NCBI RefSeq assembly: GCF_001678845.1
Contig: NZ_MAIQ01000007.1
Location: 1 to 64,000 of the forward strand
DNA from: Christensenella intestinihominis
GTDB taxonomy: Bacteria; Bacillota; Clostridia; Christensenellales; Christensenellaceae
Direction of reading: 5' to 3'
Length of the DNA: 64,000 nucleotides
A model generated the notes under the pieces. That model ran no database searches and was not told the origin of the DNA. It was given only the letters and a program-made list of their open reading frames with translations. Of this stretch, positions 1 through 64,000 are shown one piece after another. Each line of letters begins with the position of its first letter. Position 1 is the stretch's first letter. The position numbers and the translations under genes were made by a program.

Positions 1-2
1 CG

Positions 3-137
3 TTCGTGAAGCCGGGGGGCACGGTGGGAAGCGACATCAAGATATGGCGGGACCTCTCGGAGGGTGCAAGCGAGGAACAGATGGACGCAGACATCCGGGA
101 ATCGCTGCAATTTGTGAAAAAACAGTTTGTGGAATGA
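3..137 (+). CDS. C-terminal end of an unrecognised protein (partial)
   Basis: An open frame enters from the left edge and stops with TGA at 135-137, leaving 44 residues. The tail is acidic and probably helical (ends ESLQFVKKQFVE). A clear intrinsic terminator follows about 80 bases later, which supports a real gene end. The fragment is too short for me to assign a family. It is read in the frame starting at base 3, and its own start lies outside the window. Confidence 0.6.
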   Translation, partial: FVKPGGTVGSDIKIWRDLSEGASEEQMDADIRESLQFVKKQFVE

Positions 138-217
138 GTACGGCGGCGCTTTCCTCCTACGAAAGACAGAATCGCTCATAACACTCTCTCATCATAACAG
201 GGAAAATAATTTCCGGA

Positions 218-250
218 CAAAGGCCTTCCTTGGGAGGGCCTTTGTTTTTT
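218..250 (+). terminator. Rho-independent terminator
   Basis: Stem caaaggcc (218-225) pairs with ggcctttg (237-244) and is followed by a run of T. It closes the gene entering from the left. From here to 464 the DNA is AT-rich and should hold the promoter of the htrA-like gene, but I could not choose a convincing -35/-10 pair. Confidence 0.85.
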
Positions 251-464
251 ACCGCGGCGGCATAAGCGGAACGGTCCGCCTGTATAAATACGGCGGAAAT
301 TGTGGTATGATGATAGCCAGCGGGAAAAACGATGGATGTTTTTGATATTTCTTTAAAATTTGTTCATATATTTTTCACATAATCCGCGTAACATAATGAA
401 TAAAGATCGAACGGTTATTCGGTATTATTTCTGATGGTAATTTTACAGGGAGGACAGAACGCTC

Positions 465-1820
465 ATGAACGAAAATGGATTCAACAATTTTAACGGGCAA
501 AATAATCAGCCAAATGTCCCGCCGGCGCAACCCAATATGCCGCCGGTACAGCCGCAGCAAACCCCTCCGTATGGCTACGGGGCGGCTCCGCAGCCGGAAA
601 CGGCGCAGCCCAATATGGACGGGCAGCAGGGCGGAACGCCAAAACCGCCGAAAAAGAAACGGAAATTTCCCAAGGTATTTGTATCGGCGGTCGCCGGAAT
701 CGTTGCGGGCGGCCTTTTAACGGCTTTCGTCATTATGCCGGCAGTCGCGGGGCAAAGCGCCCTGCCTGTACAGCAGCTTCCCACCAAGGAAGAACAGGCG
801 CAGGAACAGGGCACCGGCGATACGCCGTCCCTCGGAGGAGACGCACAGTCGATCCAGAACATACAGAACCCGGCGGTAGAAATTGCGGAAAACATTTCGG
901 GCAGCGTGGTCGGCATCACGGCCTACAACAAGCAGCTTGTTTCCGGGCAGGAACCCGTGGAACAGGCGCTTGACGCGGGGACGGGCTTTGTCATTTCCGA
1001 AACGGAAGGATATATCCTCACAAACAACCATGTTGTTGCGGACGGCAACCTTATCAAGGTAACAACGCCGGACGGCGAGGAGCATGTCGCGGAAAAAATC
1101 GGCGGCGATTCCACCACGGATATCGCGGTCATTAAGGTGGAAAACCTTGGCATCAAAGCGGTGCCGATCGGCGACAGCGATTCGGTCAAGGCGGGTGAAC
1201 TCGCGGTGGCGATTGGCAATATCCGGGGGGAAACCTTTAATAATTCCGTTACGGTGGGGCATGTAAGCATTGCGCAGCAGGAAATTGCCCTCGACGGGAA
1301 TAAAATGCAGATGATCCAGACGGATGCGGCGATCAATGCGGGTAATTCCGGCGGACCGCTCGTCGGCGAGGACGGTAAAGTGATCGGCGTTAATACGGCT
1401 AAAAAATATTACTCCGGGATCGACGCAAACGGGAACCTGCTCACCTCGGAAGGCGTCGGCTATGCGATTCCGATCAATAGGGCAATCGAGACCGCGCAGC
1501 AGCTGATTGAAAACGGCAGCATTCCGCGCGCGGGCATCGGCATCACCTACAGCCTGATTTCCGATGTGGACGCGAAGCTGTGGGATACGCCGCGCGGCGC
1601 GCTCGTGGTGGATGTGACGGCAGGCGGCCCGGCGGACCAGGCGGGCCTGCAGCAAAACGACGTGATTACGGAAATCGACGGCGTAGACCTGTCCAACGGT
1701 GCGGATATGCCCATATTGTCCCAGAAAGCGGTTGGGGAAAAGGTCGGCGCCAAGGTATGGCGGGAAGGCCGGGAATATTCCGTAGAGTTTACCCTTGCGG
1801 ATATGAACAACCTCGGTTAA
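465..1820 (+). CDS. HtrA/DegP-like membrane-anchored serine protease (S1C) with PDZ domain
   Basis: This is a 451-residue envelope quality-control protease. Residues 1-60 are rich in Pro, Gln and Asn and should be cytoplasmic, 61-70 are basic, and 70-96 form a single membrane anchor that places the protease outside. The trypsin-like domain shows the full triad: His189 in TNNHV, Asp219 in TTDIAV and Ser295 in GNSGGPL. A PDZ domain for peptide binding covers about residues 350-445. Length and layout match Firmicute HtrA proteins. The ATG at 465 follows an aggagg-like site (ttacagggaggac). The gene stands alone, with a terminator on each side. The function is secure; the exact paralogue (htrA, htrB or htrC) cannot be told. 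Confidence 0.93.
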   Translation: MNENGFNNFNGQNNQPNVPPAQPNMPPVQPQQTPPYGYGAAPQPETAQPNMDGQQGGTPKPPKKKRKFPKVFVSAVAGIVAGGLLTAFVIMPAVAGQSALPVQQLPTKEEQAQEQGTGDTPSLGGDAQSIQNIQNPAVEIAENISGSVVGITAYNKQLVSGQEPVEQALDAGTGFVISETEGYILTNNHVVADGNLIKVTTPDGEEHVAEKIGGDSTTDIAVIKVENLGIKAVPIGDSDSVKAGELAVAIGNIRGETFNNSVTVGHVSIAQQEIALDGNKMQMIQTDAAINAGNSGGPLVGEDGKVIGVNTAKKYYSGIDANGNLLTSEGVGYAIPINRAIETAQQLIENGSIPRAGIGITYSLISDVDAKLWDTPRGALVVDVTAGGPADQAGLQQNDVITEIDGVDLSNGADMPILSQKAVGEKVGAKVWREGREYSVEFTLADMNNLG

Positions 1821-1868
1821 AAAAAGTAAATCGTTTCTTTCCCCCGGCGGGGAAAGAGTACTGGAGGA

Positions 1869-1896
1869 AAAGGCACGGGAAACCGTGCCTTTTTTT
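1869..1896 (+). terminator. Rho-independent terminator after the htrA-like gene
   Basis: Ten-base stem aaaggcacgg / ccgtgccttt with a gaaa loop, followed by a T run. Confidence 0.9.
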
Positions 1897-2021
1897 GTCC
1901 GCCGCCTTCCCCTGGAATTTTCGCATGAAACGGTAAAGAATTTGATTCGCGGATATGCTATAATATTTTGTAACGGGCCCCGTGGCCTGAAAATTGAAAC
2001 GGATCGTATGGGCTGTTTTTG

Positions 2022-3167
2022 ATGATGAAAGAAATTTATTTGGATAATGCGGCGACCACAAAGCCGCTCGAGGAATTAAAGGAAGTTTATACGGCCTACG
2101 CCGCGGACGGATGGCAGAATCCTTCCGCGCTGTACGCGAGCGCGACGCGCGTGCAAAAACAGATCGACGAGGCCAAAGAAACCCTGCTGCACGCGTTCGG
2201 CGCGCAGGGGCACAAGTGCTTTTTTACAAGCTGTGGTTCGGAAAGCGCGAACACGGTTATTTTGCGCGGCGCAAAACAGAAAAAAGATATGCACTATGTG
2301 TGCGGCGGCGCGGAGCATCCCTGTGTGGAGGAAAGCTTCAAATTCCTGCAGAATGCGGGCTGCGGCGTAACCTTTGTAAAGACGAATAAAAACGGCGTGG
2401 TGCCGCCGGAGGCGGTCGCGGAGGCGGTAACCGAAAATACCGCGCTTGTCAGCGTTATGCACGTGAATAATGAAACCGGGGCCAAAAATGACGTCGAGCG
2501 GATTGCGGCGCTCGTAAAAGCGAAAAATCCGCAAACCATGTTTCACTCGGACGGGGTACAGGCATTCTGCAAGGAACGCCTGCAAAACACGTCGAATATC
2601 GACTATTATACGGTCAGCGCGCATAAGCTGCACGCGCATAAGGGAACGGGCGCTGTTTTTTATAAGGACCATGCGCCGCTGAAGCCTTATATCCTTGGCG
2701 GCGGGCAGGAAAACGGCCTGCGTTCGGGAACGCAGAACACGCTTGGAATCCTGGCCTTTGCGGCGGCCGCGGATTATTTCGGGAAAAACGTCGCCCCCGG
2801 GCATTTCAAACTTTTGCGGAACGCCTTCCTGGACGAATGCCGGAATATCCCGGACGTGACGATCCTGTCGCCGGAAAACGAGGCGGACGCATGCGCGCAT
2901 ATCGTCAACATTTCCGTGCTGGGCGTAAATGGGGAAACCCTTCTCCATACGCTGGAAGCGGCGGGCGTATACATTTCCACGGGCTCGGCCTGCTCCTCCA
3001 AAAAGGGGAAAAGCAGGATTGCCGCGGCCCTCGGCCTCACGCAGGAGGAAGCGGCGGGCGCGGTGCGCATCAGCTTCTCGCCCTTCAATACGGAAGAGGA
3101 AGCCGTTTTTGCCGCGCGGGAAATCGCAAAAAATGCCGCCGTGCTGCGAAAATTTATGCGAAAATAA
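2022..3167 (+). CDS. Cysteine desulfurase (NifS/IscS family), likely sulfur donor to ThiI
   Basis: A PLP enzyme that takes sulfur from cysteine and holds it as a persulfide. It starts with the family signature YLDNAATTKP. The PLP-binding lysine is K202 in SAHKLHAHKG, and the catalytic cysteine is C324 in STGSACSSKK on the mobile loop. Length of 381 aa is normal. thiI starts 68 bases downstream on the same strand, the arrangement of the dedicated NifZ-ThiI pair of Bacillus, so its main job is probably 4-thiouridine in tRNA and possibly thiamine thiazole. The start is uncertain: TTG 2019, ATG 2022 and ATG 2025 are in frame and none has a strong ribosome binding site. Confidence 0.93.
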   Translation: MMKEIYLDNAATTKPLEELKEVYTAYAADGWQNPSALYASATRVQKQIDEAKETLLHAFGAQGHKCFFTSCGSESANTVILRGAKQKKDMHYVCGGAEHPCVEESFKFLQNAGCGVTFVKTNKNGVVPPEAVAEAVTENTALVSVMHVNNETGAKNDVERIAALVKAKNPQTMFHSDGVQAFCKERLQNTSNIDYYTVSAHKLHAHKGTGAVFYKDHAPLKPYILGGGQENGLRSGTQNTLGILAFAAAADYFGKNVAPGHFKLLRNAFLDECRNIPDVTILSPENEADACAHIVNISVLGVNGETLLHTLEAAGVYISTGSACSSKKGKSRIAAALGLTQEEAAGAVRISFSPFNTEEEAVFAAREIAKNAAVLRKFMRK

Positions 3168-3234
3168 TATATGCTGCGGAAAAACCAGGATTCCGAAGAT
3201 AAATGAAGTTAAATTTTGTATTGGAGAAAATCAT

Positions 3235-4404
3235 ATGATACTATTGGTTCGTTACGGAGAAATACACCTGAAAGGCCAGAACAGGCCTCATTTTGAGTCG
3301 TTGCAATTAAAAGCCATTAAACGCGCGCTGAAGGACTTCCCGAACGCGGTTACACAAAAGGGCTACGGCCGTTTTTATGTAACGGGCCTGGGGGAGGAAG
3401 AGATGCCCCGCGCAATCGAGGCGGTCACCAAGGTGTTCGGCCTGCATTCCGTATCGCCCGCTGTGGAAATGGAAAAGGACATCGATTCGATGGTTGAAGC
3501 GATGATCCGCCTCACGCAGGATTATATGGCGAAAAAGGGCCTCCGAACGGCGACCTTCAAGGTGCAGGCGAAACGGGCTGATAAACGGTTCCCGCTTTCC
3601 TCCATGCAGCTTGCGGCCGAGCTCGGCGGGCGCATCCTGGAAGCCGTTCCCGGGCTTGCGGTGGATGTGCATGATCCCGATTTTAACGTATATATCGAGG
3701 TGCGCGAACAATGCTACGGCTATGTGGACATCATCCCCGGCGCGGGCGGCATGCCCCAGCATTCCAACGGGCGCGCCATGCTCCTGCTGTCCGGCGGTAT
3801 CGACAGTCCGGTCGCGGGCTATATGATCGCAAAGCGCGGTGTGGAAATCAACGCGGTGCACTACCACAGCTTCCCCTATACCAGCGAAGCCGCCAAGCAA
3901 AAGGTGATCGACCTTGCGAAAATCGTTTCGGAATACGCCGGGAAAATTCACCTGAACGTCGTGAGCTTCACGGATATCCAGATGCAGATTTATGAAAAGT
4001 GCTCGCACGAAGCGCTTGTTATTATTATGCGCCGCTTCATGATGCGCATCGCGCAGAAGCTTGCGGAGAAATGCGGCGCCCGGGCGATCGTTACGGGGGA
4101 AAGCATCGGCCAGGTCGCGAGCCAGACGATGGAAAGCATCTATGTCACGAGCAGCGTGACGTCGATGCCTGTTTTCCGGCCGCTGATCGGCATGGATAAA
4201 ATTGATATCATTGATATTGCGGAAAAAATCGGCACCTACGAAACTTCGATCCTGCCGTATGAGGACTGCTGCACGGTGTTTGTGCCCAAGCACCCGCTCA
4301 CGCGCCCGCACCTCGACCGTATCGTGGAAGCGGAAAGCGTGCTCGATATCGACGGGCTTGTAGACGCCGCCGTGGAAGGGGCCGAGCATATCGTAATCGG
4401 CTGA
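3235..4404 (+). CDS. thiI: tRNA 4-thiouridine synthase ThiI
   Basis: ThiI adenylates U8 of tRNA and transfers sulfur to it. The 389-aa protein has an N-terminal ferredoxin-like part, a THUMP domain (about 60-165) and the PP-loop ATPase signature LLLSGGIDSP with SGGID at 186-190. The DCC and HPLTRP motifs near residue 345 fit the family. The C-terminal rhodanese domain of the E. coli enzyme is absent, as is usual in Firmicutes, so sulfur should come directly from the adjacent desulfurase. The open frame extends far upstream, but the true start is ATG 3235, preceded by ttggaga and beginning MILLVRYGEIHLKG. Confidence 0.95.
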   Translation: MILLVRYGEIHLKGQNRPHFESLQLKAIKRALKDFPNAVTQKGYGRFYVTGLGEEEMPRAIEAVTKVFGLHSVSPAVEMEKDIDSMVEAMIRLTQDYMAKKGLRTATFKVQAKRADKRFPLSSMQLAAELGGRILEAVPGLAVDVHDPDFNVYIEVREQCYGYVDIIPGAGGMPQHSNGRAMLLLSGGIDSPVAGYMIAKRGVEINAVHYHSFPYTSEAAKQKVIDLAKIVSEYAGKIHLNVVSFTDIQMQIYEKCSHEALVIIMRRFMMRIAQKLAEKCGARAIVTGESIGQVASQTMESIYVTSSVTSMPVFRPLIGMDKIDIIDIAEKIGTYETSILPYEDCCTVFVPKHPLTRPHLDRIVEAESVLDIDGLVDAAVEGAEHIVIG

Positions 4405-4449
4405 GTTTTTCGCGGCTGGTAAGCCGGATGTGAAAGGAATGGGAAAATC

Positions 4450-5283
4450 ATGCCGGAATTGCCGGAAGTTGAAACAATCAGGCGGGTATTGGAACCGCAG
4501 CTTGCCGGGCGGACGATTACAGGCCTGCGGCTGAACCGCCCGGATATTATCAGCCATCCGTCGGCGGAAGCGTTCCAAAGCAGCGTGGCCGGCGCCCGTA
4601 TCAAGGGCATGGACAGGCGGGGCAAGTTCCTTTTTATTCGCCTTGAAGGAAAGAGCATCCTCCTTCACCTGCGCATGACGGGCAGGCTTCTCCTTGTGCC
4701 GTCCGCTTTCCCGGAGGAAAAACATACGCATATCGTGTTCGGGCTGGATAACGGGGCAGAGCTCCGCTTTGTCGATCCCCGCCGTTTCGGGCGCTTCTGG
4801 CTGGTCCGGGACGGGGAAGAGGATACCGAAAGCGGCGTGCATAAGCTGGGGCCGGAGCCCTTTGACCCCGCGCTCAGCGCGGCTTATTTGCAGGCCTCGT
4901 GCGGGCAAAGGAAGAAAGCCGTCAAGGAATGCCTGCTCGACCAAAGCATCGTTGCCGGAATCGGAAATATTTACGCCGACGAAATTCTCTTTGTATCAAA
5001 AATCCGTCCGGAACGGCCCGCGAACTCCCTTTCCAAAGCGGAATGGAAGCGGCTTGCGGAAAATATTCCCGAACGGCTGCGCTATTTTATTGAAAAGAAC
5101 GCCGTCACTCCCGAAGAATACCTCGCGGGAAACGGAACCGAGTACCGCAATACGCCCTTTTTGCAGGTTTACGGCCACGAAGGCGAACCCTGCCCCGTAT
5201 GCGGCGCGCCCCTTTGCCGCACGGTAATCGCGGGCCGGGGCAGCATATTCTGCCCGCGCTGCCAAAAGGAGAAACGGCGCTGA
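4450..5283 (+). CDS. mutM: Formamidopyrimidine-DNA glycosylase MutM/Fpg
   Basis: Removes 8-oxoguanine and ring-opened purines from DNA. The protein begins MPELPEVETI, supplying the catalytic N-terminal proline (after Met removal) and Glu. It has the H2TH segment around DQSIVAGIGNIYADEIL and ends in a four-cysteine zinc finger (CPVCG ... CPRC). Length of 277 aa is typical. It follows thiI by 45 bases and may share its transcript. MutY, which acts in the same oxidised-guanine repair pathway, is encoded at 57.5-58.6 kb. Confidence 0.96.
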   Translation: MPELPEVETIRRVLEPQLAGRTITGLRLNRPDIISHPSAEAFQSSVAGARIKGMDRRGKFLFIRLEGKSILLHLRMTGRLLLVPSAFPEEKHTHIVFGLDNGAELRFVDPRRFGRFWLVRDGEEDTESGVHKLGPEPFDPALSAAYLQASCGQRKKAVKECLLDQSIVAGIGNIYADEILFVSKIRPERPANSLSKAEWKRLAENIPERLRYFIEKNAVTPEEYLAGNGTEYRNTPFLQVYGHEGEPCPVCGAPLCRTVIAGRGSIFCPRCQKEKRR

Positions 5284-5356
5284 CGGACGGGGCCGGAAGA
5301 AAAATGCACATCAAAAAATCATGCGGAATGAACCGCCGACAGGCTTAAACGCGGAA

Positions 5357-6829
5357 TTATTTCCATAAAAGAGAGCCGTCATATACCCGCATAGCGGGCT
5401 GCCAATATCCCAGGCGTTTGCATTCACCGGTAATCAATTGGTGTGTATAACGGAACATTTTTGCGGCCTTTTTTGCAAAGGCGCCGGAATCGTTGCTTGC
5501 CAAAGCTTCCGCCGCCTGCATGCACTGTTCATGGATTTCGCGGTTATACCTGTTTTTCGTGTGGCTCAAAAGCCCAGGTACGCTTCTTCCGATGTGGTAG
5601 TTTTCCTGGATTACCTTATAAATGGCCCGAAGCGCGCCATATTCAATATGGGCGGTCAGGAATTCCAGCAAAACGATGGGGGAAAGCTGGTATAAGTAGG
5701 AATGCTCCCACAAATCTTCAATCCTGCCCCGCAATTGCCTTGCCTCTTCCGCTGTGGCGCGGGATGCCGCATGGGCGGCGACGCCGTCGATGGTAAGCGA
5801 CAGCAGCTCCAAACTGTCCAGGTACTGGCGGATATGATAGGAAACCAAATCCGGGTCAATGGGGATTTTGCCCAGGGCTTCCGGACCCATTACCACAAAA
5901 ATGCCCTTGCCCCGCGCGGCGGAAACCACCCCCCATTTTTGCAGCAACTGTATCGCTTTGATTGTGGTATCGACGCTGACCCCATAAATGCGGCGCAGCT
6001 CGGCGTGTGAGGGAAGCCGGTCCCCGGGGCGGTATTTGCCAATGACGATCAAGCCGAGGATATCCAGGTAAACGCGGGAATACCGCTCTTCCGCCCGGCT
6101 GATCCTGCGCCCCAGTTCTTTTGTACCAAGCCGGAACGGAGAATCGGACACAACCTTGCAGACCGGCGTATAATTATCCCCGTCCGGCAGGAACCTGTAA
6201 AGCTCCGACAGGTCCGCAAAATGGATTTTTTCCGGGCTTCCTCCGTTCCTGACGGTGCGAAAAAGCTCTTTTAGCTTTGAATAATACTCCGTCCTGATCC
6301 CAAGGGTGCCGGGAAGCGGGTCCAGCTCGGAAAGCCCAAGGCTGTCCACGGCGCGCAGGATAAAGTCGTTGCCGATCCGGGCGACAAAAAAACGCCAAAA
6401 CCGGTTTGACAGCCGCCAGAATTCGGTCGGCTGGCCCGGATTCATTTTTTCCAGGATGGCCCCGGGAATACTCCATTCGGCGCCGCTGCAAAGTTCCATT
6501 CCATGTTGAATCGTTGGATAACAAAGGAAAATACCTGTTTTCAGGATGTCGCCGGCGGCCGTAGCGTCGGCTTCGTGCAGGGAAGCCGGACGATCTTTCA
6601 CCGGCGTATCCGGACAGGTAACGGTCGGCCGCTTCCTTTGCGCGGTTTCAACCAGGCCATGATCCGAAAGCAGCTTCACCACCCGCCGAATCGTCTTTTC
6701 CGAGGTGCCGAACTCCCGGCATAGCTCCGTACGGGAAGGCAGCTTCGAGCCGTTTGGAAGCAGTCCGCATTCAATTTTATTTTTTAAGATATGGTAGATT
6801 CTTTCGTAGAGCACGATACCGTTTTTCAT
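5357..6829 (-). CDS. GntR-type regulator with two winged-helix domains
   Basis: The 490-aa protein carries two GntR-like DNA-binding domains. The first is at residues 1-70 (LPSRTELCREFGTSEKTIRR) and the second at about 245-315 (LPSHAELRRIYGVSVDTTIK ... GKGIFV). A C-terminal helical region (about 340-480) resembles FCD-type ligand domains but is divergent. GntR regulators normally have one HTH of this kind, so the duplication is unusual. It lies downstream of the c-di-GMP genes on the same strand, 67 bases after the phosphodiesterase, with its own extended -10 box. The DNA-binding role is clear; ligand and targets are unknown. Confidence 0.8.
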   Translation of the reverse strand: MKNGIVLYERIYHILKNKIECGLLPNGSKLPSRTELCREFGTSEKTIRRVVKLLSDHGLVETAQRKRPTVTCPDTPVKDRPASLHEADATAAGDILKTGIFLCYPTIQHGMELCSGAEWSIPGAILEKMNPGQPTEFWRLSNRFWRFFVARIGNDFILRAVDSLGLSELDPLPGTLGIRTEYYSKLKELFRTVRNGGSPEKIHFADLSELYRFLPDGDNYTPVCKVVSDSPFRLGTKELGRRISRAEERYSRVYLDILGLIVIGKYRPGDRLPSHAELRRIYGVSVDTTIKAIQLLQKWGVVSAARGKGIFVVMGPEALGKIPIDPDLVSYHIRQYLDSLELLSLTIDGVAAHAASRATAEEARQLRGRIEDLWEHSYLYQLSPIVLLEFLTAHIEYGALRAIYKVIQENYHIGRSVPGLLSHTKNRYNREIHEQCMQAAEALASNDSGAFAKKAAKMFRYTHQLITGECKRLGYWQPAMRVYDGSLLWK

Positions 6830-6851
6830 AGTTCCCCTGCCTGTTTTGTTT

Positions 6852-6860
6852 ATTATACCA
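6852..6860 (-). promoter_or_regulatory. Extended -10 promoter element of the double-GntR gene
   Basis: On the minus strand this reads TGGTATAAT, a consensus -10 hexamer with the TGn extension, about 25 bases upstream of the start codon. No strong -35 box is visible at the right distance. Confidence 0.6.
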
Positions 6861-6896
6861 TATTCGCAGGTTCAAAAACGGTTTTACCGGGTTTTG

Positions 6897-9617
6897 CTAT
6901 TCACCTTTATTCTTCTGTTCGTCCAAAAATTGAATCAGCTTTTCCTGCGTCAGCGGACGTGCATAATAGAAGCCCTGGATATATTGCACGCCGGACGCGG
7001 CGATCAGCCGCTGCTCCTCCTGTGTTTCCACGCCCTCGGAAACAACCGTCAATGAATTGATTTCCGCCATTTCCACGATGGAATGCAGAAGCGCGTGCTG
7101 TTTGGGGCTTGTGTTAATCTGGCGCGTGAGCGAGCGGTCTATTTTAATCACATCCACAGGCAGGTTGGAGAGGTAGTTGAGGCTGCTGTATCCTACGCCA
7201 AAATCGTCGAGGGCGATGCGAATGCCCGCCTGCCGCAGCTTATCCAGGGTGGCGGATGCATGCTCGATGGACTGGATCAGGATGCTCTCCGTAATTTCCA
7301 GCGTAATCTGTGAGGCGGGCGTGCCCGAAGCATGAATAATTCCAAGCAGATGGTCGGCGCTGTTCCCGACGAGAAGCTGCTGGACGGAAATGTTGACGCC
7401 TATATGCTCCAGTCCCGCTTTGCGGCCGTGCCCGGCCATGAACCGGCAGGCGCAGCCGAGCACATAATCTCCTAAATCTTCCACCATTCCGCCGCGTTCC
7501 GCGAGGGCGATCACCTGCCCTGCAGAGAAGAAACCTCCTTTCCCGTCCGGCAGGCGCACCAGCGCTTCCGCCGCGATAAACCTCCCGGATTCTACGTGGA
7601 TAATCGGCTGGTACCATACTTCCAGCGTTTCCTGCAAAATAGCGGCATGGAGCCGGTGCAGGATATCGGCTTCCGTACGGACCAGCTGGTCGAGCGCATC
7701 GTCATAAACCACTACCTTTTTGTTTAATTCCTTTGCGTAGCGCAGCGCGGACTGGATTCGGTCAAGCAGCAGCTCGGGGCTGTCGCCGTTTGACGGGTAT
7801 CCGCAGACAGCGACGCGCACCTGCAGGGTAAAAGAAGCGTTCCCGGCTGAAACGGGCGCGGAAAGAAGCGCCTGGAGCCTGCCCGCAAAGGCTTCCCCGT
7901 TTTCACCGGACAGGGAAATCCCGAGGAACACGTCGCCGTTGATCCGGTATAAATAGGTTCCGAACAACTGTGATAAACGGTCTATAACCTCCTGCAGGAT
8001 CGCGTCCCCGACGTCTGCGCTGAAAAGTTCATTATATTGGCTGAAGGAGCAGATATCGATGCAGAACAGTTGGAACCGCCGTTTCCTGTCGTAAGAGATG
8101 AGCATATGCGCATCCCGTAAAAATTTTGGACGGTTGCCCACGTTGAATACAGGATCAAAATATGCAAGCTGTTCGACCTGCTTGCGGTATTGGTTAAAGG
8201 TTTTTGACAGTTCCATCATTTCGAGGTCGGTATATTCGTCAAAGGTAACGTCGTTTTTTCCTTCGATCAGCCGGCGGCATTTTTCGGTCAGCCTGCGCAC
8301 GGGGGACTCCTGGGAGCGGTGGGCGTAATAAGCGCGGACCAGCGAAGTGATTTCCTCCTCCGCCCAGTCTTTGCCAGCCTGGCACGGTTTATACTGGTAT
8401 CGGGCCGTTAAAAAGCTTTTTTCATTGCCCAGACGGATTTTCAGCAGGAGCTCAATCGATAAGCCCCGTGCAAAATCCTCCTGCTGCATTTCATTCATGT
8501 CCTCCCGGACAGCCAATATGAAATTACCGTCGCCCAGGCGCCCGGCAATAAAAGGACTCTCGATAAAATTTTGTAACCGCTGGGGAATACTTTGCAAAAA
8601 GACGGATTCTTCCTCATAGCCGATTATTTGTGCGGCTTGGTTATATCCCTCGAAAACAAAATAAAACAATACGATGGGGCTCCCATCTTCGGAAAGCCAG
8701 CGGTCGAGCTCGGCGGTAAAACCCGCGTTACTGTACAGGCCGGTTCGGCTGTCCCTTGATGCAAGCCGTTTTAGGGTATGGTTACAGCGGAACAGTTTAT
8801 CCAGTGAATAGGCCAGGAAAAGCGCGAGCCCCGCCATCAAAAGACAGTTCAAAGTAATCCCGGAGATTTGGGCCGGACTGATCCAGCCGGAAGAAGGCTG
8901 GATGCTGAGCGTCCACTGCGTCGGCAGGTAAAAACTTGTTTTTACGGCCTGGGAAAAATCGATATCCTGCCGGGAGGCGGCGACCACGTCTTTTACGCCG
9001 TCCTGCGGTTCAACCCGCCACAGCTCATAATCGTAGCCGTGTTCAGACAGGTAGCCGAGGCCAAGCTGCCGCAGGACATAGTCGCGGTCCAATGCCACAA
9101 TCACCTGCCCGAGGTAAGCGCCCTCCTCCACAAAAGGCTGTAAAAATAAAAACACCTGCTGTCCGCTGCTGTCCCCGTCGAGGGAAACCGGCCCTTCGAC
9201 CACAGGTTCCTTAACAACCTTTGACAGCGTATAAATATAAGAAAAGTCCTTTAAATCGCGCCCGGCCTGATCGCCGTAAACGTCGGCGGGAAGCGCGCTT
9301 ACGACGGTATCCCCCTCCACGAGGCAAACATAACGCACTTCTTCGCGCTGAAGCAGCGGCGCTGTGGCTTTTTCAAACCATGCGGCGTCGGAACCATTCA
9401 TTGTATGGGCAATTTGGGCAAACGTATCAGCCGCGTTCAGGTCCTTTTGCAGCCTGAGCATCATGCTGTCGTTGCAAAACCGGAGGATATTCCCGGCTTC
9501 CTCGCGGCGTATATCGACCAGAGCCCCCGCGGCGGCAAGGCCCAGCGCCGCGGTCAGGGCCAGGATTACCGCAATTATAATACAGGCGAAAAGCCGCCTT
9601 TTACCCGTTGCTTTCAT
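6897..9617 (-). CDS. Membrane c-di-GMP phosphodiesterase (sensor, two degenerate GGDEF domains, EAL)
   Basis: Predicted to hydrolyse c-di-GMP. In order, the 906-aa protein has a transmembrane helix (about 10-32), an extracellular Cache-like sensor, a second helix (about 270-292), a first GGDEF-like domain whose signature is replaced by RLGDGNF, a second with INGDVF, and a C-terminal EAL domain. The EAL domain keeps its catalytic features: EALVRL, LEITES, DDFGVGYSSL and SEGVETQEE. Cyclase activity is therefore unlikely and phosphodiesterase activity likely. The frame opens earlier, but ATG 9617 has a GAGGTG ribosome site and begins just before the first helix. It starts 7 bases after the diguanylate cyclase stop, so the two are co-transcribed. 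Confidence 0.88.
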   Translation of the reverse strand: MKATGKRRLFACIIIAVILALTAALGLAAAGALVDIRREEAGNILRFCNDSMMLRLQKDLNAADTFAQIAHTMNGSDAAWFEKATAPLLQREEVRYVCLVEGDTVVSALPADVYGDQAGRDLKDFSYIYTLSKVVKEPVVEGPVSLDGDSSGQQVFLFLQPFVEEGAYLGQVIVALDRDYVLRQLGLGYLSEHGYDYELWRVEPQDGVKDVVAASRQDIDFSQAVKTSFYLPTQWTLSIQPSSGWISPAQISGITLNCLLMAGLALFLAYSLDKLFRCNHTLKRLASRDSRTGLYSNAGFTAELDRWLSEDGSPIVLFYFVFEGYNQAAQIIGYEEESVFLQSIPQRLQNFIESPFIAGRLGDGNFILAVREDMNEMQQEDFARGLSIELLLKIRLGNEKSFLTARYQYKPCQAGKDWAEEEITSLVRAYYAHRSQESPVRRLTEKCRRLIEGKNDVTFDEYTDLEMMELSKTFNQYRKQVEQLAYFDPVFNVGNRPKFLRDAHMLISYDRKRRFQLFCIDICSFSQYNELFSADVGDAILQEVIDRLSQLFGTYLYRINGDVFLGISLSGENGEAFAGRLQALLSAPVSAGNASFTLQVRVAVCGYPSNGDSPELLLDRIQSALRYAKELNKKVVVYDDALDQLVRTEADILHRLHAAILQETLEVWYQPIIHVESGRFIAAEALVRLPDGKGGFFSAGQVIALAERGGMVEDLGDYVLGCACRFMAGHGRKAGLEHIGVNISVQQLLVGNSADHLLGIIHASGTPASQITLEITESILIQSIEHASATLDKLRQAGIRIALDDFGVGYSSLNYLSNLPVDVIKIDRSLTRQINTSPKQHALLHSIVEMAEINSLTVVSEGVETQEEQRLIAASGVQYIQGFYYARPLTQEKLIQFLDEQKNKGE

Positions 9618-9624
9618 GCGCACC

Positions 9625-11178
9625 TCAACTGTTATGAATCTTATAATATCCTTTTCCGTTTTTCTTGACGAAATACAATGCCTCGTCTGCCCTGGCAATC
9701 AGCTGCTGCAAATCCGTACCGGGATGGTACAGGGCTACGCCGATGCTGCACTGGACGGAGATATGCTGCCCTGCCGAACCGATTTCCGAATGAAGGCGGA
9801 GCGCCAGCTCGTCGAGCACGCTGCGCAGCTCGGTTTCATCGTCCAGGTCGGTCAGCAACAGTACAAATTCGTCGCCGCCGTACCGGCCGACTACGCCGTT
9901 ATATTTCTTTTCATATTCGCGCAGGATATAGCCAATGCTTTTGAGCGCTACGTCGCCGCCGTTATGGCCGTAGGTGTCGTTGATATATTTCAGGTTGTCC
10001 ATATCCACAAAGCATAGGGCGCTGACCAGGCCGGGATCGATTTTTTTCAGGAGCGCATCCGCCTGGCTCAGGAAAACGGACCGGGTCACCACACCTGTCA
10101 GGGAGTCGGACAGGCCGTTCCCCGTGAGGCGTATGATTTCATTGAAGTCCATATCGTCCGGGCGTTCGTCCTGGTAAATCTTTTTCTCCAGTTCCTCCAC
10201 GGAATGTACGAGGACGTCCACGACCTCCATTTGCCTGGCGATATAACGCCGCAAAACAAGAAGCAGGCTTAAGCACAGCAGCACGGTGAGCCCCGAAACG
10301 AGCAGCAGGGAGGGAAGGATTCCTGAAAACGCCGTCCAGAAATTGACCGAGCAAAGGATGTCCCATCCCGTATTTTCCACGCGCTGGTAAGCGGTATAGT
10401 AAACGCCTCCGTTTTGGATGCTCCAGTAATCGCCGGGAACCATAGCCAGAAGCTGTTCCTGCAATTGGTCCGCCGTGGTGCCGAACAGGGTGGCGTCCTG
10501 TATTTCATTCATCATCGGGTCGCCATAGGGCAGACCGGCGGTGGAAGACATGATTTGGCCCTGGGTTCCGATCAACGTCGCTTCGGAACCGTTGATGGCC
10601 GCGGATTTTTCCAGGATTTCGGAAATTTCATCAAAATAGATCGCGCAAAACAGGCATCCGGTAATATTTTGCTGCTTGTCAAACAGAGGAACGGCTACGG
10701 TGTAATTGAGCGTTACGCCGTCTGCGCCGGCGGCAAAGCTGTCCGTAACCTGCCTCTCTCCTGTGGAGAACAGCCTTTGCATATAGTCACGGCTCGCAAG
10801 GCTGGCCGGTTCGGAGCCGTCGGAATATACCGTGATATCCGAATCCACATAACAGATCATCAAATATCCGAAATAGGGGGACATCTGGTCCAGCTTTTGC
10901 ACCTTCTCAATCGGAGGAACCCCGGGATCATAAAATTCCGGCAGGGCCGCGAGCGATTCCAGGAGGGTAATGGATTCGTCGATCCGCTGCGAAATTTGCG
11001 CATGTACGCTGGCCAGAGAAGCCGTGGCGTCGGATTTCATTTGCCGGAAGGTAAGGGCGGCGCCGCCCAGCATAATAACCAATACTACCAGCAGGCAGAA
11101 CACGACGCTGTAGCGCAGGATCGGGGAAAAAGATATCCGGAAAGCACTGCTGTTTCTGGTTTGGAAGTTTTTTTTCAT
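9625..11178 (-). CDS. Membrane diguanylate cyclase (Cache sensor, GGDEF)
   Basis: Makes c-di-GMP from two GTP. The 517-aa protein has a transmembrane helix (about 20-43), an extracellular dCache-like sensor of about 240 residues, a second helix (about 290-315) and a C-terminal GGDEF domain with an intact GRYGGDEFVLLL active site. Start ATG 11178 is chosen because a GGGAGG site lies 12 bases upstream and the first helix follows shortly after; an earlier in-frame start at 11238 would add 20 residues. With the downstream phosphodiesterase it forms a synthesis-breakdown pair, each member probably reading its own extracellular cue. Confidence 0.9.
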   Translation of the reverse strand: MKKNFQTRNSSAFRISFSPILRYSVVFCLLVVLVIMLGGAALTFRQMKSDATASLASVHAQISQRIDESITLLESLAALPEFYDPGVPPIEKVQKLDQMSPYFGYLMICYVDSDITVYSDGSEPASLASRDYMQRLFSTGERQVTDSFAAGADGVTLNYTVAVPLFDKQQNITGCLFCAIYFDEISEILEKSAAINGSEATLIGTQGQIMSSTAGLPYGDPMMNEIQDATLFGTTADQLQEQLLAMVPGDYWSIQNGGVYYTAYQRVENTGWDILCSVNFWTAFSGILPSLLLVSGLTVLLCLSLLLVLRRYIARQMEVVDVLVHSVEELEKKIYQDERPDDMDFNEIIRLTGNGLSDSLTGVVTRSVFLSQADALLKKIDPGLVSALCFVDMDNLKYINDTYGHNGGDVALKSIGYILREYEKKYNGVVGRYGGDEFVLLLTDLDDETELRSVLDELALRLHSEIGSAGQHISVQCSIGVALYHPGTDLQQLIARADEALYFVKKNGKGYYKIHNS

Positions 11179-11523
11179 AAAAGTTTTCGCCTCCCTGGGC
11201 CCGTTATGTGGAATACGTCTCCCATAATCCCTGCCCATGCGGGCATAGCACGCTTTGACACGAATTTCAACTCTCGTTTATGCAGCAAAAAATAAAATAA
11301 TACAAGTATAGTATTGTTTTAATGCGCCAAGTTACCAAAAGCAGGGCGGTGTTCCACCGGGAAAGAAAACCTGCGGAAAACGCGGCATTGCTGCGGCTAT
11401 TCTTCCTGCAGGGGCCCTTCCAACCGGTTGAAGCATTCGCTTGCCCGCTCTTGGAACCTATGCCATATAATTATAACATCAGGGACGGCACAAATCAATA
11501 TGATTCGGATTTTATCTGCAGTA
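11179..11523. other. Non-coding stretch upstream of the diguanylate cyclase
   Basis: No convincing gene in any frame. The open frames here have no ribosome sites and no recognisable product. The part near 11280-11320 is AT-rich and may hold the minus-strand promoter of the c-di-GMP operon, but no clear box pair was found. Confidence 0.5.
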
Positions 11524-11557
11524 TAAAACGGCGCAACCCAAGAGGATTACGCCGTTT
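11524..11557 (-). terminator. Terminator of the lacI-type gene
   Basis: Stem aaacggcg / cgccgttt around a 16-base loop, followed on the minus strand by TTTTAT, 68 bases past the LacI-type stop codon. Confidence 0.65.
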
Positions 11558-11624
11558 ATGCTTTTGTGACGCCCGCATAACCGGCGGGACGTTTTTGCTC
11601 TTGCGGATTCCGGAACCATGAACC

Positions 11625-12617
11625 CTAGGTTGTACTGCCTTCCAGAAGGTATTGTTCTATCATGATATGCTGCTTTTCATCCGTGGAACATCCCTTGATT
11701 TTGTCAAGTAGCAGATTGACGGACTTTTCCACCATCAAGCGCCGATTGGTTCCCGCGCATGTCAGCTCTATGGGAAGAATGATATCCTGCTGGAGTCCGT
11801 CAAGGCTTGCAAGCATAATATCGCTCGGAATCCGGTAACCCATTCCAGAAAGCGTATGATACGCCTCAAATCCCATAATATCACAGAAAGTAATAATCGC
11901 GTCATAATGGCGCAAAGAATCCGCCATATCCATAATCGCTTCCCGTGTTTTGCCGTATTCCATGGACCCTTCTAAGACATGGGGGGTAAGTCCGTGTTCG
12001 CAAAGTGCGCGCAAATATCCGATTTCACGGTTCCGGGCAGAAGAAATTGAATTCGATACGTTCATAAATAGAATGTTTTTAGCATTTTTAGAAATCAGGT
12101 GCTTCGTCACCAGATAAGCGCCCTGAGCATCGTCAGAAATTACATAATCCGTATCGATCTCATCAAAATAACGGCCTACGAGAACAAGTGGGATATGTTG
12201 CTGAATCAATAATTCCACCGCCTTGGTATCCCGCTGGATGGGGAAAAACAAAATCCCGTCTACATTTTTTTCCAAAAGGGATTTACAAACCTCGTATTCA
12301 TGAGACGGTTGCTCGTTTGTCGTGGTAAACAGGGAAAAATATCCCTGTTTACGTGAATAGCTTTCGATATATTTGGCAATCGCCGCAAAAAATGGATTCC
12401 TGAAATCTTGGAGACAGGCTGCAATGGTATTGGTTGAACCCGTCCGCATGCTCGTTGCAAGGGAATTGGGAATATATCCCAGTTTTTGCGCTGTCTCGCT
12501 GACCCTTTGCTGCATCGCCTTGGAAATCGTAGGGCTTTTTTTCAATGCCCGGGAAACCGTGGTAACAGAACAATTGCAGATCGCAGCAATATCTTTTAAA
12601 GTTGTCTTTTTGTCCAT
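11625..12617 (-). CDS. LacI-family transcriptional repressor of the glycyl radical enzyme operon
   Basis: The 330-aa protein begins MDKKTTLKDIAAICNCSVTT, the standard LacI helix-turn-helix, with the hinge-helix region at about 50-60, followed by a periplasmic-binding-protein-like effector domain. The open frame continues upstream to 12737, but a TTGACA-17-TATGAT promoter for this gene lies inside that stretch, so ATG 12617 is preferred; its Shine-Dalgarno match (GGAGG) is rather distant at 17 bases. It is divergent from the enzyme and transporter operon, whose promoter carries a large palindrome fitting a LacI-family operator. The effector is probably the imported substrate or a metabolite of it. 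Confidence 0.92.
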   Translation of the reverse strand: MDKKTTLKDIAAICNCSVTTVSRALKKSPTISKAMQQRVSETAQKLGYIPNSLATSMRTGSTNTIAACLQDFRNPFFAAIAKYIESYSRKQGYFSLFTTTNEQPSHEYEVCKSLLEKNVDGILFFPIQRDTKAVELLIQQHIPLVLVGRYFDEIDTDYVISDDAQGAYLVTKHLISKNAKNILFMNVSNSISSARNREIGYLRALCEHGLTPHVLEGSMEYGKTREAIMDMADSLRHYDAIITFCDIMGFEAYHTLSGMGYRIPSDIMLASLDGLQQDIILPIELTCAGTNRRLMVEKSVNLLLDKIKGCSTDEKQHIMIEQYLLEGSTT

Positions 12618-12674
12618 GGGATGGAATTTAGAATCCTCCATTTCATTTATCGAATCATGACTGATTCTTTTTTT

Positions 12675-12703
12675 ATCATAGGAGGCATGGAAGGTTCTGT
12701 CAA
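12675..12703 (-). promoter_or_regulatory. Promoter of the lacI-type gene
   Basis: On the minus strand TTGACA (12703-12698) and TATGAT (12680-12675) are separated by exactly 17 bases. This near-consensus promoter decides the start codon used for the repressor gene. Confidence 0.8.
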
Positions 12704-12755
12704 TAGGCAATGTTAACGATTGCGTAATTTTTTTCATGTTCCGGAATTTAACATA

Positions 12756-12784
12756 TTGACAAGTATTTAAATATGTGATAATTT
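12756..12784 (+). promoter_or_regulatory. Promoter of the glycyl radical enzyme operon
   Basis: TTGACA at 12756-12761 is followed by TGTGATAATTT. Either GATAAT (12777-12782, 15-base spacer with a TG extension) or TAATTT (12779-12784, 17-base spacer) serves as the -10. The operator palindrome begins a few bases further on, covering the expected transcription start. Confidence 0.7.
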
Positions 12785-12790
12785 ATAGTC

Positions 12791-12822
12791 AATCGTTAAG
12801 CTTAACGTTAAGCTTAACGATT
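12791..12822 (+). promoter_or_regulatory. Perfect 32-bp palindromic operator
   Basis: The 32 bases equal their own reverse complement. They consist of two tandem perfect 12-bp palindromes gttaagcttaac (12795-12806 and 12807-12818), and the centre of the whole is TTAACGTTAA with the central CpG typical of LacI-family operators. The position just after the -10 box suits repression by the divergent LacI-type protein. The sequence ttaacgattgcg at its right end recurs at 12713-12724, just upstream of the repressor promoter. Confidence 0.85.
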
Positions 12823-12870
12823 GCGCAAACATTTTAATTTCCAAATACAAAAGTTAATAGGAGCAGGAAA

Positions 12871-15111
12871 ATGACTGACAGAGTCAGGTTTTTGAAACAG
12901 CAGATGGAATCCATCAGCGATCAGAACGTTTTTTTTGAACGGGTGAAGCTTCTTTTGGAAGCGGAGGAAAAATATAGAAATGCTGATAACGGGAAAAAAT
13001 ATGTGATGTGCTTCCGGCATATGCTGGACGGAATGACGGTTGCGATCCGTGAACAGGAACTGATTGTCGGCATGGCCCGAGAAGAGCTGCTGTCGGAGCA
13101 GCAGGAGGAAGAGTTTGCGCGGCAATGTGCGCGGTATAACTTTAAAGTAACCGAACTTTTTACATTCGATCCACTTAAAATTATAGAAATTACCGACAGT
13201 GACGAGAGGTTTGCGCCTGCATGGTTCAATTCCTATGGACACTGCATACCTGATTGGGAGCACGTTCTGGAAACAGGCTTTTACGGTATCGGGCAGGAAG
13301 CCGAAAGGCGAATGGCGGCAGGAAATTTAACGGAAGAGCAGATAGAATTTCTGGAAAACTCAATAATTGCTGCAAATTCCATGAGCTCGTTCATTGCCAG
13401 ATACGCAGCTTGTGCGGAACAGGAGAGCCGAACGGCAACGGGGCAGGAGAAAGCACGTTTGGAAGAAATTGCGGAAATATGCAGGAATCTTTCAAGAGGT
13501 GGAGCATCGACGTTCCGTGAGGCTCTCCAGTTGGTATGGTTTTGTATGCTGGTGCTGCAAACGGTATGCGGCGCCAGAGATTATGCTTATGGGCGGCTGG
13601 ATCAGTACCTGTATCCTTATTACCGAAAGGACATCCGGGAAGGACGGTTAACATGCGAAAAAGCCCTCGAGCTCCTGGAATGCCTGTTCATCAAAACGAA
13701 CGAGGTAATCGGCTATAGCTGGGAAGCTTATAAGTCAAAGCGGGTTCTAAGCGTCAATAGCTTACAGTATGTGATTCTGGCAGGAATGGACGAACACGGG
13801 AATGATATGACCAATGATGTTTCCTGGCTGACGATCGAAGCGGTGAACGAATTGAAGGTCAAGCAACCTACGGTAAATATACGTTACCACAAAAATATCG
13901 ACCGGGCATTTTTTGACCGGGCGGTTGAGATTACGGCCTCCGGTCTTGGGTATCCAAGCTATTTTAATGACCATGTGGTGATTCCTGCCCTTATCAATAG
14001 CGGAGTATCGCGTGAAATTGCATACGATTACGGATATTACGGCTGTAACAACAGTTTTTTGCCCGGCCATGAAGATGAACTGCGCGAGGCGTGGCATTGC
14101 GGCCCCAAATATCTTGAATACGCAATGAACAGCGGAGCCTGTATGATAACAGGACGCGTGCAGGGCGCGGTCACGGCATCGCCTTGCAAACTAAAAAATA
14201 TGGAAGACCTTTTTGATGCGCTTCGTCTACAGATGCGGGACGGGATTCGTAAAACGGTGGCCCATGTGGAACGAAGCGACCAATATTGGATGGAACTCAA
14301 ACCATTCAGCTTTGAATCGATCCTCATGACGGATTGCATCGACCGCGCTTCCAGTATGAACGATAAAGGAAGCCTGCAAAAACATATCAATAATCATTTT
14401 GTAGGCTTGGCAACGGTAGCCAATTCCCTCTATGCGGTTAACAGGCTTGTGTTTGAAGAGAAAAGGTTTACCCTCACGGAGTTTGTCGAGCTTCTGAAAA
14501 GCAACTGGGAAGGGGAAGAATATCTTCGAAATTATGTCAAGGAACGATTCCCTAAGTTTGGAAATGATGATAGCGAGGTTGACGAAATAGCCTGTCGTGT
14601 GGCTCGCATATTTGTGGAAGAACTGAAAAAAGCAGCTCATACCGATACCGGAAGAAAGCTCTATCCCAGTATTTATTCACTCTGGCATCACAGGGAGTTT
14701 GGTAAAAAATGCGCCGCCAGTGCGGATGGCCGCTTTATGGGAGAGGAAATAAGCGAAAGCCAGTCCCCTGTCTACGGAACGGAAGCAAACGGTCCTACCG
14801 CGATGTTCAACAGTGTTGCCAAGCTACCTTTCGACCAAACGCCGAGCGGTGGCATCAACGTGAAATTCCAGCCCCGGCTGTTCCAGGGCGAAAAGGGCTA
14901 CCGGAATCTTGGGACGCTGCTAGAAGGTTATTTCGATAAGGGCGGTATGCACGCGCAGGTTAATGTCATTGGAAGAGAAACACTGGAGGATGCTGTCGAG
15001 CATCCGGAGAAGCATAAAAACCTGCTTGTGCGGGTAGTGGGCTATAGCGCTTATTTTGTTTCCCTTTCGCCGGAACAGCAGCGGGAAATGATCGACCGCA
15101 CAGAGCTTTAG
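12871..15111 (+). CDS. Glycyl radical enzyme of unknown substrate (PFL-like)
   Basis: An oxygen-sensitive radical enzyme of the pyruvate formate-lyase superfamily. The 746-aa protein has an N-terminal PFL-type domain and a C-terminal glycine radical domain, with the radical glycine at G724 in RVVGYSAY. The thiyl cysteine should be C392 in YYGCNNSF. Known diol dehydratases, choline lyase and related eliminases have Cys-x-Glu here and PFL has two adjacent cysteines; this protein has Cys-Asn-Asn, so the reaction cannot be inferred from a known class. ATG 12871 follows aggag. The activase is 4 bases downstream, and a sugar-type ABC importer completes the operon, so the substrate is probably an imported sugar, polyol or related small molecule. 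Confidence 0.9.
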
Positions 15112-15115
15112 AAAA

Positions 15116-16000
15116 ATGACAGGAAGAATTTTCGATATCCAGCGGTTTTCCATAGGCAACGGTCCGGGAGTGCGTACCACGGTATTTTTAAAGGGATGTC
15201 CTTTAAGGTGTAAGTGGTGCCACAACCCCGAGGCCCTTTCGCCAGAACCGCAGATCAAAATAAACGGCAGGCTTTGCCGGAAGTGCGGTCTGTGTGGCAG
15301 AGTATGCCCGCAAGGCGTTCATGTGCTGAAAGACGGCATTCATACGCTGCATACGGAAAGGTGTATTGGTTGTGGAAAATGCGAAAATGCATGCTGTTAT
15401 GGTTGCGTTTCGCTGATCGGTTCGGACCGTACGCCGGAGGAAACAGCGGATATCGTTCTTGCCGATAGAATTTACTATGAAAAAAGCGGCGGGGGCGTGA
15501 CATTTTCCGGCGGGGAGCCGATGCTCCAATATGAATTCATAGAAGCGGTTGCGGGCATGCTTAAAGGAGTCAGCATATACATCGATACCTGCGGTTATTG
15601 CGATGAAAAAATTTTTTTTACAATGCTTCATCATATGGATGGCGTGCTGTTTGACCTCAAACACATGGATAATGAAAAGCATAAAATACTGACCGGGGTC
15701 GGGAACGAAAAGATACTTGCAAATTTTGCGGCTGCCGTTTCGAGCGGCATCCCCCTTCAGGTCCGGTATCCTATGATCCCCGGAGCAAACGATGACGACG
15801 AAAATATTTCCCGCATGTGTGCCTTGTTGCTGGAGTACGGGATCACACATCTGGAAGTAAGCCCCTATCACGATTTTGGGACACAAAAATACAGAGAACT
15901 TGGACAGGAGCCCCACTTCTTCCCCGCCTATACGCAGTCCGGACAGGAAGATCGGCTGAAACGGATTGAACGCATGGGGATTATACCAACAGTAATTTAA
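15116..16000 (+). CDS. Glycyl radical enzyme activating enzyme (radical SAM)
   Basis: Generates the glycyl radical on the upstream enzyme using S-adenosylmethionine. The radical SAM cluster is CPLRCKWCHN with C28, C32 and C35. It is followed by an insert with two 4Fe-4S ferredoxin motifs (CRKCGLCGRVC and CIGCGKCENAC, residues about 58-100), as in the activases of glycerol dehydratase-type rather than PFL-type enzymes. The SAM-binding GGEP motif is present (FSGGEPMLQ). Length of 294 aa is typical. It starts 4 bases after the enzyme gene and is surely its partner. Confidence 0.95.
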   Translation: MTGRIFDIQRFSIGNGPGVRTTVFLKGCPLRCKWCHNPEALSPEPQIKINGRLCRKCGLCGRVCPQGVHVLKDGIHTLHTERCIGCGKCENACCYGCVSLIGSDRTPEETADIVLADRIYYEKSGGGVTFSGGEPMLQYEFIEAVAGMLKGVSIYIDTCGYCDEKIFFTMLHHMDGVLFDLKHMDNEKHKILTGVGNEKILANFAAAVSSGIPLQVRYPMIPGANDDDENISRMCALLLEYGITHLEVSPYHDFGTQKYRELGQEPHFFPAYTQSGQEDRLKRIERMGIIPTVI

Positions 16001-16053
16001 GTTTGCGCAAATGCGTAATATTACTCATTCAAAATTTAGAGGAGGATTGTACC

Positions 16054-17121
16054 ATGAAAAAAATTATAGCTGTTATTCTCGCGTTGGCCATGGTGGCTTC
16101 ACTGGCAGGATGCACCCAATCGCAGGCGTCTCAGGCGGAAGCGTCCGCATCCGCCGGGGAGAGCGCTGCGGGAGAAGCGTCACAGGAAGCGACGGGTGAC
16201 ACGGGCAAGAGTCTCACAGACGTTAAGATCGGCGCGATGCCGGCAGATGCTTCCGTTGGCTTTTTCCAGGCGGTTGCCGAAGGAATGCAGGCGGCGGGGG
16301 ACGCCTTTGGCTGCAAGATCGACCTACAGTATACGGGAAGGGACCTCAATAAAGAGCAAAGCCTCACAGATACTTATATTTCCCAAGGGTTTGATGGACT
16401 GGTTATGAATGCCAGCGATAGCGCGGCAATTACGGGCTGCCTGACGAAAGCAAAGGAAGCGGGCGTTCCCATGGTTTCCGTAGATACAACGCCGGAGCGT
16501 ACTGACCTTGCAGCAGGTACGGTGACCTCCGACAACTATAAAGGCGGCCATGCGGCAGGTGAACTGATGAAGGAACTGCTGCCGGATGGCGGGGATATCA
16601 TTATGACGAAACTGAAATTTGCTTCCGTCGCAATGGATGAACGTTATCAGGGTTTTCAGGATGCCATTGAAGGCTCGCCGATTAATATCATTGATACGAT
16701 TGAACAGGATGGAACCCGTGAGGATACGCTCGCAAAGCTCTCACCTCTGCTTACAAAATATGACAGTCTTGTAGGAATTTATTGCACACAGGGCGACCCG
16801 GCGATCGGCGCACTGTCTGCGGTCGATACGGCGGGCATGGCCGATAAGATTACGATTGTGAGCTACGACGTGGAAGACGAAGTTGCAGAGGCAATCAAAA
16901 ACGATACGGCAATCAAGGGCGGTGTTACCCAGTTCCCGTACGCGATTGGATATTTCGGTGTATACGAATGCCTGCGGTCCATCCAGGGTCTTGAGACGGA
17001 AGAGGTGCTTAAACTGCCCGTTCTTCCTGTAACGAAAGATAATGTGGAAGAGTTCAGCGCAGATTCGATCGCTTTCCTACAAAAATATGGTGAAATAACG
17101 CTTCCTACAACATTCGATTAA
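16054..17121 (+). CDS. Sugar ABC transporter substrate-binding lipoprotein
   Basis: Captures the transported solute outside the membrane. The 355-aa precursor has a lipoprotein signal peptide with lipobox LAGC (C20), a low-complexity Ala/Ser/Glu linker to about residue 50, and then a ribose-binding-type periplasmic domain (Peripla_BP_4-like). The start is ATG 16054 with a perfect aggagg nearby; the open frame begins earlier at 16003 without such a site. It follows the activase by 53 bases and precedes the matching ATPase and permease. The ligand is unknown. Confidence 0.92.
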   Translation: MKKIIAVILALAMVASLAGCTQSQASQAEASASAGESAAGEASQEATGDTGKSLTDVKIGAMPADASVGFFQAVAEGMQAAGDAFGCKIDLQYTGRDLNKEQSLTDTYISQGFDGLVMNASDSAAITGCLTKAKEAGVPMVSVDTTPERTDLAAGTVTSDNYKGGHAAGELMKELLPDGGDIIMTKLKFASVAMDERYQGFQDAIEGSPINIIDTIEQDGTREDTLAKLSPLLTKYDSLVGIYCTQGDPAIGALSAVDTAGMADKITIVSYDVEDEVAEAIKNDTAIKGGVTQFPYAIGYFGVYECLRSIQGLETEEVLKLPVLPVTKDNVEEFSADSIAFLQKYGEITLPTTFD

Positions 17122-17140
17122 TTTGCTGGAGATATAATTT

Positions 17141-17174
17141 GCAGCGCATGCCGCCAAAGGCCGGCATGCGCTGC
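17141..17174 (+). repeat. Strong hairpin between binding-protein and ATPase genes
   Basis: Arms gcagcgcatgccg and cggcatgcgctgc pair perfectly over 13 bases around a short loop, with no T run after it. It is probably an mRNA-stabilising or processing element that keeps binding-protein expression above that of the membrane components. Confidence 0.75.
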
Positions 17175-17192
17175 ATAAAAACGAGGTGCCAT

Positions 17193-18719
17193 ATGGAAAA
17201 CGAAAAGATTGTTGATTTACAGGGGATCAAGAAATCCTTTTCCGGAGTTCCTGTGCTGAAAGGCGTAGACCTTGCGCTGCAACGGGGCGAAATCGTCGCG
17301 CTTATGGGTGAAAACGGAGCCGGAAAATCTACGCTGGTCAATATCCTGATGGGGGTTCATCAAAAGGACGGCGGTATAATTAAAATCAACGGACAGGAAT
17401 TTACGGAATACAATATCAATACGGCCCGCAAAAACGGGATTGCAATCATACCGCAGGAACTGGCCCTGGTTCCCGCGGTCACAGTGGCGGAAAATATTTT
17501 TTTAAGTAATCGGCTCAAAGGAAAAATGGGGGCGCTCAGTCTAAAGCAAATGTGCATAAAGGCCCGGGAAATCATCGACGAACTCGGATTTGATCTCGAT
17601 CCGTCAGCCCGAGTGGATTCTTTGCCGATTTCCTACAGGCAGCTCGTGTCGATTGTAAAAGTGATCGCCGAAGAAGCCAATGTAATCATTATGGACGAAC
17701 CGACGTCATCGCTCAGCAGTGAGGAAATTAAACGCCTCCAATCGATTATTTTCAAATTGAAGCAGCGCGGTGTGGCCGTTATTTATATCTCCCACCTGCT
17801 GGATGAGGTCTTTGAAGTCGCTGATACCATTATCGTATTGCGGGACGGATATTTTATCGACTCAAAGCCCAAATCCCAGACCAGTCAAAGGGAAGTAATT
17901 TCGCTGATGGTTGGGGAAGAACTCCTGCATACGCAGCAGGCGCTGCGCAGCGAGATCGAGTCGCAAACCGGACAAGAAAATGGAGAGGCTATCTTTTCTG
18001 TGGAAAATTTGCATCTCTCTCCCGAACGGCAGCCAATCAGCTTCCAACTCCACGAGGGGGAAGTGCTGGGGATTACCGGACTTGTTGGATCGGGAAAAAC
18101 AGAAACCCTTCGGGCAATCACGGGAGTGGACAAGTACAAAGGGTTTACTGTGCAGCTGGACGGTAAAGAACAGAAGTTTTCCAATATGCGCGAGGCGCTT
18201 GCGCATGGCATCTGCGTCGTGCCGGAAGACCGGAAATTGCAGGGACTTGTACTTGTGCGCAGTGTACGGGAAAACATCTCAATGTGCAGAACCTATCGGA
18301 GCAAAATTACAAAGTACGGTGTCATCAAACGAAAGGACGAGCAAAAAGACGTAAAACGTATGCTGGAGGAACTGGCCATTAAGGTTGCGGGGCTGGAGCA
18401 GCAGGTTCGTTATCTTTCCGGAGGCAACCAGCAAAAATGTGTAATCGCCAAAGAGCTTCTGGCGGCTCCGCGCATCCTGATGCTTGACGAACCTACGCGC
18501 GGAATCGACGTAGGCGCAAAAACGACCATTTACAATCTGATACGGAAATTGAAAAAAAACGGACTCAGCGTGATCCTTTTCACCTCAGACGTATCGGAAA
18601 TACCAATCGTGTGCGACCGGGTTCTGGTTTTGGCAAATTCGGAAATTGTCGGAGAAATTGAAGGTAAGGAAGTAACCGTGCCAAGCATATTGCATTTTGC
18701 TGCGGGAGGTAAAAAATGA
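17193..18719 (+). CDS. Sugar ABC transporter ATP-binding protein (RbsA/MglA type, two ATPase domains)
   Basis: Powers the importer. The 508-aa protein contains two ABC domains: Walker A GENGAGKST near residue 40 with Walker B IIMDEPT, and a second half with GLVGSGKTE and the signature LSGGNQQKCV followed by LMLDEPTRGID. Such fused ATPases belong to the carbohydrate uptake (CUT2) class. The true start is ATG 17193 with gaggtg upstream; the longer frame from 17139 runs through the intergenic hairpin. Its stop overlaps the permease start. Confidence 0.95.
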   Translation: MENEKIVDLQGIKKSFSGVPVLKGVDLALQRGEIVALMGENGAGKSTLVNILMGVHQKDGGIIKINGQEFTEYNINTARKNGIAIIPQELALVPAVTVAENIFLSNRLKGKMGALSLKQMCIKAREIIDELGFDLDPSARVDSLPISYRQLVSIVKVIAEEANVIIMDEPTSSLSSEEIKRLQSIIFKLKQRGVAVIYISHLLDEVFEVADTIIVLRDGYFIDSKPKSQTSQREVISLMVGEELLHTQQALRSEIESQTGQENGEAIFSVENLHLSPERQPISFQLHEGEVLGITGLVGSGKTETLRAITGVDKYKGFTVQLDGKEQKFSNMREALAHGICVVPEDRKLQGLVLVRSVRENISMCRTYRSKITKYGVIKRKDEQKDVKRMLEELAIKVAGLEQQVRYLSGGNQQKCVIAKELLAAPRILMLDEPTRGIDVGAKTTIYNLIRKLKKNGLSVILFTSDVSEIPIVCDRVLVLANSEIVGEIEGKEVTVPSILHFAAGGKK

Positions 18720-19687
18720 ATCAGGAAATTACGAAGTCTCAATTTAAAAATACGATGTTCGGCAAGTTTTTAAAATCATACGGGGGGCTGATTGTCGTCA
18801 TACTGGCAATGATGGTTTTCACCACCATTATCAATCCGGTTTTCTTAACAGGCAGTAACCTGCTGCAACTGCTTATTAATAACAATACAATCTTTCTGGC
18901 CGGCCTTGGCATGACGTTTGTCATCATCAGCGGCGGAATTGACCTTTCGCAGGGGGCCTTGGCGGCATTTGCCACAATGGTGTTGGCAATGCTCGTACAG
19001 GCAGGAGTACCGGGTTGGATTGCCATCCTGCTGACAATTGCCGCCGGCGGTTTGGTCGGAATCGTAAACGGCCTCATTGTGGCGTATGGGAAAATCCATT
19101 CCTTTATCGCAACGCTGGGCATGACGACAATTCTGCGGGGAATTGCGATTGCGTTCAATTCCGGATATCCGGTTTCCATTGCATCGGAAAGCGATGTTTT
19201 GCAATTTGGGAATGGAAATGTGTTGGGCGTATCCAATGTGCTGATTATTGCAATCGCAGCCTTTGTAATCTGCTGGTTTATTCTGAACAAGACCAATGTT
19301 GGACGGGATGTGTTTGCCGTAGGCGGAAATGCGGAAGCGGCTCGGTTTTCGGGAATCAGCGTACCCAAAACCACTGTATTTGCATTCGGGATGTCCGGTT
19401 TACTCACTGCCCTTGCCGGGGCTATTATGGCGACACGGATGTACTCGGGTGTGCCCTCCTGCGCCACCGCTCTTGAAACAGATGCCATCACGGCTGTTAT
19501 TATCGGCGGGACAAGCTTTACGGGCGGGGACGGGAACGTCACAGGCACCGTCTTTGGGACAATACTTCTGGCGGTGCTTATCAATTGTATGGTTATTTTG
19601 GGAATTTCGGAATGGCTTCAGAATGTCATATCCGGCGCGATCATTATCATCGCGGTCGTATGGGACCGGATTCGCCACAAAGGATGA
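18716..19687 (+). CDS. Sugar ABC transporter permease (RbsC type)
   Basis: Forms the membrane channel of the importer. The 323-aa hydrophobic protein has about ten predicted helices and the conserved cytoplasmic loop GRDVFAVGGNAEAARFSGI that contacts the ATPase, plus the C-terminal TGGDGNVTGTVFG segment of the family. ATG overlaps the ATPase stop (ATGA), indicating translational coupling. A terminator follows, ending the operon that began with the glycyl radical enzyme. Confidence 0.95.
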   Translation: MNQEITKSQFKNTMFGKFLKSYGGLIVVILAMMVFTTIINPVFLTGSNLLQLLINNNTIFLAGLGMTFVIISGGIDLSQGALAAFATMVLAMLVQAGVPGWIAILLTIAAGGLVGIVNGLIVAYGKIHSFIATLGMTTILRGIAIAFNSGYPVSIASESDVLQFGNGNVLGVSNVLIIAIAAFVICWFILNKTNVGRDVFAVGGNAEAARFSGISVPKTTVFAFGMSGLLTALAGAIMATRMYSGVPSCATALETDAITAVIIGGTSFTGGDGNVTGTVFGTILLAVLINCMVILGISEWLQNVISGAIIIIAVVWDRIRHKG

Positions 19688-19746
19688 GTATAAAAGGGAG
19701 AACCTGTGATTCCCTTTTTCAACGATATTGCACTTTTCCCGGAAGA

Positions 19747-19775
19747 AAAAATCCCTGCTGGCGGCAGGGATTTTT
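19747..19775. terminator. Bidirectional terminator
   Basis: Arms aaaaatccctgc and gcagggattttt give a stem with T runs on both strands. It serves the ABC operon on the plus strand and the lipoprotein gene on the minus strand. Confidence 0.85.
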
Positions 19776-19787
19776 ATGGCTATAATT

Positions 19788-20201
19788 TTATTTTTCCGGC
19801 CGCGTAACCGCTGGGGCGGGAACGTCGGCGATAAGCTTTTGGTTCGTCGAAAGGTCGAGCGTACAGGAAATGGCTGCAGACCCGTCGAGCACCAGCGTAT
19901 ACTCGCCGCCTGGCGTAAGCCCCGTAACCTCGACGGAAAATTCCCTGCCGCGCACATCCTGGAAGTTTTCGCAGTAAAGCTCGCCGCCGTCCGCGGAAAG
20001 GATTTTTAGTCCTACGCCGCCAATTACGGAAATTGTACCGTGGAAACCTATCGTCTCGCTGTCGCTTACGAATTGCCGTTCGTGAATCTCGGGAGCGCCC
20101 GAAAAAGAGATATGGATTTCGCTCCCCAAAGAAGTCCCGCATCCCATAATCAGCACTATGCATAATAAAACCGCTGTAAAAAGCGTTATCTGTTTTTTCA
20201 T
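19788..20201 (-). CDS. Small putative lipoprotein, unknown function
   Basis: A 137-aa protein with a signal peptide and lipobox LIMGC. The mature part is predicted beta-rich with a segment like a fibronectin or Ig-type strand pair (SVEVTGLTPGGEYTLVLDG), suggesting a surface-anchored beta-sandwich. I do not recognise the family. It converges with the sugar transporter operon and lies downstream of the orphan PTS permease without sharing an obvious role. The ribosome site ggaggttctt precedes the ATG. Confidence 0.7.
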   Translation of the reverse strand: MKKQITLFTAVLLCIVLIMGCGTSLGSEIHISFSGAPEIHERQFVSDSETIGFHGTISVIGGVGLKILSADGGELYCENFQDVRGREFSVEVTGLTPGGEYTLVLDGSAAISCTLDLSTNQKLIADVPAPAVTRPEK

Positions 20202-20291
20202 AAGAACCTCCGTGCTTTTCCATTAGTATAAAGCCGGGTTCTTACAAAACAACGTGGTTTTTTCTGAAATATTTCTTAACATAGGGCTAAT

Positions 20292-20323
20292 AAAAAAGAA
20301 GCGCGGGCCCGCGCTTCTTTTTT
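20292..20323. terminator. Perfect 32-bp palindromic terminator
   Basis: A run of A, then gaagcgcggg mirrored by cccgcgcttc and a run of T, gives a perfect inverted repeat. It ends the PTS IIC gene on the minus strand and could also work on the plus strand. Confidence 0.85.
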
Positions 20324-20348
20324 ATCTCCTGCCCTTCGCAGGCGGTTT

Positions 20349-21383
20349 TCATTTCATCATTTCGAGCTTCAAATCCTGTGGGCGAATCCACCCGGCGCGG
20401 CGCAGGATGGCCGCAAAAATCAGCGTAATAATGGTCGGGAGCACAAAGTGGACCAAAATAATTTCCAGAATCAGCATCGGCGCGGGTGTTGTGGGGCTCA
20501 TCGCCGCCCACGCGCCAAACTGCCCGACCAGGCCGGAGGTTCCCATGCCCGCGCCGGTCGGCGTGTTTGTCATCTGGAATACGATAGTTGAAATGGGGCC
20601 GACAATGGCCGACGCAATGATCGGCGGAAGCCAGATTTGCGGTCTGCGTAAAATGTTCGGCACTTGCAGCATAGAGGTTCCAAGCCCCTGCGCAAGAAGG
20701 CCGCCCCAGCCGTTTTCCTTAAAGCTCATGACCGCAAAACCGATCATATTGGCACAGCATCCGGCAACCGCCGCCCCGGCCGCGAGGCCGCTGATCCCCA
20801 TCATGATGCATAATGCGGCGCTGCTGATGGGAAGGGTAAGCGCCATACCCACGAGTACGGATACGATGATTCCCATCGGAAGCGGGGCGAGCACCGTTGC
20901 GGAATTGATGACTTCTCCAAGCCATGTCATAAACGTGCCCACCGGCGGCCCGACCAAAAGACCGACAAAGCCACCCGCGAGGATTGTTACGATCGGGGAT
21001 ACAATGATATCCACAGGGGTTTTACCGGCGACGAGCCGTCCGATCTCCGCGCCGACAAGGGCGGCGACATACGCGCCCACTGGGCCGCCCATTGCGTATC
21101 CAAACGCGCCGGTTGCGGCGGACGAGAAAATGACCAGCGGCTTGTTCTTGAGTCCGTAAGCGATTGCTACGCCAATTGCGGCGCCCACCACGGGCGATTG
21201 CGCGCTCAGCACCTCCGTAAACTGCGAAAGCACGGAGAGGCCGGGGATCGTGGCAAGCTGAGAGATAATCAGGCCGATAATCAGGCTTGAAAACAGGCCG
21301 AGCGCCATCGCGCCCATCCCGTCGATGAACCAGCGTTTTGCATATTTTTTGATGGCTGCCGTTGCATTGGAATTGTTTTGCAT
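20349..21383 (-). CDS. PTS-type sugar transporter subunit IIC (orphan)
   Basis: A 344-aa very hydrophobic protein, rich in Gly and Ala, resembling the PTS_EIIC_2 family of membrane permeases (about ten helices; GGPVGAYVAALVGAEIGRLV and PTGAGMGTSGLVGQFGAW are typical stretches). No IIA, IIB or HPr-like gene is nearby, so either it borrows these from elsewhere or it transports without phosphorylation. ATG 21383 follows gggagg; the frame from 21428 lacks a ribosome site. Substrate unknown. Confidence 0.8.
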   Translation of the reverse strand: MQNNSNATAAIKKYAKRWFIDGMGAMALGLFSSLIIGLIISQLATIPGLSVLSQFTEVLSAQSPVVGAAIGVAIAYGLKNKPLVIFSSAATGAFGYAMGGPVGAYVAALVGAEIGRLVAGKTPVDIIVSPIVTILAGGFVGLLVGPPVGTFMTWLGEVINSATVLAPLPMGIIVSVLVGMALTLPISSAALCIMMGISGLAAGAAVAGCCANMIGFAVMSFKENGWGGLLAQGLGTSMLQVPNILRRPQIWLPPIIASAIVGPISTIVFQMTNTPTGAGMGTSGLVGQFGAWAAMSPTTPAPMLILEIILVHFVLPTIITLIFAAILRRAGWIRPQDLKLEMMK

Positions 21384-21577
21384 AAAAAAATACCTCCCAA
21401 AAAGTTTAATATTTGTTGCAGACAGCAAATATCGGTACTTCTCGAGCGGTACGTATACCGGAAACAGTGTTTCACGACTCGGAAATCATGTGTCTTGAAC
21501 TGCACACGATACCAATCAGCGAGTTTTATTATACAGAAAAACAGATTTCATTGCAAGACGAAATTGTGAAAAAAAGC

Positions 21578-22909
21578 TCATGCTTTTTTCTTTGGTTTTT
21601 CCGGAAGGGGCAGGCGCACGGTGAACCGCGTTCCTTTCCCGAGCTTGCTTTCCACGGAAATTTCGCCGCCGCAGCTGTTTAGGATTTGCTTTACAAGCGC
21701 CAGCCCGAGGCCGTTTCCCTGCCTCGAATGCGATGGGTCTCCCTGGTAAAATTTTTCGAAAATGCGGGGGAGGGCCTCCTCGGAAATGCCCGTGCCGTTG
21801 TCCGCAATTTCCACCTTCGCAAAATTACCGTCCTTTTCGAGGCGAACCCACAGCACCCCGCCGTCGTGCGAAAATTTAATTGCGTTGGAGATAAGGTTGA
21901 TCCAAACCTGCTGGAGCATCTCTTCATTTCCCACATACATTACGCCCTGCATGTCAATATCGAGTTCGAGGTTCTTTTTGCTCCATTCGTTTTCCAGCAG
22001 GAGAATCGTTTTGCGGATTTGTTCGTCAAGGGAAAACTCCGTCTCCTGCTCGGGAATGGCCTGGTTTTCCAGGCGCGACAGCCGCAGCAAATTGGATGAC
22101 AGCTTCACAAGGCGGTCGCTTTCGCTGATAATCACGTCCGTATATTCGTCAAATTCCTCGCGGGTAAGGTCCTTTGATTTCAAAAGGCGCGCAAAGCCCT
22201 GTATGGAGGCAATCGGGGTTTTGAATTCATGCGAAACGTTGCTCACAAAATCCTTGCGCAAATATTCCATGTTTTTAAGCTCCCGCGTCATCAGGTTGAA
22301 GTGGTGCGCAAGCTGTCCCACCTCGTCGCACGATTCATAGTCGACCATGACGTCGAAATTTCCCTTGGCAACCTCTTTGGTCGCGCGCGTAAGCGTCTTC
22401 ACCGGTTTGGTAACCTGGGTTACGGCGACCATCATCAGCATTGCGCCGATGGTCGCGCAAAAGAACAGCGCCGTAATTGCGCTGCTGCGGAAATTTACCA
22501 ATTCGTTATTATCCGTATGCGGGGTCATAATCACATAGGAATCGCGCACATGAAGAAGCGCGTAAGGAAAAACGTTCCCTTCCTGCGACGCAAAATAAAC
22601 CGTATTTTGTTCAAGGGTGGAAAGCGTCTCATCGGTTACTCCCTTGGGAAGCGTGATTTTGTCCGCGTCGTAAACCCGGATGGAATAAAATGGATTGGAT
22701 ACCGTTTCAATGATTTCTTCCATGCCAAGGTCGGTATCGGCCAGCCGCACAATGTTGTTTGCGGTCGTCATAATCTGGGTCTTCATCTCATTTAAAATAG
22801 ATTTTTGCACGAACCCGGACGCAAGCAGCATCGCGGCAATGCATGCAACCAGCAGGATGCCGATAAAGACGAACATGAATTTTATCTGGATCGAGCGAAA
22901 ATGCCTCAT
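21578..22909 (-). CDS. Sensor histidine kinase
   Basis: A 443-aa membrane kinase. It has helices at about 10-33 and 152-176 enclosing an extracellular sensor of about 120 residues, a HAMP domain (about 177-230), the phospho-acceptor H227 in VSNVSHEFKTP, and a HATPase domain with NLISNAIKF (N box), DNGTGISEE (G1) and GNGLGLALVK (G2). The start overlaps the stop of the response regulator gene (ATGA). The signal is unknown. The pair is divergent from gadB, which raises the possibility that it senses acid or cell-envelope conditions and controls gadBC. Confidence 0.94.
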   Translation of the reverse strand: MRHFRSIQIKFMFVFIGILLVACIAAMLLASGFVQKSILNEMKTQIMTTANNIVRLADTDLGMEEIIETVSNPFYSIRVYDADKITLPKGVTDETLSTLEQNTVYFASQEGNVFPYALLHVRDSYVIMTPHTDNNELVNFRSSAITALFFCATIGAMLMMVAVTQVTKPVKTLTRATKEVAKGNFDVMVDYESCDEVGQLAHHFNLMTRELKNMEYLRKDFVSNVSHEFKTPIASIQGFARLLKSKDLTREEFDEYTDVIISESDRLVKLSSNLLRLSRLENQAIPEQETEFSLDEQIRKTILLLENEWSKKNLELDIDMQGVMYVGNEEMLQQVWINLISNAIKFSHDGGVLWVRLEKDGNFAKVEIADNGTGISEEALPRIFEKFYQGDPSHSRQGNGLGLALVKQILNSCGGEISVESKLGKGTRFTVRLPLPEKPKKKA

Positions 22910-23583
22910 ACGTACCGTTCCGCCTTATAGCCAAGCCCGCGAATCGTAATAATCCTGAATTCGGGGAGGTCCTCAAATTTTTCCCGCAGGCGCTTGATGT
23001 GTACGTCCACCGTGCGTTCGTCCGCTTCCGCGTCCATTCCCCAGATTTCGTCCATCAGCTGCTGGCGCGTAAAAATCTTTTTCGGATAGGAGAGCAGCTT
23101 GAAGAGCAGGTAAAACTCCTTTTTAGGCAGCTCGAACAGCTTGCCGTGCGCGCGCACCGTAAGGCTGTCGTAATCGAGCAATACGTCGTCGCCAATCTGC
23201 AGCCTGTGCTCGTTCGCAATGTTTGCCCGACGCAGCAGCGCCGCCACCCGCAGCAGCATTTCATCCATATCGATGGGCTTGACCATATAGTCGTCCGTCC
23301 CTACGAGAAAGCCTTTTTTCTTGTCCTCAAAGGTTTCCTTTGCGGTCACCATCAATACGGGCAGGGTAAACCCCGCGCTGCGCAGCTCTTCCACAAGCTC
23401 GTACCCGTCCATATTCGGCATCATGATGTCGCTGATCATGAGGTCGATATGCGTGGAGTCGAGGATAGAAAGCGCGGCCTCGCCGTCCTCGGCGTGGTAC
23501 ACCTCATATCCGCCCTGCTCAAGGTAGGCGGCCATCAGCCGCCTTAAATTTTTATCGTCTTCCACAACGAGTATGTGAAACAT
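22906..23583 (-). CDS. OmpR/PhoB-family response regulator
   Basis: A 225-aa protein with a receiver domain (phospho-acceptor D52 in MISDIMMPNMDG) and a C-terminal winged helix (EADERTVDVHIKRLREKFED). It should be phosphorylated by the kinase encoded next to it and bind tandem DNA repeats. ATG 23583 with a GGAG site 8 bases upstream is preferred; an in-frame GTG at 23592 would add three residues. Confidence 0.95.
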   Translation of the reverse strand: MFHILVVEDDKNLRRLMAAYLEQGGYEVYHAEDGEAALSILDSTHIDLMISDIMMPNMDGYELVEELRSAGFTLPVLMVTAKETFEDKKKGFLVGTDDYMVKPIDMDEMLLRVAALLRRANIANEHRLQIGDDVLLDYDSLTVRAHGKLFELPKKEFYLLFKLLSYPKKIFTRQQLMDEIWGMDAEADERTVDVHIKRLREKFEDLPEFRIITIRGLGYKAERYV

Positions 23584-23916
23584 AAAAAACACTCCGCATC
23601 AATCAAATTTGTTATTGCATTGCCCGGATAAAAAATAATAGTCGGGACAAAGGCTTTTTCCAATTCCAAGCCGTCCGGGCGATATCCCTTTTTTATAATA
23701 GTATAGCACTATTATGAATTGAAAATGAAGCCTTTTCCCATAAGAAACGGGAAACAGTACATGATTGGGATTTTTGACCGAAAAGGTAATAAATTAAAAT
23801 TCCCGCAAAGCCGTTTAGATTTTCCTGCCTGCGTTAAATATAGCATAGTTGTTCATGAACAGTTCACAAGCGTGAGCGCAGTCCAAAATCTATTACTAAT
23901 TTAGGAGTGATAAAAA
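23584..23916. promoter_or_regulatory. Divergent control region between the two-component system and gadB
   Basis: A 333-base AT-rich stretch without a credible gene. At 23850-23861 lies the perfect palindrome tgttcatgaaca, and gttca recurs 11 bases later (gttcac, 23862-23867), one helical turn apart as in OmpR-type sites. A candidate -10 (tatagc) lies just upstream. Binding by the neighbouring regulator is inference. Confidence 0.4.
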
Positions 23917-25317
23917 ATGTTACACACAAACAAACCCTTGAAAGAAGATAAAATCGTATCTCCCAACCTTGCAGTGTTCGAGGCAGATGAAGCAATGCCG
24001 AAAAATGCGCTGAATGAAAAATCGGTTCCGGCCGAAGTGGCGTACCGCCTCATCAAAGACGAACTGATCGACGAAGGAAACGCCCGGCAGAACCTCGCGA
24101 CCTTCTGCCAGACGTATATGGAACCCGAAGCGACGCAGCTGATGGCTGAAACCCTTGCGGTAAACGCCATCGACAAATCCGAATATCCGCAAATGACGGA
24201 AGTGGAAAACCGCTGCGTGAATATTATCGCAAATATCTGGAACGCGCCCGAAGGCGAGGCAATGGGAACCTCGACGGTAGGCTCCTCCGAAGCGTGCATG
24301 CTCGGCGGCATGGCAATGAAATTCCGCTGGCGCGATCTCGCTGAAAAGGCGGGCATTGACATCAATGCCAAGAAACCGAACCTCGTTATTTCCTCTGGCT
24401 ACCAGGTTTGCTGGGAAAAATTCTGTGTTTACTGGGATATCGAAATGCGCCTTGTGCCCCTCGATGAACAGCATATGAGCATGAATATGGATGTGGTAAT
24501 GGATTATGTCGACGATTATACAATCGGCATCGTGGGCATCCTCGGCATTACCTATACCGGCAAATTTGATGATATCAAGAAGCTCGACCAGCTTGTGGAA
24601 GAGCACAACAAGACGGCAAAGGTGCCGATTGGCATCCACGTAGACGGCGCTTCGGGCGGCCTTTTCGTACCGTTTGTCCACCCGGACCTCGAGTGGGATT
24701 TCCGTCTTAAGAACGTTCATTCCATCAATACATCCGGCCACAAATACGGCCTCGTATATCCCGGTATCGGCTGGGTACTGTGGAAGAATAAGGAATACCT
24801 GCCGGAACGCCTGATCTTCTATGTAAACTATCTGGGCGGTGAACAGCCGACTATGGCAATCAACTTCTCGCGTTCGGGAAGCCAGATTATCGGCCAGTAT
24901 TATATCTTTATGCGCTATGGCCTCGAGGGCCTCAAGCTCGTCCAGGGCCACACAAGGGACGTCGGCCTGCACCTGACGGAAGCCATCAAGGACTTTGGCA
25001 TATTTGAGATATATAACGACGGCAGCAACATCCCGGTCATCTGCTATAAGCTGAAAGACCCGGGCAAGCATAAATGGACGCTGTACGAACTGGCGGACAG
25101 GCTCGCAATGAAGGGCTGGCAGGTTCCGGCATATACGCTGCCCGAGAACATGACCAACGTCCTGATCCAGCGCTACGTTGTCCGCGCGGACCTCTCGTAC
25201 AACATGGCGGACTCGCTGATCCAGGATATGAAGATGGCAATCGAATACCTGGAGAAGAACACCAAGGAAGAAGCGCCCGGAAAGCAGAAGACAGGCGCGC
25301 AGGGCTTCACCCACTAA
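23917..25317 (+). CDS. gadB: Glutamate decarboxylase
   Basis: A PLP enzyme that converts glutamate plus a proton to GABA and CO2, consuming cytoplasmic protons. The 466-aa sequence matches bacterial GadB closely. The PLP lysine is K276 in TSGHKYGLVYPG, the same number as in the E. coli enzyme, and the HVDGASGG motif carrying the Asp that contacts the PLP ring nitrogen is intact. ATG 23917 is preceded by taggagtg. The antiporter gene follows 162 bases downstream, so the pair forms a complete glutamate-dependent acid resistance module. Confidence 0.96.
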   Translation: MLHTNKPLKEDKIVSPNLAVFEADEAMPKNALNEKSVPAEVAYRLIKDELIDEGNARQNLATFCQTYMEPEATQLMAETLAVNAIDKSEYPQMTEVENRCVNIIANIWNAPEGEAMGTSTVGSSEACMLGGMAMKFRWRDLAEKAGIDINAKKPNLVISSGYQVCWEKFCVYWDIEMRLVPLDEQHMSMNMDVVMDYVDDYTIGIVGILGITYTGKFDDIKKLDQLVEEHNKTAKVPIGIHVDGASGGLFVPFVHPDLEWDFRLKNVHSINTSGHKYGLVYPGIGWVLWKNKEYLPERLIFYVNYLGGEQPTMAINFSRSGSQIIGQYYIFMRYGLEGLKLVQGHTRDVGLHLTEAIKDFGIFEIYNDGSNIPVICYKLKDPGKHKWTLYELADRLAMKGWQVPAYTLPENMTNVLIQRYVVRADLSYNMADSLIQDMKMAIEYLEKNTKEEAPGKQKTGAQGFTH

Positions 25318-25383
25318 CTTTGGAAAGCCTGCGCCCAACGCATTTCTTCCCAAAGGGCAATCTGCAAAGCAAACAGGACCGGT

Positions 25384-25409
25384 TATCCGCGGCAGGAATG
25401 CCGCGGATA
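25384..25409 (+). repeat. Hairpin in the gadB-gadC gap
   Basis: Arms tatccgcggca and tgccgcggata pair perfectly over 11 bases. There is no T run directly after, so it may be a partial terminator or an mRNA processing or stability element that sets the GadB to GadC ratio. Confidence 0.65.
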
Positions 25410-25479
25410 CAGGTTCTAACATAAAAAATGAGAAAGAAAGAACACGGAAAAGAATCCCTTTTCCAAAGGAGGTAATGAT

Positions 25480-27033
25480 ATGAAAAGTGCTGCACCCGCC
25501 GCATCCGGCAAAAAGCATTTGACATTATTTGGATTTTTTGCAATCACGGCGTCCATGGTTATGACCGTGTACGAATATCCGACGTTTGCATCCTCCGGTT
25601 TTTCACTGGTATTTTTCCTGGTACTGGCAGGCATCCTGTGGTTCCTGCCGGTCGCAATGTCGTCCGCTGAAATGGCGACGGTAAAAGGGTGGGACACCGG
25701 CGGTGTCTATACCTGGTCGGGGAATATGCTCGGTGAAAAATGGGGCTTTGCAAATATATTCTTCCAGTGGTTCCAAATCACGGTAGGTTTCGTGACGATG
25801 ATCTATTTCATCCTCGGCGCGCTCTCCTATGTGCTCCACTGGGATGCACTCAACAATAATCCGGCAATCAAGTTCATCGGCGTACTGGTTATTTTCTGGG
25901 CGCTCACGTTCTCCCAGTTCAAGGGGACGAAGCTCACGGCAAAGATATCAAAAATCGGTTTTATATTCGGTATTATGATCCCTGCGATCGTGCTGTTCGC
26001 CCTTGCCATCGGTTTCTTTACAACAGGCGGCAAAAGCCTTGTGCCGCTTGATGCAAAGGCGCTGGTGCCGGACTTCACAAAGCTCAACACGCTGGTTGTG
26101 TTCGTGTCCTTCATCCTCGCCTATGCGGGCATAGAGGCCTCCGCGACACATGCCAACGAAATGAAAAACGTAAAGAAGGATTATCCTCTCGCGATCATCA
26201 TACTGGTTATCCTGGCGATTATCCTCAATACCATCGGCGGAACGTCCATCGCGGCGGTCGTGCCGGAAAGCCAGCTTGGCCTTTCCACCGGCGTAATCCA
26301 GGGCTTTGAAGGACTGGTGCACCACTTTGGAAGCGGTATGGACTGGATCGTCGGCATCATCGCAATCCTGATTGCGGTCGGCGTTATCGCGGAAGTATCC
26401 GCATGGGTGGTCGGCCCTTCCTGGGGCATGCTCGAAGCCGGTAAAAACGGGCTTCTCCCGAAGAAGCTGTCCGAGACGAACAAGCACGGCGTTCCGACCA
26501 AGTTCCTGCTTTTGCAGGGCGTGATCGTAACGATCTGGGCGGCAGTCCTGACGTTTGGCGGCGGCGGAAGCAACGTTTCGTTCTTCACGGCAATCTCTCT
26601 TACGGTCATTATTTACATCGTGGGTTATATCATCTTCTTCCTGGCCTATATTAAGCTGGCAAGGAAGCACAGCGACCTGCCGAGGGCGTTTGAAATCTCG
26701 AAGAAGAAGGGGGTCAAGCTGCTGATGGCCATCGTGGGCCTCATCATGTCGATCTTCGCACTGGTGATTTCCTTCGTTCCCCCGGCCCAGCTTACGGGCG
26801 CAAACGCATCCACGGAGTACCTGACAATCCTCATCATAAGCTTTGTCGTGGTGGTATTCATACCGTTTATCATATACCACTTCATGAGAAAGAAAAATCC
26901 GCTTCCAGCGGGCATGAAAATGCCTCCGGTACAGGATGACGAAGAGGATGCCGCGCAGCCGGCGCAGGCAGGCGCAGCCAGGGCTGCTGCAAGCACGGCG
27001 GCAAAGGGGCCGCAGAATCCACAAAACAAATAG
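25480..27033 (+). CDS. gadC: Glutamate:GABA antiporter
   Basis: An APC-family exchanger that imports glutamate and exports GABA. The 517-aa protein has about twelve hydrophobic helices. The N-terminal half contains the family pattern around MTVYEYPTFASSGFS and SAEMATVKGWDTGGVYTW. The C-terminal 60 residues are hydrophilic, as in E. coli GadC where the tail plugs the channel at neutral pH, although here the tail is rich in Ala, Gln and Pro rather than clearly similar. A strong aaaggagg precedes ATG 25480. A terminator follows. Confidence 0.93.
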   Translation: MKSAAPAASGKKHLTLFGFFAITASMVMTVYEYPTFASSGFSLVFFLVLAGILWFLPVAMSSAEMATVKGWDTGGVYTWSGNMLGEKWGFANIFFQWFQITVGFVTMIYFILGALSYVLHWDALNNNPAIKFIGVLVIFWALTFSQFKGTKLTAKISKIGFIFGIMIPAIVLFALAIGFFTTGGKSLVPLDAKALVPDFTKLNTLVVFVSFILAYAGIEASATHANEMKNVKKDYPLAIIILVILAIILNTIGGTSIAAVVPESQLGLSTGVIQGFEGLVHHFGSGMDWIVGIIAILIAVGVIAEVSAWVVGPSWGMLEAGKNGLLPKKLSETNKHGVPTKFLLLQGVIVTIWAAVLTFGGGGSNVSFFTAISLTVIIYIVGYIIFFLAYIKLARKHSDLPRAFEISKKKGVKLLMAIVGLIMSIFALVISFVPPAQLTGANASTEYLTILIISFVVVVFIPFIIYHFMRKKNPLPAGMKMPPVQDDEEDAAQPAQAGAARAAASTAAKGPQNPQNK

Positions 27034-27069
27034 AGCTACTGCCGGGCGAAAAAGAACTCCTCCGCCTGG

Positions 27070-27102
27070 AAAAGAGGCCGCGGGAATCCCGCGGTCTCTT
27101 TT
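27070..27102 (+). terminator. Rho-independent terminator after gadC
   Basis: Stem aaaagaggccgcggga pairs with tcccgcggtctctttt around a very short loop, ending in TTTT. Confidence 0.8.
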
Positions 27103-27148
27103 GTGTCGATATGCAGCCGTTTTTCCCGGATATGCAAAATCCGCAAAC

Positions 27149-27179
27149 AAAAAAACAGCCGGAATTTTCCGGCTGTTTT
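27149..27179 (-). terminator. Terminator of the cold-shock gene
   Basis: Arms aaaacagccggaa and ttccggctgtttt. On the minus strand it is followed by a run of T, 10 bases after the cold-shock stop codon. Confidence 0.85.
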
Positions 27180-27188
27180 CATTTCGGT

Positions 27189-27398
27189 TTAGAGTGCGCA
27201 CACGTTGCAAGCCCTTACCTTGTTGCTTCTCGCATCGATTTCCGTATCAAACGTAACCTGCTGTCCGTCGTTCAAAGCTTTATAGCCTTCCGTCTGGATC
27301 GCCGAGAAATGTACGAATACGTCCTCGCCTGTGCTGTCATTTGTAATGAAGCCATATCCTTTTTCTGCGTTAAACCATTTTACTGTACCATTATTCAT
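27189..27398 (-). CDS. Cold-shock protein (CspA/CspB family RNA chaperone)
   Basis: A 69-aa single cold-shock domain protein binding single-stranded RNA and DNA. RNP1 (KGYGFI) and RNP2 (VFVHF) are both intact, and the start [16 protein letters not shown] is typical. The C-terminus (RACNVCAL) carries two cysteines that most relatives lack. ATG 27398 is preceded by ggaggtaccaca. A leader of more than 100 bases with no gene lies upstream, as is common for csp mRNAs. Confidence 0.95.
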
Positions 27399-27674
27399 TG
27401 TGGTACCTCCCAAAATAAAATTATATCCAATGCAAAAAGAAAAACCCCATATTTCTGTAAACCATGATGAACAACGATTTACACAAATACGAGGTCAATC
27501 AAATACATTAATACTTTATTACCATAACATAATGCCATAGCCTTGTCAATTCATTCCGGAAAATATATATATTTATTTTTTCAGGGAATCAGCGTATTTG
27601 CGGGGGATAAGTGCTACAATGAAAGAAAGAGACGGGAGAAAAATTATGAATACTATAAAGTTAGGGGAACCAAT

Positions 27675-29330
27675 GTGGACGATTGCCGGACAACTGCTCC
27701 AATAAAAAAAGAAAAAAACCTGAGGGATATGCTTTGCCATGCCGGGGAAGCCTACGCGGGGCGTGATATGCTCCGAATCCGCACGGAAGGCGGAAAGGTA
27801 AAAGGAATTTCGCACGAAACGTTTATGCGCGACATGAACGCGCTTGGGAACGCACTGCTGGGCCTTGGCCTTGCTGATAAAAAAATAGCCGTGATCGGGC
27901 CGACCAGTTATGAATGGCTGGTTTCCTATTTTTCGGTGGTATGCGGCGTTGGCGTAATTGTGCCGATCGATAAGGAATTACAGGATGACGAAATTGCGGC
28001 GATCCTCCGCGAAAGCGGGGCGGAATGCATTGTCTTTGCGGATGAATACCTCGATACAATGAGGAATATCAAATCCTCCGTGCGCGGGGTCCGGCACTTT
28101 ATCAATATGGGCGGGCAGCTCGATTCGTTTTCCAAAAGCTTTTACGAATTTACCGACCAAAGGGCGCAGTATGGTTATGAAGAGCGCGTGATCGATGAAA
28201 CAAAAATGTGCGCCCTGCTCTTCACCTCGGGGACGACGGGAAAAAGCAAAGGCGTCATGCTCACCCATAAAAGCATTCTTGCCGCATCCGAGGGCGGCCT
28301 TGCCTACCTTGAGATCGGCCGGGTGTGCCTTTCCGTCCTGCCTGTGCACCATTCCTTTGAATGTACGCACGGAATCGTCATGATGATCGAAAACGGGACG
28401 ACGATCTGCATCAACAACAGCCTGCGCTATTTTGCCGAAAACCTGAAGCTGTTCCAGCCGGACGCGGTGTTCCTTGTGCCGCTGTTCATCGAACGGCTGG
28501 AATATATGATCCGCAAATACGTGCAGCAAAAGGACGGCGGGGAAGAAGCGTTCACAGCCCTGCTTGAAAAAAGCAGGGAAGAGCTTGCGCGCGGTGAAGA
28601 TCATCGAAATGAATATTTTGTGGATATCCACGCGCTGTTCGGCGGGAATTTGAGCCTCCTTTTGTGCGGCGGCGCACCGCTCCCAAAGCGGCTGATGAAA
28701 TTTTTCCGCGATTTGGGAATCCTGCTGGTCACGGGCTATGGAATCACCGAATGCTCTCCGCTGGTCGCCGTGAACGGCAACCGCGCGTACAAAGACGGCT
28801 CGGTCGGCAGGCCGATTCCGTGCTGCGAGGTACGCATCGAAAACGCGGATGAAAACGGTGAAGGCGAGATACTCGTGCGTGGGGACAACGTAATGCTCGG
28901 GTATTACCAAAACGCCGCCGCCACAGCGGAAGCAATCCGCGGCGGGTGGTTCTATACAGGCGACCTCGGGCACCTGGACAGCGACGGTTACCTCTATATC
29001 ACGGGCCGCAAAAAAAACCTGATCGTCCTCCAGAACGGAAAAAACATCTATCCCGAGGAGATCGAGGATTTCATCAGGCAGAGGATTCCATACATCGTGG
29101 AGATTGTGGTTTATGCACCGCTCGAAGACGGAATGAACGAAAGGACGCTGTGCGCCGAGCTATATCTTGGCGAGGCGGCGGAACGGGAACGTGCGCAGGC
29201 AAGCCTCGAACACGACCTTGCGGAGGCCAACCGTGCGCTTCCTGCGTTCAAGCGCATCCAAAAAATCCACGTGCGCGACCATGAATTTGAAAAAACGACA
29301 AAAAAATCGATCAAGCGTTTTACGGTATGA
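27675..29330 (+). CDS. AMP-dependent acyl-CoA ligase-like synthetase, start probably disturbed
   Basis: An ANL-superfamily enzyme that adenylates a carboxylate. The 551-aa reading has the P-loop FTSGTTGKSKG, the A5 motif GYGITECSP, the hinge YTGDLGHLDSDGYLYITGRKKN and a C-terminal KTTKKSIKRF with the catalytic lysine. It is a paralogue of the ligase at 58.8-60.4 kb. GTG 27675 with aggggaacc upstream is the only in-frame start with a fair site. However, the residues just upstream in frame (YYKVRGTN) look like the family N-terminus, and a well-placed ATG at 27646 with gggag is one base out of frame, suggesting a frameshift near 27650. The substrate is probably a fatty or related acid. Confidence 0.85.
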   Translation: MDDCRTTAPIKKEKNLRDMLCHAGEAYAGRDMLRIRTEGGKVKGISHETFMRDMNALGNALLGLGLADKKIAVIGPTSYEWLVSYFSVVCGVGVIVPIDKELQDDEIAAILRESGAECIVFADEYLDTMRNIKSSVRGVRHFINMGGQLDSFSKSFYEFTDQRAQYGYEERVIDETKMCALLFTSGTTGKSKGVMLTHKSILAASEGGLAYLEIGRVCLSVLPVHHSFECTHGIVMMIENGTTICINNSLRYFAENLKLFQPDAVFLVPLFIERLEYMIRKYVQQKDGGEEAFTALLEKSREELARGEDHRNEYFVDIHALFGGNLSLLLCGGAPLPKRLMKFFRDLGILLVTGYGITECSPLVAVNGNRAYKDGSVGRPIPCCEVRIENADENGEGEILVRGDNVMLGYYQNAAATAEAIRGGWFYTGDLGHLDSDGYLYITGRKKNLIVLQNGKNIYPEEIEDFIRQRIPYIVEIVVYAPLEDGMNERTLCAELYLGEAAERERAQASLEHDLAEANRALPAFKRIQKIHVRDHEFEKTTKKSIKRFTV

Positions 29331-29341
29331 CAGAACCAACC

Positions 29342-29380
29342 AAAAAGCCGCGCCGGGGAAAATTTCCGGGGCGGCTTTTT
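29342..29380 (+). terminator. Rho-independent terminator after the ligase gene
   Basis: Stem aaaaagccgc / gcggcttttt with an inner ccgg-rich extension, followed by TTTTT. Confidence 0.85.
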
Positions 29381-29414
29381 AAATCCCTATAATTTCAGTG
29401 CCATCTTCAATCGG

Positions 29415-29999
29415 TCAGGAACCGAGGGGATGCTCTGAAAAGGTTACGGTTATGGCGTATACGCTTTCGTCCTCCTTTGGGCCCTGCGGTTCCCCGAAAA
29501 AGCCGATACCATGGGGAGAAGATTCGCCGTCCGTAACGGAAAGGATCACAACCGGGACCTCCTGCTCATAGGCAATATCCATCGGGTCCTGCCACTGGGC
29601 GGCGGACGGCAGTCCTGCTGCCGCGTCGTCGTTCTCCGTCAGGGTAAATCCATAGCTTGCGTCCCCGTTTTCGACGATTACGCGAAACTGATCCGCCGGA
29701 AGCGACGGCAGAAAAAACATGATCCGTCCGTCCGGAGCTTCCGCAACCCCTTCCGAACTGCCGAGGACCTCCCATTTTCCGTCGATGCCGAGTTTATACA
29801 ACACGCTGCGGATGGACTCCAGCCTGTCGGATGTATGATAGGCATATACCTGTCCCGGAATGATTCCGTCCTGCACAAGCAATGGGTTTATCCTGTCCTC
29901 GTCCGTAAGCTGCGCGGGCTCAAGGCGCATTTCCGCGCCGCAGCCCACACACAGGAACATCATACATATGCCGAGAAGCAAGGCGATCCATTTTTTCAT
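29415..29999 (-). CDS. Putative lipoprotein, unknown function
   Basis: A 194-aa protein with a signal peptide and lipobox FLCVGC, so it should be anchored on the outer face of the membrane. The mature part is acidic with no domain I recognise. The start is set at the second ATG (29999), which has a run of G at the correct distance; the ATG two codons upstream sits on top of that site. It may be co-transcribed behind DUF2461 and the ECF sigma factor, although 56 bases separate it from DUF2461. Confidence 0.65.
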   Translation of the reverse strand: MKKWIALLLGICMMFLCVGCGAEMRLEPAQLTDEDRINPLLVQDGIIPGQVYAYHTSDRLESIRSVLYKLGIDGKWEVLGSSEGVAEAPDGRIMFFLPSLPADQFRVIVENGDASYGFTLTENDDAAAGLPSAAQWQDPMDIAYEQEVPVVILSVTDGESSPHGIGFFGEPQGPKEDESVYAITVTFSEHPLGS

Positions 30000-30055
30000 A
30001 CCCATCCCCCCTTTTGCTCACAGTCTAGCATGCCGCGGGGGAAAACGCAATCGGT

Positions 30056-30736
30056 TCAGCGTTCGGGCATCCTGAACCCTTTTAAGGCTTCGTTCAGGAA
30101 GTCGTTGAACGGCTTCATCAACCGGAAGATATGCGCGGCCTCGTTTACGAAACGTCCCGCGTCGCAAAACACCTCCGCCGGGATGTCATATTCGATGTCC
30201 CACGCCTTGTGCTTCAAATATTCCGCGCACGGGTTTTCCTTTTCGTACCCGCGGGGCACGTTCTTCAGCTTTTCCCCAAGCACGTTAAAATGCTCCGCAA
30301 ATTCCTTTGCGGTAATGATTGCCGTAAATTCCCCGCAGCGTTCCGCGATCCTGTCGCGCACCAGCGCCGTCGCCTCCGGGAAAACGGAAGCGAACACACC
30401 CCCGCCGAGAAAGACGCGGCCCGGGCCTGCGCTCAGGTAATATCCGGCGGGGAAGGGGCTCCTGCCGCCGGGCGAAATGTGTGCGCGGAAGCAGGGGTTG
30501 TACGGCGATTTGTCTTTGGAAAACCGCGTGTCCCGGTTGATGCGGAAGATAAGGTTTTTCGGGGGCGGCAGGCACGCAGAGGGATCAAAAGCGGCAATGC
30601 GGCTGCAAAGCTCCTGCACAAGCGCTTCAAATTCGCTGCGCGCTTCGTCATATTGCCTCCTGTTCGCGTGGAACCAATCGCGGTCGTTGTGTGCCGCAAG
30701 GGCGGAAAGATAATCCAGAATGCTTTTTGTATCCAT
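30056..30736 (-). CDS. DUF2461 family protein (TIGR02453)
   Basis: A 226-aa cytoplasmic protein whose conserved stretches (HNDRDWFHANRRQYDEA, FRINRDTRFSKDKSPY) identify the DUF2461 family, for which I know no established function. It starts 9 bases after the ECF sigma gene, with gagggcagg before the ATG, so both should be translated from one mRNA. The place after a sigma factor is where an anti-sigma factor is usually found, but this protein has no membrane helix or zinc motif and does not look like one. Confidence 0.85.
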   Translation of the reverse strand: MDTKSILDYLSALAAHNDRDWFHANRRQYDEARSEFEALVQELCSRIAAFDPSACLPPPKNLIFRINRDTRFSKDKSPYNPCFRAHISPGGRSPFPAGYYLSAGPGRVFLGGGVFASVFPEATALVRDRIAERCGEFTAIITAKEFAEHFNVLGEKLKNVPRGYEKENPCAEYLKHKAWDIEYDIPAEVFCDAGRFVNEAAHIFRLMKPFNDFLNEALKGFRMPER

Positions 30737-30745
30737 CCTGCCCTC

Positions 30746-31576
30746 CTAAAACGCGCGGATCGCGTCCATGCCCCTGGAATCCAAAAGCTCGCGCAGGAAC
30801 TGCCGCGCGCTCATGGGGGAGCGGTAAGCGGGGAAGGAAGCGAATATTGCCGCGCTGTCGTCCATCGCCTCCATTTCGTCCTTGCACGATGCGAGCAGCC
30901 CGCTGTCGAGCGTCTCGAGCGCGGTATATGCCGGTTTTTCGGGGTCGATGCGCCCCTGCTTTACCGCATGGCCCGCGCGCCGTTTGCAGCTGCACATCCC
31001 AGTGCCCGAAAGCCCGCAGTATTGCGCGAGAAAAGCGGACATCCGCTTGCGGATGCGCGAGAGCTTCTGGCGGTAATTCGCCGCGGAAATGCCCAGCGCC
31101 TCGCCTGCGATCCGGCTGTCCACGCGGAACATCGTACCCAATATGAAGATGCAGCGGTCCTCCGGGGAAAGGCATTGCAGCATCACGTTCGTGCACGAAA
31201 ATTTGAGCTCCTCGGCAAGCAGCTCCGCATCGGCGCTTCCCGTGTACGGGGCGTCCTGCACCGATGCGATATCCGCGCCGTAAAAATCAAAGTTCAGCGG
31301 CGCGTGGGCGAACATTGATTTTTTGTAGTCGATGAGGAAATTGACCGCGATCCGGTACACCCATGTGGAAAAGCTGCTTTCCCTGCGGAAGGAGGCGAGG
31401 TTCGTCATCACGCGCACCAGGATATCCTGGCTCGCGTCCTCCGCGTCCGCGGGCGTGCCCAGCATGCGCAGCGAAAGATTAAAAACGGTGTCCTGTACCT
31501 CGGCCAGCAGCGCCTCGAGCGCATCCCTGTCGCCTTCGAGCGCCCGCGAGACGAGCGCGTCTGTTTTTGTATCCAT
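30746..31576 (-). CDS. ECF-type RNA polymerase sigma factor
   Basis: A 276-aa sigma-70 family protein. Region 2 (about 25-95) contains DAEDASQDILVRVM and FSTWVYRIAVNFLIDY for -10 recognition. Region 4 (about 135-185) contains EDRCIFILGTMF and ISAANYRQKLSRIRKRM. About 85 residues follow region 4, beginning with a Cys-rich patch (CSCKRRAG), so it is longer than a minimal ECF factor and belongs to the kind with a C-terminal extension that may regulate it. Strong aaggagg precedes the ATG. No anti-sigma gene is adjacent. Confidence 0.9.
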   Translation of the reverse strand: MDTKTDALVSRALEGDRDALEALLAEVQDTVFNLSLRMLGTPADAEDASQDILVRVMTNLASFRRESSFSTWVYRIAVNFLIDYKKSMFAHAPLNFDFYGADIASVQDAPYTGSADAELLAEELKFSCTNVMLQCLSPEDRCIFILGTMFRVDSRIAGEALGISAANYRQKLSRIRKRMSAFLAQYCGLSGTGMCSCKRRAGHAVKQGRIDPEKPAYTALETLDSGLLASCKDEMEAMDDSAAIFASFPAYRSPMSARQFLRELLDSRGMDAIRAF

Positions 31577-31704
31577 ATTTTGTCCTCCTTAAAGACGTCT
31601 TTACCTGTTTAGACGGAAAAAAGCGCCGCGTGTGACAAAAAAATGCTGTTTTTTCAATATACATTGGATCGGCTCTCCCCGCAACTTAAATTTTCCAAAT
31701 CCGC

Positions 31705-31754
31705 TTGACATATATCACGATGTGATATATGATAAATATATCATAACGTGATAT
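31705..31754 (+). promoter_or_regulatory. Promoter and PadR-type operators
   Basis: TTGACA (31705-31710) and TATGAT (31728-31733) are 17 bases apart. The perfect inverted repeat atatatcac-gat-gtgatatat (31710-31730) fills the spacer. A second, related repeat tatatca...tgatata lies just downstream (about 31738-31754). The arrangement fits autorepression by the PadR protein encoded next. Confidence 0.8.
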
Positions 31755-31783
31755 AGTTTAACGCGATATAAAGGAGGGGCGGC

Positions 31784-32101
31784 ATGGATGTAAAAAAAGC
31801 GGAAAAACGGTATCTGCCCATGAGCGAAACCATGTTCTATATCCTGCTCTCCCTGCGTGAAAAGCGCCACGGTTACGCCGTGATGCTGCACGTGGAAGAG
31901 ATCACGAAGGGACGGGTAAAGATCGGGGCGGGAACCATGTATCAAAGTATTTCCAAGCTTGCGGGCGACGGGCTGATTGCCGCGGCGGGCGAGGAAGGCA
32001 GGCAGAAAAAGTATCAGGTTACTGCGCTCGGCATGCACATCCTGCAAGCGGAGGCGCAGCGGATCAGGGACCTTTTTGAAGCAGCGGAGGAATTGCTATG
32101 A
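31784..32101 (+). CDS. PadR-family transcriptional repressor
   Basis: A 105-aa winged-helix protein of the short PadR type. The HTH lies at about 15-85 (ILLSLREKRHGYAVMLHVEE, GTMYQSISKLAGDGLI) and a C-terminal helix (about 88-105) supports dimerisation. ATG 31784 is preceded by aaaggagg. The stop overlaps the next start (ATGA), so the regulator and the DUF2812 membrane protein are made together, a pairing common in Firmicutes. The inducing signal is unknown. Confidence 0.93.
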   Translation: MDVKKAEKRYLPMSETMFYILLSLREKRHGYAVMLHVEEITKGRVKIGAGTMYQSISKLAGDGLIAAAGEEGRQKKYQVTALGMHILQAEAQRIRDLFEAAEELL

Positions 32102-32637
32102 AAAATAAGAATGTGAAGGCAGTCTGGTGGACGCCGTACAAATATGCCGCGCCCTCGGATTGGGAGCGCTATATGGAAGATATGGCCGCGCAGGGCTGGA
32201 ACGTGGATAAAATCAAACAAAGGAGTTCCTTCCGTATGGTGTTCCACAAAACGGAGCCCAAACAATACAGGTATGTCATGGACCTGAACGCGTTTCCCAA
32301 AAAGGATTACATGGCGACTTACGAGGCGTTTGGCTGGGAATTTGTCGGCAAGATGGCAAGCGAATACATCTGGCGCAGGGAATATACGGGCGAACGGCCC
32401 GAGGCGTTTACCGACACGGCGAGCCTTGAAAAGCGGAACATGAATGTGATCAATGTGCTGCGTATTCTGCTTGTGGTCATGCTCGCGGGCATTGCGGCGG
32501 TTGTCATCGCCCGCTTCGCCGTCCCCGACAGCTTTACAGATTGGGTGGATTTCGTTATCCCGGTTGCGATTTTTGCCGTGATGGCAGCGGCCCTCGGGGT
32601 GTTCCTGCGAAAGATGTACCGAAAGCGGACGGAGTGA
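32098..32637 (+). CDS. DUF2812 family membrane protein
   Basis: A 179-aa protein with an N-terminal soluble DUF2812 domain (about 1-110; AAQGWNVDKI and EAFGWEFVGKM are typical) followed by two transmembrane helices (about 121-142 and 149-170). Its gene is coupled to padR by a 4-base overlap. Such proteins are usually found in PadR operons, and a role in signal sensing or envelope stress is often assumed but not shown. A terminator follows. Confidence 0.85.
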   Translation: MKNKNVKAVWWTPYKYAAPSDWERYMEDMAAQGWNVDKIKQRSSFRMVFHKTEPKQYRYVMDLNAFPKKDYMATYEAFGWEFVGKMASEYIWRREYTGERPEAFTDTASLEKRNMNVINVLRILLVVMLAGIAAVVIARFAVPDSFTDWVDFVIPVAIFAVMAAALGVFLRKMYRKRTE

Positions 32638-32665
32638 ATATACCCGCAGCCGCACGAAACCATAA

Positions 32666-32705
32666 GGAGCTGTCCCGGTTTTATCCCGGGACAGCTCCAT
32701 TTTTA
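32666..32705 (+). terminator. Rho-independent terminator
   Basis: Thirteen-base perfect stem ggagctgtcccgg / ccgggacagctcc followed by a T run. Confidence 0.92.
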
Positions 32706-32733
32706 TACGTTTCGCAAATCGAATCATTAAATA

Positions 32734-32787
32734 TACATTATGTAGTATTTATATTGACAATGCGAATTTCGATTGCTACAATTGTAG
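32734..32787 (+). promoter_or_regulatory. Promoter with two BlaI/MecI-type operators
   Basis: TTGACA (32754-32759) and TACAAT (32777-32782) are 17 bases apart. Inverted repeats tacattatgta (32734-32744) and ctacaattgtag (32776-32787) contain the TACA/TGTA half-sites typical of BlaI. The second covers the -10 box, so the BlaI-like protein should repress its own operon. Confidence 0.8.
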
Positions 32788-32811
32788 TAAATAAGCCAGG
32801 AGGAACAACCA

Positions 32812-33189
32812 ATGGATAAGGTAAAATCGCTTTCGGCGGCGGAATGGACGGTTATGTCTGCGCTATGGGATGACGAACCGCTGATGATTTCTGAAATTGC
32901 GGGAAAAATCGGCAAGGAAACGAATTGGAGTTATTCCACTGTCGCTACCTATATCAGCCGCCTTTGCGATAAGGGAATCCTGACCTATAAAGAGCGTGGA
33001 AAACGGCGCCTTTACTACCCGGCGGTAAGCATTGACGATTGCGTACAGGCGGAAAGCAATAGCATAAGCGAGCGTATGGCTAAAGTAGGCACTAAGAAAT
33101 TGCTGATCCATATGATTAAAGATGCCGGGCTGACCGATCAGGATAAGGACGAGCTTCTGGAACTCATTGATGAACTGAAATCGAGGTAA
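32812..33189 (+). CDS. BlaI/MecI-type transcriptional repressor
   Basis: A 125-aa protein with an N-terminal winged helix (about 8-75; AEWTVMSALWDDEPLMISEI, YSTVATYISRLCDKGIL) and a C-terminal dimerisation helix pair. Members are inactivated by proteolysis when the partner M56 membrane protease senses its signal. The ATG follows aggagg. The sensor gene begins 5 bases after the stop. Confidence 0.94.
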   Translation: MDKVKSLSAAEWTVMSALWDDEPLMISEIAGKIGKETNWSYSTVATYISRLCDKGILTYKERGKRRLYYPAVSIDDCVQAESNSISERMAKVGTKKLLIHMIKDAGLTDQDKDELLELIDELKSR

Positions 33190-33194
33190 ATCAG

Positions 33195-34739
33195 ATGAAC
33201 CATATCGTATCAACCCTCCTGGAGATAACGTTTTATGCCGCGCTGGTGTTCCTTGTTATTATGCTGCTCCGGACGCTGCTTCGGGGCAAGCTGTCTCCGG
33301 TATTCCGGGCGGCTCTCTGGCTCGTGTTGGTTGTGAGGCTTTGCCTCCCGGTGACGTTTGACAGTGGCCTGCACTTTGTCATATTGCCTCCGGGACAGGG
33401 GGAGGTGCAGGTGCAAGGTATGTCAATGGAGGTAATTCCGGCAGCAGGGCCCGGGGCGGAAGCGGCGGGTGCGGAAACGAAAGCGGCGGTTCCCTTCCGG
33501 GCAACCTGGCAGCAAATATTTGTGCTGGCCTGGCTGGGCGGCGCCGGGGTCTGCTGCGTTGTCCTTGCGGCTGCGGGCCACCGGCTGAAACGGCAAAGCC
33601 AGCGCCCTCCCAAAGAAATGGACGGAAAAATATCCCGCATACTCGGGCGCTGCATGGCAGAACTGGGAATCCGCAAAAAACCGGATGTGGTTTTGATGGA
33701 CGATTTACCCTCCCCGGCCCTTACGGTCGCGGGATGCCCCCGAATATTACTGCCAGCCCGGAAGGTTTCCGCCATGAGCGACGAACAATTGTATTTTGCG
33801 CTCCTTCACGAGCTGACGCATTACAAACGGGGAGACCATATTTTGCTGTTGGTCTGGCAGATATTGTCTGCAATCTACTGGTTCAATCCCGTCGTATGGC
33901 TTGCGGGCGGTTGCCTGGTTGCGGATATGGAAGGCGCGTGCGATTATTCTGTCGCGCAGGGGCTGTTGCCCGAAACCAAAAACAGCTACGCCCGGACGTT
34001 GGTATATCTTTCCACCGAACGGCCGCAAACCAAGCTTATGATGGGGCTGGCGCATTCCGGAAAGAGGAATATGCGGCAGCGTATCCAAAGTATTTATTCC
34101 GCGAAAAGCAAGGCTTCCGCAAAGGCCGTGTCCCTGGTATTGGTTGCCGTTCTCGGCGTCTGCTGCTTCACAACGGCCTGTTACCCCGTCTCCGCCGCGG
34201 AAGCGGAGGAACAGCTTTTAAGTGCAACCGTTCCGCTCTCAAAAATGTATCATGACGTCAAGGAATTAATGCGGGAGGAGAATTTCTCCTGCGGCTCGTT
34301 TGGCGCGGACTATAACAATATCATCTATCTTCCTGCGGACGGGCTTTTTGATAAAGGCAGTGCGGAGCTGCGGGATGAAAATGCCGGAAACACCCTAACG
34401 AAGATAGGCGGAATCATTAAAGAATATATGCCCGCCACCAAAGAAATCCTGGTAAGGGGTTATACGGATAGTACGCCTGCCACTTCCGCGGACTATAACA
34501 ATAATATGGAGCTTTCCGCGGCGCAGGCCCGGCGCGTCGCCTCCTTCCTTGCGGAGGAATTTGAGCTTGACCAATCAAAAATCAAAGTGCTTGGGATGGG
34601 CGAACTTGACCCGATGGACACGAACGCTACGGAGGAGGGCCGCGCGCAGAACCGGCGGATCGACATCATGGTCATAGCCAAGAGCTCGCCCTATACGGCG
34701 CAGGACTATATGGGGGAAGGAAAGACGGTCGGGCTTTAA
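33195..34739 (+). CDS. M56 (BlaR1/MecR1-like) membrane protease fused to an OmpA-like domain
   Basis: A 514-aa presumed sensor-protease. Several N-terminal helices surround a cytoplasmic M56 zinc metallopeptidase with H195-E-L-T-H199, and a last helix lies near 311-329. The C-terminal 160 residues are not the penicillin-binding sensor of BlaR1 but an OmpA/MotB-type domain (GYTDSTPATSADYNN, LSAAQARRVASFLAEE, NRRIDIMV), a fold that binds peptidoglycan in known proteins. It therefore probably senses cell-wall state rather than beta-lactams and then cleaves the BlaI-like repressor. gagg precedes ATG 33195. Confidence 0.88.
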   Translation: MNHIVSTLLEITFYAALVFLVIMLLRTLLRGKLSPVFRAALWLVLVVRLCLPVTFDSGLHFVILPPGQGEVQVQGMSMEVIPAAGPGAEAAGAETKAAVPFRATWQQIFVLAWLGGAGVCCVVLAAAGHRLKRQSQRPPKEMDGKISRILGRCMAELGIRKKPDVVLMDDLPSPALTVAGCPRILLPARKVSAMSDEQLYFALLHELTHYKRGDHILLLVWQILSAIYWFNPVVWLAGGCLVADMEGACDYSVAQGLLPETKNSYARTLVYLSTERPQTKLMMGLAHSGKRNMRQRIQSIYSAKSKASAKAVSLVLVAVLGVCCFTTACYPVSAAEAEEQLLSATVPLSKMYHDVKELMREENFSCGSFGADYNNIIYLPADGLFDKGSAELRDENAGNTLTKIGGIIKEYMPATKEILVRGYTDSTPATSADYNNNMELSAAQARRVASFLAEEFELDQSKIKVLGMGELDPMDTNATEEGRAQNRRIDIMVIAKSSPYTAQDYMGEGKTVGL

Positions 34740-34769
34740 CGGCGGTTACGACGGGCCGGTTTCTTTCAT

Positions 34770-34801
34770 AAAAAAAACGGCATGCGTGCATGCCGTTTTT
34801 T
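34770..34801. terminator. Bidirectional terminator
   Basis: Arms aaaaaacggcatgc and gcatgccgtttttt with a 2-base spacer, placed between convergent genes. Confidence 0.9.
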
Positions 34802-34807
34802 GCTGCC

Positions 34808-35593
34808 TCAAGTCTTGTTTTCCTGCCGTTTCCGCCACTTTTGGAATTTGTTGTTTTCGAGCGCAAGGTATCCGGTCTTTAAAAAAGGGAGGAAATTCCA
34901 CAGCCAGTTGAAGAACCCAAAGCTTGCGAACGGATAAATTTTCCTTTTCTCCCTGCGCACCCCTTTGATAACCGCCCGAGCAACCTTCTCAGGCGTTTGC
35001 GTGGGAAAGGGCAGGGGCGCTCCGCCTGCCGCACGTTTGAAAAAGTTTGTTTTGGTCGCCACCGGGTAAACAACGGAAAGCGTTATATTGTCCGGCTGCT
35101 CGTAGCGGTAGGCCTCAAAGAAGCCGTCAAGCGCGTATTTTGTCGCGGAGTAATACGCAAACCCCGGAATCGCCGCTTTCGCAAGCGCGGAGTCCGTCAC
35201 CACATAGTGGAAGGGCGCGCCCTTTTGCAGCGCGACCAGCTTTTGCAGGGTATAGATAGGCGCAAAGGTGTTCACTGCAAAAATGTCCTGCGCCTTCGTC
35301 CAGTCTTCCTGCGCCGCTTCGCCGTAATACGCAAACCCCGCGTTGGCAAAAAATACGTCGATCCGTCCCAAAAGGCGCATGGCCTCGGCAAGCATCTCGT
35401 CGATCTGCCCGGGGCCGGACATATCATAGGCAAGGGCGGTCACATTTGCCAGCCCCAGCCCGCTGATCGCGTCCGTATGACGCGCCACTCCGGCAACCTG
35501 CGTTCCCGGCACAGCCGCAAGCCTCTTTAAAAGCTCGAAGCCAATGCCCGATGAAGCGCCGGTGATTACGATTTTTTTATCATTGAATTCCAT
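34808..35593 (-). CDS. Short-chain dehydrogenase/reductase
   Basis: A 261-aa NAD(P)-dependent oxidoreductase. The Rossmann motif TGASSGIG lies near residue 13, NAG at about 86 (FANAGFAYYG), and the catalytic Ser-Tyr-Lys in SALAKA...YYSATKYAL. A C-terminal basic and hydrophobic stretch (about 228-250, RKIYPFASFGFFNWLWNFL) may attach it to the membrane, as in the group that includes DltE-like and SadH-like proteins. The start is ATG 35593 with ggggg upstream; the open frame extends to 35674 without a ribosome site. Substrate unknown. Confidence 0.9.
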   Translation of the reverse strand: MEFNDKKIVITGASSGIGFELLKRLAAVPGTQVAGVARHTDAISGLGLANVTALAYDMSGPGQIDEMLAEAMRLLGRIDVFFANAGFAYYGEAAQEDWTKAQDIFAVNTFAPIYTLQKLVALQKGAPFHYVVTDSALAKAAIPGFAYYSATKYALDGFFEAYRYEQPDNITLSVVYPVATKTNFFKRAAGGAPLPFPTQTPEKVARAVIKGVRREKRKIYPFASFGFFNWLWNFLPFLKTGYLALENNKFQKWRKRQENKT

Positions 35594-35648
35594 GGGAAAA
35601 CCCCCTTCCGCCCATCGGCGGCTAGGCTCCCGTGAATCCGTGGGATGA

Positions 35649-36155
35649 TTAGAAATACCGCTCGATGTCCACATGGTTTTCGCGCAGGCGAAGCAAAAAT
35701 TCCTCGCGGTAAACTACATTTGCGCTGAACCTGTATTTTTTAAGCGCCGTTTCCATAAAGAAAAGCTTTTTCGTCACAACGGCGCGCCTGATGTCTTTAT
35801 AATAAACCTGTTTTTTCACACCAAACACACTGTATGTGACAATATATTCCTCCAACACCCTGATGCGCCATACAAGCGCCAGAAGCAGTACATAAACGCC
35901 GCAAGCGGCCAGCACCGCCAGCAAAACAATGCTGATCCAGTCAAGGCTGTGCCAGATCAGCAGGAGTAAAAAGACACAGCAAAGAAAACAGAAAAACACA
36001 ACCGCAAGCCATACGAATACGCGCGGATGACGCACCGTAAAATCCTGATGCGCATCAATTGCCAGCACGCGCTCATTCTTCCCCGCATATAGGACAAAAT
36101 TGACTGCCACCGCAATCAATACGGCGGCAAGGATGACTTGCAGGACCGTTATCAT
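35649..36155 (-). CDS. Membrane protein coupled to the sodium symporter, unknown function
   Basis: A 168-aa protein with three predicted helices (about 2-22, 48-70, 74-97) and a C-terminal cytoplasmic part (YIVTYSVFGVKKQVYYKDIRRAV) resembling bacterial PH-like domains. Its ATG overlaps the stop of the symporter gene by 4 bases, so the two proteins are made in linked amounts and may form a complex. Some NSS transporters have a small accessory subunit (MetP-MetS), but this protein is larger and not obviously related. Confidence 0.7.
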   Translation of the reverse strand: MITVLQVILAAVLIAVAVNFVLYAGKNERVLAIDAHQDFTVRHPRVFVWLAVVFFCFLCCVFLLLLIWHSLDWISIVLLAVLAACGVYVLLLALVWRIRVLEEYIVTYSVFGVKKQVYYKDIRRAVVTKKLFFMETALKKYRFSANVVYREEFLLRLRENHVDIERYF

Positions 36156-37648
36156 GAAGCCGCTTTACCCGTTTCTTTTTTACGGCCCGTCATCTTGGGG
36201 ATGACAAGCGCGAGCACAAAGGTAACGATCACCAGCACCCAGCCGCCAATAAACAAATATTGTTGGTCATATCCGGCGTATGGTGTCCTGATGTTGGAGT
36301 ACAGGAAGCTTGCGGCAAGCACAAGGAACGCCGCAGGGCAAATGTATTTCAGCAGCACGTTCCACCACCTGCCGATTTTGATGGTCGTAGTGGAATTGAT
36401 AAAGTCGCGCAGCTTGCCGATGCCAAACAGCCATGCCACGGCAATCGTCTCAAAAATACCCATAAACAGGAGGTTGCCGTCGTTTACAAAGTGGTCGACA
36501 ATATCCAGCCAGTAGAGCCCCGCATTGGTCGCAAACAACAGCGCAAGCGCGGCGCACGCGGCGCACGTAATGTACAGCGCCTTGCGCGGGGGAAGCTTGA
36601 ATTTATCCGAAAATGCGGTTGAAACCGCCTGCACAATGGAGAACAGGGAGTCGATGGCAAGCGCAAACAGCATGATGAAAAACAGCAGGGAAAAGACAAT
36701 CCCCACAACCTGCCCGCCCGGGAATACGGAAAGCGCCTGCGGATAGGTTACGAACGCCAGCATCACGCCCTGATAATTCATTTCATCGATGGGCACGCCG
36801 CTCTGGAACGAGAGATAGCCGAGCGTGGAGAACACCACAAATCTGGCAAGCAGGCTGATTCCCATATCCGAAAGGCCGATCACAATGCTGTCCTTGGGAA
36901 TATCGCTTCCTTTTTCAAGGAAGCTGCCATATGTAATCATGAGCGCAAAAAGGATGCTCATGCTGTAGGCGACCTGCCCGAAGGCCGCGCGCCACACGTC
37001 AAAGTCGCCGAGCGCCGACCAGTCCGGCGTAATGTAATAGCGGATTCCCTCCGCCGCGCCGGGCATGCTCACCGCCTGGACGCACATGACAATCAGGATC
37101 ACCACCGGGATAATAACAATCCATTTTACAAGCTTTGCCATTTTTTCCACGCCCTTGCGCATCGCAAAAATAACGACCAGCCATGTAATCAAAAGGCCGA
37201 TCAGCACGGGCAGGGAAAATCCGCCGAGGTGTCCGGGGCTTTCCGACAGATGGAGCACGGTGTTGTTGAAATATCCGGCGGGGTCGCCGCCCCAGGCCAT
37301 CGTAAAGGAAGCGAAAATGTAATTCACGACCCACGCGACCAGCGTCGAATAATATGCGGCGACAATAAAGGCGATAATCACGCCGGCCCAGCCGATCCAT
37401 TCAAATTTTTTGTTCATGGCCGCAAATGCGGAAGGCGCGCCCAAACGGTATTTTTTACCGATGGCCAGTTCCATCATCAGCACCGGGATGCCGATAGCAA
37501 AGATCGCAATAATATACGGCAGCAAAAATGCGCCGCCGCCGTTCTGGTATACCTGCCCGGCGAACCGCCATGCGTTCCCAAGGCCCACCGCAGACCCGAT
37601 TGCCGCGAAAATAAAGTTAGAGCGAGACCCCCAAGTTTCCCGTTTCAT
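36152..37648 (-). CDS. Neurotransmitter:sodium symporter (NSS/SNF family)
   Basis: A sodium-driven importer, most likely for an amino acid. The 498-aa protein begins with the diagnostic stretch GSAVGLGNAWRFAGQVYQNGGGAFL, containing the unwound helix 1 that binds Na+ and substrate, and has about eleven to twelve helices. taggag lies 8 bases before the ATG. It is followed by the overlapping accessory membrane protein gene. The specific substrate cannot be read from the sequence. Confidence 0.93.
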   Translation of the reverse strand: MKRETWGSRSNFIFAAIGSAVGLGNAWRFAGQVYQNGGGAFLLPYIIAIFAIGIPVLMMELAIGKKYRLGAPSAFAAMNKKFEWIGWAGVIIAFIVAAYYSTLVAWVVNYIFASFTMAWGGDPAGYFNNTVLHLSESPGHLGGFSLPVLIGLLITWLVVIFAMRKGVEKMAKLVKWIVIIPVVILIVMCVQAVSMPGAAEGIRYYITPDWSALGDFDVWRAAFGQVAYSMSILFALMITYGSFLEKGSDIPKDSIVIGLSDMGISLLARFVVFSTLGYLSFQSGVPIDEMNYQGVMLAFVTYPQALSVFPGGQVVGIVFSLLFFIMLFALAIDSLFSIVQAVSTAFSDKFKLPPRKALYITCAACAALALLFATNAGLYWLDIVDHFVNDGNLLFMGIFETIAVAWLFGIGKLRDFINSTTTIKIGRWWNVLLKYICPAAFLVLAASFLYSNIRTPYAGYDQQYLFIGGWVLVIVTFVLALVIPKMTGRKKETGKAAS

Positions 37649-37743
37649 AAATCTTTCTCCTATTATTTATGATAAGTTCAAATGAATAGCACCATTATAT
37701 CATAGACCGGCGTTTTTTTCCCTGGAAAAAGCAAAAAGGGCAC

Positions 37744-37793
37744 AAAAAAACCCGGTTCCGTTTTGGAAATATCGGCGCTTGGGCCCACCGGGT
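37744..37793 (-). terminator. Probable terminator of the cheW-CZB gene
   Basis: On the minus strand arms acccggt and accgggt enclose a long loop and are followed by a run of seven T. Confidence 0.5.
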
Positions 37794-37832
37794 CAGTTTT
37801 GTTTTATTTTTTTGTTGCGGGCTATGAAAAGT

Positions 37833-38672
37833 TCAGATGGCCGCAGACTTGATCTCGTCAAAGAAATCCGCTTCCGTTTCACTTCCGGGCGCCGCAGAGG
37901 CAAGGGCTAAAATACGTTCCGCACTCACGCCCATCATCGTTTTTTGGTCGTAAAGAACGATGTCGTCAACATATTCGCTGCAATCCATTCCCGAAGGAAT
38001 ATCCTGCAATTCCGTTTTGGAACAGGCGATCAGCGTTGTAATTTCATCGACCATAATGCCGACGGATTTGTCGCCGCGGTTGAGCACGATCACAACGCCG
38101 CGGTTGACTTCCTTATAGGTATCGATCAACTGGTCGAGCAGCGGAATGACCTCGTTATAGCAGATTCGTTTCGCTTCTTCCAATTTTTTCGCGGCGTTTT
38201 CCCAGTCTTTTTTTGCAATCAGTTGGTTCACCTGGCCGCCGCAGAGGTGAATCGTCGCGTGCGGCGCCTCGATTTTTTTCAGGACAAAGTTCAGGCTGAT
38301 ATTATCCGTATGGAAATTATCATACCACATGCCGAATTTACATTTGTGGGGATCGACGGCTTTTGTAAAAGTAACGCGGTTTTCCACGGATTCCTCGAGC
38401 GCCTTGATCCAATCCAGATGCATCTGCTTCATTTCCGCAAATTGGTCCACATATTCCGCAAGGTTCATCATCCTGAATAACGTGCGCATCTCGATTACGG
38501 GAATCGTCTGCTGCTTGTAGTTCATGACGCCCATCCAGTGAGGCGGGGTTCCAGGTATTTTCGTAATTTTTTCAGGAATTACGATGGAATCGACATATTC
38601 GCTGGTAATGCAGTAATCTGCGTTATTCAGCTTAAACGTGACCCATAACCTGCTTTCACTGTTTGTTTCCAT
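37833..38672 (-). CDS. CheW-like protein with an inserted zinc-binding CZB domain
   Basis: A 279-aa soluble protein. CheW-type sequence covers about residues 8-75 and resumes at about 180-260 (VVIVLNRGDKSVGIMVDEI). Between them sits a chemoreceptor zinc-binding (CZB) domain with all four ligands: H85, C111 in CKFGMWY, H138 and H142 (H-x3-H). CZB usually occurs in chemoreceptors or diguanylate cyclases, so a CheW split by CZB is unusual and suggests that a chemotaxis scaffold responds directly to zinc or oxidants. No other che gene is in the window. ATG 38672 has aggag. Confidence 0.85.
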   Translation of the reverse strand: METNSESRLWVTFKLNNADYCITSEYVDSIVIPEKITKIPGTPPHWMGVMNYKQQTIPVIEMRTLFRMMNLAEYVDQFAEMKQMHLDWIKALEESVENRVTFTKAVDPHKCKFGMWYDNFHTDNISLNFVLKKIEAPHATIHLCGGQVNQLIAKKDWENAAKKLEEAKRICYNEVIPLLDQLIDTYKEVNRGVVIVLNRGDKSVGIMVDEITTLIACSKTELQDIPSGMDCSEYVDDIVLYDQKTMMGVSAERILALASAAPGSETEADFFDEIKSAAI

Positions 38673-38814
38673 ACCGTCTCCTTTCTGCAAACTTTAAAGA
38701 CTTTTTAATTCGTTATAACTCATTATAGACGCTATATACGGAAAACACAACAAAACAAAAAAATTTTTCCGGCGGGTTCAATTCCTGACGTAAGGTGCTG
38801 TTTTGGCCCTTGCA

Positions 38815-38823
38815 TGTTATAAT
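38815..38823 (+). promoter_or_regulatory. Extended -10 promoter placed for a leaderless transcript
   Basis: TGTTATAAT (38815-38823) is a perfect extended -10. Transcription should start about 7 bases later, which is the A of the ATG at 38830. No ribosome binding site exists between them. Confidence 0.65.
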
Positions 38824-38829
38824 ACTGCT

Positions 38830-39738
38830 ATGGAACCATTGCTGAAACACTGCCGCCTGTGCCCGCATGCCTGCGGGGCAGACAGGACGGCGGGGGAAAA
38901 GGGAATCTGCGGGGCGGACGCGCGGCTTTTCGTGGCGCGCGCGGCGCTCCATTTCTGGGAGGAACCGTGTATTTCGGGTACCGTCGGTTCGGGCACGGTC
39001 TTTTTTTCCCATTGTCCGCTTCATTGCGTTTATTGCCAGAATGCCGAAATCAGCGATGGACGGGCCGGGGCAGAGATTACCGCAGGGCGGCTTGCGGACA
39101 TTTTTTTGGAATTGCAGGGGCAGGGCGCGGCTAACATCAACCTCGTTACGCCCACCCACTATGTCCCGCACATCATAGATGCGCTTACCCGTGCCAAAGG
39201 GCGCGGCCTTTCCCTTCCTGTCGTATACAATTGCTCGGGCTATGAAAGCGTGGAAGCGCTCCGGCTCCTTGACGGGCTCGTCGATATTTACCTGACGGAT
39301 TTTAAATACATGGACAGCGCCCTTGCGCAGCGTTATTCGAACGCGCCGGATTATCCGCGTGCGGCGAAGCGCGCCCTGCATGAAATGACGCGCCAGGCGG
39401 GGAAGGCGGAATTTGACGAAAAAGACCTGATGCGGCGGGGCGTGATTGTGCGGCTTTTGCTCCTGCCCGGCTGCCTCGAAGACGCGAAAGCGGCGGTCCG
39501 TTATCTTTATGAAACCCATGAAGACGGGATATGGCTGAGCCTGATGAGCCAGTATACCCCTGTGCATGCGGAATGCCTTCCGCCGGAATTGCGCAGGCCC
39601 GTTACCCCCGAAGAATATGAAGCGCTCGTGAATTATGCAATCGCCCTTGGCGTGGAAAACGGTTTTCTCCAGGAAGGAAAAGCGGCGGACGAAAGCTTCA
39701 TCCCGCCCTTTGATTGCACCGGCGTGCGCCCGGGATAG
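38830..39738 (+). CDS. Radical SAM protein related to PflA-like enzymes (COG1313 type)
   Basis: The 302-aa protein has the radical SAM cluster motif HCPLHCVYCQN (C62, C66, C69) and an N-terminal group of cysteines C8, C11, C15 and C27 (CRLCPHAC...GICG) that may hold zinc or an extra cluster. Homologues are annotated as PFL-activase-like, but no glycyl radical enzyme is adjacent and the target is unknown. The start is ATG 38830; a longer frame from 38803 would cross the -10 box. The mRNA is probably leaderless. A terminator follows. Confidence 0.87.
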   Translation: MEPLLKHCRLCPHACGADRTAGEKGICGADARLFVARAALHFWEEPCISGTVGSGTVFFSHCPLHCVYCQNAEISDGRAGAEITAGRLADIFLELQGQGAANINLVTPTHYVPHIIDALTRAKGRGLSLPVVYNCSGYESVEALRLLDGLVDIYLTDFKYMDSALAQRYSNAPDYPRAAKRALHEMTRQAGKAEFDEKDLMRRGVIVRLLLLPGCLEDAKAAVRYLYETHEDGIWLSLMSQYTPVHAECLPPELRRPVTPEEYEALVNYAIALGVENGFLQEGKAADESFIPPFDCTGVRPG

Positions 39739-39745
39739 AAAAATG

Positions 39746-39773
39746 AAAAACCGCTCTGTTGAGCGGTTTTTTT
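39746..39773 (+). terminator. Rho-independent terminator
   Basis: Stem aaaaaccgctc / gagcggttttt with a 4-base loop and a long T run. Confidence 0.9.
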
Positions 39774-39814
39774 ATAACTGTAAATACGCATGTTTCGCGC
39801 CGGGCTCATGCTTC

Positions 39815-41008
39815 CTATACGCCGATTGACTGCACCTGTTCCAAAAATTGCTTCGCCACCCGCGGTGAACGTCCGCCGCGTTCGAGCGCATAAATTTCCG
39901 CCTGCCGGTGCAGCTCTTCGCGCTCCATCCCGACCCCGTAAAGTTCCGCAAGGTGGTCGACGATGCTAAGGTACTGCTCCCGGTTGGGCCGGGAGAATGT
40001 GATCGTAAGCCCGAATCGGTCGGAGAGGGAAGTCAGCTGCTGCACCGTATCGTTTGCGTGCACCTCGTCGCCCTCCCGGTCGGAAAATGTCTCGCGTACC
40101 AGGTGACGGCGGTTGCTCGTCGCATAAACTGCAAGGTTTTTCGTGCGCGCGGAAACGGAGCCTTCCAAAATCGCTTTGAGCGCCCCGAAATCGTCGTCGT
40201 CCCGGGTAAAGGAAAGGTCGTCGATAAACAAAATAAATTTCAGCGGATTTTTTCCCAGGCTGCCCACCAGCGCGGGAATCGCCCGAAGCTGCTTTTTATC
40301 AATCTCCACCAGCCGCAGCCCCCGGTCTGCAAATTCGTTTACCACCGCTTTTACAGTGGAGGATTTTCCGGTGCCGCTGTCCCCATAGAGGAGCGCGTTG
40401 GCGGCAGGCTTGCCTTCAAGCAGGGCGAGCGTGTTTTTGACCACGCATCCGCGTTCGTATTCATAGCCGGAAAGCTGGGAAAGCCGCGTTTCATCCGGGT
40501 ACTTTACCGGGACGAGCTTGCCGTCCGCGACTGTAAAGAAATGGTATTTTGCGAACGGACCGTAGCCGCATGTGCCGATGTGCGCCATGCGGTCCTTGTA
40601 TACGGCGGAAAAATCATGCTTTGCCGTTTCCCAGTCGGGCAGGAAACCGTCATATGGGACCAGCCGTTTGGCCTGTGCGGCGGAGACCTCCGAAAGCTCC
40701 TGCAGAACGGAAAGCTCGTTTTTGAGGCACCTTTCAAGCTGGGGCTCCAGCTTTTCCCCACGGCCTTTTTTCAGGGCATACAGGTTTTCGCTTTCCAGAA
40801 CCGCATTTAAAATGTAATCGCTGAAATTAACCTTGAATTTGAAAAGCTGTGCGCAGAAATCTGAATAGGCTTCCACGCATTTTTGCGGATCGCCCTGCTC
40901 GGCCGTCTCCGCAAGCGTGATGAACCTTTGTATGGCAGGGTCTTCCAGAAGCCCGCGGAATAAGACGAGCGAGCGAAGTTTTAATACCAGTTGCTGTAAA
41001 TTTTCCAT
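39815..41008 (-). CDS. DUF815 AAA-type ATPase
   Basis: A 397-aa protein with an alpha-helical N-terminal region (about 1-150) and a P-loop ATPase domain: Walker A YGDSGTGKSS near residue 210, Walker B FILFIDDLSF near 260, and sensor-like ATSNRRH. The conserved block around LKAILEGSVSARTKNLAVYATSN identifies DUF815. The cellular role is not established. It is transcribed alone; its stop is near the convergent radical SAM gene's terminator. Confidence 0.9.
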   Translation of the reverse strand: MENLQQLVLKLRSLVLFRGLLEDPAIQRFITLAETAEQGDPQKCVEAYSDFCAQLFKFKVNFSDYILNAVLESENLYALKKGRGEKLEPQLERCLKNELSVLQELSEVSAAQAKRLVPYDGFLPDWETAKHDFSAVYKDRMAHIGTCGYGPFAKYHFFTVADGKLVPVKYPDETRLSQLSGYEYERGCVVKNTLALLEGKPAANALLYGDSGTGKSSTVKAVVNEFADRGLRLVEIDKKQLRAIPALVGSLGKNPLKFILFIDDLSFTRDDDDFGALKAILEGSVSARTKNLAVYATSNRRHLVRETFSDREGDEVHANDTVQQLTSLSDRFGLTITFSRPNREQYLSIVDHLAELYGVGMEREELHRQAEIYALERGGRSPRVAKQFLEQVQSIGV

Positions 41009-41067
41009 TGCTTTGTCCTTCTCTGTTAAAATACCCGTTTATTATACCGCGCTTTTCGTCCAAAATC

Positions 41068-41111
41068 AAAAAGAGGCGGCCCGGGGTAAAATTCCTGAAG
41101 CGCCTCTTTTT
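41068..41111 (-). terminator. Terminator of the RhaD-like aldolase gene
   Basis: Arms aaaaagaggcg and cgcctcttttt, with further pairing inside. On the minus strand a T run follows, about 60 bases past the aldolase stop. Confidence 0.75.
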
Positions 41112-41172
41112 CTGTTTTGCCAATCTATGATCCGCCGCGAAACGCGGCCGCTTATTACCTGTTACCCATTAT

Positions 41173-42282
41173 TTATTCCTTGTTTACCTTCTGGCGGTAT
41201 GCCTCCATTTCCCAGTTGGCAATAAAATCAATGAGTTCAGGAGTCATGTGCAGCGGTCCGCCGAAGCTTTCCGAATAAACTGCAATTTTGACCGCGTCGA
41301 GGAACAGCATTTTAGAGGTCGACACATCCTTATCCGTATCGCCGAGGATAAAAGCGCCGAACCCTTTTACGCAGACAACCTTGGGCGCATAGCCGGTTTT
41401 ATCCGTGAATTCCTTGAATTTTACATCCATAAGCTCCGGGGATTCCGTGTACAGGAATTCCGCTTTGCAATAGACGATATGGTCGGGCGTGAATGCCGCG
41501 GAAAGAGGCGAAAACGCATGCCTTGAGGCCACGAGGGAAAGAATTTCCTGATTGCATAAAAGGTCGGCTTTTCCGTTTGGGGAATAGAGCGCCGCCAGCT
41601 CCCGCTTCAGGGATTCCGCCTTACCTGCATCACAGGACGCTGCCGAAAAATCCGGCGTACGGCCGAGCCTGCTGCGTAAGCGTTCCATTACATGCTCCAT
41701 CAGCGCGTCGATTTCTTCGCGCGTATCGGCCGCAATGAAAATACCGTGGTTCTGGAGCAGCAGGATTTGTGCTTCCTTGCCCTGCGCCGCCTTATATTCC
41801 GAAAGCTTTTCCCGGCAGAGAAGGGAAAGCACATAGCCGGGACGGGAAAGCGGAATCCACACGTGTTCCCCGGGCAGAAGCTCCGCCGCGATTTTTTCTC
41901 CGTCCTGCCCGCAGGTGAGCCCGTTTACCAGGGCGGGGTGCACGTGCAAAATCAGCCGGAAGGGAAACAGGTTGTGCAGCGTGGTCTCCACGCTCGGCCG
42001 TTTATCTTCAAAGCCGGGGAGCCGTGCGGCCATCATGTCCGCGAGCGAAGCCGCTTCGCGTTCCTTGTCGCCCTGCGGGTAATCCGCCGTCATCATGGCA
42101 TTGAGTTTTGCACGGTCCATCCCCACAAAGCCGTCCGCCGTTATGGTTGCAAGCGTTGTGCCCGAGCCCTTGATATACATTTCGCTGTCATCTTTCAGGG
42201 AAGTATTGCCGCCGCCGGCGAGAACATAGTCCTCATTGCTGCCGTAGTCATTTGAAAGTTTTACCAGTTCCGTAAGATTCAA
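41173..42282 (-). CDS. Class II aldolase, RhaD-like (stand-alone aldolase domain)
   Basis: A zinc-dependent aldolase, 369 aa, similar in layout to the aldolase half of bifunctional rhamnulose-1-phosphate aldolase/lactaldehyde dehydrogenase proteins but without the dehydrogenase half. Expected active-site residues are present: base E99 (SVETTLHN), zinc ligands H113 and H115 (LHVHPA) and H179 (QNHGIF). The start is TTG 42282, with gagggag upstream. It is divergent from the PHP gene and sits at the left edge of the microcompartment locus, so it probably cleaves a 6-deoxyketose-1-phosphate to DHAP and lactaldehyde. Confidence 0.85.
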   Translation of the reverse strand: MNLTELVKLSNDYGSNEDYVLAGGGNTSLKDDSEMYIKGSGTTLATITADGFVGMDRAKLNAMMTADYPQGDKEREAASLADMMAARLPGFEDKRPSVETTLHNLFPFRLILHVHPALVNGLTCGQDGEKIAAELLPGEHVWIPLSRPGYVLSLLCREKLSEYKAAQGKEAQILLLQNHGIFIAADTREEIDALMEHVMERLRSRLGRTPDFSAASCDAGKAESLKRELAALYSPNGKADLLCNQEILSLVASRHAFSPLSAAFTPDHIVYCKAEFLYTESPELMDVKFKEFTDKTGYAPKVVCVKGFGAFILGDTDKDVSTSKMLFLDAVKIAVYSESFGGPLHMTPELIDFIANWEMEAYRQKVNKE

Positions 42283-42322
42283 TTTCGCTCCCTCTTTTCC
42301 TGAATTTTATTCAGATTTTCCT

Positions 42323-42350
42323 TTGAAAATCATAGTAAACATGGTATAGT
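42323..42350 (+). promoter_or_regulatory. Promoter of the PHP gene
   Basis: TTGAAA (42323-42328) and TATAGT (42345-42350, with TG extension) are 16 bases apart. The divergent spacer to the aldolase is AT-rich and should also hold the minus-strand promoter, which I could not fix. Confidence 0.6.
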
Positions 42351-42476
42351 AAAAATAATTTGAACAAATTGCACACTACTTCTTGATTATATGTGATTCT
42401 TTTGTGCTTTTCAACAAAAAATAATGTGAAAAAATAACAAAATGTTGAGGAACCGCGAAACAGGGAGGAAAAACCA

Positions 42477-43763
42477 ATGAACAAGGAAACACTGCTACAG
42501 GAATTGAACGCCCCGGAAAAAGAAAACCGGCTTGAAGCGCTGCGCGGCCTGCGCGCATTGCTTAACGCGGGAGAAATTGAAGAGCCCCTGCGTACGGCAG
42601 ACACCAATAACCACGTCCATACGACGTATTCCTTTTCGCCCTATTCGCCGGCGGCGGCGGTCTATCACGCTTATATGAGCGGACTATGCACGGTGGGAAT
42701 CATCGACCATGATTCGATCAGCGGGGCGCGGGAATTTATCGAGGCGGGAGAAATTATGGGGATTACCACGACAATCGGCTGTGAAGTACGCGTGAGCTTT
42801 GCGGACACCCCCTTTAAAGGGCGTACGCTGAACAACCCCGACGAGCCGACGGTGGCCTATATTGCCCTGCACGGACTGCCGCATAACCAGATCGACGCGA
42901 TGGACGGGCTGCTTGCGCAGATACGCATAAAACGCAACGAACGGAACCGGAAACAAGTGGAAAAGCTCAATGAAATCATGGAGCCCTACGGCCTCGTGCT
43001 TGATTTTGAAGCGGATGTGGAGCCTCTTTCCATGGCGCACGACGGGGGAAGCGTCACGGAGCGCCACATATTATTCGGACTCACGAAAAAGCTGATTGAG
43101 AAGTATGGCAGGGGAGAAAAACTGATTCGTTTCCTTGAGAACGACATGGGAATCGGCCTTAAGCCGAACGTAAAAAAGATGCTCGAAGATACGGAATTTT
43201 TTGCCTATGAATACGACGTGCTGAACGTCCTGAAATCGGAGCTTGTGCCGAGGTTCTTTATCGCGCAGGGGGAAGACAGCTTCCCGGTGAAAAAAGTGGT
43301 GGACTATGCCCGCACCCTGGGAGTGATTCCCACCTATTGTTATCTTGGGGATGTGGCCGAATCGCCGACCGGCGATAAAAAGGCGCAGAAATTTGAGGAC
43401 GAATTCCTCGACGACCTCTTCCCTTATGTGAAGGAGCTTGGCTTTGAAGCGCTTTCCTATATGCCGTCGCGCAACACAATGGAACAGCTTGCGCGCGTGA
43501 TGGACAAATGCAGGGAGCTCGACTTTTTTGAAATTTCCGGGGAAGATATTAACCAGCCGCGCCAGAGCTTTATTTGCATGAAGCAGCGCGACGATGCGTT
43601 CAGGCACCTTTCGGATAATACATGGGCGCTTGTGGGGCATGAAAATGCGGCGACGCTCAACCCGGAGGAAAGCATTTATTCGGAAAAAATGAAACGGGAG
43701 TATCCGCAGCTTAAGGATCGTGTGGCGCATTTTAAGGAAATTGGACTTAAGTACAGGAAATAA
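42477..43763 (+). CDS. PHP-domain metal-dependent phosphoesterase-like protein
   Basis: A 428-aa protein with PHP-type metal-binding motifs: NNHVHTT (H46, H48) and IIDHDS (D77, H78, D79), followed by GCEVRV with a probable ligand Glu. PHP enzymes hydrolyse phosphate esters, so it may act on a sugar phosphate or nucleotide. Its place between two aldolases in a microcompartment locus suggests removal or recycling of a phosphorylated intermediate, but this is inference. The ATG follows aggagg, and a terminator follows the gene. Confidence 0.8.
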   Translation: MNKETLLQELNAPEKENRLEALRGLRALLNAGEIEEPLRTADTNNHVHTTYSFSPYSPAAAVYHAYMSGLCTVGIIDHDSISGAREFIEAGEIMGITTTIGCEVRVSFADTPFKGRTLNNPDEPTVAYIALHGLPHNQIDAMDGLLAQIRIKRNERNRKQVEKLNEIMEPYGLVLDFEADVEPLSMAHDGGSVTERHILFGLTKKLIEKYGRGEKLIRFLENDMGIGLKPNVKKMLEDTEFFAYEYDVLNVLKSELVPRFFIAQGEDSFPVKKVVDYARTLGVIPTYCYLGDVAESPTGDKKAQKFEDEFLDDLFPYVKELGFEALSYMPSRNTMEQLARVMDKCRELDFFEISGEDINQPRQSFICMKQRDDAFRHLSDNTWALVGHENAATLNPEESIYSEKMKREYPQLKDRVAHFKEIGLKYRK

Positions 43764-43784
43764 GCCGGAAGATAGATGCGAAGG

Positions 43785-43817
43785 ACAGGGCGCCGCTTTT
43801 CAGCCGCCCTGTTTTTG
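43785..43817 (+). terminator. Rho-independent terminator after the PHP gene
   Basis: Arms acagggcg and cgccctgt followed by gttttt-type run. Confidence 0.8.
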
Positions 43818-43892
43818 TTTGCCGGTCCGCGGAGGAAAATGGAAAGCCGCAGGGCAATATAAAACAGGCGATCAGGACACGAAAAACTTTTT

Positions 43893-43936
43893 ATCCCGCC
43901 CAATGAATATTAGGCGGGATTTCCTGTTGTATACAA
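43893..43936 (+). promoter_or_regulatory. Leader hairpin and small palindrome before fucO
   Basis: Arms atcccgcc (43893-43900) and ggcgggat (43913-43920) form a hairpin, followed at once by the palindrome ttgtatacaa (43927-43936). They lie 75-115 bases upstream of fucO and could be a protein-binding site or part of its leader; no function is shown. Confidence 0.35.
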
Positions 43937-44009
43937 GGTATAAAAAGAATAGAATAAGGACAAAGGCAAGAGTTATGGGTCTCTATTTCCAATTAAGGAG
44001 GAACTTAAT

Positions 44010-45167
44010 ATGGCGCAAAGAATTATTTTGAATGAAACATCATATTTTGGGCAGGGCGCGCTCCTGAACCTGCCGGAAGAAATCAGGAGGAGGGGCTTTC
44101 GCAAAGCGCTTGTTATAACGGATTCCGATCTGGTAAAATTTGGCGTTGCCGCGAAAGTCACGGATATCCTCGATGCAAACGGTATGGCATATAATATTTT
44201 TTCACAGGTAAAAGCAAACCCAACGGTGGAAATTGTCAAAAGGGGAGTGAACGCGTTTTGCGCAAGCGGCGCGGATTACCTGATCGCCATTGGCGGCGGC
44301 TCGTCGATCGATACGGCGAAGGCGGTGGGGATTATTATCAGCAATCCGGAGTTTGCGGATGTTGTGAGCCTCGAAGGAACGGCGAATACGCGAAACAAGG
44401 CGGTGCCGACGATTGCCATCCCGACAACCGCCGGAACGGCGGCGGAGGTGACGATCAATTATGTGATTACGGATGAGGAAAGAAAACGGAAATTTGTATG
44501 TGTGGATGTGCATGACATTCCGCAGGTTGCAATCGTCGATCCGGAAATGACGGCCTCCATGCCGCGCGGGCTTGCGGCTTCCACCGGGATGGACGCGCTT
44601 ACGCATGCCATCGAGGGATATGTTACCAGGGGCGCGTGGGAAATGACGGATATGTTCCACCTGCAGGCGATCGGGATGATCGCGAAAAACCTCAAAAACG
44701 CGGTGGACGGCGATATGAAGGCCAGGGAGGAAATGGCGAATGCGCAGTATATTGCGGGGATGGGCTTTTCCAATGTGGGCCTTGGCGTGGTGCACGGCAT
44801 GGCGCATCCCTTGGGGGCGTTTTACGATACGCCGCACGGCGTTGCCAATGCGGTCCTGCTGCCGTATGTGATGGAACATAACCAGGACGCGACAGGGGAA
44901 AAATACCGTGAAATCGCCCGGGCGATGGGCGTTGCCGATGTGGACGGCATGAGCCGGGAGGAATACCGCAGGGCGGCGGTGGAAGCGGTGCGCGCGCTCT
45001 CGCGGGCGGTGGAGATACCGCAGACGCTTGCCGAAATCGGCGTGAGGGCGGAAGACCTTGAAGAGCTCGCAAAATCGGCATTCTGCGACGTATGCACGGG
45101 CGGAAACCCCAAGGATATGACGGAAGAAAGCATTCTCGGCGTATACCGCTGGGCGCTTAATGGATGA
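44010..45167 (+). CDS. fucO: Lactaldehyde reductase / 1,2-propanediol oxidoreductase
   Basis: An iron-dependent group III alcohol dehydrogenase that reduces L-lactaldehyde to 1,2-propanediol with NADH. The 385-aa sequence follows E. coli FucO almost throughout (RIILNETSYFG, YLIAIGGGSSIDT, IPTTAGTAAEVTINYVITDE). The iron ligands D195, H199, H262 and H276 match its ligands shifted by one. No targeting extension is visible at either end. Strong aaggagg precedes the ATG. In this locus it would consume the lactaldehyde made by the aldolases. Confidence 0.94.
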   Translation: MAQRIILNETSYFGQGALLNLPEEIRRRGFRKALVITDSDLVKFGVAAKVTDILDANGMAYNIFSQVKANPTVEIVKRGVNAFCASGADYLIAIGGGSSIDTAKAVGIIISNPEFADVVSLEGTANTRNKAVPTIAIPTTAGTAAEVTINYVITDEERKRKFVCVDVHDIPQVAIVDPEMTASMPRGLAASTGMDALTHAIEGYVTRGAWEMTDMFHLQAIGMIAKNLKNAVDGDMKAREEMANAQYIAGMGFSNVGLGVVHGMAHPLGAFYDTPHGVANAVLLPYVMEHNQDATGEKYREIARAMGVADVDGMSREEYRRAAVEAVRALSRAVEIPQTLAEIGVRAEDLEELAKSAFCDVCTGGNPKDMTEESILGVYRWALNG

Positions 45168-45247
45168 AGGGACGGCGGCCCGCGCCAACAAACAAAATGC
45201 TTTCCGCGGGGAATAAGCCACCCGCGGTATAAAAAAGGAGAATCCTG

Positions 45248-46534
45248 ATGAATTTTCATTTATTGCATCCCGCAGACCAGATTTGCATGATGATGGAACG
45301 CATTTATGCGTTTGGTATGACGACGACTTCGGGCGGGAACCTTTCGATTAAGGATTCGGACGGCGATATCTGGATCACGCCCGGATCAATCGACAAGGGG
45401 ACGCTTACGCGCGAGGATATTATGCAGGTAAAGCCGGACGGTACGGTGATCGGCCCGCATAAGCCGTCGGTGGAGCTGCCGTTCCACAAAATGGTGTATG
45501 AGAAACGGCCGGACCTGAAGGCGGTGCTGCACGCGCATCCACCGGCGCTGGTGGCCTATTCCGCGCTTGATAAAAAGCCGCAGACGGAGATGATCGCAAG
45601 CGTGAATTATGTCTGCAACAATGTGCAGGCGGCGGGTTATGCGCTCCCGGGCTCCAAGAAGCTCGGCGACCTTATTGCGCAGAAATTCGAGGAAGGCTCG
45701 GATATCGTGATGATGGCGAGCCACGGCGTTGTCGTGGGTGCGCAAAACCTGTTTGACGCATTCATGAAATTTGAGACGCTGGACTATTGCGCGCGCATCG
45801 AGATCAACGCCGCGCCCCTTGGAAAGCCGCGTATCCTTACGCCGGAGGAGCTGAATATGTATTATATGCGGTCTTTTCCGCAGCTCGAGGATTATTACCC
45901 GGGGGAATACGGCTCGGCAGAACGGTATTACCGCTCGGCAATGTGCAAATTTATCCGCCGGGCCTATAACCAGCAGCTCTTCACCTCCACCCAGGGGACC
46001 TTTTCGCGCAGGCTGCCCGACGGTTCGTTTATCATTACGCCCTATAATAAGGACAGGATGTACCTCGAACCCGAGGATATCGTAAATATCCGCAATAGGC
46101 GTAAGGAGCAGGGCAAAAATCCTTCGCGGGCCGTGAAGATGCACCAGGCGATTTATGAAAAGCATCCGGATATCAATGCCGTTGCCATCGCCCATCCGCC
46201 CAATATTATGGCGTTTGCGGTCACGGGAGCGGAATTTGACGCGCGGCTGATCCCGGAAAGCTATATTATGCTCAAGCAGGTACAGCGCCTGCCGTATGGT
46301 TCCAACCTTCTCGAGCACAACCAGGTGGTCGATACGATTTCCATGAAAAACCCGGTGGAAATCATTGACAATGACTGCGTGGTGATCGCGGGTTCCGGGC
46401 TCCTCAATGTATTTGACCGGCTCGAGGTGTTGGAGTATTCCGCAAAGTCTGTACTCGCGGCCAGGCAGCTCGGCGAACCGGGCACCATCACGCCGGAAGA
46501 GGTTAAAGAGATCGAGGTGGCGTTTAAGCTGTAG
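45248..46534 (+). CDS. Tandem class II aldolase-like protein, second domain degenerate
   Basis: A 428-aa protein of two adducin/aldolase-type domains. The first (1-200) keeps the active site: E76 (PSVELPFH), H95 and H97 (LHAHPP) and H159 (ASHGVVV). The second (about 225-425) aligns with it but has A295 for the Glu, I314 for the first His and S393 for the third, keeping only H316. It cannot bind catalytic zinc normally and may be structural or regulatory. It follows fucO by 80 bases with aaaggag. A terminator closes this transcript before the shell genes. Confidence 0.88.
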   Translation: MNFHLLHPADQICMMMERIYAFGMTTTSGGNLSIKDSDGDIWITPGSIDKGTLTREDIMQVKPDGTVIGPHKPSVELPFHKMVYEKRPDLKAVLHAHPPALVAYSALDKKPQTEMIASVNYVCNNVQAAGYALPGSKKLGDLIAQKFEEGSDIVMMASHGVVVGAQNLFDAFMKFETLDYCARIEINAAPLGKPRILTPEELNMYYMRSFPQLEDYYPGEYGSAERYYRSAMCKFIRRAYNQQLFTSTQGTFSRRLPDGSFIITPYNKDRMYLEPEDIVNIRNRRKEQGKNPSRAVKMHQAIYEKHPDINAVAIAHPPNIMAFAVTGAEFDARLIPESYIMLKQVQRLPYGSNLLEHNQVVDTISMKNPVEIIDNDCVVIAGSGLLNVFDRLEVLEYSAKSVLAARQLGEPGTITPEEVKEIEVAFKL

Positions 46535-46554
46535 TTAGCTAGGATAACCGGATA

Positions 46555-46586
46555 AGGCCCGTTCCCTTTTGGGAGCGGGCCTTTTT
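46555..46586 (+). terminator. Rho-independent terminator
   Basis: Twelve-base stem aggcccgttccc / gggagcgggcct and a T run. Confidence 0.9.
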
Positions 46587-46733
46587 CTATATATTCCCGA
46601 CAATTAGTTAATATAATAACGTTGTTAAAAATAAAAATTTAATGAAAAATAATTAGAAATATCATAAAAACACCGTAATAATGGATATTATTATAACTTT
46701 TAGTGTTTGAATAAATATTTTATAAAAATAATA

Positions 46734-46762
46734 TTGACATAAATATAACTTAGTAGTAAGAT
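46734..46762 (+). promoter_or_regulatory. Promoter of the shell operon
   Basis: TTGACA (46734-46739) and TAAGAT (46757-46762) are 17 bases apart, in a very AT-rich 260-base spacer. Upstream, gttgttaaa at 46621-46629 resembles half of a Rex site, but the second half is missing. Confidence 0.75.
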
Positions 46763-46794
46763 ACAAGTATCAAATAAACAAGGGGGCCATTGAT

Positions 46795-47196
46795 ATGAAA
46801 GTAAACAAATCGGAACTCGACCAGCTGGTAAAAAGTGCGATTGGTTCGGGCTCGGTACGCAATGCGGATACTCCTAAATTTGCGGACGATTCTTCAATCG
46901 GAGAGGTTAAATCTTTGATTGGGAAGGTAACGCCGCCGCCGCTTAAGAAATTCAAGATCACGGTGGAGCGCGTAGAGGGCACGTGCGTTGCGCGCCATTC
47001 GGAAGGCGAGACCTTTTATATGGAAGGAGATAAAACGCCTGAAGGAATTTGCATTCCTGCCTTTTCCGGGCTGCTGCCTTATATCAATGCAATGATCTGC
47101 AATGCGGATTTCTGGTGGGAACCGGTCAAGGGAAAAATCCGGCTCGGCTGCCCGGACCCGGATAACCATGTTACGTTTTCCATCGAAGAGGTTTAA
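46795..47196 (+). CDS. TIGR04076-like protein with an encapsulation-peptide-like N-terminus
   Basis: First gene of the shell operon, 133 aa. The domain from about residue 50 shows the TIGR04076 pattern (FKITVERVEGTC, TPEGIC, CPDPDN); C64, H68, C86, C102 and C119 could bind a metal or act in redox. Residues 1-18 form a short amphipathic helix (KSELDQLVKSAI) joined by a Gly/Ser-rich linker, the usual look of peptides that steer enzymes into microcompartments. It may therefore be cargo. The reaction is unknown. The ribosome site is agggggcc, a little weak. Confidence 0.8.
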   Translation: MKVNKSELDQLVKSAIGSGSVRNADTPKFADDSSIGEVKSLIGKVTPPPLKKFKITVERVEGTCVARHSEGETFYMEGDKTPEGICIPAFSGLLPYINAMICNADFWWEPVKGKIRLGCPDPDNHVTFSIEEV

Positions 47197-47590
47197 TTAC
47201 AATCGGAACGAAAAGGCTGTCAAAGCCGGGACGCAGCAGCGGTTAATACAAGCGCCTGGATCGAGTGTCCCCCGACATACGATATGCGGTATCGGGCGGC
47301 AAGGCGCGAAGGAAAATCCGCATCGTCGGGCAGGTTCCATGTTTCAAAAATTCGTATCTTTACAAATTATTATACAAAAAGATTCGGTTGCAATTCAATA
47401 ACTTTTTAGCAGCGAAAACGAAACGGATTTTAAAACAATATATACAAAAAGCATGGGAAACTTACCCAATGCGGGCAGTACGGGACCCTGCCGCGCTGCA
47501 ATGAAGCTTATTGGGGATTACCGGCCATGAAACAGCGGGGACAAGCCGGGACTTTTGGCAGGACAGGAATCTTGAAGGAGTATGACGGGA
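47197..47590 (+). other. Unexplained 394-base gap before the shell genes
   Basis: No convincing gene. The first 150 bases are GC-rich with possible pairing (for example ccgacatac with gtatcgg), and the next 120 are AT-rich. It may be an untranslated leader, an RNA element or remains of a gene. I compared it with the c-di-GMP riboswitch because of gggacgcag, but the other conserved parts are missing. Confidence 0.4.
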
Positions 47591-48190
47591 ATGGGAAACG
47601 CTCTTGGATTGCTCGAAGTACGGGGGCTTGCATCGAGTATTACGGTAACGGATACAATGATGAAAGCGGCGGATACGCTGCTGATCGATGTAAAAAAGGA
47701 TATGGGCGGCGGCCTTGTGACGATCGTGGTGGAAGGAAATACAAGCGCGGTTTCGGCGGCGGTGCAGGCAGGAGCGGCCGCGGCGGAGCAAACAGGCGAA
47801 GTGATTGCGTATCGGATTATGGCGAATCCCGACTCGCAGACGCGCATGTATCTCGATAATTCCTACCGCGGGAAACAAATTACCTTTGGACGGGAAGCCT
47901 GCGGCATCATTGAGGTTTATGGCTTCGTATGTGCAATGACAGCCGCAGATGCGGCGGTAAAAGCGGCGGATGTGCGGCTGGTAGGCATGGAACGTACGAA
48001 GGGGGAAGAAGGCATAGGCCTGATCGTGGCCTTGAAATTGGCGGGAATTCCGGATGCGGTCAAAAGCGCGGTGGACGCCGGGCTTTTGGCGGCGCGTGAG
48101 GTTGGGGACGTGATTTCCTCAAACGTGAATGCGCTTCCGTCGGAGGGGATTTACCCAATGATCCAATACACCAACTTGAAGAGTGACTGA
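47591..48190 (+). CDS. Microcompartment shell protein, tandem BMC domains (BMC-T trimer)
   Basis: A 199-aa shell protein of two BMC folds (about 3-85 and 100-185), each starting with the typical pattern (ALGLLEVRGLASSI and ACGIIEVYGFVCAM). Three copies form a pseudo-hexagonal tile. The central-loop sequences are DMGGGLV and EEGIGLI, so no cysteine lines the pore. The ATG at 47591 has aaggag 10 bases upstream; the ATG at 47582 lies too close to it. Confidence 0.92.
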   Translation: MGNALGLLEVRGLASSITVTDTMMKAADTLLIDVKKDMGGGLVTIVVEGNTSAVSAAVQAGAAAAEQTGEVIAYRIMANPDSQTRMYLDNSYRGKQITFGREACGIIEVYGFVCAMTAADAAVKAADVRLVGMERTKGEEGIGLIVALKLAGIPDAVKSAVDAGLLAAREVGDVISSNVNALPSEGIYPMIQYTNLKSD

Positions 48191-48194
48191 GAAG

Positions 48195-48554
48195 ATGGCA
48201 AAGAAAAAAAGGACCACCAGCGTTGGAAGGGCAGGAACATCCGCCGCCGAACGGAAGAAGACGCCGGAGGCAAAGACGGGGGATGCGCTTGGAATTGTGG
48301 AATGCCGGGGGATTACGGCGGCAATTGAAGCGGCTGACAGCATGGTGAAAACGGCGGATGTTGAAGTGATCGGGACCCAAAAGATAGGAAACGCCCTGAT
48401 TTATACAGTTGTTACGGGGAAAGTGGACGCGGTCCGGGAGGCGGTAAAAGCCGGAGGCGAAACGGCGCGGAGACTGGGCGAGCTTTATGCGGCGCACGTG
48501 ATGCCGCGGCCGGAGGATGTGGTATTCGAGATCGTAAAAATTATTTCAGGATAA
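48195..48554 (+). CDS. Microcompartment hexameric shell protein (BMC-H) with basic N-terminal extension
   Basis: A 119-aa single BMC-domain protein. The BMC fold covers about 30-118 ([20 protein letters not shown]). It differs from the next two shell proteins in two ways: a Lys/Arg-rich N-terminal extension of about 28 residues and a pore loop KIGNALIY instead of KIGSGY. The extension could bind cargo, nucleic acid or the membrane. It starts just after the preceding shell gene; GTG 48183 in the same frame would overlap it. Confidence 0.88.
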
Positions 48555-48571
48555 GAAAGGAGAGCGAAAAA

Positions 48572-48880
48572 ATGGCGAAGGAAGCGTTGGGTATGGTAGA
48601 AACGCGGGGGCTTACGGCGTTGGTCGAGGTCGCGGACGCGATGGTGAAAGCGGCGAATGTGAAGCTTGCGGGAATGGAAAAAATCGGTTCGGGCTATGTG
48701 ACCGTAATGGTAACGGGCGATGTAGGCGCGGTAAAGGCGGCTGTAGAAGCAGGCTCGGCAGCGGTAAACGGCCTCGGCGAACTTGTTGCCGCGCATATTA
48801 TTCCCAGTCCGCATGCGGATGTGGAAAAAATATTGCCCGGGAGCCAGGCGGCAGAAATTAAAGTGGAAGAAATCGGATAA
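48572..48880 (+). CDS. Microcompartment hexameric shell protein (BMC-H)
   Basis: A PduA-like 102-aa hexamer subunit beginning [20 protein letters not shown]. The pore loop reads KIGSGYVT; PduA has GSGL there. A short C-terminal tail ([12 protein letters not shown]) extends beyond the domain. aaaggagag precedes the ATG. It is closely related to the following gene and is probably one of the main facet components. Confidence 0.95.
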
Positions 48881-48898
48881 AAAACGGAGGAAAAAATC

Positions 48899-49177
48899 AT
48901 GACGAAAGAAGCACTGGGAATCATTGAAACCAGAGGGCTTACGGCGCTGATCGAGGCGGCGGACGCGATGGTGAAAGCGGCAAATGTAGAGCTTATCGGC
49001 GTGGACAAAATTGGTTCGGGCTACGTATCGGTGATGGTACGCGGCGACGTCGGGGCGGTAAAGGCGGCTACGGAAGCAGGCGCAGGAGCGGTCGGGACAC
49101 TTGGCGAGCTTGTAGCTGTGCATGTAATTCCGCGTCCGCACGGCGATGTGGAAAAAATACTCCCCGTAATCAAATAA
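48899..49177 (+). CDS. Microcompartment hexameric shell protein (BMC-H)
   Basis: A 92-aa canonical hexamer subunit ([20 protein letters not shown]) about 80 percent similar by eye to the preceding one, with the same KIGSGYVS pore loop but no tail. The pair looks like a recent duplication and may form mixed or specialised facets. acggagg precedes the ATG. Confidence 0.96.
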
Positions 49178-49197
49178 GTTAGAAGGGAAGTGCCGTT

Positions 49198-49476
49198 ATG
49201 CAGCTTGGCAAGGTTGTCCAATATGTCGTGGCGACGAAGAAAAATGAAAAGCTGACGGGCTGCAAGCTGCTGGTCGTGCAGATGATTGAAAACGGGCAGC
49301 TTACCGGGCGTTATGCTGTGGCGATCGACAGCGTGGGAGCGGGGGAAGGCGAGGTCGTGCTCGTGGCGTTCGGGAGCGCGGCCCGCATCGGAACCGGCCG
49401 GGAAAGCGCGCCGGTAGACGCGGCCATCGTGGGCATTATTGACGAACCGGAATCCGTGCTTGGGGACGCGACATGA
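49198..49476 (+). CDS. Microcompartment pentameric vertex protein (BMC-P, EutN/CcmL family)
   Basis: A 92-aa pentamer subunit that closes the corners of the shell. The pattern MQLGKVVQYVVATKKNEKLTGCKLLVV and the end AAIVGIIDEPES are typical of the EutN/CcmL family. Only one vertex gene occurs in the locus. Its stop overlaps the next start by 4 bases. Confidence 0.95.
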   Translation: MQLGKVVQYVVATKKNEKLTGCKLLVVQMIENGQLTGRYAVAIDSVGAGEGEVVLVAFGSAARIGTGRESAPVDAAIVGIIDEPESVLGDAT

Positions 49477-50027
49477 AAAATTTGGGGGTTGCGGTCGGGA
49501 TTGCCGAATTCCAAAGCATTGCCGAAGGAATCGCGGGCCTCGACCATGCAGTGAAAAATAACGATATTCGCCTGCTGCGTGCGGGGATGATATGCCCGGG
49601 GGGTTACCTGCTGGTTTTTGGCGGAAGGTATGCGGAGGTTTATGGCGCGGTCCATATGCTGCGCGCAAAGCATCTTCCGGTATTGAGGGACTCGGTGGTG
49701 ATCGGAAACCTGAGCAACGGAATCCTGGAACGCCGGCCGGAAGGGGCGAACACCGATGCGCTGGGCATAATCGAGACGCCGGACGCGGCAAGCGCAGTCT
49801 ATGCCGCGGATGAGGCGGTAAAGACATCCGGCGTATGGATACGGGAATTGCGGCTGGCGAATGGAATCGGCGGCAAAGGGATCGTAATCCTTTGCGGCGG
49901 TATTGCGGAAGCCGCCGCCGCGGTGGAAAAAGCCTCCCTGCTGTGCAGGGCGCGGAATAAGTTTATAGCAGGCACGGTTGTGACAAATCCGCATGAGCAG
50001 ACATGTAAAACATTATTTGGGACTTAA
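49473..50027 (+). CDS. PduT-like tandem-BMC shell protein with Fe-S pore cysteine
   Basis: A 184-aa protein, the same length as PduT of the propanediol microcompartment. The first-domain pore loop ICPGGYLLVFGG (C41) corresponds to ICPGKFLLMLGGD of PduT, where the cysteine from three subunits holds a 4Fe-4S cluster in the central pore. The second domain also matches (NGIGGKGIVI). It should pass electrons across the shell or deliver Fe-S clusters. Coupled to the vertex gene by ATGA. Confidence 0.92.
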   Translation: MKNLGVAVGIAEFQSIAEGIAGLDHAVKNNDIRLLRAGMICPGGYLLVFGGRYAEVYGAVHMLRAKHLPVLRDSVVIGNLSNGILERRPEGANTDALGIIETPDAASAVYAADEAVKTSGVWIRELRLANGIGGKGIVILCGGIAEAAAAVEKASLLCRARNKFIAGTVVTNPHEQTCKTLFGT

Positions 50028-50045
50028 TATTCTGGAGGTAAGGTT

Positions 50046-50660
50046 ATGTGCAATTTTGGCAATGATTATATGAGGTGCAAAATCATCAATACAGGACGGC
50101 TGATGTTCGACAGGCAGCTCACCGACGCGGGCGGCGGGAATATCAGCGTGCGGCATAACGGACTGATTTATGTCACGCCGATGATGGCGGGAGAGAAATT
50201 ACGGTGGCAGCTCCAGCCGGATGATTTGATTGCGCTCGACGAAAATACATTGGAGGTTGTGGAGAACGACCCGACCATGATGACGCGCGAAAGCATGATG
50301 CATCTTGGCATTTACGAAGCGATTCCCGAGGTCGGCGCGGTGCTGCATGCCCATCCGAGGTATTGCCTTGTTTACGCGGCGGCGAAAAAAAGACTGGACG
50401 TCTACACGGAAAATTTTGAATATTTTGCGGGCGGCCCGATGGAATGCGTCAAAGAGGTTGCGGGTACGTCTCCTGAACTCGCAAAAGAGGTGATCGCGCA
50501 CTTTTACAACCGGCGCAGTGAAATCCCGGAACGGGCGGTTGGCGCGCTGATTCCTAATCACGGTATCGTGATTGCGGCAAAGGACCTCGACGAGGCGTTT
50601 ACGCTTCTTGACAACGCGGAGGTCAATGCGATGGTCGGTTTATTCCAAAAGCTTTTGTAA
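50046..50660 (+). CDS. Class II aldolase (fuculose/rhamnulose-1-phosphate aldolase type)
   Basis: A 204-aa single-domain aldolase, close in size to FucA. It has the catalytic base E82 (TRESMMH) and zinc ligands H101, H103 (LHAHPR) and H172 (PNHGIV). It lies between shell genes and rhamnulokinase, so its probable reaction is cleavage of a 6-deoxyketose-1-phosphate to DHAP and lactaldehyde. It has no N- or C-terminal targeting peptide that I can see. tggagg precedes the ATG. It is the third aldolase-type gene in the locus. Confidence 0.9.
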   Translation: MCNFGNDYMRCKIINTGRLMFDRQLTDAGGGNISVRHNGLIYVTPMMAGEKLRWQLQPDDLIALDENTLEVVENDPTMMTRESMMHLGIYEAIPEVGAVLHAHPRYCLVYAAAKKRLDVYTENFEYFAGGPMECVKEVAGTSPELAKEVIAHFYNRRSEIPERAVGALIPNHGIVIAAKDLDEAFTLLDNAEVNAMVGLFQKLL

Positions 50661-50665
50661 AAGCG

Positions 50666-52057
50666 ATGGCAGCGGCAAAAAAAGTGCTGGCGCTTGATTA
50701 CGGCGCCGGCAGTATGCGGAGCATAGAAGGGAATTTTGACGGCGGCCGGCTTGAATGCCGGGAGCTGCTGCGCCGTGGGAACGAGTTGGTGCACGTGAAG
50801 GGGAACCTTTTCTGGGATATCGGGACGATGCACCGGTTCGCGGTGGAATCGATCGGATGTGCGGAAAACATAGATTCGGTGGGAATCGACACATGGGGCG
50901 CGGATTTCGGAATGCTGGACGGGAACGGGAGGCTCCTGTTCCTGCCGCGGACCTACCGCGACCCGCAGGTCCAGGAATTTGCGGAAGAAGTATTTTCCAC
51001 CATTTCAGAGTATGAGCTTTTTGAAAGCAACGGCACCATAATAGAAGATATCTGTCCGCTTGTGCACCTGTGCTATTGGAAAAAATATGCGCCGGACTGG
51101 TTCAATAAGACGCGGACGATCCAGCTGATGGCCAACCTGATCTGTTATCTGCTTACCGGGGAGGCGACCTTTGACAATACCTTAGCCAGCCCGTCCGGAA
51201 TGTACAGCCTTGCGCGGGACGATTGGAACATGGAGATCATGGAGCGGCTCGGGCTTCCCGACATATTGCCGCAGACAGCGGAGCGAAACGATATCCTGGG
51301 AATGACGGGGGTCCCCGAGGGGGGCGGGAAAATTCCGGTGATGCGAATTTGCGGGCACGATACATCTTCGGCCCTTATGGCGGTGCCCGCCTGCCATGCA
51401 GGGAAGGCCCTCTACGTGAGCACGGGGAGCTGGGTTATGACCGGCTGCTTCCTGCAAGAGCCTGTGATTACCCGGGAGGCTTTTGAAGCGGGGCTCAGCA
51501 ATGAGAACGGCTTTGACGGGGAGATCAATTTCCTGAGGTATTCCAATGGACTGTTTATTGTGCAGGAGTGTGCGCGGGAATGGAAAACGGAAGGCTGGGA
51601 AATGGATTACGGGTTCCTGGAACGGGGAGCAAAGGAAGCCCGTTACGGGGGATATATCGATCCGGACAGCCCGGAATTTACCAGGCCCGGCGGAATGCAG
51701 GAAAAAATCCTGGCATATATGGAACGCACGGGGCAGCCGAAGCCTGACGGAAGGGCGCAAATCTATGCGGCAATATTGAACGGGATTGCAAATACCGCAG
51801 CGAGGACGGTAAAAGATATTGTCCGCATCCTTAACGACAGGGAATTCGATTGTATTTACGTACTGGGCGGCGGCGCGAACAGCGCCTACCTTTGCAATGA
51901 GATAAAAAGAAAAACAGGACTCAGACTGTACGCGGGTCCCGTGGAAGCGACGGCGATCGGCAACATTTGCACCCAATTGATCCGGCAAAAAGAACTTTTG
52001 AACAGGTCGGAAGCGGCAAGCCTGCTGCGTGGTTCGACAAAAATTCTTGAATTTTAA
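50666..52057 (+). CDS. rhaB: Rhamnulokinase-like FGGY sugar kinase
   Basis: Phosphorylates a ketose at C1. The 463-aa protein starts with the phosphate-binding motif LALDYGAGSMRSIEG and contains IDTWGADFGMLD and VLGGGANSAYLCNEIKRKTG, the pattern of RhaB rather than fuculokinase. Length is normal. It begins 6 bases after the aldolase stop, without a clear own ribosome site, so translation is probably coupled. L-fuculose is a possible alternative substrate. Confidence 0.9.
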   Translation: MAAAKKVLALDYGAGSMRSIEGNFDGGRLECRELLRRGNELVHVKGNLFWDIGTMHRFAVESIGCAENIDSVGIDTWGADFGMLDGNGRLLFLPRTYRDPQVQEFAEEVFSTISEYELFESNGTIIEDICPLVHLCYWKKYAPDWFNKTRTIQLMANLICYLLTGEATFDNTLASPSGMYSLARDDWNMEIMERLGLPDILPQTAERNDILGMTGVPEGGGKIPVMRICGHDTSSALMAVPACHAGKALYVSTGSWVMTGCFLQEPVITREAFEAGLSNENGFDGEINFLRYSNGLFIVQECAREWKTEGWEMDYGFLERGAKEARYGGYIDPDSPEFTRPGGMQEKILAYMERTGQPKPDGRAQIYAAILNGIANTAARTVKDIVRILNDREFDCIYVLGGGANSAYLCNEIKRKTGLRLYAGPVEATAIGNICTQLIRQKELLNRSEAASLLRGSTKILEF

Positions 52058-52119
52058 AACTTCATATAAGGAAAGACCTGATTACAATTCTACAATCAAA
52101 TAACAAGGAGGAAAATTTG

Positions 52120-53160
52120 ATGAGGAAAATGAAGCGGTTTGCGTTTGTTGTAGTTGTGGTTATGCTGGCGGGTATGCTGTTTGCGTGCGCGCCTGCGGGG
52201 ACTCAGGACAGCGGGGCTCCTGAAGAATCCGCCAAGGAAAGTATTGCCGCGGTAGAGGACACCAACGGCGATGGAAAAATTAAAATTGGCGTCCCGGTTT
52301 TCAACCTTGGGCACACGTACTGGGTATCCTGGGTTGATGAGATTGAAAAGCTGGCCGAGGAAAAGGGCTTCGAGGTAATCTCCGCGGATAGTAAATTCGA
52401 CGCCGCAAAACAGGTGAACCTCATGGAGGACATGATCGCCCAGGGCTGCGACGCGATTATCCTTTGCCCGGTGGACCCGGGTGGAGTGGGCGTTGTTATT
52501 AAGGAAGCGGAAAACGCGGGCGTACGCGTGATTTTAAGCGACCTTGACGTTGTTGACGGGGACGGAAACCACGTTGCCTCCGGACTTGTTGGAATTGAAA
52601 CCTATGAAACGGGCAAGCTGGAAGGAAAATGGGCGGCAGATTACGCGAAAGAACATTTTGATGGAAAAGCAAACGTCGCCGTACTCTCCTATCCGGCGGA
52701 ACAGCCGTGCCTCGATGCGGAAAACGGCTTCCTGGAAGGACTGAAGGGCGAGCTTGGGGAAGAAAATGTGAAGGCGGTAATCATGAACGGCCAGGCGGAA
52801 ACGGAAAAGGGCATGACCGTCACGGAAAACATCCTGTCCGCAAACGATGATATTAATATGCTGTGGGGCGCGAATGTCGAGTGCACCCTTGGCGGAGTGG
52901 CGGCGATGGAGTCGCGCGGGATGACGCAGGACGACGCGGTGGCGTGCGCGTTTTATACCAACCCGGACGTTATGGAATTAATCCAGGCGGACGGATCGAT
53001 GTTTAAGGTCACCATGCATCTGCCGCCGCGCGTGATGGCGGATACTGCCGTTGATATGGCGCTCAAAGCGGTCAATGGGGAAGAGTTTGAATATGAGATC
53101 AAGGTGCCGTTCGAGCTGTGTGACAAGACGACGGTAGAAGAGTTGATGAAAGAAGAATAG
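52120..53160 (+). CDS. Sugar ABC transporter substrate-binding lipoprotein
   Basis: A 346-aa precursor with lipobox LFAC (C23) and a ribose-binding-type domain. The mature protein includes IKIGVPVFNLGHTYW and the DLDVVDGDGNHVASGL loop. It is distinct from the binding protein at 16 kb. Strong aaggagg precedes ATG 52120 (TTG 52117 is also in frame). Its neighbours point to a 6-deoxyhexose such as rhamnose or fucose, or the corresponding ketose, as ligand. Confidence 0.92.
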   Translation: MRKMKRFAFVVVVVMLAGMLFACAPAGTQDSGAPEESAKESIAAVEDTNGDGKIKIGVPVFNLGHTYWVSWVDEIEKLAEEKGFEVISADSKFDAAKQVNLMEDMIAQGCDAIILCPVDPGGVGVVIKEAENAGVRVILSDLDVVDGDGNHVASGLVGIETYETGKLEGKWAADYAKEHFDGKANVAVLSYPAEQPCLDAENGFLEGLKGELGEENVKAVIMNGQAETEKGMTVTENILSANDDINMLWGANVECTLGGVAAMESRGMTQDDAVACAFYTNPDVMELIQADGSMFKVTMHLPPRVMADTAVDMALKAVNGEEFEYEIKVPFELCDKTTVEELMKEE

Positions 53161-53170
53161 TCTTGAATAT

Positions 53171-53196
53171 TGCGGGAGGCCTGCGGGCCTCCCGCA
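53171..53196 (+). repeat. Strong hairpin between binding-protein and ATPase genes
   Basis: Arms tgcgggaggc and gcctcccgca pair perfectly. There is no T run after it. It occupies the same place as the hairpin at 17141-17174 in the other sugar transporter operon. Confidence 0.8.
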
Positions 53197-53215
53197 GCCA
53201 AAAGGAGATAAGCAT

Positions 53216-54715
53216 ATGGGAACGATATTGAGCGTTAAAAATATCAGCAAATCATTTCCCGGCGTAAAGGCTCTTGACGACGTATCCCTTGATGTAAAAA
53301 GTGGGGAAATACACGCCCTTCTGGGAGAGAACGGCGCGGGTAAGTCCACATTCATAAAGATTGTTTCGGGTGTATTCCGCGCGGATGAAGGCGAGATATT
53401 TATGGGCGACCGGAAAATCGACGTCAAAAGCCCGGCCGATGCGGTGGAGGCGGGAATCAGCGTGGTGCACCAGGAACTGAACATCGTACCGTGGCTGGAC
53501 GTTGCGACCAATTTTATGCTGGGGCAGGAAAAAACAAAGAAATTTTTGCATATAATCGATAAAAAATATTCCATACAAAAAGCGCAGGAGAGCCTTAAAC
53601 GGCTCGAGTTTGACATCGACGTTACCAAAAAGATGCAGATGCTGTCCTTTGCCGAGCAGCAGATGGTGGAAATTGCCAAGGTTATCAGCACGAATCCCAA
53701 GGTGGTGATACTGGACGAACCGACGGCGGCGCTTGCGCAGCAGGAACGGGCAAACCTCTACCAGGTTGTAAACGCCCTGAAGGAGCAGGGCGTGGGTATC
53801 ATTTATATCACGCATATTTTCGAAGAGGTATTCGAGCTGGCGGACCGCGTGTCGGTGCTGCGCGACGGGCAATATATCGGCACGGAGGAACGGGAAAACC
53901 TCGATGAAAAAACGCTGATTAAGATGGTGGTCGGCCGCGAGGTAAAAAGCGTGCCAAGGGAATCGATCGCGACGGATGAAGTGGTTCTGGAAGTGAAGGA
54001 CCTGAACGTGGAAGGAAAACTCCATGATATCAATTTCAACCTGAAACGCGGTGAAATTTTAGGCTTCGCCGGTCTTGCCGGAGCGGGCAGGAGCGAGATC
54101 ATACGGGCCGTATTCGGTGCGGACAGGAAGGATTCCGGTGAAATATGGATCGAAGGGGAACGGGTAGAAATCGACTCGCCCTATGACGCGTACCAGGCAG
54201 GTATCGCGCTGGTGCCCGAGGAACGGAAATCCGAAGGGCTGATGATGGAAATGACGATGGAATATAACAATGCGTGCGCAAGCCTGTTCAAGACGACGAA
54301 TAAAGCCGGTATGATTTCCTATAAAAAGGTAAGGCAAAGAGCGTATGAAGCGGTCAAAAAATTTGAAATCAGCCCGCCGGACGTGCTGCGGAAGGCAAAG
54401 CTGTTCAGCGGCGGAAACCAGCAGAAGATCGTCGTCAGCAAATGCGTGAGCGCCGACCCCAAGGTGTTGTTGGTTGACGAGCCGACGCGCGGTGTGGACG
54501 TGGGCGCAAAAGAAGAAATCCATGCGATACTGGATGAAATGGTAAAAGAAGGAAAGAGTATTATTGTGGTTTCCTCGGAGCTGCTGGAGGTTCTTAAGCT
54601 GAGCGACCGGGTACTTGTTGTACGCGACGGGCGCATTGTGGCGGAGCTTACCAAGGAAGAAGCGGGACAAGAGGTCATTATGCAATATGCGATGGGGGGA
54701 AGTAGTCATGAGTAA
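53216..54715 (+). CDS. Sugar ABC transporter ATP-binding protein (two ATPase domains)
   Basis: A 499-aa CUT2-class ATPase. The first domain has GENGAGKST and VILDEPTAAL. The second has GLAGAGRSE, where the usual lysine of Walker A is replaced as in many second halves of this class, with FSGGNQQKIVV and LLVDEPTRGVD. aaaggagat precedes the ATG. The permease start lies 8 bases inside its end. Confidence 0.95.
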   Translation: MGTILSVKNISKSFPGVKALDDVSLDVKSGEIHALLGENGAGKSTFIKIVSGVFRADEGEIFMGDRKIDVKSPADAVEAGISVVHQELNIVPWLDVATNFMLGQEKTKKFLHIIDKKYSIQKAQESLKRLEFDIDVTKKMQMLSFAEQQMVEIAKVISTNPKVVILDEPTAALAQQERANLYQVVNALKEQGVGIIYITHIFEEVFELADRVSVLRDGQYIGTEERENLDEKTLIKMVVGREVKSVPRESIATDEVVLEVKDLNVEGKLHDINFNLKRGEILGFAGLAGAGRSEIIRAVFGADRKDSGEIWIEGERVEIDSPYDAYQAGIALVPEERKSEGLMMEMTMEYNNACASLFKTTNKAGMISYKKVRQRAYEAVKKFEISPPDVLRKAKLFSGGNQQKIVVSKCVSADPKVLLVDEPTRGVDVGAKEEIHAILDEMVKEGKSIIVVSSELLEVLKLSDRVLVVRDGRIVAELTKEEAGQEVIMQYAMGGSSHE

Positions 54716-55706
54716 TGGTAGTCAGTCTAAAGCACTAAATTCAATCAAAAACTGGTATGCGACATCCAAACAGGAAGCGGGATTGTATATTGCCCTGGTG
54801 GCGCTGATAATATTCCTTTCGATTGCATCCCCGGCGTTCCTTAACGCGGAAAACATACTGAATATCATACGCCAGGTATCGATTGTAGGGATTATCGCCA
54901 TTGGCGGCTTTATGGTTATATTGACGGGCGGGATGGATATCTCGGTCGGGTATGTTGCGGCGCTCACCGGCATCGTGGTGGCGAAGCTGACCATTGACAT
55001 GAATGTGCCGATGCCGCTCTCTATTACGGCCGGAATGTGCGTTGGACTCCTGGCGGGCCTTTTAAACGGCACGCTTTCAACCTACCTGAACCTTCCGTCC
55101 TTCATCGTGACACTCGGAACGATGCAGATTTGCCAGGGAGCGGGATATGTCGTTACACAGGCAACGCCGATTTCCAATTTCCCGGAAAGCTTTGTGGAAC
55201 TTGGCAGGGGATATTTGGGGCCGATTCCAATTCCCGTAATCATTTTGGCTGCGCTCTACATTTTCATGTCGCTGTTCATGAAATATTCCAAATTCGGCAC
55301 CTATTGTTATGCGCTTGGCGGCAACAAGGAGTCGGCGCGCCTTTCCGGGATACGCGTCAACAGGATTCAGGTTCTTGTATATATCCTGGGCGGCCTGTTC
55401 TCCTCCTTGGGAGGATTGATCGTCGCCGCGCGTACAAACGCGGGCTCTGCGCAAGTAGGCGGCACCTACCTGTTTGACGTGTTTACGGCCTGCGTACTCG
55501 GGGGCACGGCGCTTTCAGGCGGGATCGGGCGCCTGCCGGGCGTAGTGGTCGGGTGTATCTTTGTGGGAATCCTCAACAACGGGCTAGTACAGCTTAACGT
55601 GGATTCCTTCTATCAAATGATGGTGCAGGGGATTGTGCTGGTGATTGCGGTGGTGCTGCAGTCGCTGATGACGCGCGAAAAACGCAAAAAAAGCAATAAG
55701 CAGTAA
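54708..55706 (+). CDS. Sugar ABC transporter permease (RbsC type)
   Basis: A 332-aa membrane protein with the coupling loop FGTYCYALGGNKESARLSGI and the C-terminal GGIGRLPGVVVGCI stretch. The real start is ATG 54708, overlapping the ATPase gene, with ggggg upstream; the frame opens earlier inside the ATPase. It completes the importer of the microcompartment locus. Confidence 0.95.
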   Translation: MSNGSQSKALNSIKNWYATSKQEAGLYIALVALIIFLSIASPAFLNAENILNIIRQVSIVGIIAIGGFMVILTGGMDISVGYVAALTGIVVAKLTIDMNVPMPLSITAGMCVGLLAGLLNGTLSTYLNLPSFIVTLGTMQICQGAGYVVTQATPISNFPESFVELGRGYLGPIPIPVIILAALYIFMSLFMKYSKFGTYCYALGGNKESARLSGIRVNRIQVLVYILGGLFSSLGGLIVAARTNAGSAQVGGTYLFDVFTACVLGGTALSGGIGRLPGVVVGCIFVGILNNGLVQLNVDSFYQMMVQGIVLVIAVVLQSLMTREKRKKSNKQ

Positions 55707-55714
55707 GAGGAAAG

Positions 55715-55732
55715 GGCGGCCTTAAGGCCGCC
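55715..55732 (+). repeat. Perfect 18-bp palindrome after the permease gene
   Basis: ggcggccttaaggccgcc forms a hairpin 8 bases past the stop. Without a T run it is a poor terminator and may instead protect the mRNA 3' end. Confidence 0.6.
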
Positions 55733-55879
55733 TGGAAAAGCCTTCATGAAAGCATCAGAAAAATAACGTAAAATTGCATATTTTCATATAAAATAGAATT
55801 TGAAACAACACGGCCATGAAGAAATACGCTTTTAAATAATATTTTCATTTTTTTGGGAACCGGTGACAAGGACATTATA

Positions 55880-55908
55880 TTGACAGGCAAACTGATTTAA
55901 GAGATACT
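55880..55908 (+). promoter_or_regulatory. Promoter of the rex gene
   Basis: TTGACA (55880-55885) and GATACT (55903-55908) with a 17-base spacer, about 33 bases before the start codon. Confidence 0.65.
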
Positions 55909-55940
55909 TAAGTGAGTCAAAAGAAAGGGAGCTGTTTTGT

Positions 55941-56600
55941 ATGTCGGGACAATACAGGGATTATCCGAAGCATTTAATCAGGAAACTTCCCAGATATTAT
56001 CGGTATTTAAATGAACAGAAACAGTTCGGCAGGGAATATATTTCATCGAACGAACTGGCCTCGCTGATGGGGATATCGCCCTCGCAGGTGCGGCAGGATT
56101 TCAACCGTTTTTTATACAACGGGTATCATGGCGTGGGCTATAACGTTTCGGCGATCCTCGAGCAAATAACCGAATTGCTGGACCTGAAAACAAAGAAAAA
56201 TACCATTATCATCGGGGCTGGGAACCTGGGACAGTCGCTCAGCAATTATGATGAGCTCAAAAATTGCGGATTTGAAATCAAGGCGTTCTTTGATATCAAT
56301 CCGAAGCTGGCAGGCGCGGTAATCAACGGGATCAGGGTTTTCGATATGGACCAGCTCGGGGAATATATCGGGGCGGAAAATATCGTTGCGGCAATTTTGG
56401 CGCTGCCCACGGAAGGGACGAGCGAGATTGCGCGTAAAATCAGCGAGTATGGAGTAACGATGTTCCTGAATTTCAATCCGGTTTTCTTTGAATTTGAAAG
56501 AGACGTTTTCATCGAAAATGTGCATATTGACGACAACCTGATGATGCTTTCCTATAAAGGAGCCCACGGAGGGGCGGGAGAGCAGAAGGATGAAGAATAA
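55941..56600 (+). CDS. rex: Redox-sensing transcriptional repressor Rex
   Basis: Senses the NADH/NAD+ ratio and represses fermentation genes. The 219-aa protein has an N-terminal winged helix (ISSNELASLMGISPSQVRQDFNRF) and a Rossmann domain with IIIGAGNLGQSL. The C-terminal domain-swap helix region is shortened and ends in an acidic tail. aaagggag precedes the ATG. Being placed in the microcompartment locus suggests that it ties lactaldehyde reduction to redox state, although it may control other genes too. Confidence 0.92.
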   Translation: MSGQYRDYPKHLIRKLPRYYRYLNEQKQFGREYISSNELASLMGISPSQVRQDFNRFLYNGYHGVGYNVSAILEQITELLDLKTKKNTIIIGAGNLGQSLSNYDELKNCGFEIKAFFDINPKLAGAVINGIRVFDMDQLGEYIGAENIVAAILALPTEGTSEIARKISEYGVTMFLNFNPVFFEFERDVFIENVHIDDNLMMLSYKGAHGGAGEQKDEE

Positions 56601-57453
56601 AACAGGAATTTTCTATGGGTTCTGGGCGCGCGATTTTGATGTGGATTATGTGGCGTTCACAAAGAAAATTGCGGGGCTTGGGTTTGGAGCGGTGGAGCTT
56701 GTTGCGGAATCCGTACGGAAGATGGACCCGCAGGAACGCGAGGTTTTAAAAAAGACGGGAAGGGACCTTGAGGTTGAATTTGTACTTGCGTCCGATCCCC
56801 CGGCGCAATATGATATTTCTTCGCCGGATGCGGCGACGCGGGCGGCGGCAATCGAGTACCTGAAAGGGTATTTTGATATTGCGGCGGAGCTTGGCGCGAA
56901 AACCGCCTGCGGAATTGTCAACGGCATATGGAATTCAAAAATCATAGACAGCAAGGAAGCGCATACCGCGCGCTCCGTTGAAAGCATGGCGGCGCTGGCC
57001 CCGTATGCGGAGGGCTTGGGCGTGGAGATATGCCTCGAGCTGGTAAACCGCTATGAACATTTTATGCTCAATACGGGAGCGGAAGCGCTGGCATACCTGG
57101 AAGCCGTTGGCAGCGGGAATGTTAAAATCCAGTTTGATACCTTTCACATGAATATAGAAGAGGACAGCTTTGCGCAGGCCATTCTCGATGCGGGAGAGCA
57201 TATTGGCTACATGCACCTTGGGGAAAACAACCGCCGTCCGCCGGGGCGCGGTTTCCTGCCGTGGGCGGAAATTTTCGGCGCGCTCAAAAAGGTTGGTTAC
57301 GAAGGAAAAATAACGCTTGAACCGCTTGTGCAAAGGGGCGGGGAGATCGGCGACGCCTGCTCGATTTGGCGTGATGTTATGCCGGGTGCGGATTTTGACG
57401 AAGAGGCGCGGCGTTCGCTTGCCTTTGTGAAGGAAGCGTGGGATCGCGCATAA
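56590..57453 (+). CDS. Sugar epimerase/isomerase (TIM barrel, ketose 3-epimerase-like)
   Basis: A 287-aa protein of the xylose isomerase-like superfamily. Four expected metal ligands are visible: E150 (CLELVNRYEH), D183 (FDTFHMN), H209 (YMHLGENNR) and E244 (LEPLV), with the same spacing as in D-tagatose 3-epimerase. It probably interconverts ketoses and could feed rhamnulose or fuculose to the kinase. No aldose isomerase (RhaA/FucI) is in the window. Its start lies inside the end of rex (11-base overlap). Confidence 0.85.
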   Translation: MKNKTGIFYGFWARDFDVDYVAFTKKIAGLGFGAVELVAESVRKMDPQEREVLKKTGRDLEVEFVLASDPPAQYDISSPDAATRAAAIEYLKGYFDIAAELGAKTACGIVNGIWNSKIIDSKEAHTARSVESMAALAPYAEGLGVEICLELVNRYEHFMLNTGAEALAYLEAVGSGNVKIQFDTFHMNIEEDSFAQAILDAGEHIGYMHLGENNRRPPGRGFLPWAEIFGALKKVGYEGKITLEPLVQRGGEIGDACSIWRDVMPGADFDEEARRSLAFVKEAWDRA

Positions 57454-57469
57454 AGAAACTGTGGTAAGG

Positions 57470-57497
57470 AAGCCCGGGAAATTAATTTCCCGGGCTT
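57470..57497. terminator. Perfect 28-bp palindromic terminator shared by convergent genes
   Basis: aagcccgggaaat mirrored by atttcccgggctt. It begins 16 bases after the epimerase stop and overlaps the last codons of mutY on the other strand. Confidence 0.7.
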
Positions 57498-58564
57498 TTC
57501 AGTTCCCGCTCCGCAATTTTTGTATAGGCGCGGAAGGCGGAAGGAAGCGCGTGCGATTGCTTGAGCCCGGCCAGCGTGCACCATGTGAATCCGCCGGTTT
57601 GTGCGGCGGCCTTTACGAGGTACCCGGTCATATGCCATTCGATGTGTGTGAAAATATGTTTTGCAGGCGCGAGCGGTGTGATTTCCTCCAACGTGATACC
57701 GTTTTGCCGGAGGTATTCCCTTGCTTCGCCTGTGGAAAGCGCGCCGTCTGCGCACGGAAATTCCCACAGGCCTGCAAGCAGGCCTGTACCGGCCCGTTTT
57801 TTGAGGGCAACCTGTCCTTCGTTTAAAATGACGAATATGGTACGCGCCTCAATGCGCCGTTTCTTTTTGGAGGTCTTGACGGGGAGTTCGCCGGTCAGGT
57901 TCTCCTTATGCGCCCTGCACAACCCCGCAAGGGGGCATTTTTCACATAAGGGCTGCCCGTTGGGGAGGCATACCGTTGCGCCAAGCTCCATCAGCGCCTG
58001 GTTGAAATCCCCCGCGCAGTCGCGCGGCATGACCGCGGAAAGGGCCGTTTCCACATGCTGTTTTGTTTTCGCGTCCGCTATATCGGCCCGGCTTGCGAGC
58101 ACACGGGAAATAACGCGCAGCACATTTCCGTCTACGGCGGGTACGGGAATGCCGAAGGCGATCGACGCGACCGCGCCTGCGGTATAGCTGCCGATGCCGG
58201 GCAGGGAAAGCAGGGCGTCAAAGGAGGCCGGGAGGTCTCCATGAAATTGTTCTACGATCATTTGGGCGGCTTTTTTCAGGTTCCGCGCACGGGTATAGTA
58301 CCCGAGGCCCTCCCAAAGCTTCATCAGCCTGTCGTCCGGCACCGCCGCAAGCGCTGCGGGAGAGGGAAGCGCACGTAAAAAACGCTCGTAATACGGCATA
58401 ACCGCCGTAACGCGCGTTTGCTGGAGCATAATTTCGGAAACCCATACGCGGTATGGAGTAGGGGCATCCCTCCAGGGGAGGATGCGTGCATTTTTCCCGT
58501 ACCACTGGAGCAGCGGCCCGGGAATTCTGGACAGGACGTCCGTTTGTTCAGCGTTTTGCAGCAT
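57482..58564 (-). CDS. mutY: A/G-specific adenine DNA glycosylase MutY
   Basis: Removes adenine mispaired with 8-oxoguanine. The 360-aa protein has the EndoIII fold with EIMLQQTRV (catalytic Glu), the helix-hairpin-helix LPGIGSYTAGA, the catalytic Asp in AVDGNVLR, a 4Fe-4S motif C-x6-C-x2-C-x5-C (CLPNGQPLCEKCPLAGLC) and a C-terminal NUDIX-like domain that recognises 8-oxoG. ATG 58564 is preferred; the frame runs on through the ACP gene, whose end it overlaps by 17 bases. Confidence 0.93.
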   Translation of the reverse strand: MLQNAEQTDVLSRIPGPLLQWYGKNARILPWRDAPTPYRVWVSEIMLQQTRVTAVMPYYERFLRALPSPAALAAVPDDRLMKLWEGLGYYTRARNLKKAAQMIVEQFHGDLPASFDALLSLPGIGSYTAGAVASIAFGIPVPAVDGNVLRVISRVLASRADIADAKTKQHVETALSAVMPRDCAGDFNQALMELGATVCLPNGQPLCEKCPLAGLCRAHKENLTGELPVKTSKKKRRIEARTIFVILNEGQVALKKRAGTGLLAGLWEFPCADGALSTGEAREYLRQNGITLEEITPLAPAKHIFTHIEWHMTGYLVKAAAQTGGFTWCTLAGLKQSHALPSAFRAYTKIAERELKSPGN

Positions 58565-58781
58565 GCTGTTCGAGGTAGTTCTCGATATCCGCGACACGCT
58601 GGAAGGTGCGCAGGTCGTCGTTTGATATCTCGACGCCGAATTCGTCTTCAAAGGCCACGACAATATTGATTACATCAAGGGAATTCAGCCCGAGGTCGGC
58701 TGTGAGCCGCGCCTCCGGAACGATAAGGCTTTTATCTGCACCGGAATATTCCTGTAGGATTGCAACAATTTTTTCAAACAT
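58548..58781 (-). CDS. Acyl carrier protein
   Basis: A 77-aa acidic four-helix carrier. The phosphopantetheine serine is S34 in LGLNSLDVIN; the usual DSL is NSL here. gaggaatcat precedes ATG 58781. It starts 8 bases after the AMP-ligase stop and is followed by the overlapping mutY. It is therefore probably loaded by the neighbouring ligase in a special lipid or secondary pathway and not the main fatty-acid ACP. Confidence 0.9.
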   Translation of the reverse strand: MFEKIVAILQEYSGADKSLIVPEARLTADLGLNSLDVINIVVAFEDEFGVEISNDDLRTFQRVADIENYLEQHAAKR

Positions 58782-58789
58782 ATGATTCC

Positions 58790-60439
58790 TCACTTATTTA
58801 ATACAAACCGTTTGATTTTCTTTGTGGTTGTTTTTTCAAATTCGGTATTGCGGAATTTGACTGCCTGTATCTGTTTATACTGGGGCAGACGCGCATTCAG
58901 TTCGTCGATCTTTTCACGCAGGAAGGCCTCCGTATCCGTTACGCCTTCGTCCTGCGCGGCGGCTGCATCCGGGAATACTTCCGCGGTAATAATTCCGCCG
59001 CTCTCATAGACGACGGCTTCCATGATGAACGGAATCCGCGCGAGGTCGGTTTCCAGCTCTTCGGGACTGATGTTTTCCCCGTTGCTTAAGATAATGAGGT
59101 TTTTCTTGCGCCCGGTAATATGCAGGAACCCTTTTTCATCAAGGTATCCAAGGTCGCCCGTGCACAGCCAGCCGTCCGAAAACGCGTCCCGCGTCGCCCC
59201 GGGGTTTTTATAATAGCCGAGCATCACGTTATCGCCCTTTACCAGGATTTCCCCATCCAGGATTTTAACTTCGCAGCAGGGGAGGACAGGGCCTACCGAG
59301 GAATCATTATAATACTTTTCGCGGTTCACCGCAACAAGGGGGGAGCATTCCGTGATTCCATATCCCTGCAGCATCACGATCCCCAAATCGCGGAAAAAAG
59401 CCGTGATCTGCGGATCGAGCGCCGCGCCGCCGACAAAGGCTTTCCGAAAACGCCCGCCGAACGGCTCGTATACGTCGCGGAACAGCCTGCGGGGAACGCC
59501 GAGGCCGATTTTCTGCATAAAATGGCTCAACCTGCGCCCAACCATCAGCTTTTTATATTTACCCATCCGCTTTGCGCCCTCGATGACCTGCTTATACATT
59601 GTTTCGGAGAACATGGGAACAAGCGACATGCCGGTGGGCTTGAACAGCTTCATATTATCGAAAAAATATTTCAGGTTTTCATTGAAGCAGACGACCGTGC
59701 TCGTATGGAGCATCGCGAGGATGCCGCAATTGCTTTCGTAGGCATGGTGCAGGGGAAGCACGGAAAGCATTACGTCATCCCCCGTGTAACTGATATGCTT
59801 GCAGGCGCAGTCAAAGCTCGCAATCAGGTTTTTCTGTGACAGCATGACGGCCTTGCTTGCGCCCGAGGTTCCCGAAGTAAAAAGGATCGCTGCCATTTTT
59901 TCAGTATCCGGCTGTGCGTCCAAATATGTGCGGTCTCCCCTGGCAAGCAGCGCGCGTCCCTCCTTTAGGAGTGTATCCAGCGTTATGCCGAAGGTTTCCG
60001 TGCCGTTCGTATTTGAGAAAAGCTCCATCCCCGGAAGGGAGGGAGCAAGGTTTTCCATTGTGCTTTCGTATGTTTTGGAAAAGAAAACAGCCCCCGCGTC
60101 CGCAAATTGCATCTGCTCCGCAAGCCGCTCGGCGGGAAGGTCGCGGTCGAGCGGAACAATTACCCCGACCCCGCACAATACGGTCATATAAACGAGCACC
60201 CATTCATAGGAGTTTTCACCGATCACACAGATATGGGCGCCTTGAAGCCCACGGGCAAGAAGCGCCGTTCCGAGGGCGTTTACATCGTCTTCAAATTGTT
60301 TCCAGGAAATTCCCCTATAGTGCTTGCGGTCAATGCGTACACGAAACGCATCCTTTTCGGGAGTGCGCTCTGCCGGCCAGGTAATGACGTCCTTTAAGGC
60401 AGACACCGGGCGCGTTTCATAATAAGGATAGGGCTTCAA
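58790..60439 (-). CDS. AMP-dependent acyl-CoA/acyl-ACP ligase-like synthetase
   Basis: A 549-aa ANL-superfamily enzyme with FTSGTSGASKAV, GYGITECSPL, CTGDLGYLDEKGFLHITGRKKN and a terminal KTTTKKIKRF. It resembles the ligase at 27.7 kb along the whole length. Paired with a dedicated acyl carrier protein, it may load an acyl group on to that protein. Which acid it uses is unknown. It heads a minus-strand ligase-ACP-mutY transcript; aggaaagac precedes the ATG. Confidence 0.92.
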   Translation of the reverse strand: MKPYPYYETRPVSALKDVITWPAERTPEKDAFRVRIDRKHYRGISWKQFEDDVNALGTALLARGLQGAHICVIGENSYEWVLVYMTVLCGVGVIVPLDRDLPAERLAEQMQFADAGAVFFSKTYESTMENLAPSLPGMELFSNTNGTETFGITLDTLLKEGRALLARGDRTYLDAQPDTEKMAAILFTSGTSGASKAVMLSQKNLIASFDCACKHISYTGDDVMLSVLPLHHAYESNCGILAMLHTSTVVCFNENLKYFFDNMKLFKPTGMSLVPMFSETMYKQVIEGAKRMGKYKKLMVGRRLSHFMQKIGLGVPRRLFRDVYEPFGGRFRKAFVGGAALDPQITAFFRDLGIVMLQGYGITECSPLVAVNREKYYNDSSVGPVLPCCEVKILDGEILVKGDNVMLGYYKNPGATRDAFSDGWLCTGDLGYLDEKGFLHITGRKKNLIILSNGENISPEELETDLARIPFIMEAVVYESGGIITAEVFPDAAAAQDEGVTDTEAFLREKIDELNARLPQYKQIQAVKFRNTEFEKTTTKKIKRFVLNK

Positions 60440-60609
60440 AACGTCTTTCCTCCACTTACTCTTTTAGCATACTAAATTATTATAGCAGGTAGAGCAAATT
60501 TTGTGAATATGAGACGCTTAAAAACACGAAACCATTTCATTAAAAATGAGCGTCCCGCGTTAGCGCAATTGGAAAACAGGGTATTTTATATTCCGGGGAG
60601 GTAGGTTCC

Positions 60610-61752
60610 TTGAAAAAAATACTCCTGCTGATCGTAACCTGTATTTTCTGGTTTTCTCTTTATTTATATATCCCGTTCCTTACGCCGTACCTGATTTCGC
60701 TGGGCGTATCGGCAACGGTTACGGGAATCATTTTTGGTATGCATTCCTTTACGCAGCTGGTGCTTCGGTTCCCGGTTGGAATTAAATCGGACGCGCTTGG
60801 AAAGCAAAAGCCGTTTATTGTCCTCGGCCTTCTTTTCGCCGCGCTTGCCGCCGTTATTATGTATTTCTTCCCCAGCCCTGTTATGCTGTTTGTCGGAAAT
60901 GTGGTTTCAGGATTTGCGAGCACTATGTATGTGGCGTTTACCGTACTGTATGCAAAGTATTACGGAAAAACGGAAACGAGCCGCGCCATGGGGACGATTG
61001 GCGCCGTAGTCGAGGCCGGGATATTTGCCGCGTTTCTGATCGGAGGATTCCTGTACCAGAAATCGGGAATACGGATTTTGTTCCTGGCGAGTTTCCTTGT
61101 TGGCGTCGCCGGTTTCATAGTTTCACTTTTTGTAAAGGAAGCGCCGGCGAAAAAAGTAACGATTAAAAAGGGCGACCTTCTTGTAATCATCAAAAACAGG
61201 GAGCTGCTGGTCTCTTCGATTTTATGCATTTTGGTAAAGGCAATCGTGTTTGCGACCGCATTTTCCTTCACGCCGAAAATCGCGCAGGATATCGGGGCGG
61301 GCGGAATAGAAACGGGCGTGATTAACGCCCTGTTCATTGCTGCGTCGGTGCTCGGTTCCCTCTTTATTACGACAAAAGCGGGAACAAGGCTCGGTAATAC
61401 GCGTATGACGGTAATCGGCTTCCTGATCCTTGGCGGGTATGCCGCGGCGGTTCCGTTTGTGCACAGTATTCCCGTATTGATGGTTGTACAATTCATCGGG
61501 GGGCTTGGCTATGCTTCGCTTACCGCAATTTTTATGGCGAATGCGGTACGGCACTTAACCCCCGATCAAAAGGCGGCGGGAATGGGGCTTTACCAGGCGC
61601 TGTACAGCGTGGGCTCCGCGCTCGGCCCGGTGATGCTCGGAATATTCGCGGACGCCTTTTCCTATACGGCGGGGTTCCTTGTTATTGCCGGGATTTCCGC
61701 GGCCGGACTGCTGCTGACGCTTTTTGCGGGCAGAAAACGCCTTATGGACTAA
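60610..61752 (+). CDS. MFS transporter
   Basis: A 380-aa protein with about twelve helices and the loop LRFPVGIKSDALGKQK between helices 2 and 3, a relaxed form of the major facilitator motif A. The start is TTG 60610, supported by ggggaggtagg at good distance and by the signal-like MKKILLLIVTC start. It stands alone between divergent and downstream genes. The substrate could be a drug or a metabolite. Confidence 0.9.
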   Translation: MKKILLLIVTCIFWFSLYLYIPFLTPYLISLGVSATVTGIIFGMHSFTQLVLRFPVGIKSDALGKQKPFIVLGLLFAALAAVIMYFFPSPVMLFVGNVVSGFASTMYVAFTVLYAKYYGKTETSRAMGTIGAVVEAGIFAAFLIGGFLYQKSGIRILFLASFLVGVAGFIVSLFVKEAPAKKVTIKKGDLLVIIKNRELLVSSILCILVKAIVFATAFSFTPKIAQDIGAGGIETGVINALFIAASVLGSLFITTKAGTRLGNTRMTVIGFLILGGYAAAVPFVHSIPVLMVVQFIGGLGYASLTAIFMANAVRHLTPDQKAAGMGLYQALYSVGSALGPVMLGIFADAFSYTAGFLVIAGISAAGLLLTLFAGRKRLMD

Positions 61753-61810
61753 AAGCCGCAATACCCCGGGGAAATGAAACACTGCACGCCGCTCATTTCA
61801 GTATTTGCTG

Positions 61811-61836
61811 AAAGCGCCCTTATGGGCGCTTTTTTT
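61811..61836 (+). terminator. Rho-independent terminator after the MFS gene
   Basis: aaagcgccc / gggcgcttt stem with a 4-base loop and seven T. Confidence 0.9.
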
Positions 61837-62051
61837 GTGGCGTGGATGCAAAAAATAATTATCACACAATCATCACACGCGCCGTGTGAAAGCATATATA
61901 TTACCCTGCCGGTAAGACATCGGAACCGATACAATAATAAATATAATCTGGGAGAAGTCCGGTATTAAAGACACCGGAAATCTCTTAAATAAATGATTGC
62001 GTGACAAGAAAGCGTATGCAGAAAATAGAAACAAAGGAGAAATGGAACCGG

Positions 62052-64000
62052 ATGGCAGGAAAAAGAAAACATAGATCATTTTTTACAATAATATGTCTTG
62101 TACTGTGCGCGGTATTCGTGTTTTCCATGCCTGTAACTGTATTTGGACAGGCGGTGGAAGATGAAATGTCCGTATCCGCTACGGCGCCGCAAATAGATAC
62201 GCCTGTGGAAGAACCGCAGGAAACAAAACCGGAAGAAACACAGCCTGAAGAGACAGCGGAACCGCAGGAAACCCCGGTGGAGCCGCAGGAAACAACAGCG
62301 GAGCCGCAGGAAACTCCGGCGGAATTGCGGGAGAGCGAACAAGATGCGCCGCACGACGCGCCCGCATCATACGGCGCTACGGACGCACAATCCGCCGATA
62401 TATTGGAAGCGGCATGGGCAAGAACGGGAACCCTTTCTTCTTTGGTGGAGGTAGGCCTCAATGATTCGCTCGATATTTCCGTTGCCCCAGGCAGCATCGG
62501 TACGGGAGACGCAGCGGAATATAAATTTGTCGTAACCTATTTTAACGATGAAGCGGCCGGGGAGGAAACGGGCTTTAAGGTGGTAAGCAGCGGGAAATTC
62601 ATTCCCGGTCCCCCGGAAGGCGTGAAACAGACCCTTGTGTATGAAATAGAGCCGGGCAGTATTGCGGCAGCTTCAAGCATCGGGTTCCAGGCGGACCCGA
62701 AAAAGGTTTACCCCAATGAAAAAATGCAGGTGTTGGTGCAGCTGTTCCGGGATAACGAAGAGATAGACCGGAAAACCGCGTACATGGAAACTTTTTTCCT
62801 CACGGCGGGAATTGTAGACCGGGTTGGGCTGAAGGACCCGCTCAGCATCACAGAGGGCGCGTCAGGCGCGCCGTACGAAGCGGGATTCTCTATCTCTTCC
62901 CTCAAAACGGCTGGAATTACAACCAACGGAGGCGTGTGGGGCAATTATTTCGCGACGAGTTATGTTGATTTTGACAATGTACGGACAACGCTCGATTTTT
63001 CGGATGTCAGCATCACCGCCGGGGAATATACACACACCTATAAAGAGTGGCAGGACCCGGCGGTATACGCGGGTCATGGCATGACGCAGCCGCCTGTTAC
63101 GTTTTACCGTGACGCGGCCGGGACCGACAGGATTACACCGGAAAACCCTGAAATCTTCTATGAACAAAGCGGGAAAGACAGGAACGCGGATTATAACCCG
63201 CTATACTATCCGTTTTATATTGTGACAACGGAGGAGTTCACGGGGAGCGGTACAAAAATCGACTTCCAGGACATGGGCGTTTCACGCAGCATGGAAATCA
63301 ACGGGCACAGGTACTCCTTTGAGGAAAGGAAGGGGGCCATAGCTGATTTTGCTGATTTCAACGACCGGAATGTGCCGCTGGTGAACGTTAAGCAGCCTGC
63401 CGGCATGGTGATAAAACCGGCCGCAGGCGGAGAAGCCACGGTCGTCATGCGGGCGGCGGTGGGTACGGCTTCGGCGCCGTATTTACAGTATAATTCGGCG
63501 CAGTATGCGGGATCAGGCGCGAAAACGGAACACCTTTATTTGCAGGAGCTGTTTAAACTGGAAATTACCAAACCGGGCGAACCGCAGGATGTGGAGCTGA
63601 CGCTCGATATACCGGAAAACACGAAGGTGACAAAGCTGAGGCTTCCGCCTTTGGGCGGGAACAGCAAGTATGAGAGCGTCGAGGTCAACGGCGCGACGCT
63701 GGCAGCGCCGGTGGACGGGAACTATGCCACGCTCGATATTCCGGGCCACGATTTTGGCCGGGAGCTTAAAGTGAGGATCAACGGATTGCAGTCGATCCAG
63801 AGCAGCAGCGGCAGGCCGGTGGAATATCCGAAAAATATCCTGCAATTTGCAGGTGTGACGAATACGGCGGTTTCCCCGGGAGGGACGGCGAAATTCGAGC
63901 TGAAATCGGCTGTTACCGGGGAGGGCGGAACCGTTACCCTCAAAGGGACGCGGACGGCCAGCGCCACCGTGACGGACCAATATTGGGTCGATGTATATAC
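62052..64000 (+). CDS. Large secreted or surface protein (partial, runs off right edge)
   Basis: An open frame of about 650 codons continues to the window end without a stop. It begins with a signal peptide (MAGKRKHRSFFTIICLVLC, cleavage near residue 33), then a Pro/Glu/Thr-rich stalk at about 52-92 with repeats of PQET and PEET, then a large beta-rich extracellular region with no family I recognise. Probably a cell-wall adhesin-like protein; the anchor would be beyond the window. ATG 62052 has aaaggag 12 bases upstream; ATG 62016 in the same frame would add 12 residues. Confidence 0.85.
   Translation, partial: MAGKRKHRSFFTIICLVLCAVFVFSMPVTVFGQAVEDEMSVSATAPQIDTPVEEPQETKPEETQPEETAEPQETPVEPQETTAEPQETPAELRESEQDAPHDAPASYGATDAQSADILEAAWARTGTLSSLVEVGLNDSLDISVAPGSIGTGDAAEYKFVVTYFNDEAAGEETGFKVVSSGKFIPGPPEGVKQTLVYEIEPGSIAAASSIGFQADPKKVYPNEKMQVLVQLFRDNEEIDRKTAYMETFFLTAGIVDRVGLKDPLSITEGASGAPYEAGFSISSLKTAGITTNGGVWGNYFATSYVDFDNVRTTLDFSDVSITAGEYTHTYKEWQDPAVYAGHGMTQPPVTFYRDAAGTDRITPENPEIFYEQSGKDRNADYNPLYYPFYIVTTEEFTGSGTKIDFQDMGVSRSMEINGHRYSFEERKGAIADFADFNDRNVPLVNVKQPAGMVIKPAAGGEATVVMRAAVGTASAPYLQYNSAQYAGSGAKTEHLYLQELFKLEITKPGEPQDVELTLDIPENTKVTKLRLPPLGGNSKYESVEVNGATLAAPVDGNYATLDIPGHDFGRELKVRINGLQSIQSSSGRPVEYPKNILQFAGVTNTAVSPGGTAKFELKSAVTGEGGTVTLKGTRTASATVTDQYWVDVY

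Follow-up and report, generated by a model that had tools for sequence, protein, structure and literature searches.

The window analysed here, a 64,000-nt stretch of the Christensenella intestinihominis genome (contig NZ_MAIQ01000007.1), carries at 41173..57453 the genes of a microcompartment shell together with class II aldolases, a sugar kinase and a sugar importer. With a probability of about 0.5, we propose that they encode an aldolase compartment akin to the fucose/rhamnose types, which would contain a toxic aldehyde and vent it by reduction. The aldehyde is probably disposed of in this way because the locus lacks the usual aldehyde-oxidising enzymes. The usual scheme of catabolic bacterial microcompartments (BMCs) combines an aldehyde-producing enzyme, a CoA-acylating aldehyde dehydrogenase (AldDH), a phosphotransacylase (PTAC) and an alcohol dehydrogenase, with recycling of the cofactors inside the shell. 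A complete and conserved shell without the AldDH-PTAC pair, found in a nearly complete genome, provides a test of whether aldehyde containment alone selects for a shell. We would class the locus as a BUF-like aldolase compartment with kinship to the fucose/rhamnose (GRM5/PVM-like) lineage.

Gene content and transcription units

The region seems to comprise several transcription units. It is bordered by a divergent gene for a RhaE-like class II aldolase (41173..42282, minus strand), which resembles the aldolase half of rhamnulose-1-P aldolase/dehydrogenases and has the zinc ligands E/HVH/H. The features that follow are all on the plus strand. A PHP-domain protein (42477..43763, domain match) precedes the lactaldehyde reductase FucO (Fe-ADH; 44010..45167), which scores 665 bits against an NCBIfam equivalog cut-off of 537 and lacks a targeting extension, and a tandem class II aldolase (45248..46534, domain match), of which the first domain keeps the zinc ligands and the second is degenerate (IAH, SG). 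An intrinsic terminator-like hairpin with a 13-bp stem and a T tail (46554..46583) lies 3' of this FucO-aldolase unit; no other terminator-like stem in the region is as long, and C. minuta has a T-tailed hairpin at the same place. The promoter-like site TTGACA-N17-TAAGAT (46734..46762), near-identical in C. minuta, is the probable start of the shell operon, and FucO apparently belongs to a unit apart from it.

The shell, aldolase, kinase and importer genes from 46795 to 55706 form one apparent operon. Its first gene encodes a 133-aa TIGR04076 protein that is extended at its N-terminus by about 50 aa (46795..47196) and is followed by a 385-base gap (47197-47581), after which the genes from BMC-T1 through the importer follow each other on a single strand with gaps of at most 59 bases. 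The six shell genes claimed in an earlier sequence-only reading are all there and intact between 47582 and 50027, as open reading frames with the ends given here and with Pfam/NCBIfam matches: BMC-T1 with two tandem BMC domains (47582..48190), BMC-H1 (48183..48554, domain at 48285-48512; the listed GTG is probably too early and the true start downstream), BMC-H2 (48572..48880), BMC-H3 (48899..49177), the pentamer BMC-P (EutN/CcmL; 49198..49476) and BMC-T2, a PduT homologue with a CPGGY motif (49473..50027). Together the shell proteins account for seven BMC-domain matches, and the profile search found no others genome-wide. Pfam/NCBIfam matches also define the class II aldolase of the shell operon (50046..50660, zinc ligands intact), an FGGY kinase of the FucK/RhaB family (50666..52057), and the sugar-binding protein (52117..53160), the ATPase with two ABC domains (53216..54715) and the permease (54615..55706, listed start probably too early) of the importer. 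Further downstream, the promoter-like site TTGACA-N17-GATACT (55880..55908) lies 5' of the genes for the redox-sensing repressor Rex (55941..56600) and a ketose 3-epimerase of the D-tagatose/D-psicose 3-epimerase family (56590..57453), which may form a separate unit. The class II aldolases, FucO, the importer, Rex and the epimerase had been named before, and all were matched by Pfam/NCBIfam; the PHP and TIGR04076 genes were absent from that earlier gene list.

Terminator-like sites are rarer than in shuffled sequence (13 vs 22.0), and promoter-like sites are moderately commoner (28 vs 16.9, sd 4.5), hence the unit borders are likely rather than proven. Matches to a Rex operator, searched in the window with one consensus-based pattern, numbered 0 vs 2.45 expected by chance, and regulation of the locus by Rex is unsupported. 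A riboswitch in the 385-base gap was considered and rejected: no Rfam family passed its gathering threshold within the window, a lax search yielded seven weak matches that each fell well short of that threshold, the folding z of -0.46 is unremarkable, and the gap is poorly conserved compared with C. minuta.

Oxidative enzymes and related compartments

Neither AldDH nor PTAC nor PduS is encoded in the locus, and there is no Aldedh or PTAC match within the 64-kb window. The genome-wide search for pduL and pduP-like AldDH genes that had been proposed as a check was run. It returned 0 PTAC/PduL matches in C. intestinihominis, while the control matched in E. coli and T. maritima, and no PduP-type enzyme among four Aldedh-family genes. 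Hence, the claim that the oxidative core is absent from the locus is borne out, and for PTAC the absence extends to the whole genome. One of the four genes, C26:30562 on another contig, encodes an AdhE-type CoA-acylating AldDH and lies beside a succinyl-CoA:acetate CoA-transferase gene. Its scores for the AdhE family (451 bits), SauS (419) and the EutE/PduP-like PRK15398 (246) are all below cut-off, and because its alignment to the AdhE family begins at residue 10, there is no room for a targeting extension. Two other ALDHs, on C29 and C26, are neither linked to shell genes nor tagged. A 433-aa frame of the Aldedh family (C26:49383) is gamma-glutamyl phosphate reductase (ProA) by its solved relatives. 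No encapsulation peptide was found on the Aldedh proteins examined. A distant AldDH and PTAC with such peptides, named beforehand as evidence against an oxidation-free compartment, were not found in the genome. The statement that reduction is the only visible fate of the aldehyde was, however, too strong in view of the AdhE-type AldDH, the CoA-transferase and the two other ALDHs.

No glycyl radical enzyme (GRE) of diol dehydratase type is encoded in the locus. The window does have a GRE at 12871-15111, 26 kb ahead of the locus, which shares 29-31% identity with GRM5-type enzymes from sister loci. The four GREs of the genome are 26-31% identical to those of loci L133 and L134, two enzymes that share 75% with each other; all four miss the cut-off of the PFL2-3 subfamily, which the L134 enzyme passes, and the one on contig C12 carries the GCVE motif like the L133/L134 GREs. 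The large subunit of B12 diol dehydratase (PF02286) gave 0 matches here, and no control genome matched either.

Comparison with sister stretches places BMC-H1, BMC-H2 and BMC-H3 closest to loci L096, L133 and L134, which carry FucA, AldDH, PTAC and PduS and in two of three cases also a GRE; BMC-H3 shares 80% identity with a shell protein from L096, a locus of the fucose/rhamnose type. The best matches of the remaining shell proteins lie in other loci (L135 for BMC-P and BMC-T2, L130 for BMC-T1). The sugar-aldolase role proposed earlier fits this kinship of the BMC-H proteins. With GRM5 (Clostridium phytofermentans; sister loci L133 and L134) the locus shares the class II aldolase, the closest BMC-H proteins, the PduT-type shell protein and CUT2-type sugar import. 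In contrast to GRM5, the locus has no GRE diol dehydratase with activase, no AldDH with encapsulation peptide, no PTAC and no PduS, and its shell operon has its own kinase and importer. The GRM review reports PduT and PduS homologues in 57/57 GRM5 loci (PMC6325248); here PduT is present and PduS is absent from the locus. In the PVM and PVM-like types, too, a class II aldolase is the presumed signature enzyme, but this locus differs in lacking AldDH and PTAC, and none of its scanned genes encodes a DeoR regulator.

Within the order, only 2/23 multi-shell stretches compared lack AldDH, PTAC and PduS together. A purely reductive compartment had been called unusual; AldDH-less BMCs are already a published category (BUF, with BUF1 as xanthine type). 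BUF shares with our locus the complete shell without AldDH or PTAC. BUF1, the subtype compared, differs by purine-type enzymes in place of the sugar kinase, aldolase and importer; no BUF1 amidohydrolase or xanthine-type enzymes occur among the locus genes scanned. The 2014 definition of BUF also specifies no core alcohol dehydrogenase; here FucO is adjacent, apparently as a separate unit. The anaerobic fucose/rhamnose fermentation of E. coli via FucO likewise uses a kinase, a class II aldolase and FucO and ends in a diol, the product proposed here, but has no shell.

Conservation and distribution

All 18 genes recur intact in C. minuta, and dN/dS values of 0.005-0.10 indicate purifying selection, which argues against chance or decay. 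The shell-operon aldolase is under the strongest constraint of all proteins encoded there (98% identity, dN/dS 0.005). C. intestinihominis and C. minuta provide the two stretches without oxidative enzymes among the 23 of the order sample, from which G418:C50 with its single BMC match was left out. In the phylum sample, the aldolase was found in 3/398 genomes at E<=1e-25, its own included, the other two being 29% and 32% identical. The operon kinase was not matched in any of the 21 sister stretches compared. Among named relatives, a search with exact short peptide patterns, which cannot show absence, confirmed no aldolase, and for the kinase pair it found one distant kinase (28%). Among the papers listed by the literature searches, no title or abstract excerpt mentions the locus, and the main text of the 2021 catalogue does not mention Christensenella, although its supplement may already list a C. 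minuta locus.

Proposed pathway and alternative explanations

In the proposed pathway, the class II aldolase 50046-50660 would be the signature enzyme of the complete shell. The imported sugar would be isomerised by enzymes encoded elsewhere (FucI, RhaA) and converted by the FGGY kinase to a ketose-1-phosphate. Within the shell, the aldolase would cleave this phosphate to DHAP plus either lactaldehyde or glycolaldehyde. DHAP would enter glycolysis, and the aldehyde held by the shell would be reduced to the diol, most likely by FucO. Overall this would be the ordinary anaerobic 1,2-propanediol route with a shell around the aldehyde step. FucI is encoded at C27:85153, and RhaA together with a rhamnulokinase-like gene on C26.

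Two redox parts had been overlooked in the earlier reading, the TIGR04076 protein and the PduT-type last shell protein. The cysteine of the BMC-T2 CPGGY motif aligns with the [4Fe-4S] cysteine of PduT (3pac) and is kept in C. minuta. BMC-T2 thus has the PduT pore cysteine, with G at the fourth position of a motif given in the GRM review as C-P/S/A-G-K/R/S-Y/F (PMC6325248). The TIGR04076 protein has three cysteines that are invariant in 16/16 aligned sequences. The first 17 residues of its extension may be an encapsulation peptide: they are identical in C. intestinihominis and C. minuta, the next seven differ at five places, and residues 25-51 are conserved again, unlike a usual linker. In 11 of the 16 homologues, no more than 14 residues precede the match, even when the earliest start is taken. 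A profile built from 16 sister AldDH N-termini gives 2.3 bits in register, just under the sister AldDH range of 2.4-40.8 and reached by 0.29% of all windows; among 258 N-termini it puts the protein in 7th place, at an off register, and does not single it out. An alternating-pairs pattern finds 3/258 N-termini including this one, yet only 2/16 AldDH peptides, and is a poor test; the hydrophobic moment (0.27 vs 0.27-0.65 in AldDHs) is uninformative. The operon aldolase and kinase have no evident encapsulation peptide. The TIGR04076 and PduT-type Fe-S shell proteins could carry electrons through the shell and so substitute for AldDH/PduS. A third redox design of metabolosomes, in which a lumen-targeted TIGR04076 protein and a PduT-type Fe-S pore replace the NAD-linked AldDH/PduL/PduS cycle and the reductive aldehyde sink is fed from the cytosol, appears doubtful to us. 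Nevertheless, the pair is a concrete candidate for cross-shell electron flow, which the GRM review lists as an open question (PMC6325248).

The strongest competitor of the reductive aldolase compartment, a real possibility that we would still bet against, is that FucO, the PHP protein and the tandem and RhaE-like aldolases form a cytosolic rhamnose module merely adjoining a shell operon for a different sugar. The terminator-like hairpin and the separate promoter-like site point in this direction, as do RhaA and the rhamnulokinase-like gene on C26. In the congener G472, PHP, FucO and tandem aldolase occur together without shell genes, adjoining a rhamnulokinase-like gene (474 bits vs cut-off 528). 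Furthermore, among 18 stretches around other tandem-aldolase copies (L078-L095, several on short contigs), shell genes were found only in L078, which is C. minuta. On the other hand, the module neighbours the shell operon on the same strand in both species that have it, and no obvious aldehyde-handling enzyme other than FucO is encoded nearby. FucO as a compartment part, as first proposed, is not supported: it is untagged and set off by the terminator-like stem, besides being shell-less in the congener. An oxidative route encoded elsewhere, with one of the distant AldDHs and the CoA-transferase in place of PduL, is unlikely. These enzymes exist, and the ACI-type BMC is a precedent for an AldDH on a satellite locus (PMC8217296), but PTAC is missing, no AldDH is linked to the shell genes, and C26:30562 has the sub-threshold scores and the short N-terminus described above. 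We regard it as very improbable that the locus is a decayed, non-functional GRM5-type compartment whose core has been lost; the BMC-H proteins are indeed closest to full-core loci, but the 18 genes are intact and under purifying selection in two species, and the kinase, unmatched in 21 sister stretches, is not a plain remnant of such a locus.

The aldehyde itself could differ. A deoxysugar is the likely substrate, as suggested before, but glycolaldehyde from ribulose-1-phosphate fits too: a ketopentose, e.g. from D-arabinose via FucI and D-ribulose, would yield DHAP and glycolaldehyde and finally ethylene glycol. FucK/FucA-like enzymes and FucI act on D-arabinose and D-ribulose. The kinase was previously called a rhamnulokinase; an FGGY kinase is present, but its identity is not firm. 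Among solved structures it is nearer FucK than RhaB, with L-fuculose kinase 4c23 as best relative, whereas NCBIfam puts it nearer rhamnulokinase (243 bits, cut-off 528) than fuculokinase (71 bits). C. intestinihominis is reported as D-arabinose positive and L-fucose negative (PMC7937921). C. minuta, however, is listed as L-fucose positive and rhamnose as used by both species, and the nearest BMC-H proteins come from loci with FucA, mostly also with a GRE. We judge the glycolaldehyde version to be improbable. The L-fucose phenotype thus differs between two species that have the locus in common, which counts against the reductive aldolase compartment as best explanation.

C. minuta is a cultured gut bacterium with the same locus, which opens the question of aldehyde containment to growth tests, electron microscopy and analysis of the products. 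Both Christensenella species with the locus are human gut bacteria, and a review links the abundance of C. minuta to leanness.

Gene content and the search for an oxidative core

The gene set proposed by the sequence-only reading of the locus at 41173-57453 is borne out, as the six shell genes, the aldolase, the kinase, the importer, Rex and the epimerase were all found as listed. It overlooked, however, the redox parts, namely the TIGR04076 protein encoded by the first gene of the shell operon and the PduT-type protein encoded by the last shell gene. A search of the entire genome (3,026,655 bases on 29 contigs, 99.94% complete; the window is bases 1-64000 of contig 27) placed every BMC-domain match at this locus. 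The reported absence of PduL and of a PduP-like aldehyde dehydrogenase (AldDH) also holds genome-wide. The PduL phosphotransacylase (PTAC) gave no match, with a positive control in E. coli and T. maritima. The genome-wide search for the Aldedh family returned five matches representing four genes, i.e. an ExaC/BADH-like gene on contig 29, an MdlD-like gene on contig 26, an AdhE-type CoA-acylating gene (462 aa, C26:30562) that adjoins a succinyl-CoA:acetate CoA-transferase and rpoN, and ProA (C26:49383). None of the four is PduP-like, and no targeting extension was seen on the three proteins examined, which were all except ProA. The AdhE-type enzyme lacks a fused alcohol dehydrogenase and is divergent from the CoA-transferase gene (L023, a stretch of contig 26, 6850-9918).

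The genome encodes four glycyl radical enzymes (GREs), whose identity to the enzymes from two sister loci of GRM5 type, L133 and L134, is 26-31%, compared to 75% between the latter two. Against the PFL2-3 subfamily model the four score 344-479 bits, all below its cut-off of 678 bits, whereas the L134 enzyme scores 816 bits. The missing equivalogs alone mean little, because the L134 GRE also reaches none. The GRE on contig 12 carries the GCVE motif as do the L133 and L134 enzymes, which makes it a possible dehydratase for another substrate. This 816-aa protein is encoded next to a DeoR-type regulator, an activase, and Zn-ADH-like and sugar-kinase-like genes (together L020, 7653-14180; C12:356.7-363.2 kb). 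In the window, positions 11625-19687 encode consecutively a LacI-type regulator, an uncharacterised 746-aa GRE reaching no NCBIfam cut-off, a radical-SAM activase and a complete sugar ABC importer. A search of the genome for B12-dependent dehydratases gave no match, with the control likewise silent.

Compartment class and relatives

The predicted gene content excludes membership in two published compartment types by their tested defining features, GRM5 by AldDH, PTAC and GRE and PVM by AldDH and PTAC. In function, it would correspond to the initial half of these compartments, the one with the aldolase. Published definitions of the BUF type name a full shell without AldDH (PMC4207490, PMC8217296, PMC8156839), which is the situation found here; the locus is not of the xanthine type BUF1.

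Of the 151 genomes sampled in the order, 22 contain BMC domains, and of the 398 in the phylum, 107 do. We compared 37 stretches of at most 20 kb, some on short contigs, comprising the window, the congener C. minuta and 35 stretches from further places with shell genes in the order sample, from which only G418:C50 was left out. At least three shell places were present in 23 stretches, 18 of them with AldDH. Among the five AldDH-less ones, L135 has PTAC and PduS, L179 PTAC and L175 (a 3.1-kb contig) PduS; all three proteins are missing only in the window and C. minuta. BMC-H1, H2 and H3 are closest to L096, L133 and L134, which encode FucA, AldDH, PTAC, PduS and, in two of the three, a GRE, while BMC-P and BMC-T2 are closest to L135 and BMC-T1 to L130.

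C. minuta keeps 18/18 genes in the same order, with pairwise dN/dS values of 0.005-0.10 (Nei-Gojobori method in a purpose-written script; saturation affects part of the synonymous sites), the lowest for the shell-operon aldolase. Three other genomes of the genus harbour different compartments with AldDH and PTAC (L120 in G472, L121 and L122 in G508, L123 in G536), hence the compartment type differs within the genus. An ABC importer accompanies three of these four stretches, and G428 gave no BMC match.

Operon borders and redox-type proteins

A 13-bp stem followed by a T tail (46554-46583) lies 3' of the unit of FucO and the tandem aldolase, and its C. minuta counterpart is a hairpin with T tail of -16.3 kcal/mol. 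The promoter-like site TTGACA-N17-TAAGAT (46734-46762) precedes the shell operon and is the same in C. minuta. In scans of the region, terminator-like sites numbered 13 (22.0 in shuffles) and promoter-like sites 28 (16.9 in shuffles), therefore the unit borders are based on stem length, position and conservation rather than on the rarity of such sites. Within the block of BMC-T1 to the importer, genes overlap or are at most 59 bases apart. The TIGR04076 gene is separated from BMC-T1 by 385 bases, which are poorly conserved in C. minuta and in which no known RNA was found. Rex and the epimerase have their own promoter-like site. The hairpin, promoter-like sites and gene spacing suggest that the compartment's own operon probably spans 46795-55706, and that FucO, the upstream aldolases, Rex and the epimerase are probably neighbours outside it.

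The tandem aldolase (45248-46534) is a fusion of one intact class II aldolase domain and one with degenerate zinc ligands. Of the 151 order genomes, 19 including its own contain a match to it (in G437 to one domain only), and shell genes stand beside it in one of 18 stretches fetched around the other copies. In the congener G472, the RhaE-like aldolase, PHP, FucO and the tandem aldolase adjoin a rhamnulokinase-like gene without shell genes, which are found on a separate contig next to AldDH.

The last shell protein, BMC-T2, is homologous to PduT (3pac, E 9e-22). Its CPGGY cysteine aligns with the 3pac cysteine and is kept in C. minuta. In PduT, the cysteines are ligands of a [4Fe-4S] cluster located in the pore (PMC6325248, PMC2982820), and all 57 GRM5 loci counted encode PduT and PduS homologues (PMC6325248), whereas the window locus has PduT without PduS.

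The TIGR04076 protein scores 56.9 bits, above the family cut-off of 33. Including its own, 17 matches were found in 398 genomes. The alignment of 16 sequences (window, C. minuta and 14 of 16 other homologues; L157 and L158 were left out because their reading frame is broken or unclear) has cysteine at residues 64, 86 and 119 throughout. About 50 residues precede the domain, compared to at most 14, even from the earliest start, in 11 of the 16 other homologues. Relative to C. minuta, residues 1-17 of this extension are identical, the next seven show five differences and 25-51 are nearly identical. Its alternation DQ-LV-KS-AI agrees with the signal-sequence description in PMC12108088. Targeting of the protein to the compartment is only hypothesised, because the profile, pattern and moment tests for an encapsulation peptide were weak. 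A TIGR04076 protein 'potentially involved in redox reactions or iron cluster metabolism' is listed at the Bilophila isethionate compartment locus (PMC8667426).

Pathway and substrate

The zinc ligands of the shell-operon aldolase are intact. Among solved structures, the kinase is closer to L-fuculose kinase (4c23, 262 bits) than to rhamnulose kinase (2cgj, 169 bits), while in NCBIfam rhamnulokinase (243 bits) exceeds fuculokinase (71 bits), both far under cut-off. The epimerase belongs to the D-tagatose 3-epimerase family, and the genome encodes two RhaA-family proteins and a full FucI. According to PMC7937921 and PMC8289216, both species use rhamnose (L-rhamnose in C. intestinihominis). C. 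intestinihominis further uses D-arabinose and D-tagatose, and differs from C. minuta in L-fucose, for which only the latter is positive. These enzyme families and phenotypes point to lactaldehyde or glycolaldehyde as the predicted aldolase product.

A purely reductive compartment had been expected to be unusual. This is true for the shell around the aldehyde step but not for the reduction itself: E. coli reduces lactaldehyde and secretes the diol (PMC3557285), therefore the reductive end is ordinary metabolism. On contig 1 (L140, 8068-10184), a second class II aldolase, 34% identical to the compartment aldolase, is directly followed by a rhamnulokinase-like gene, and this pair is likely a shell-free counterpart of the pathway.
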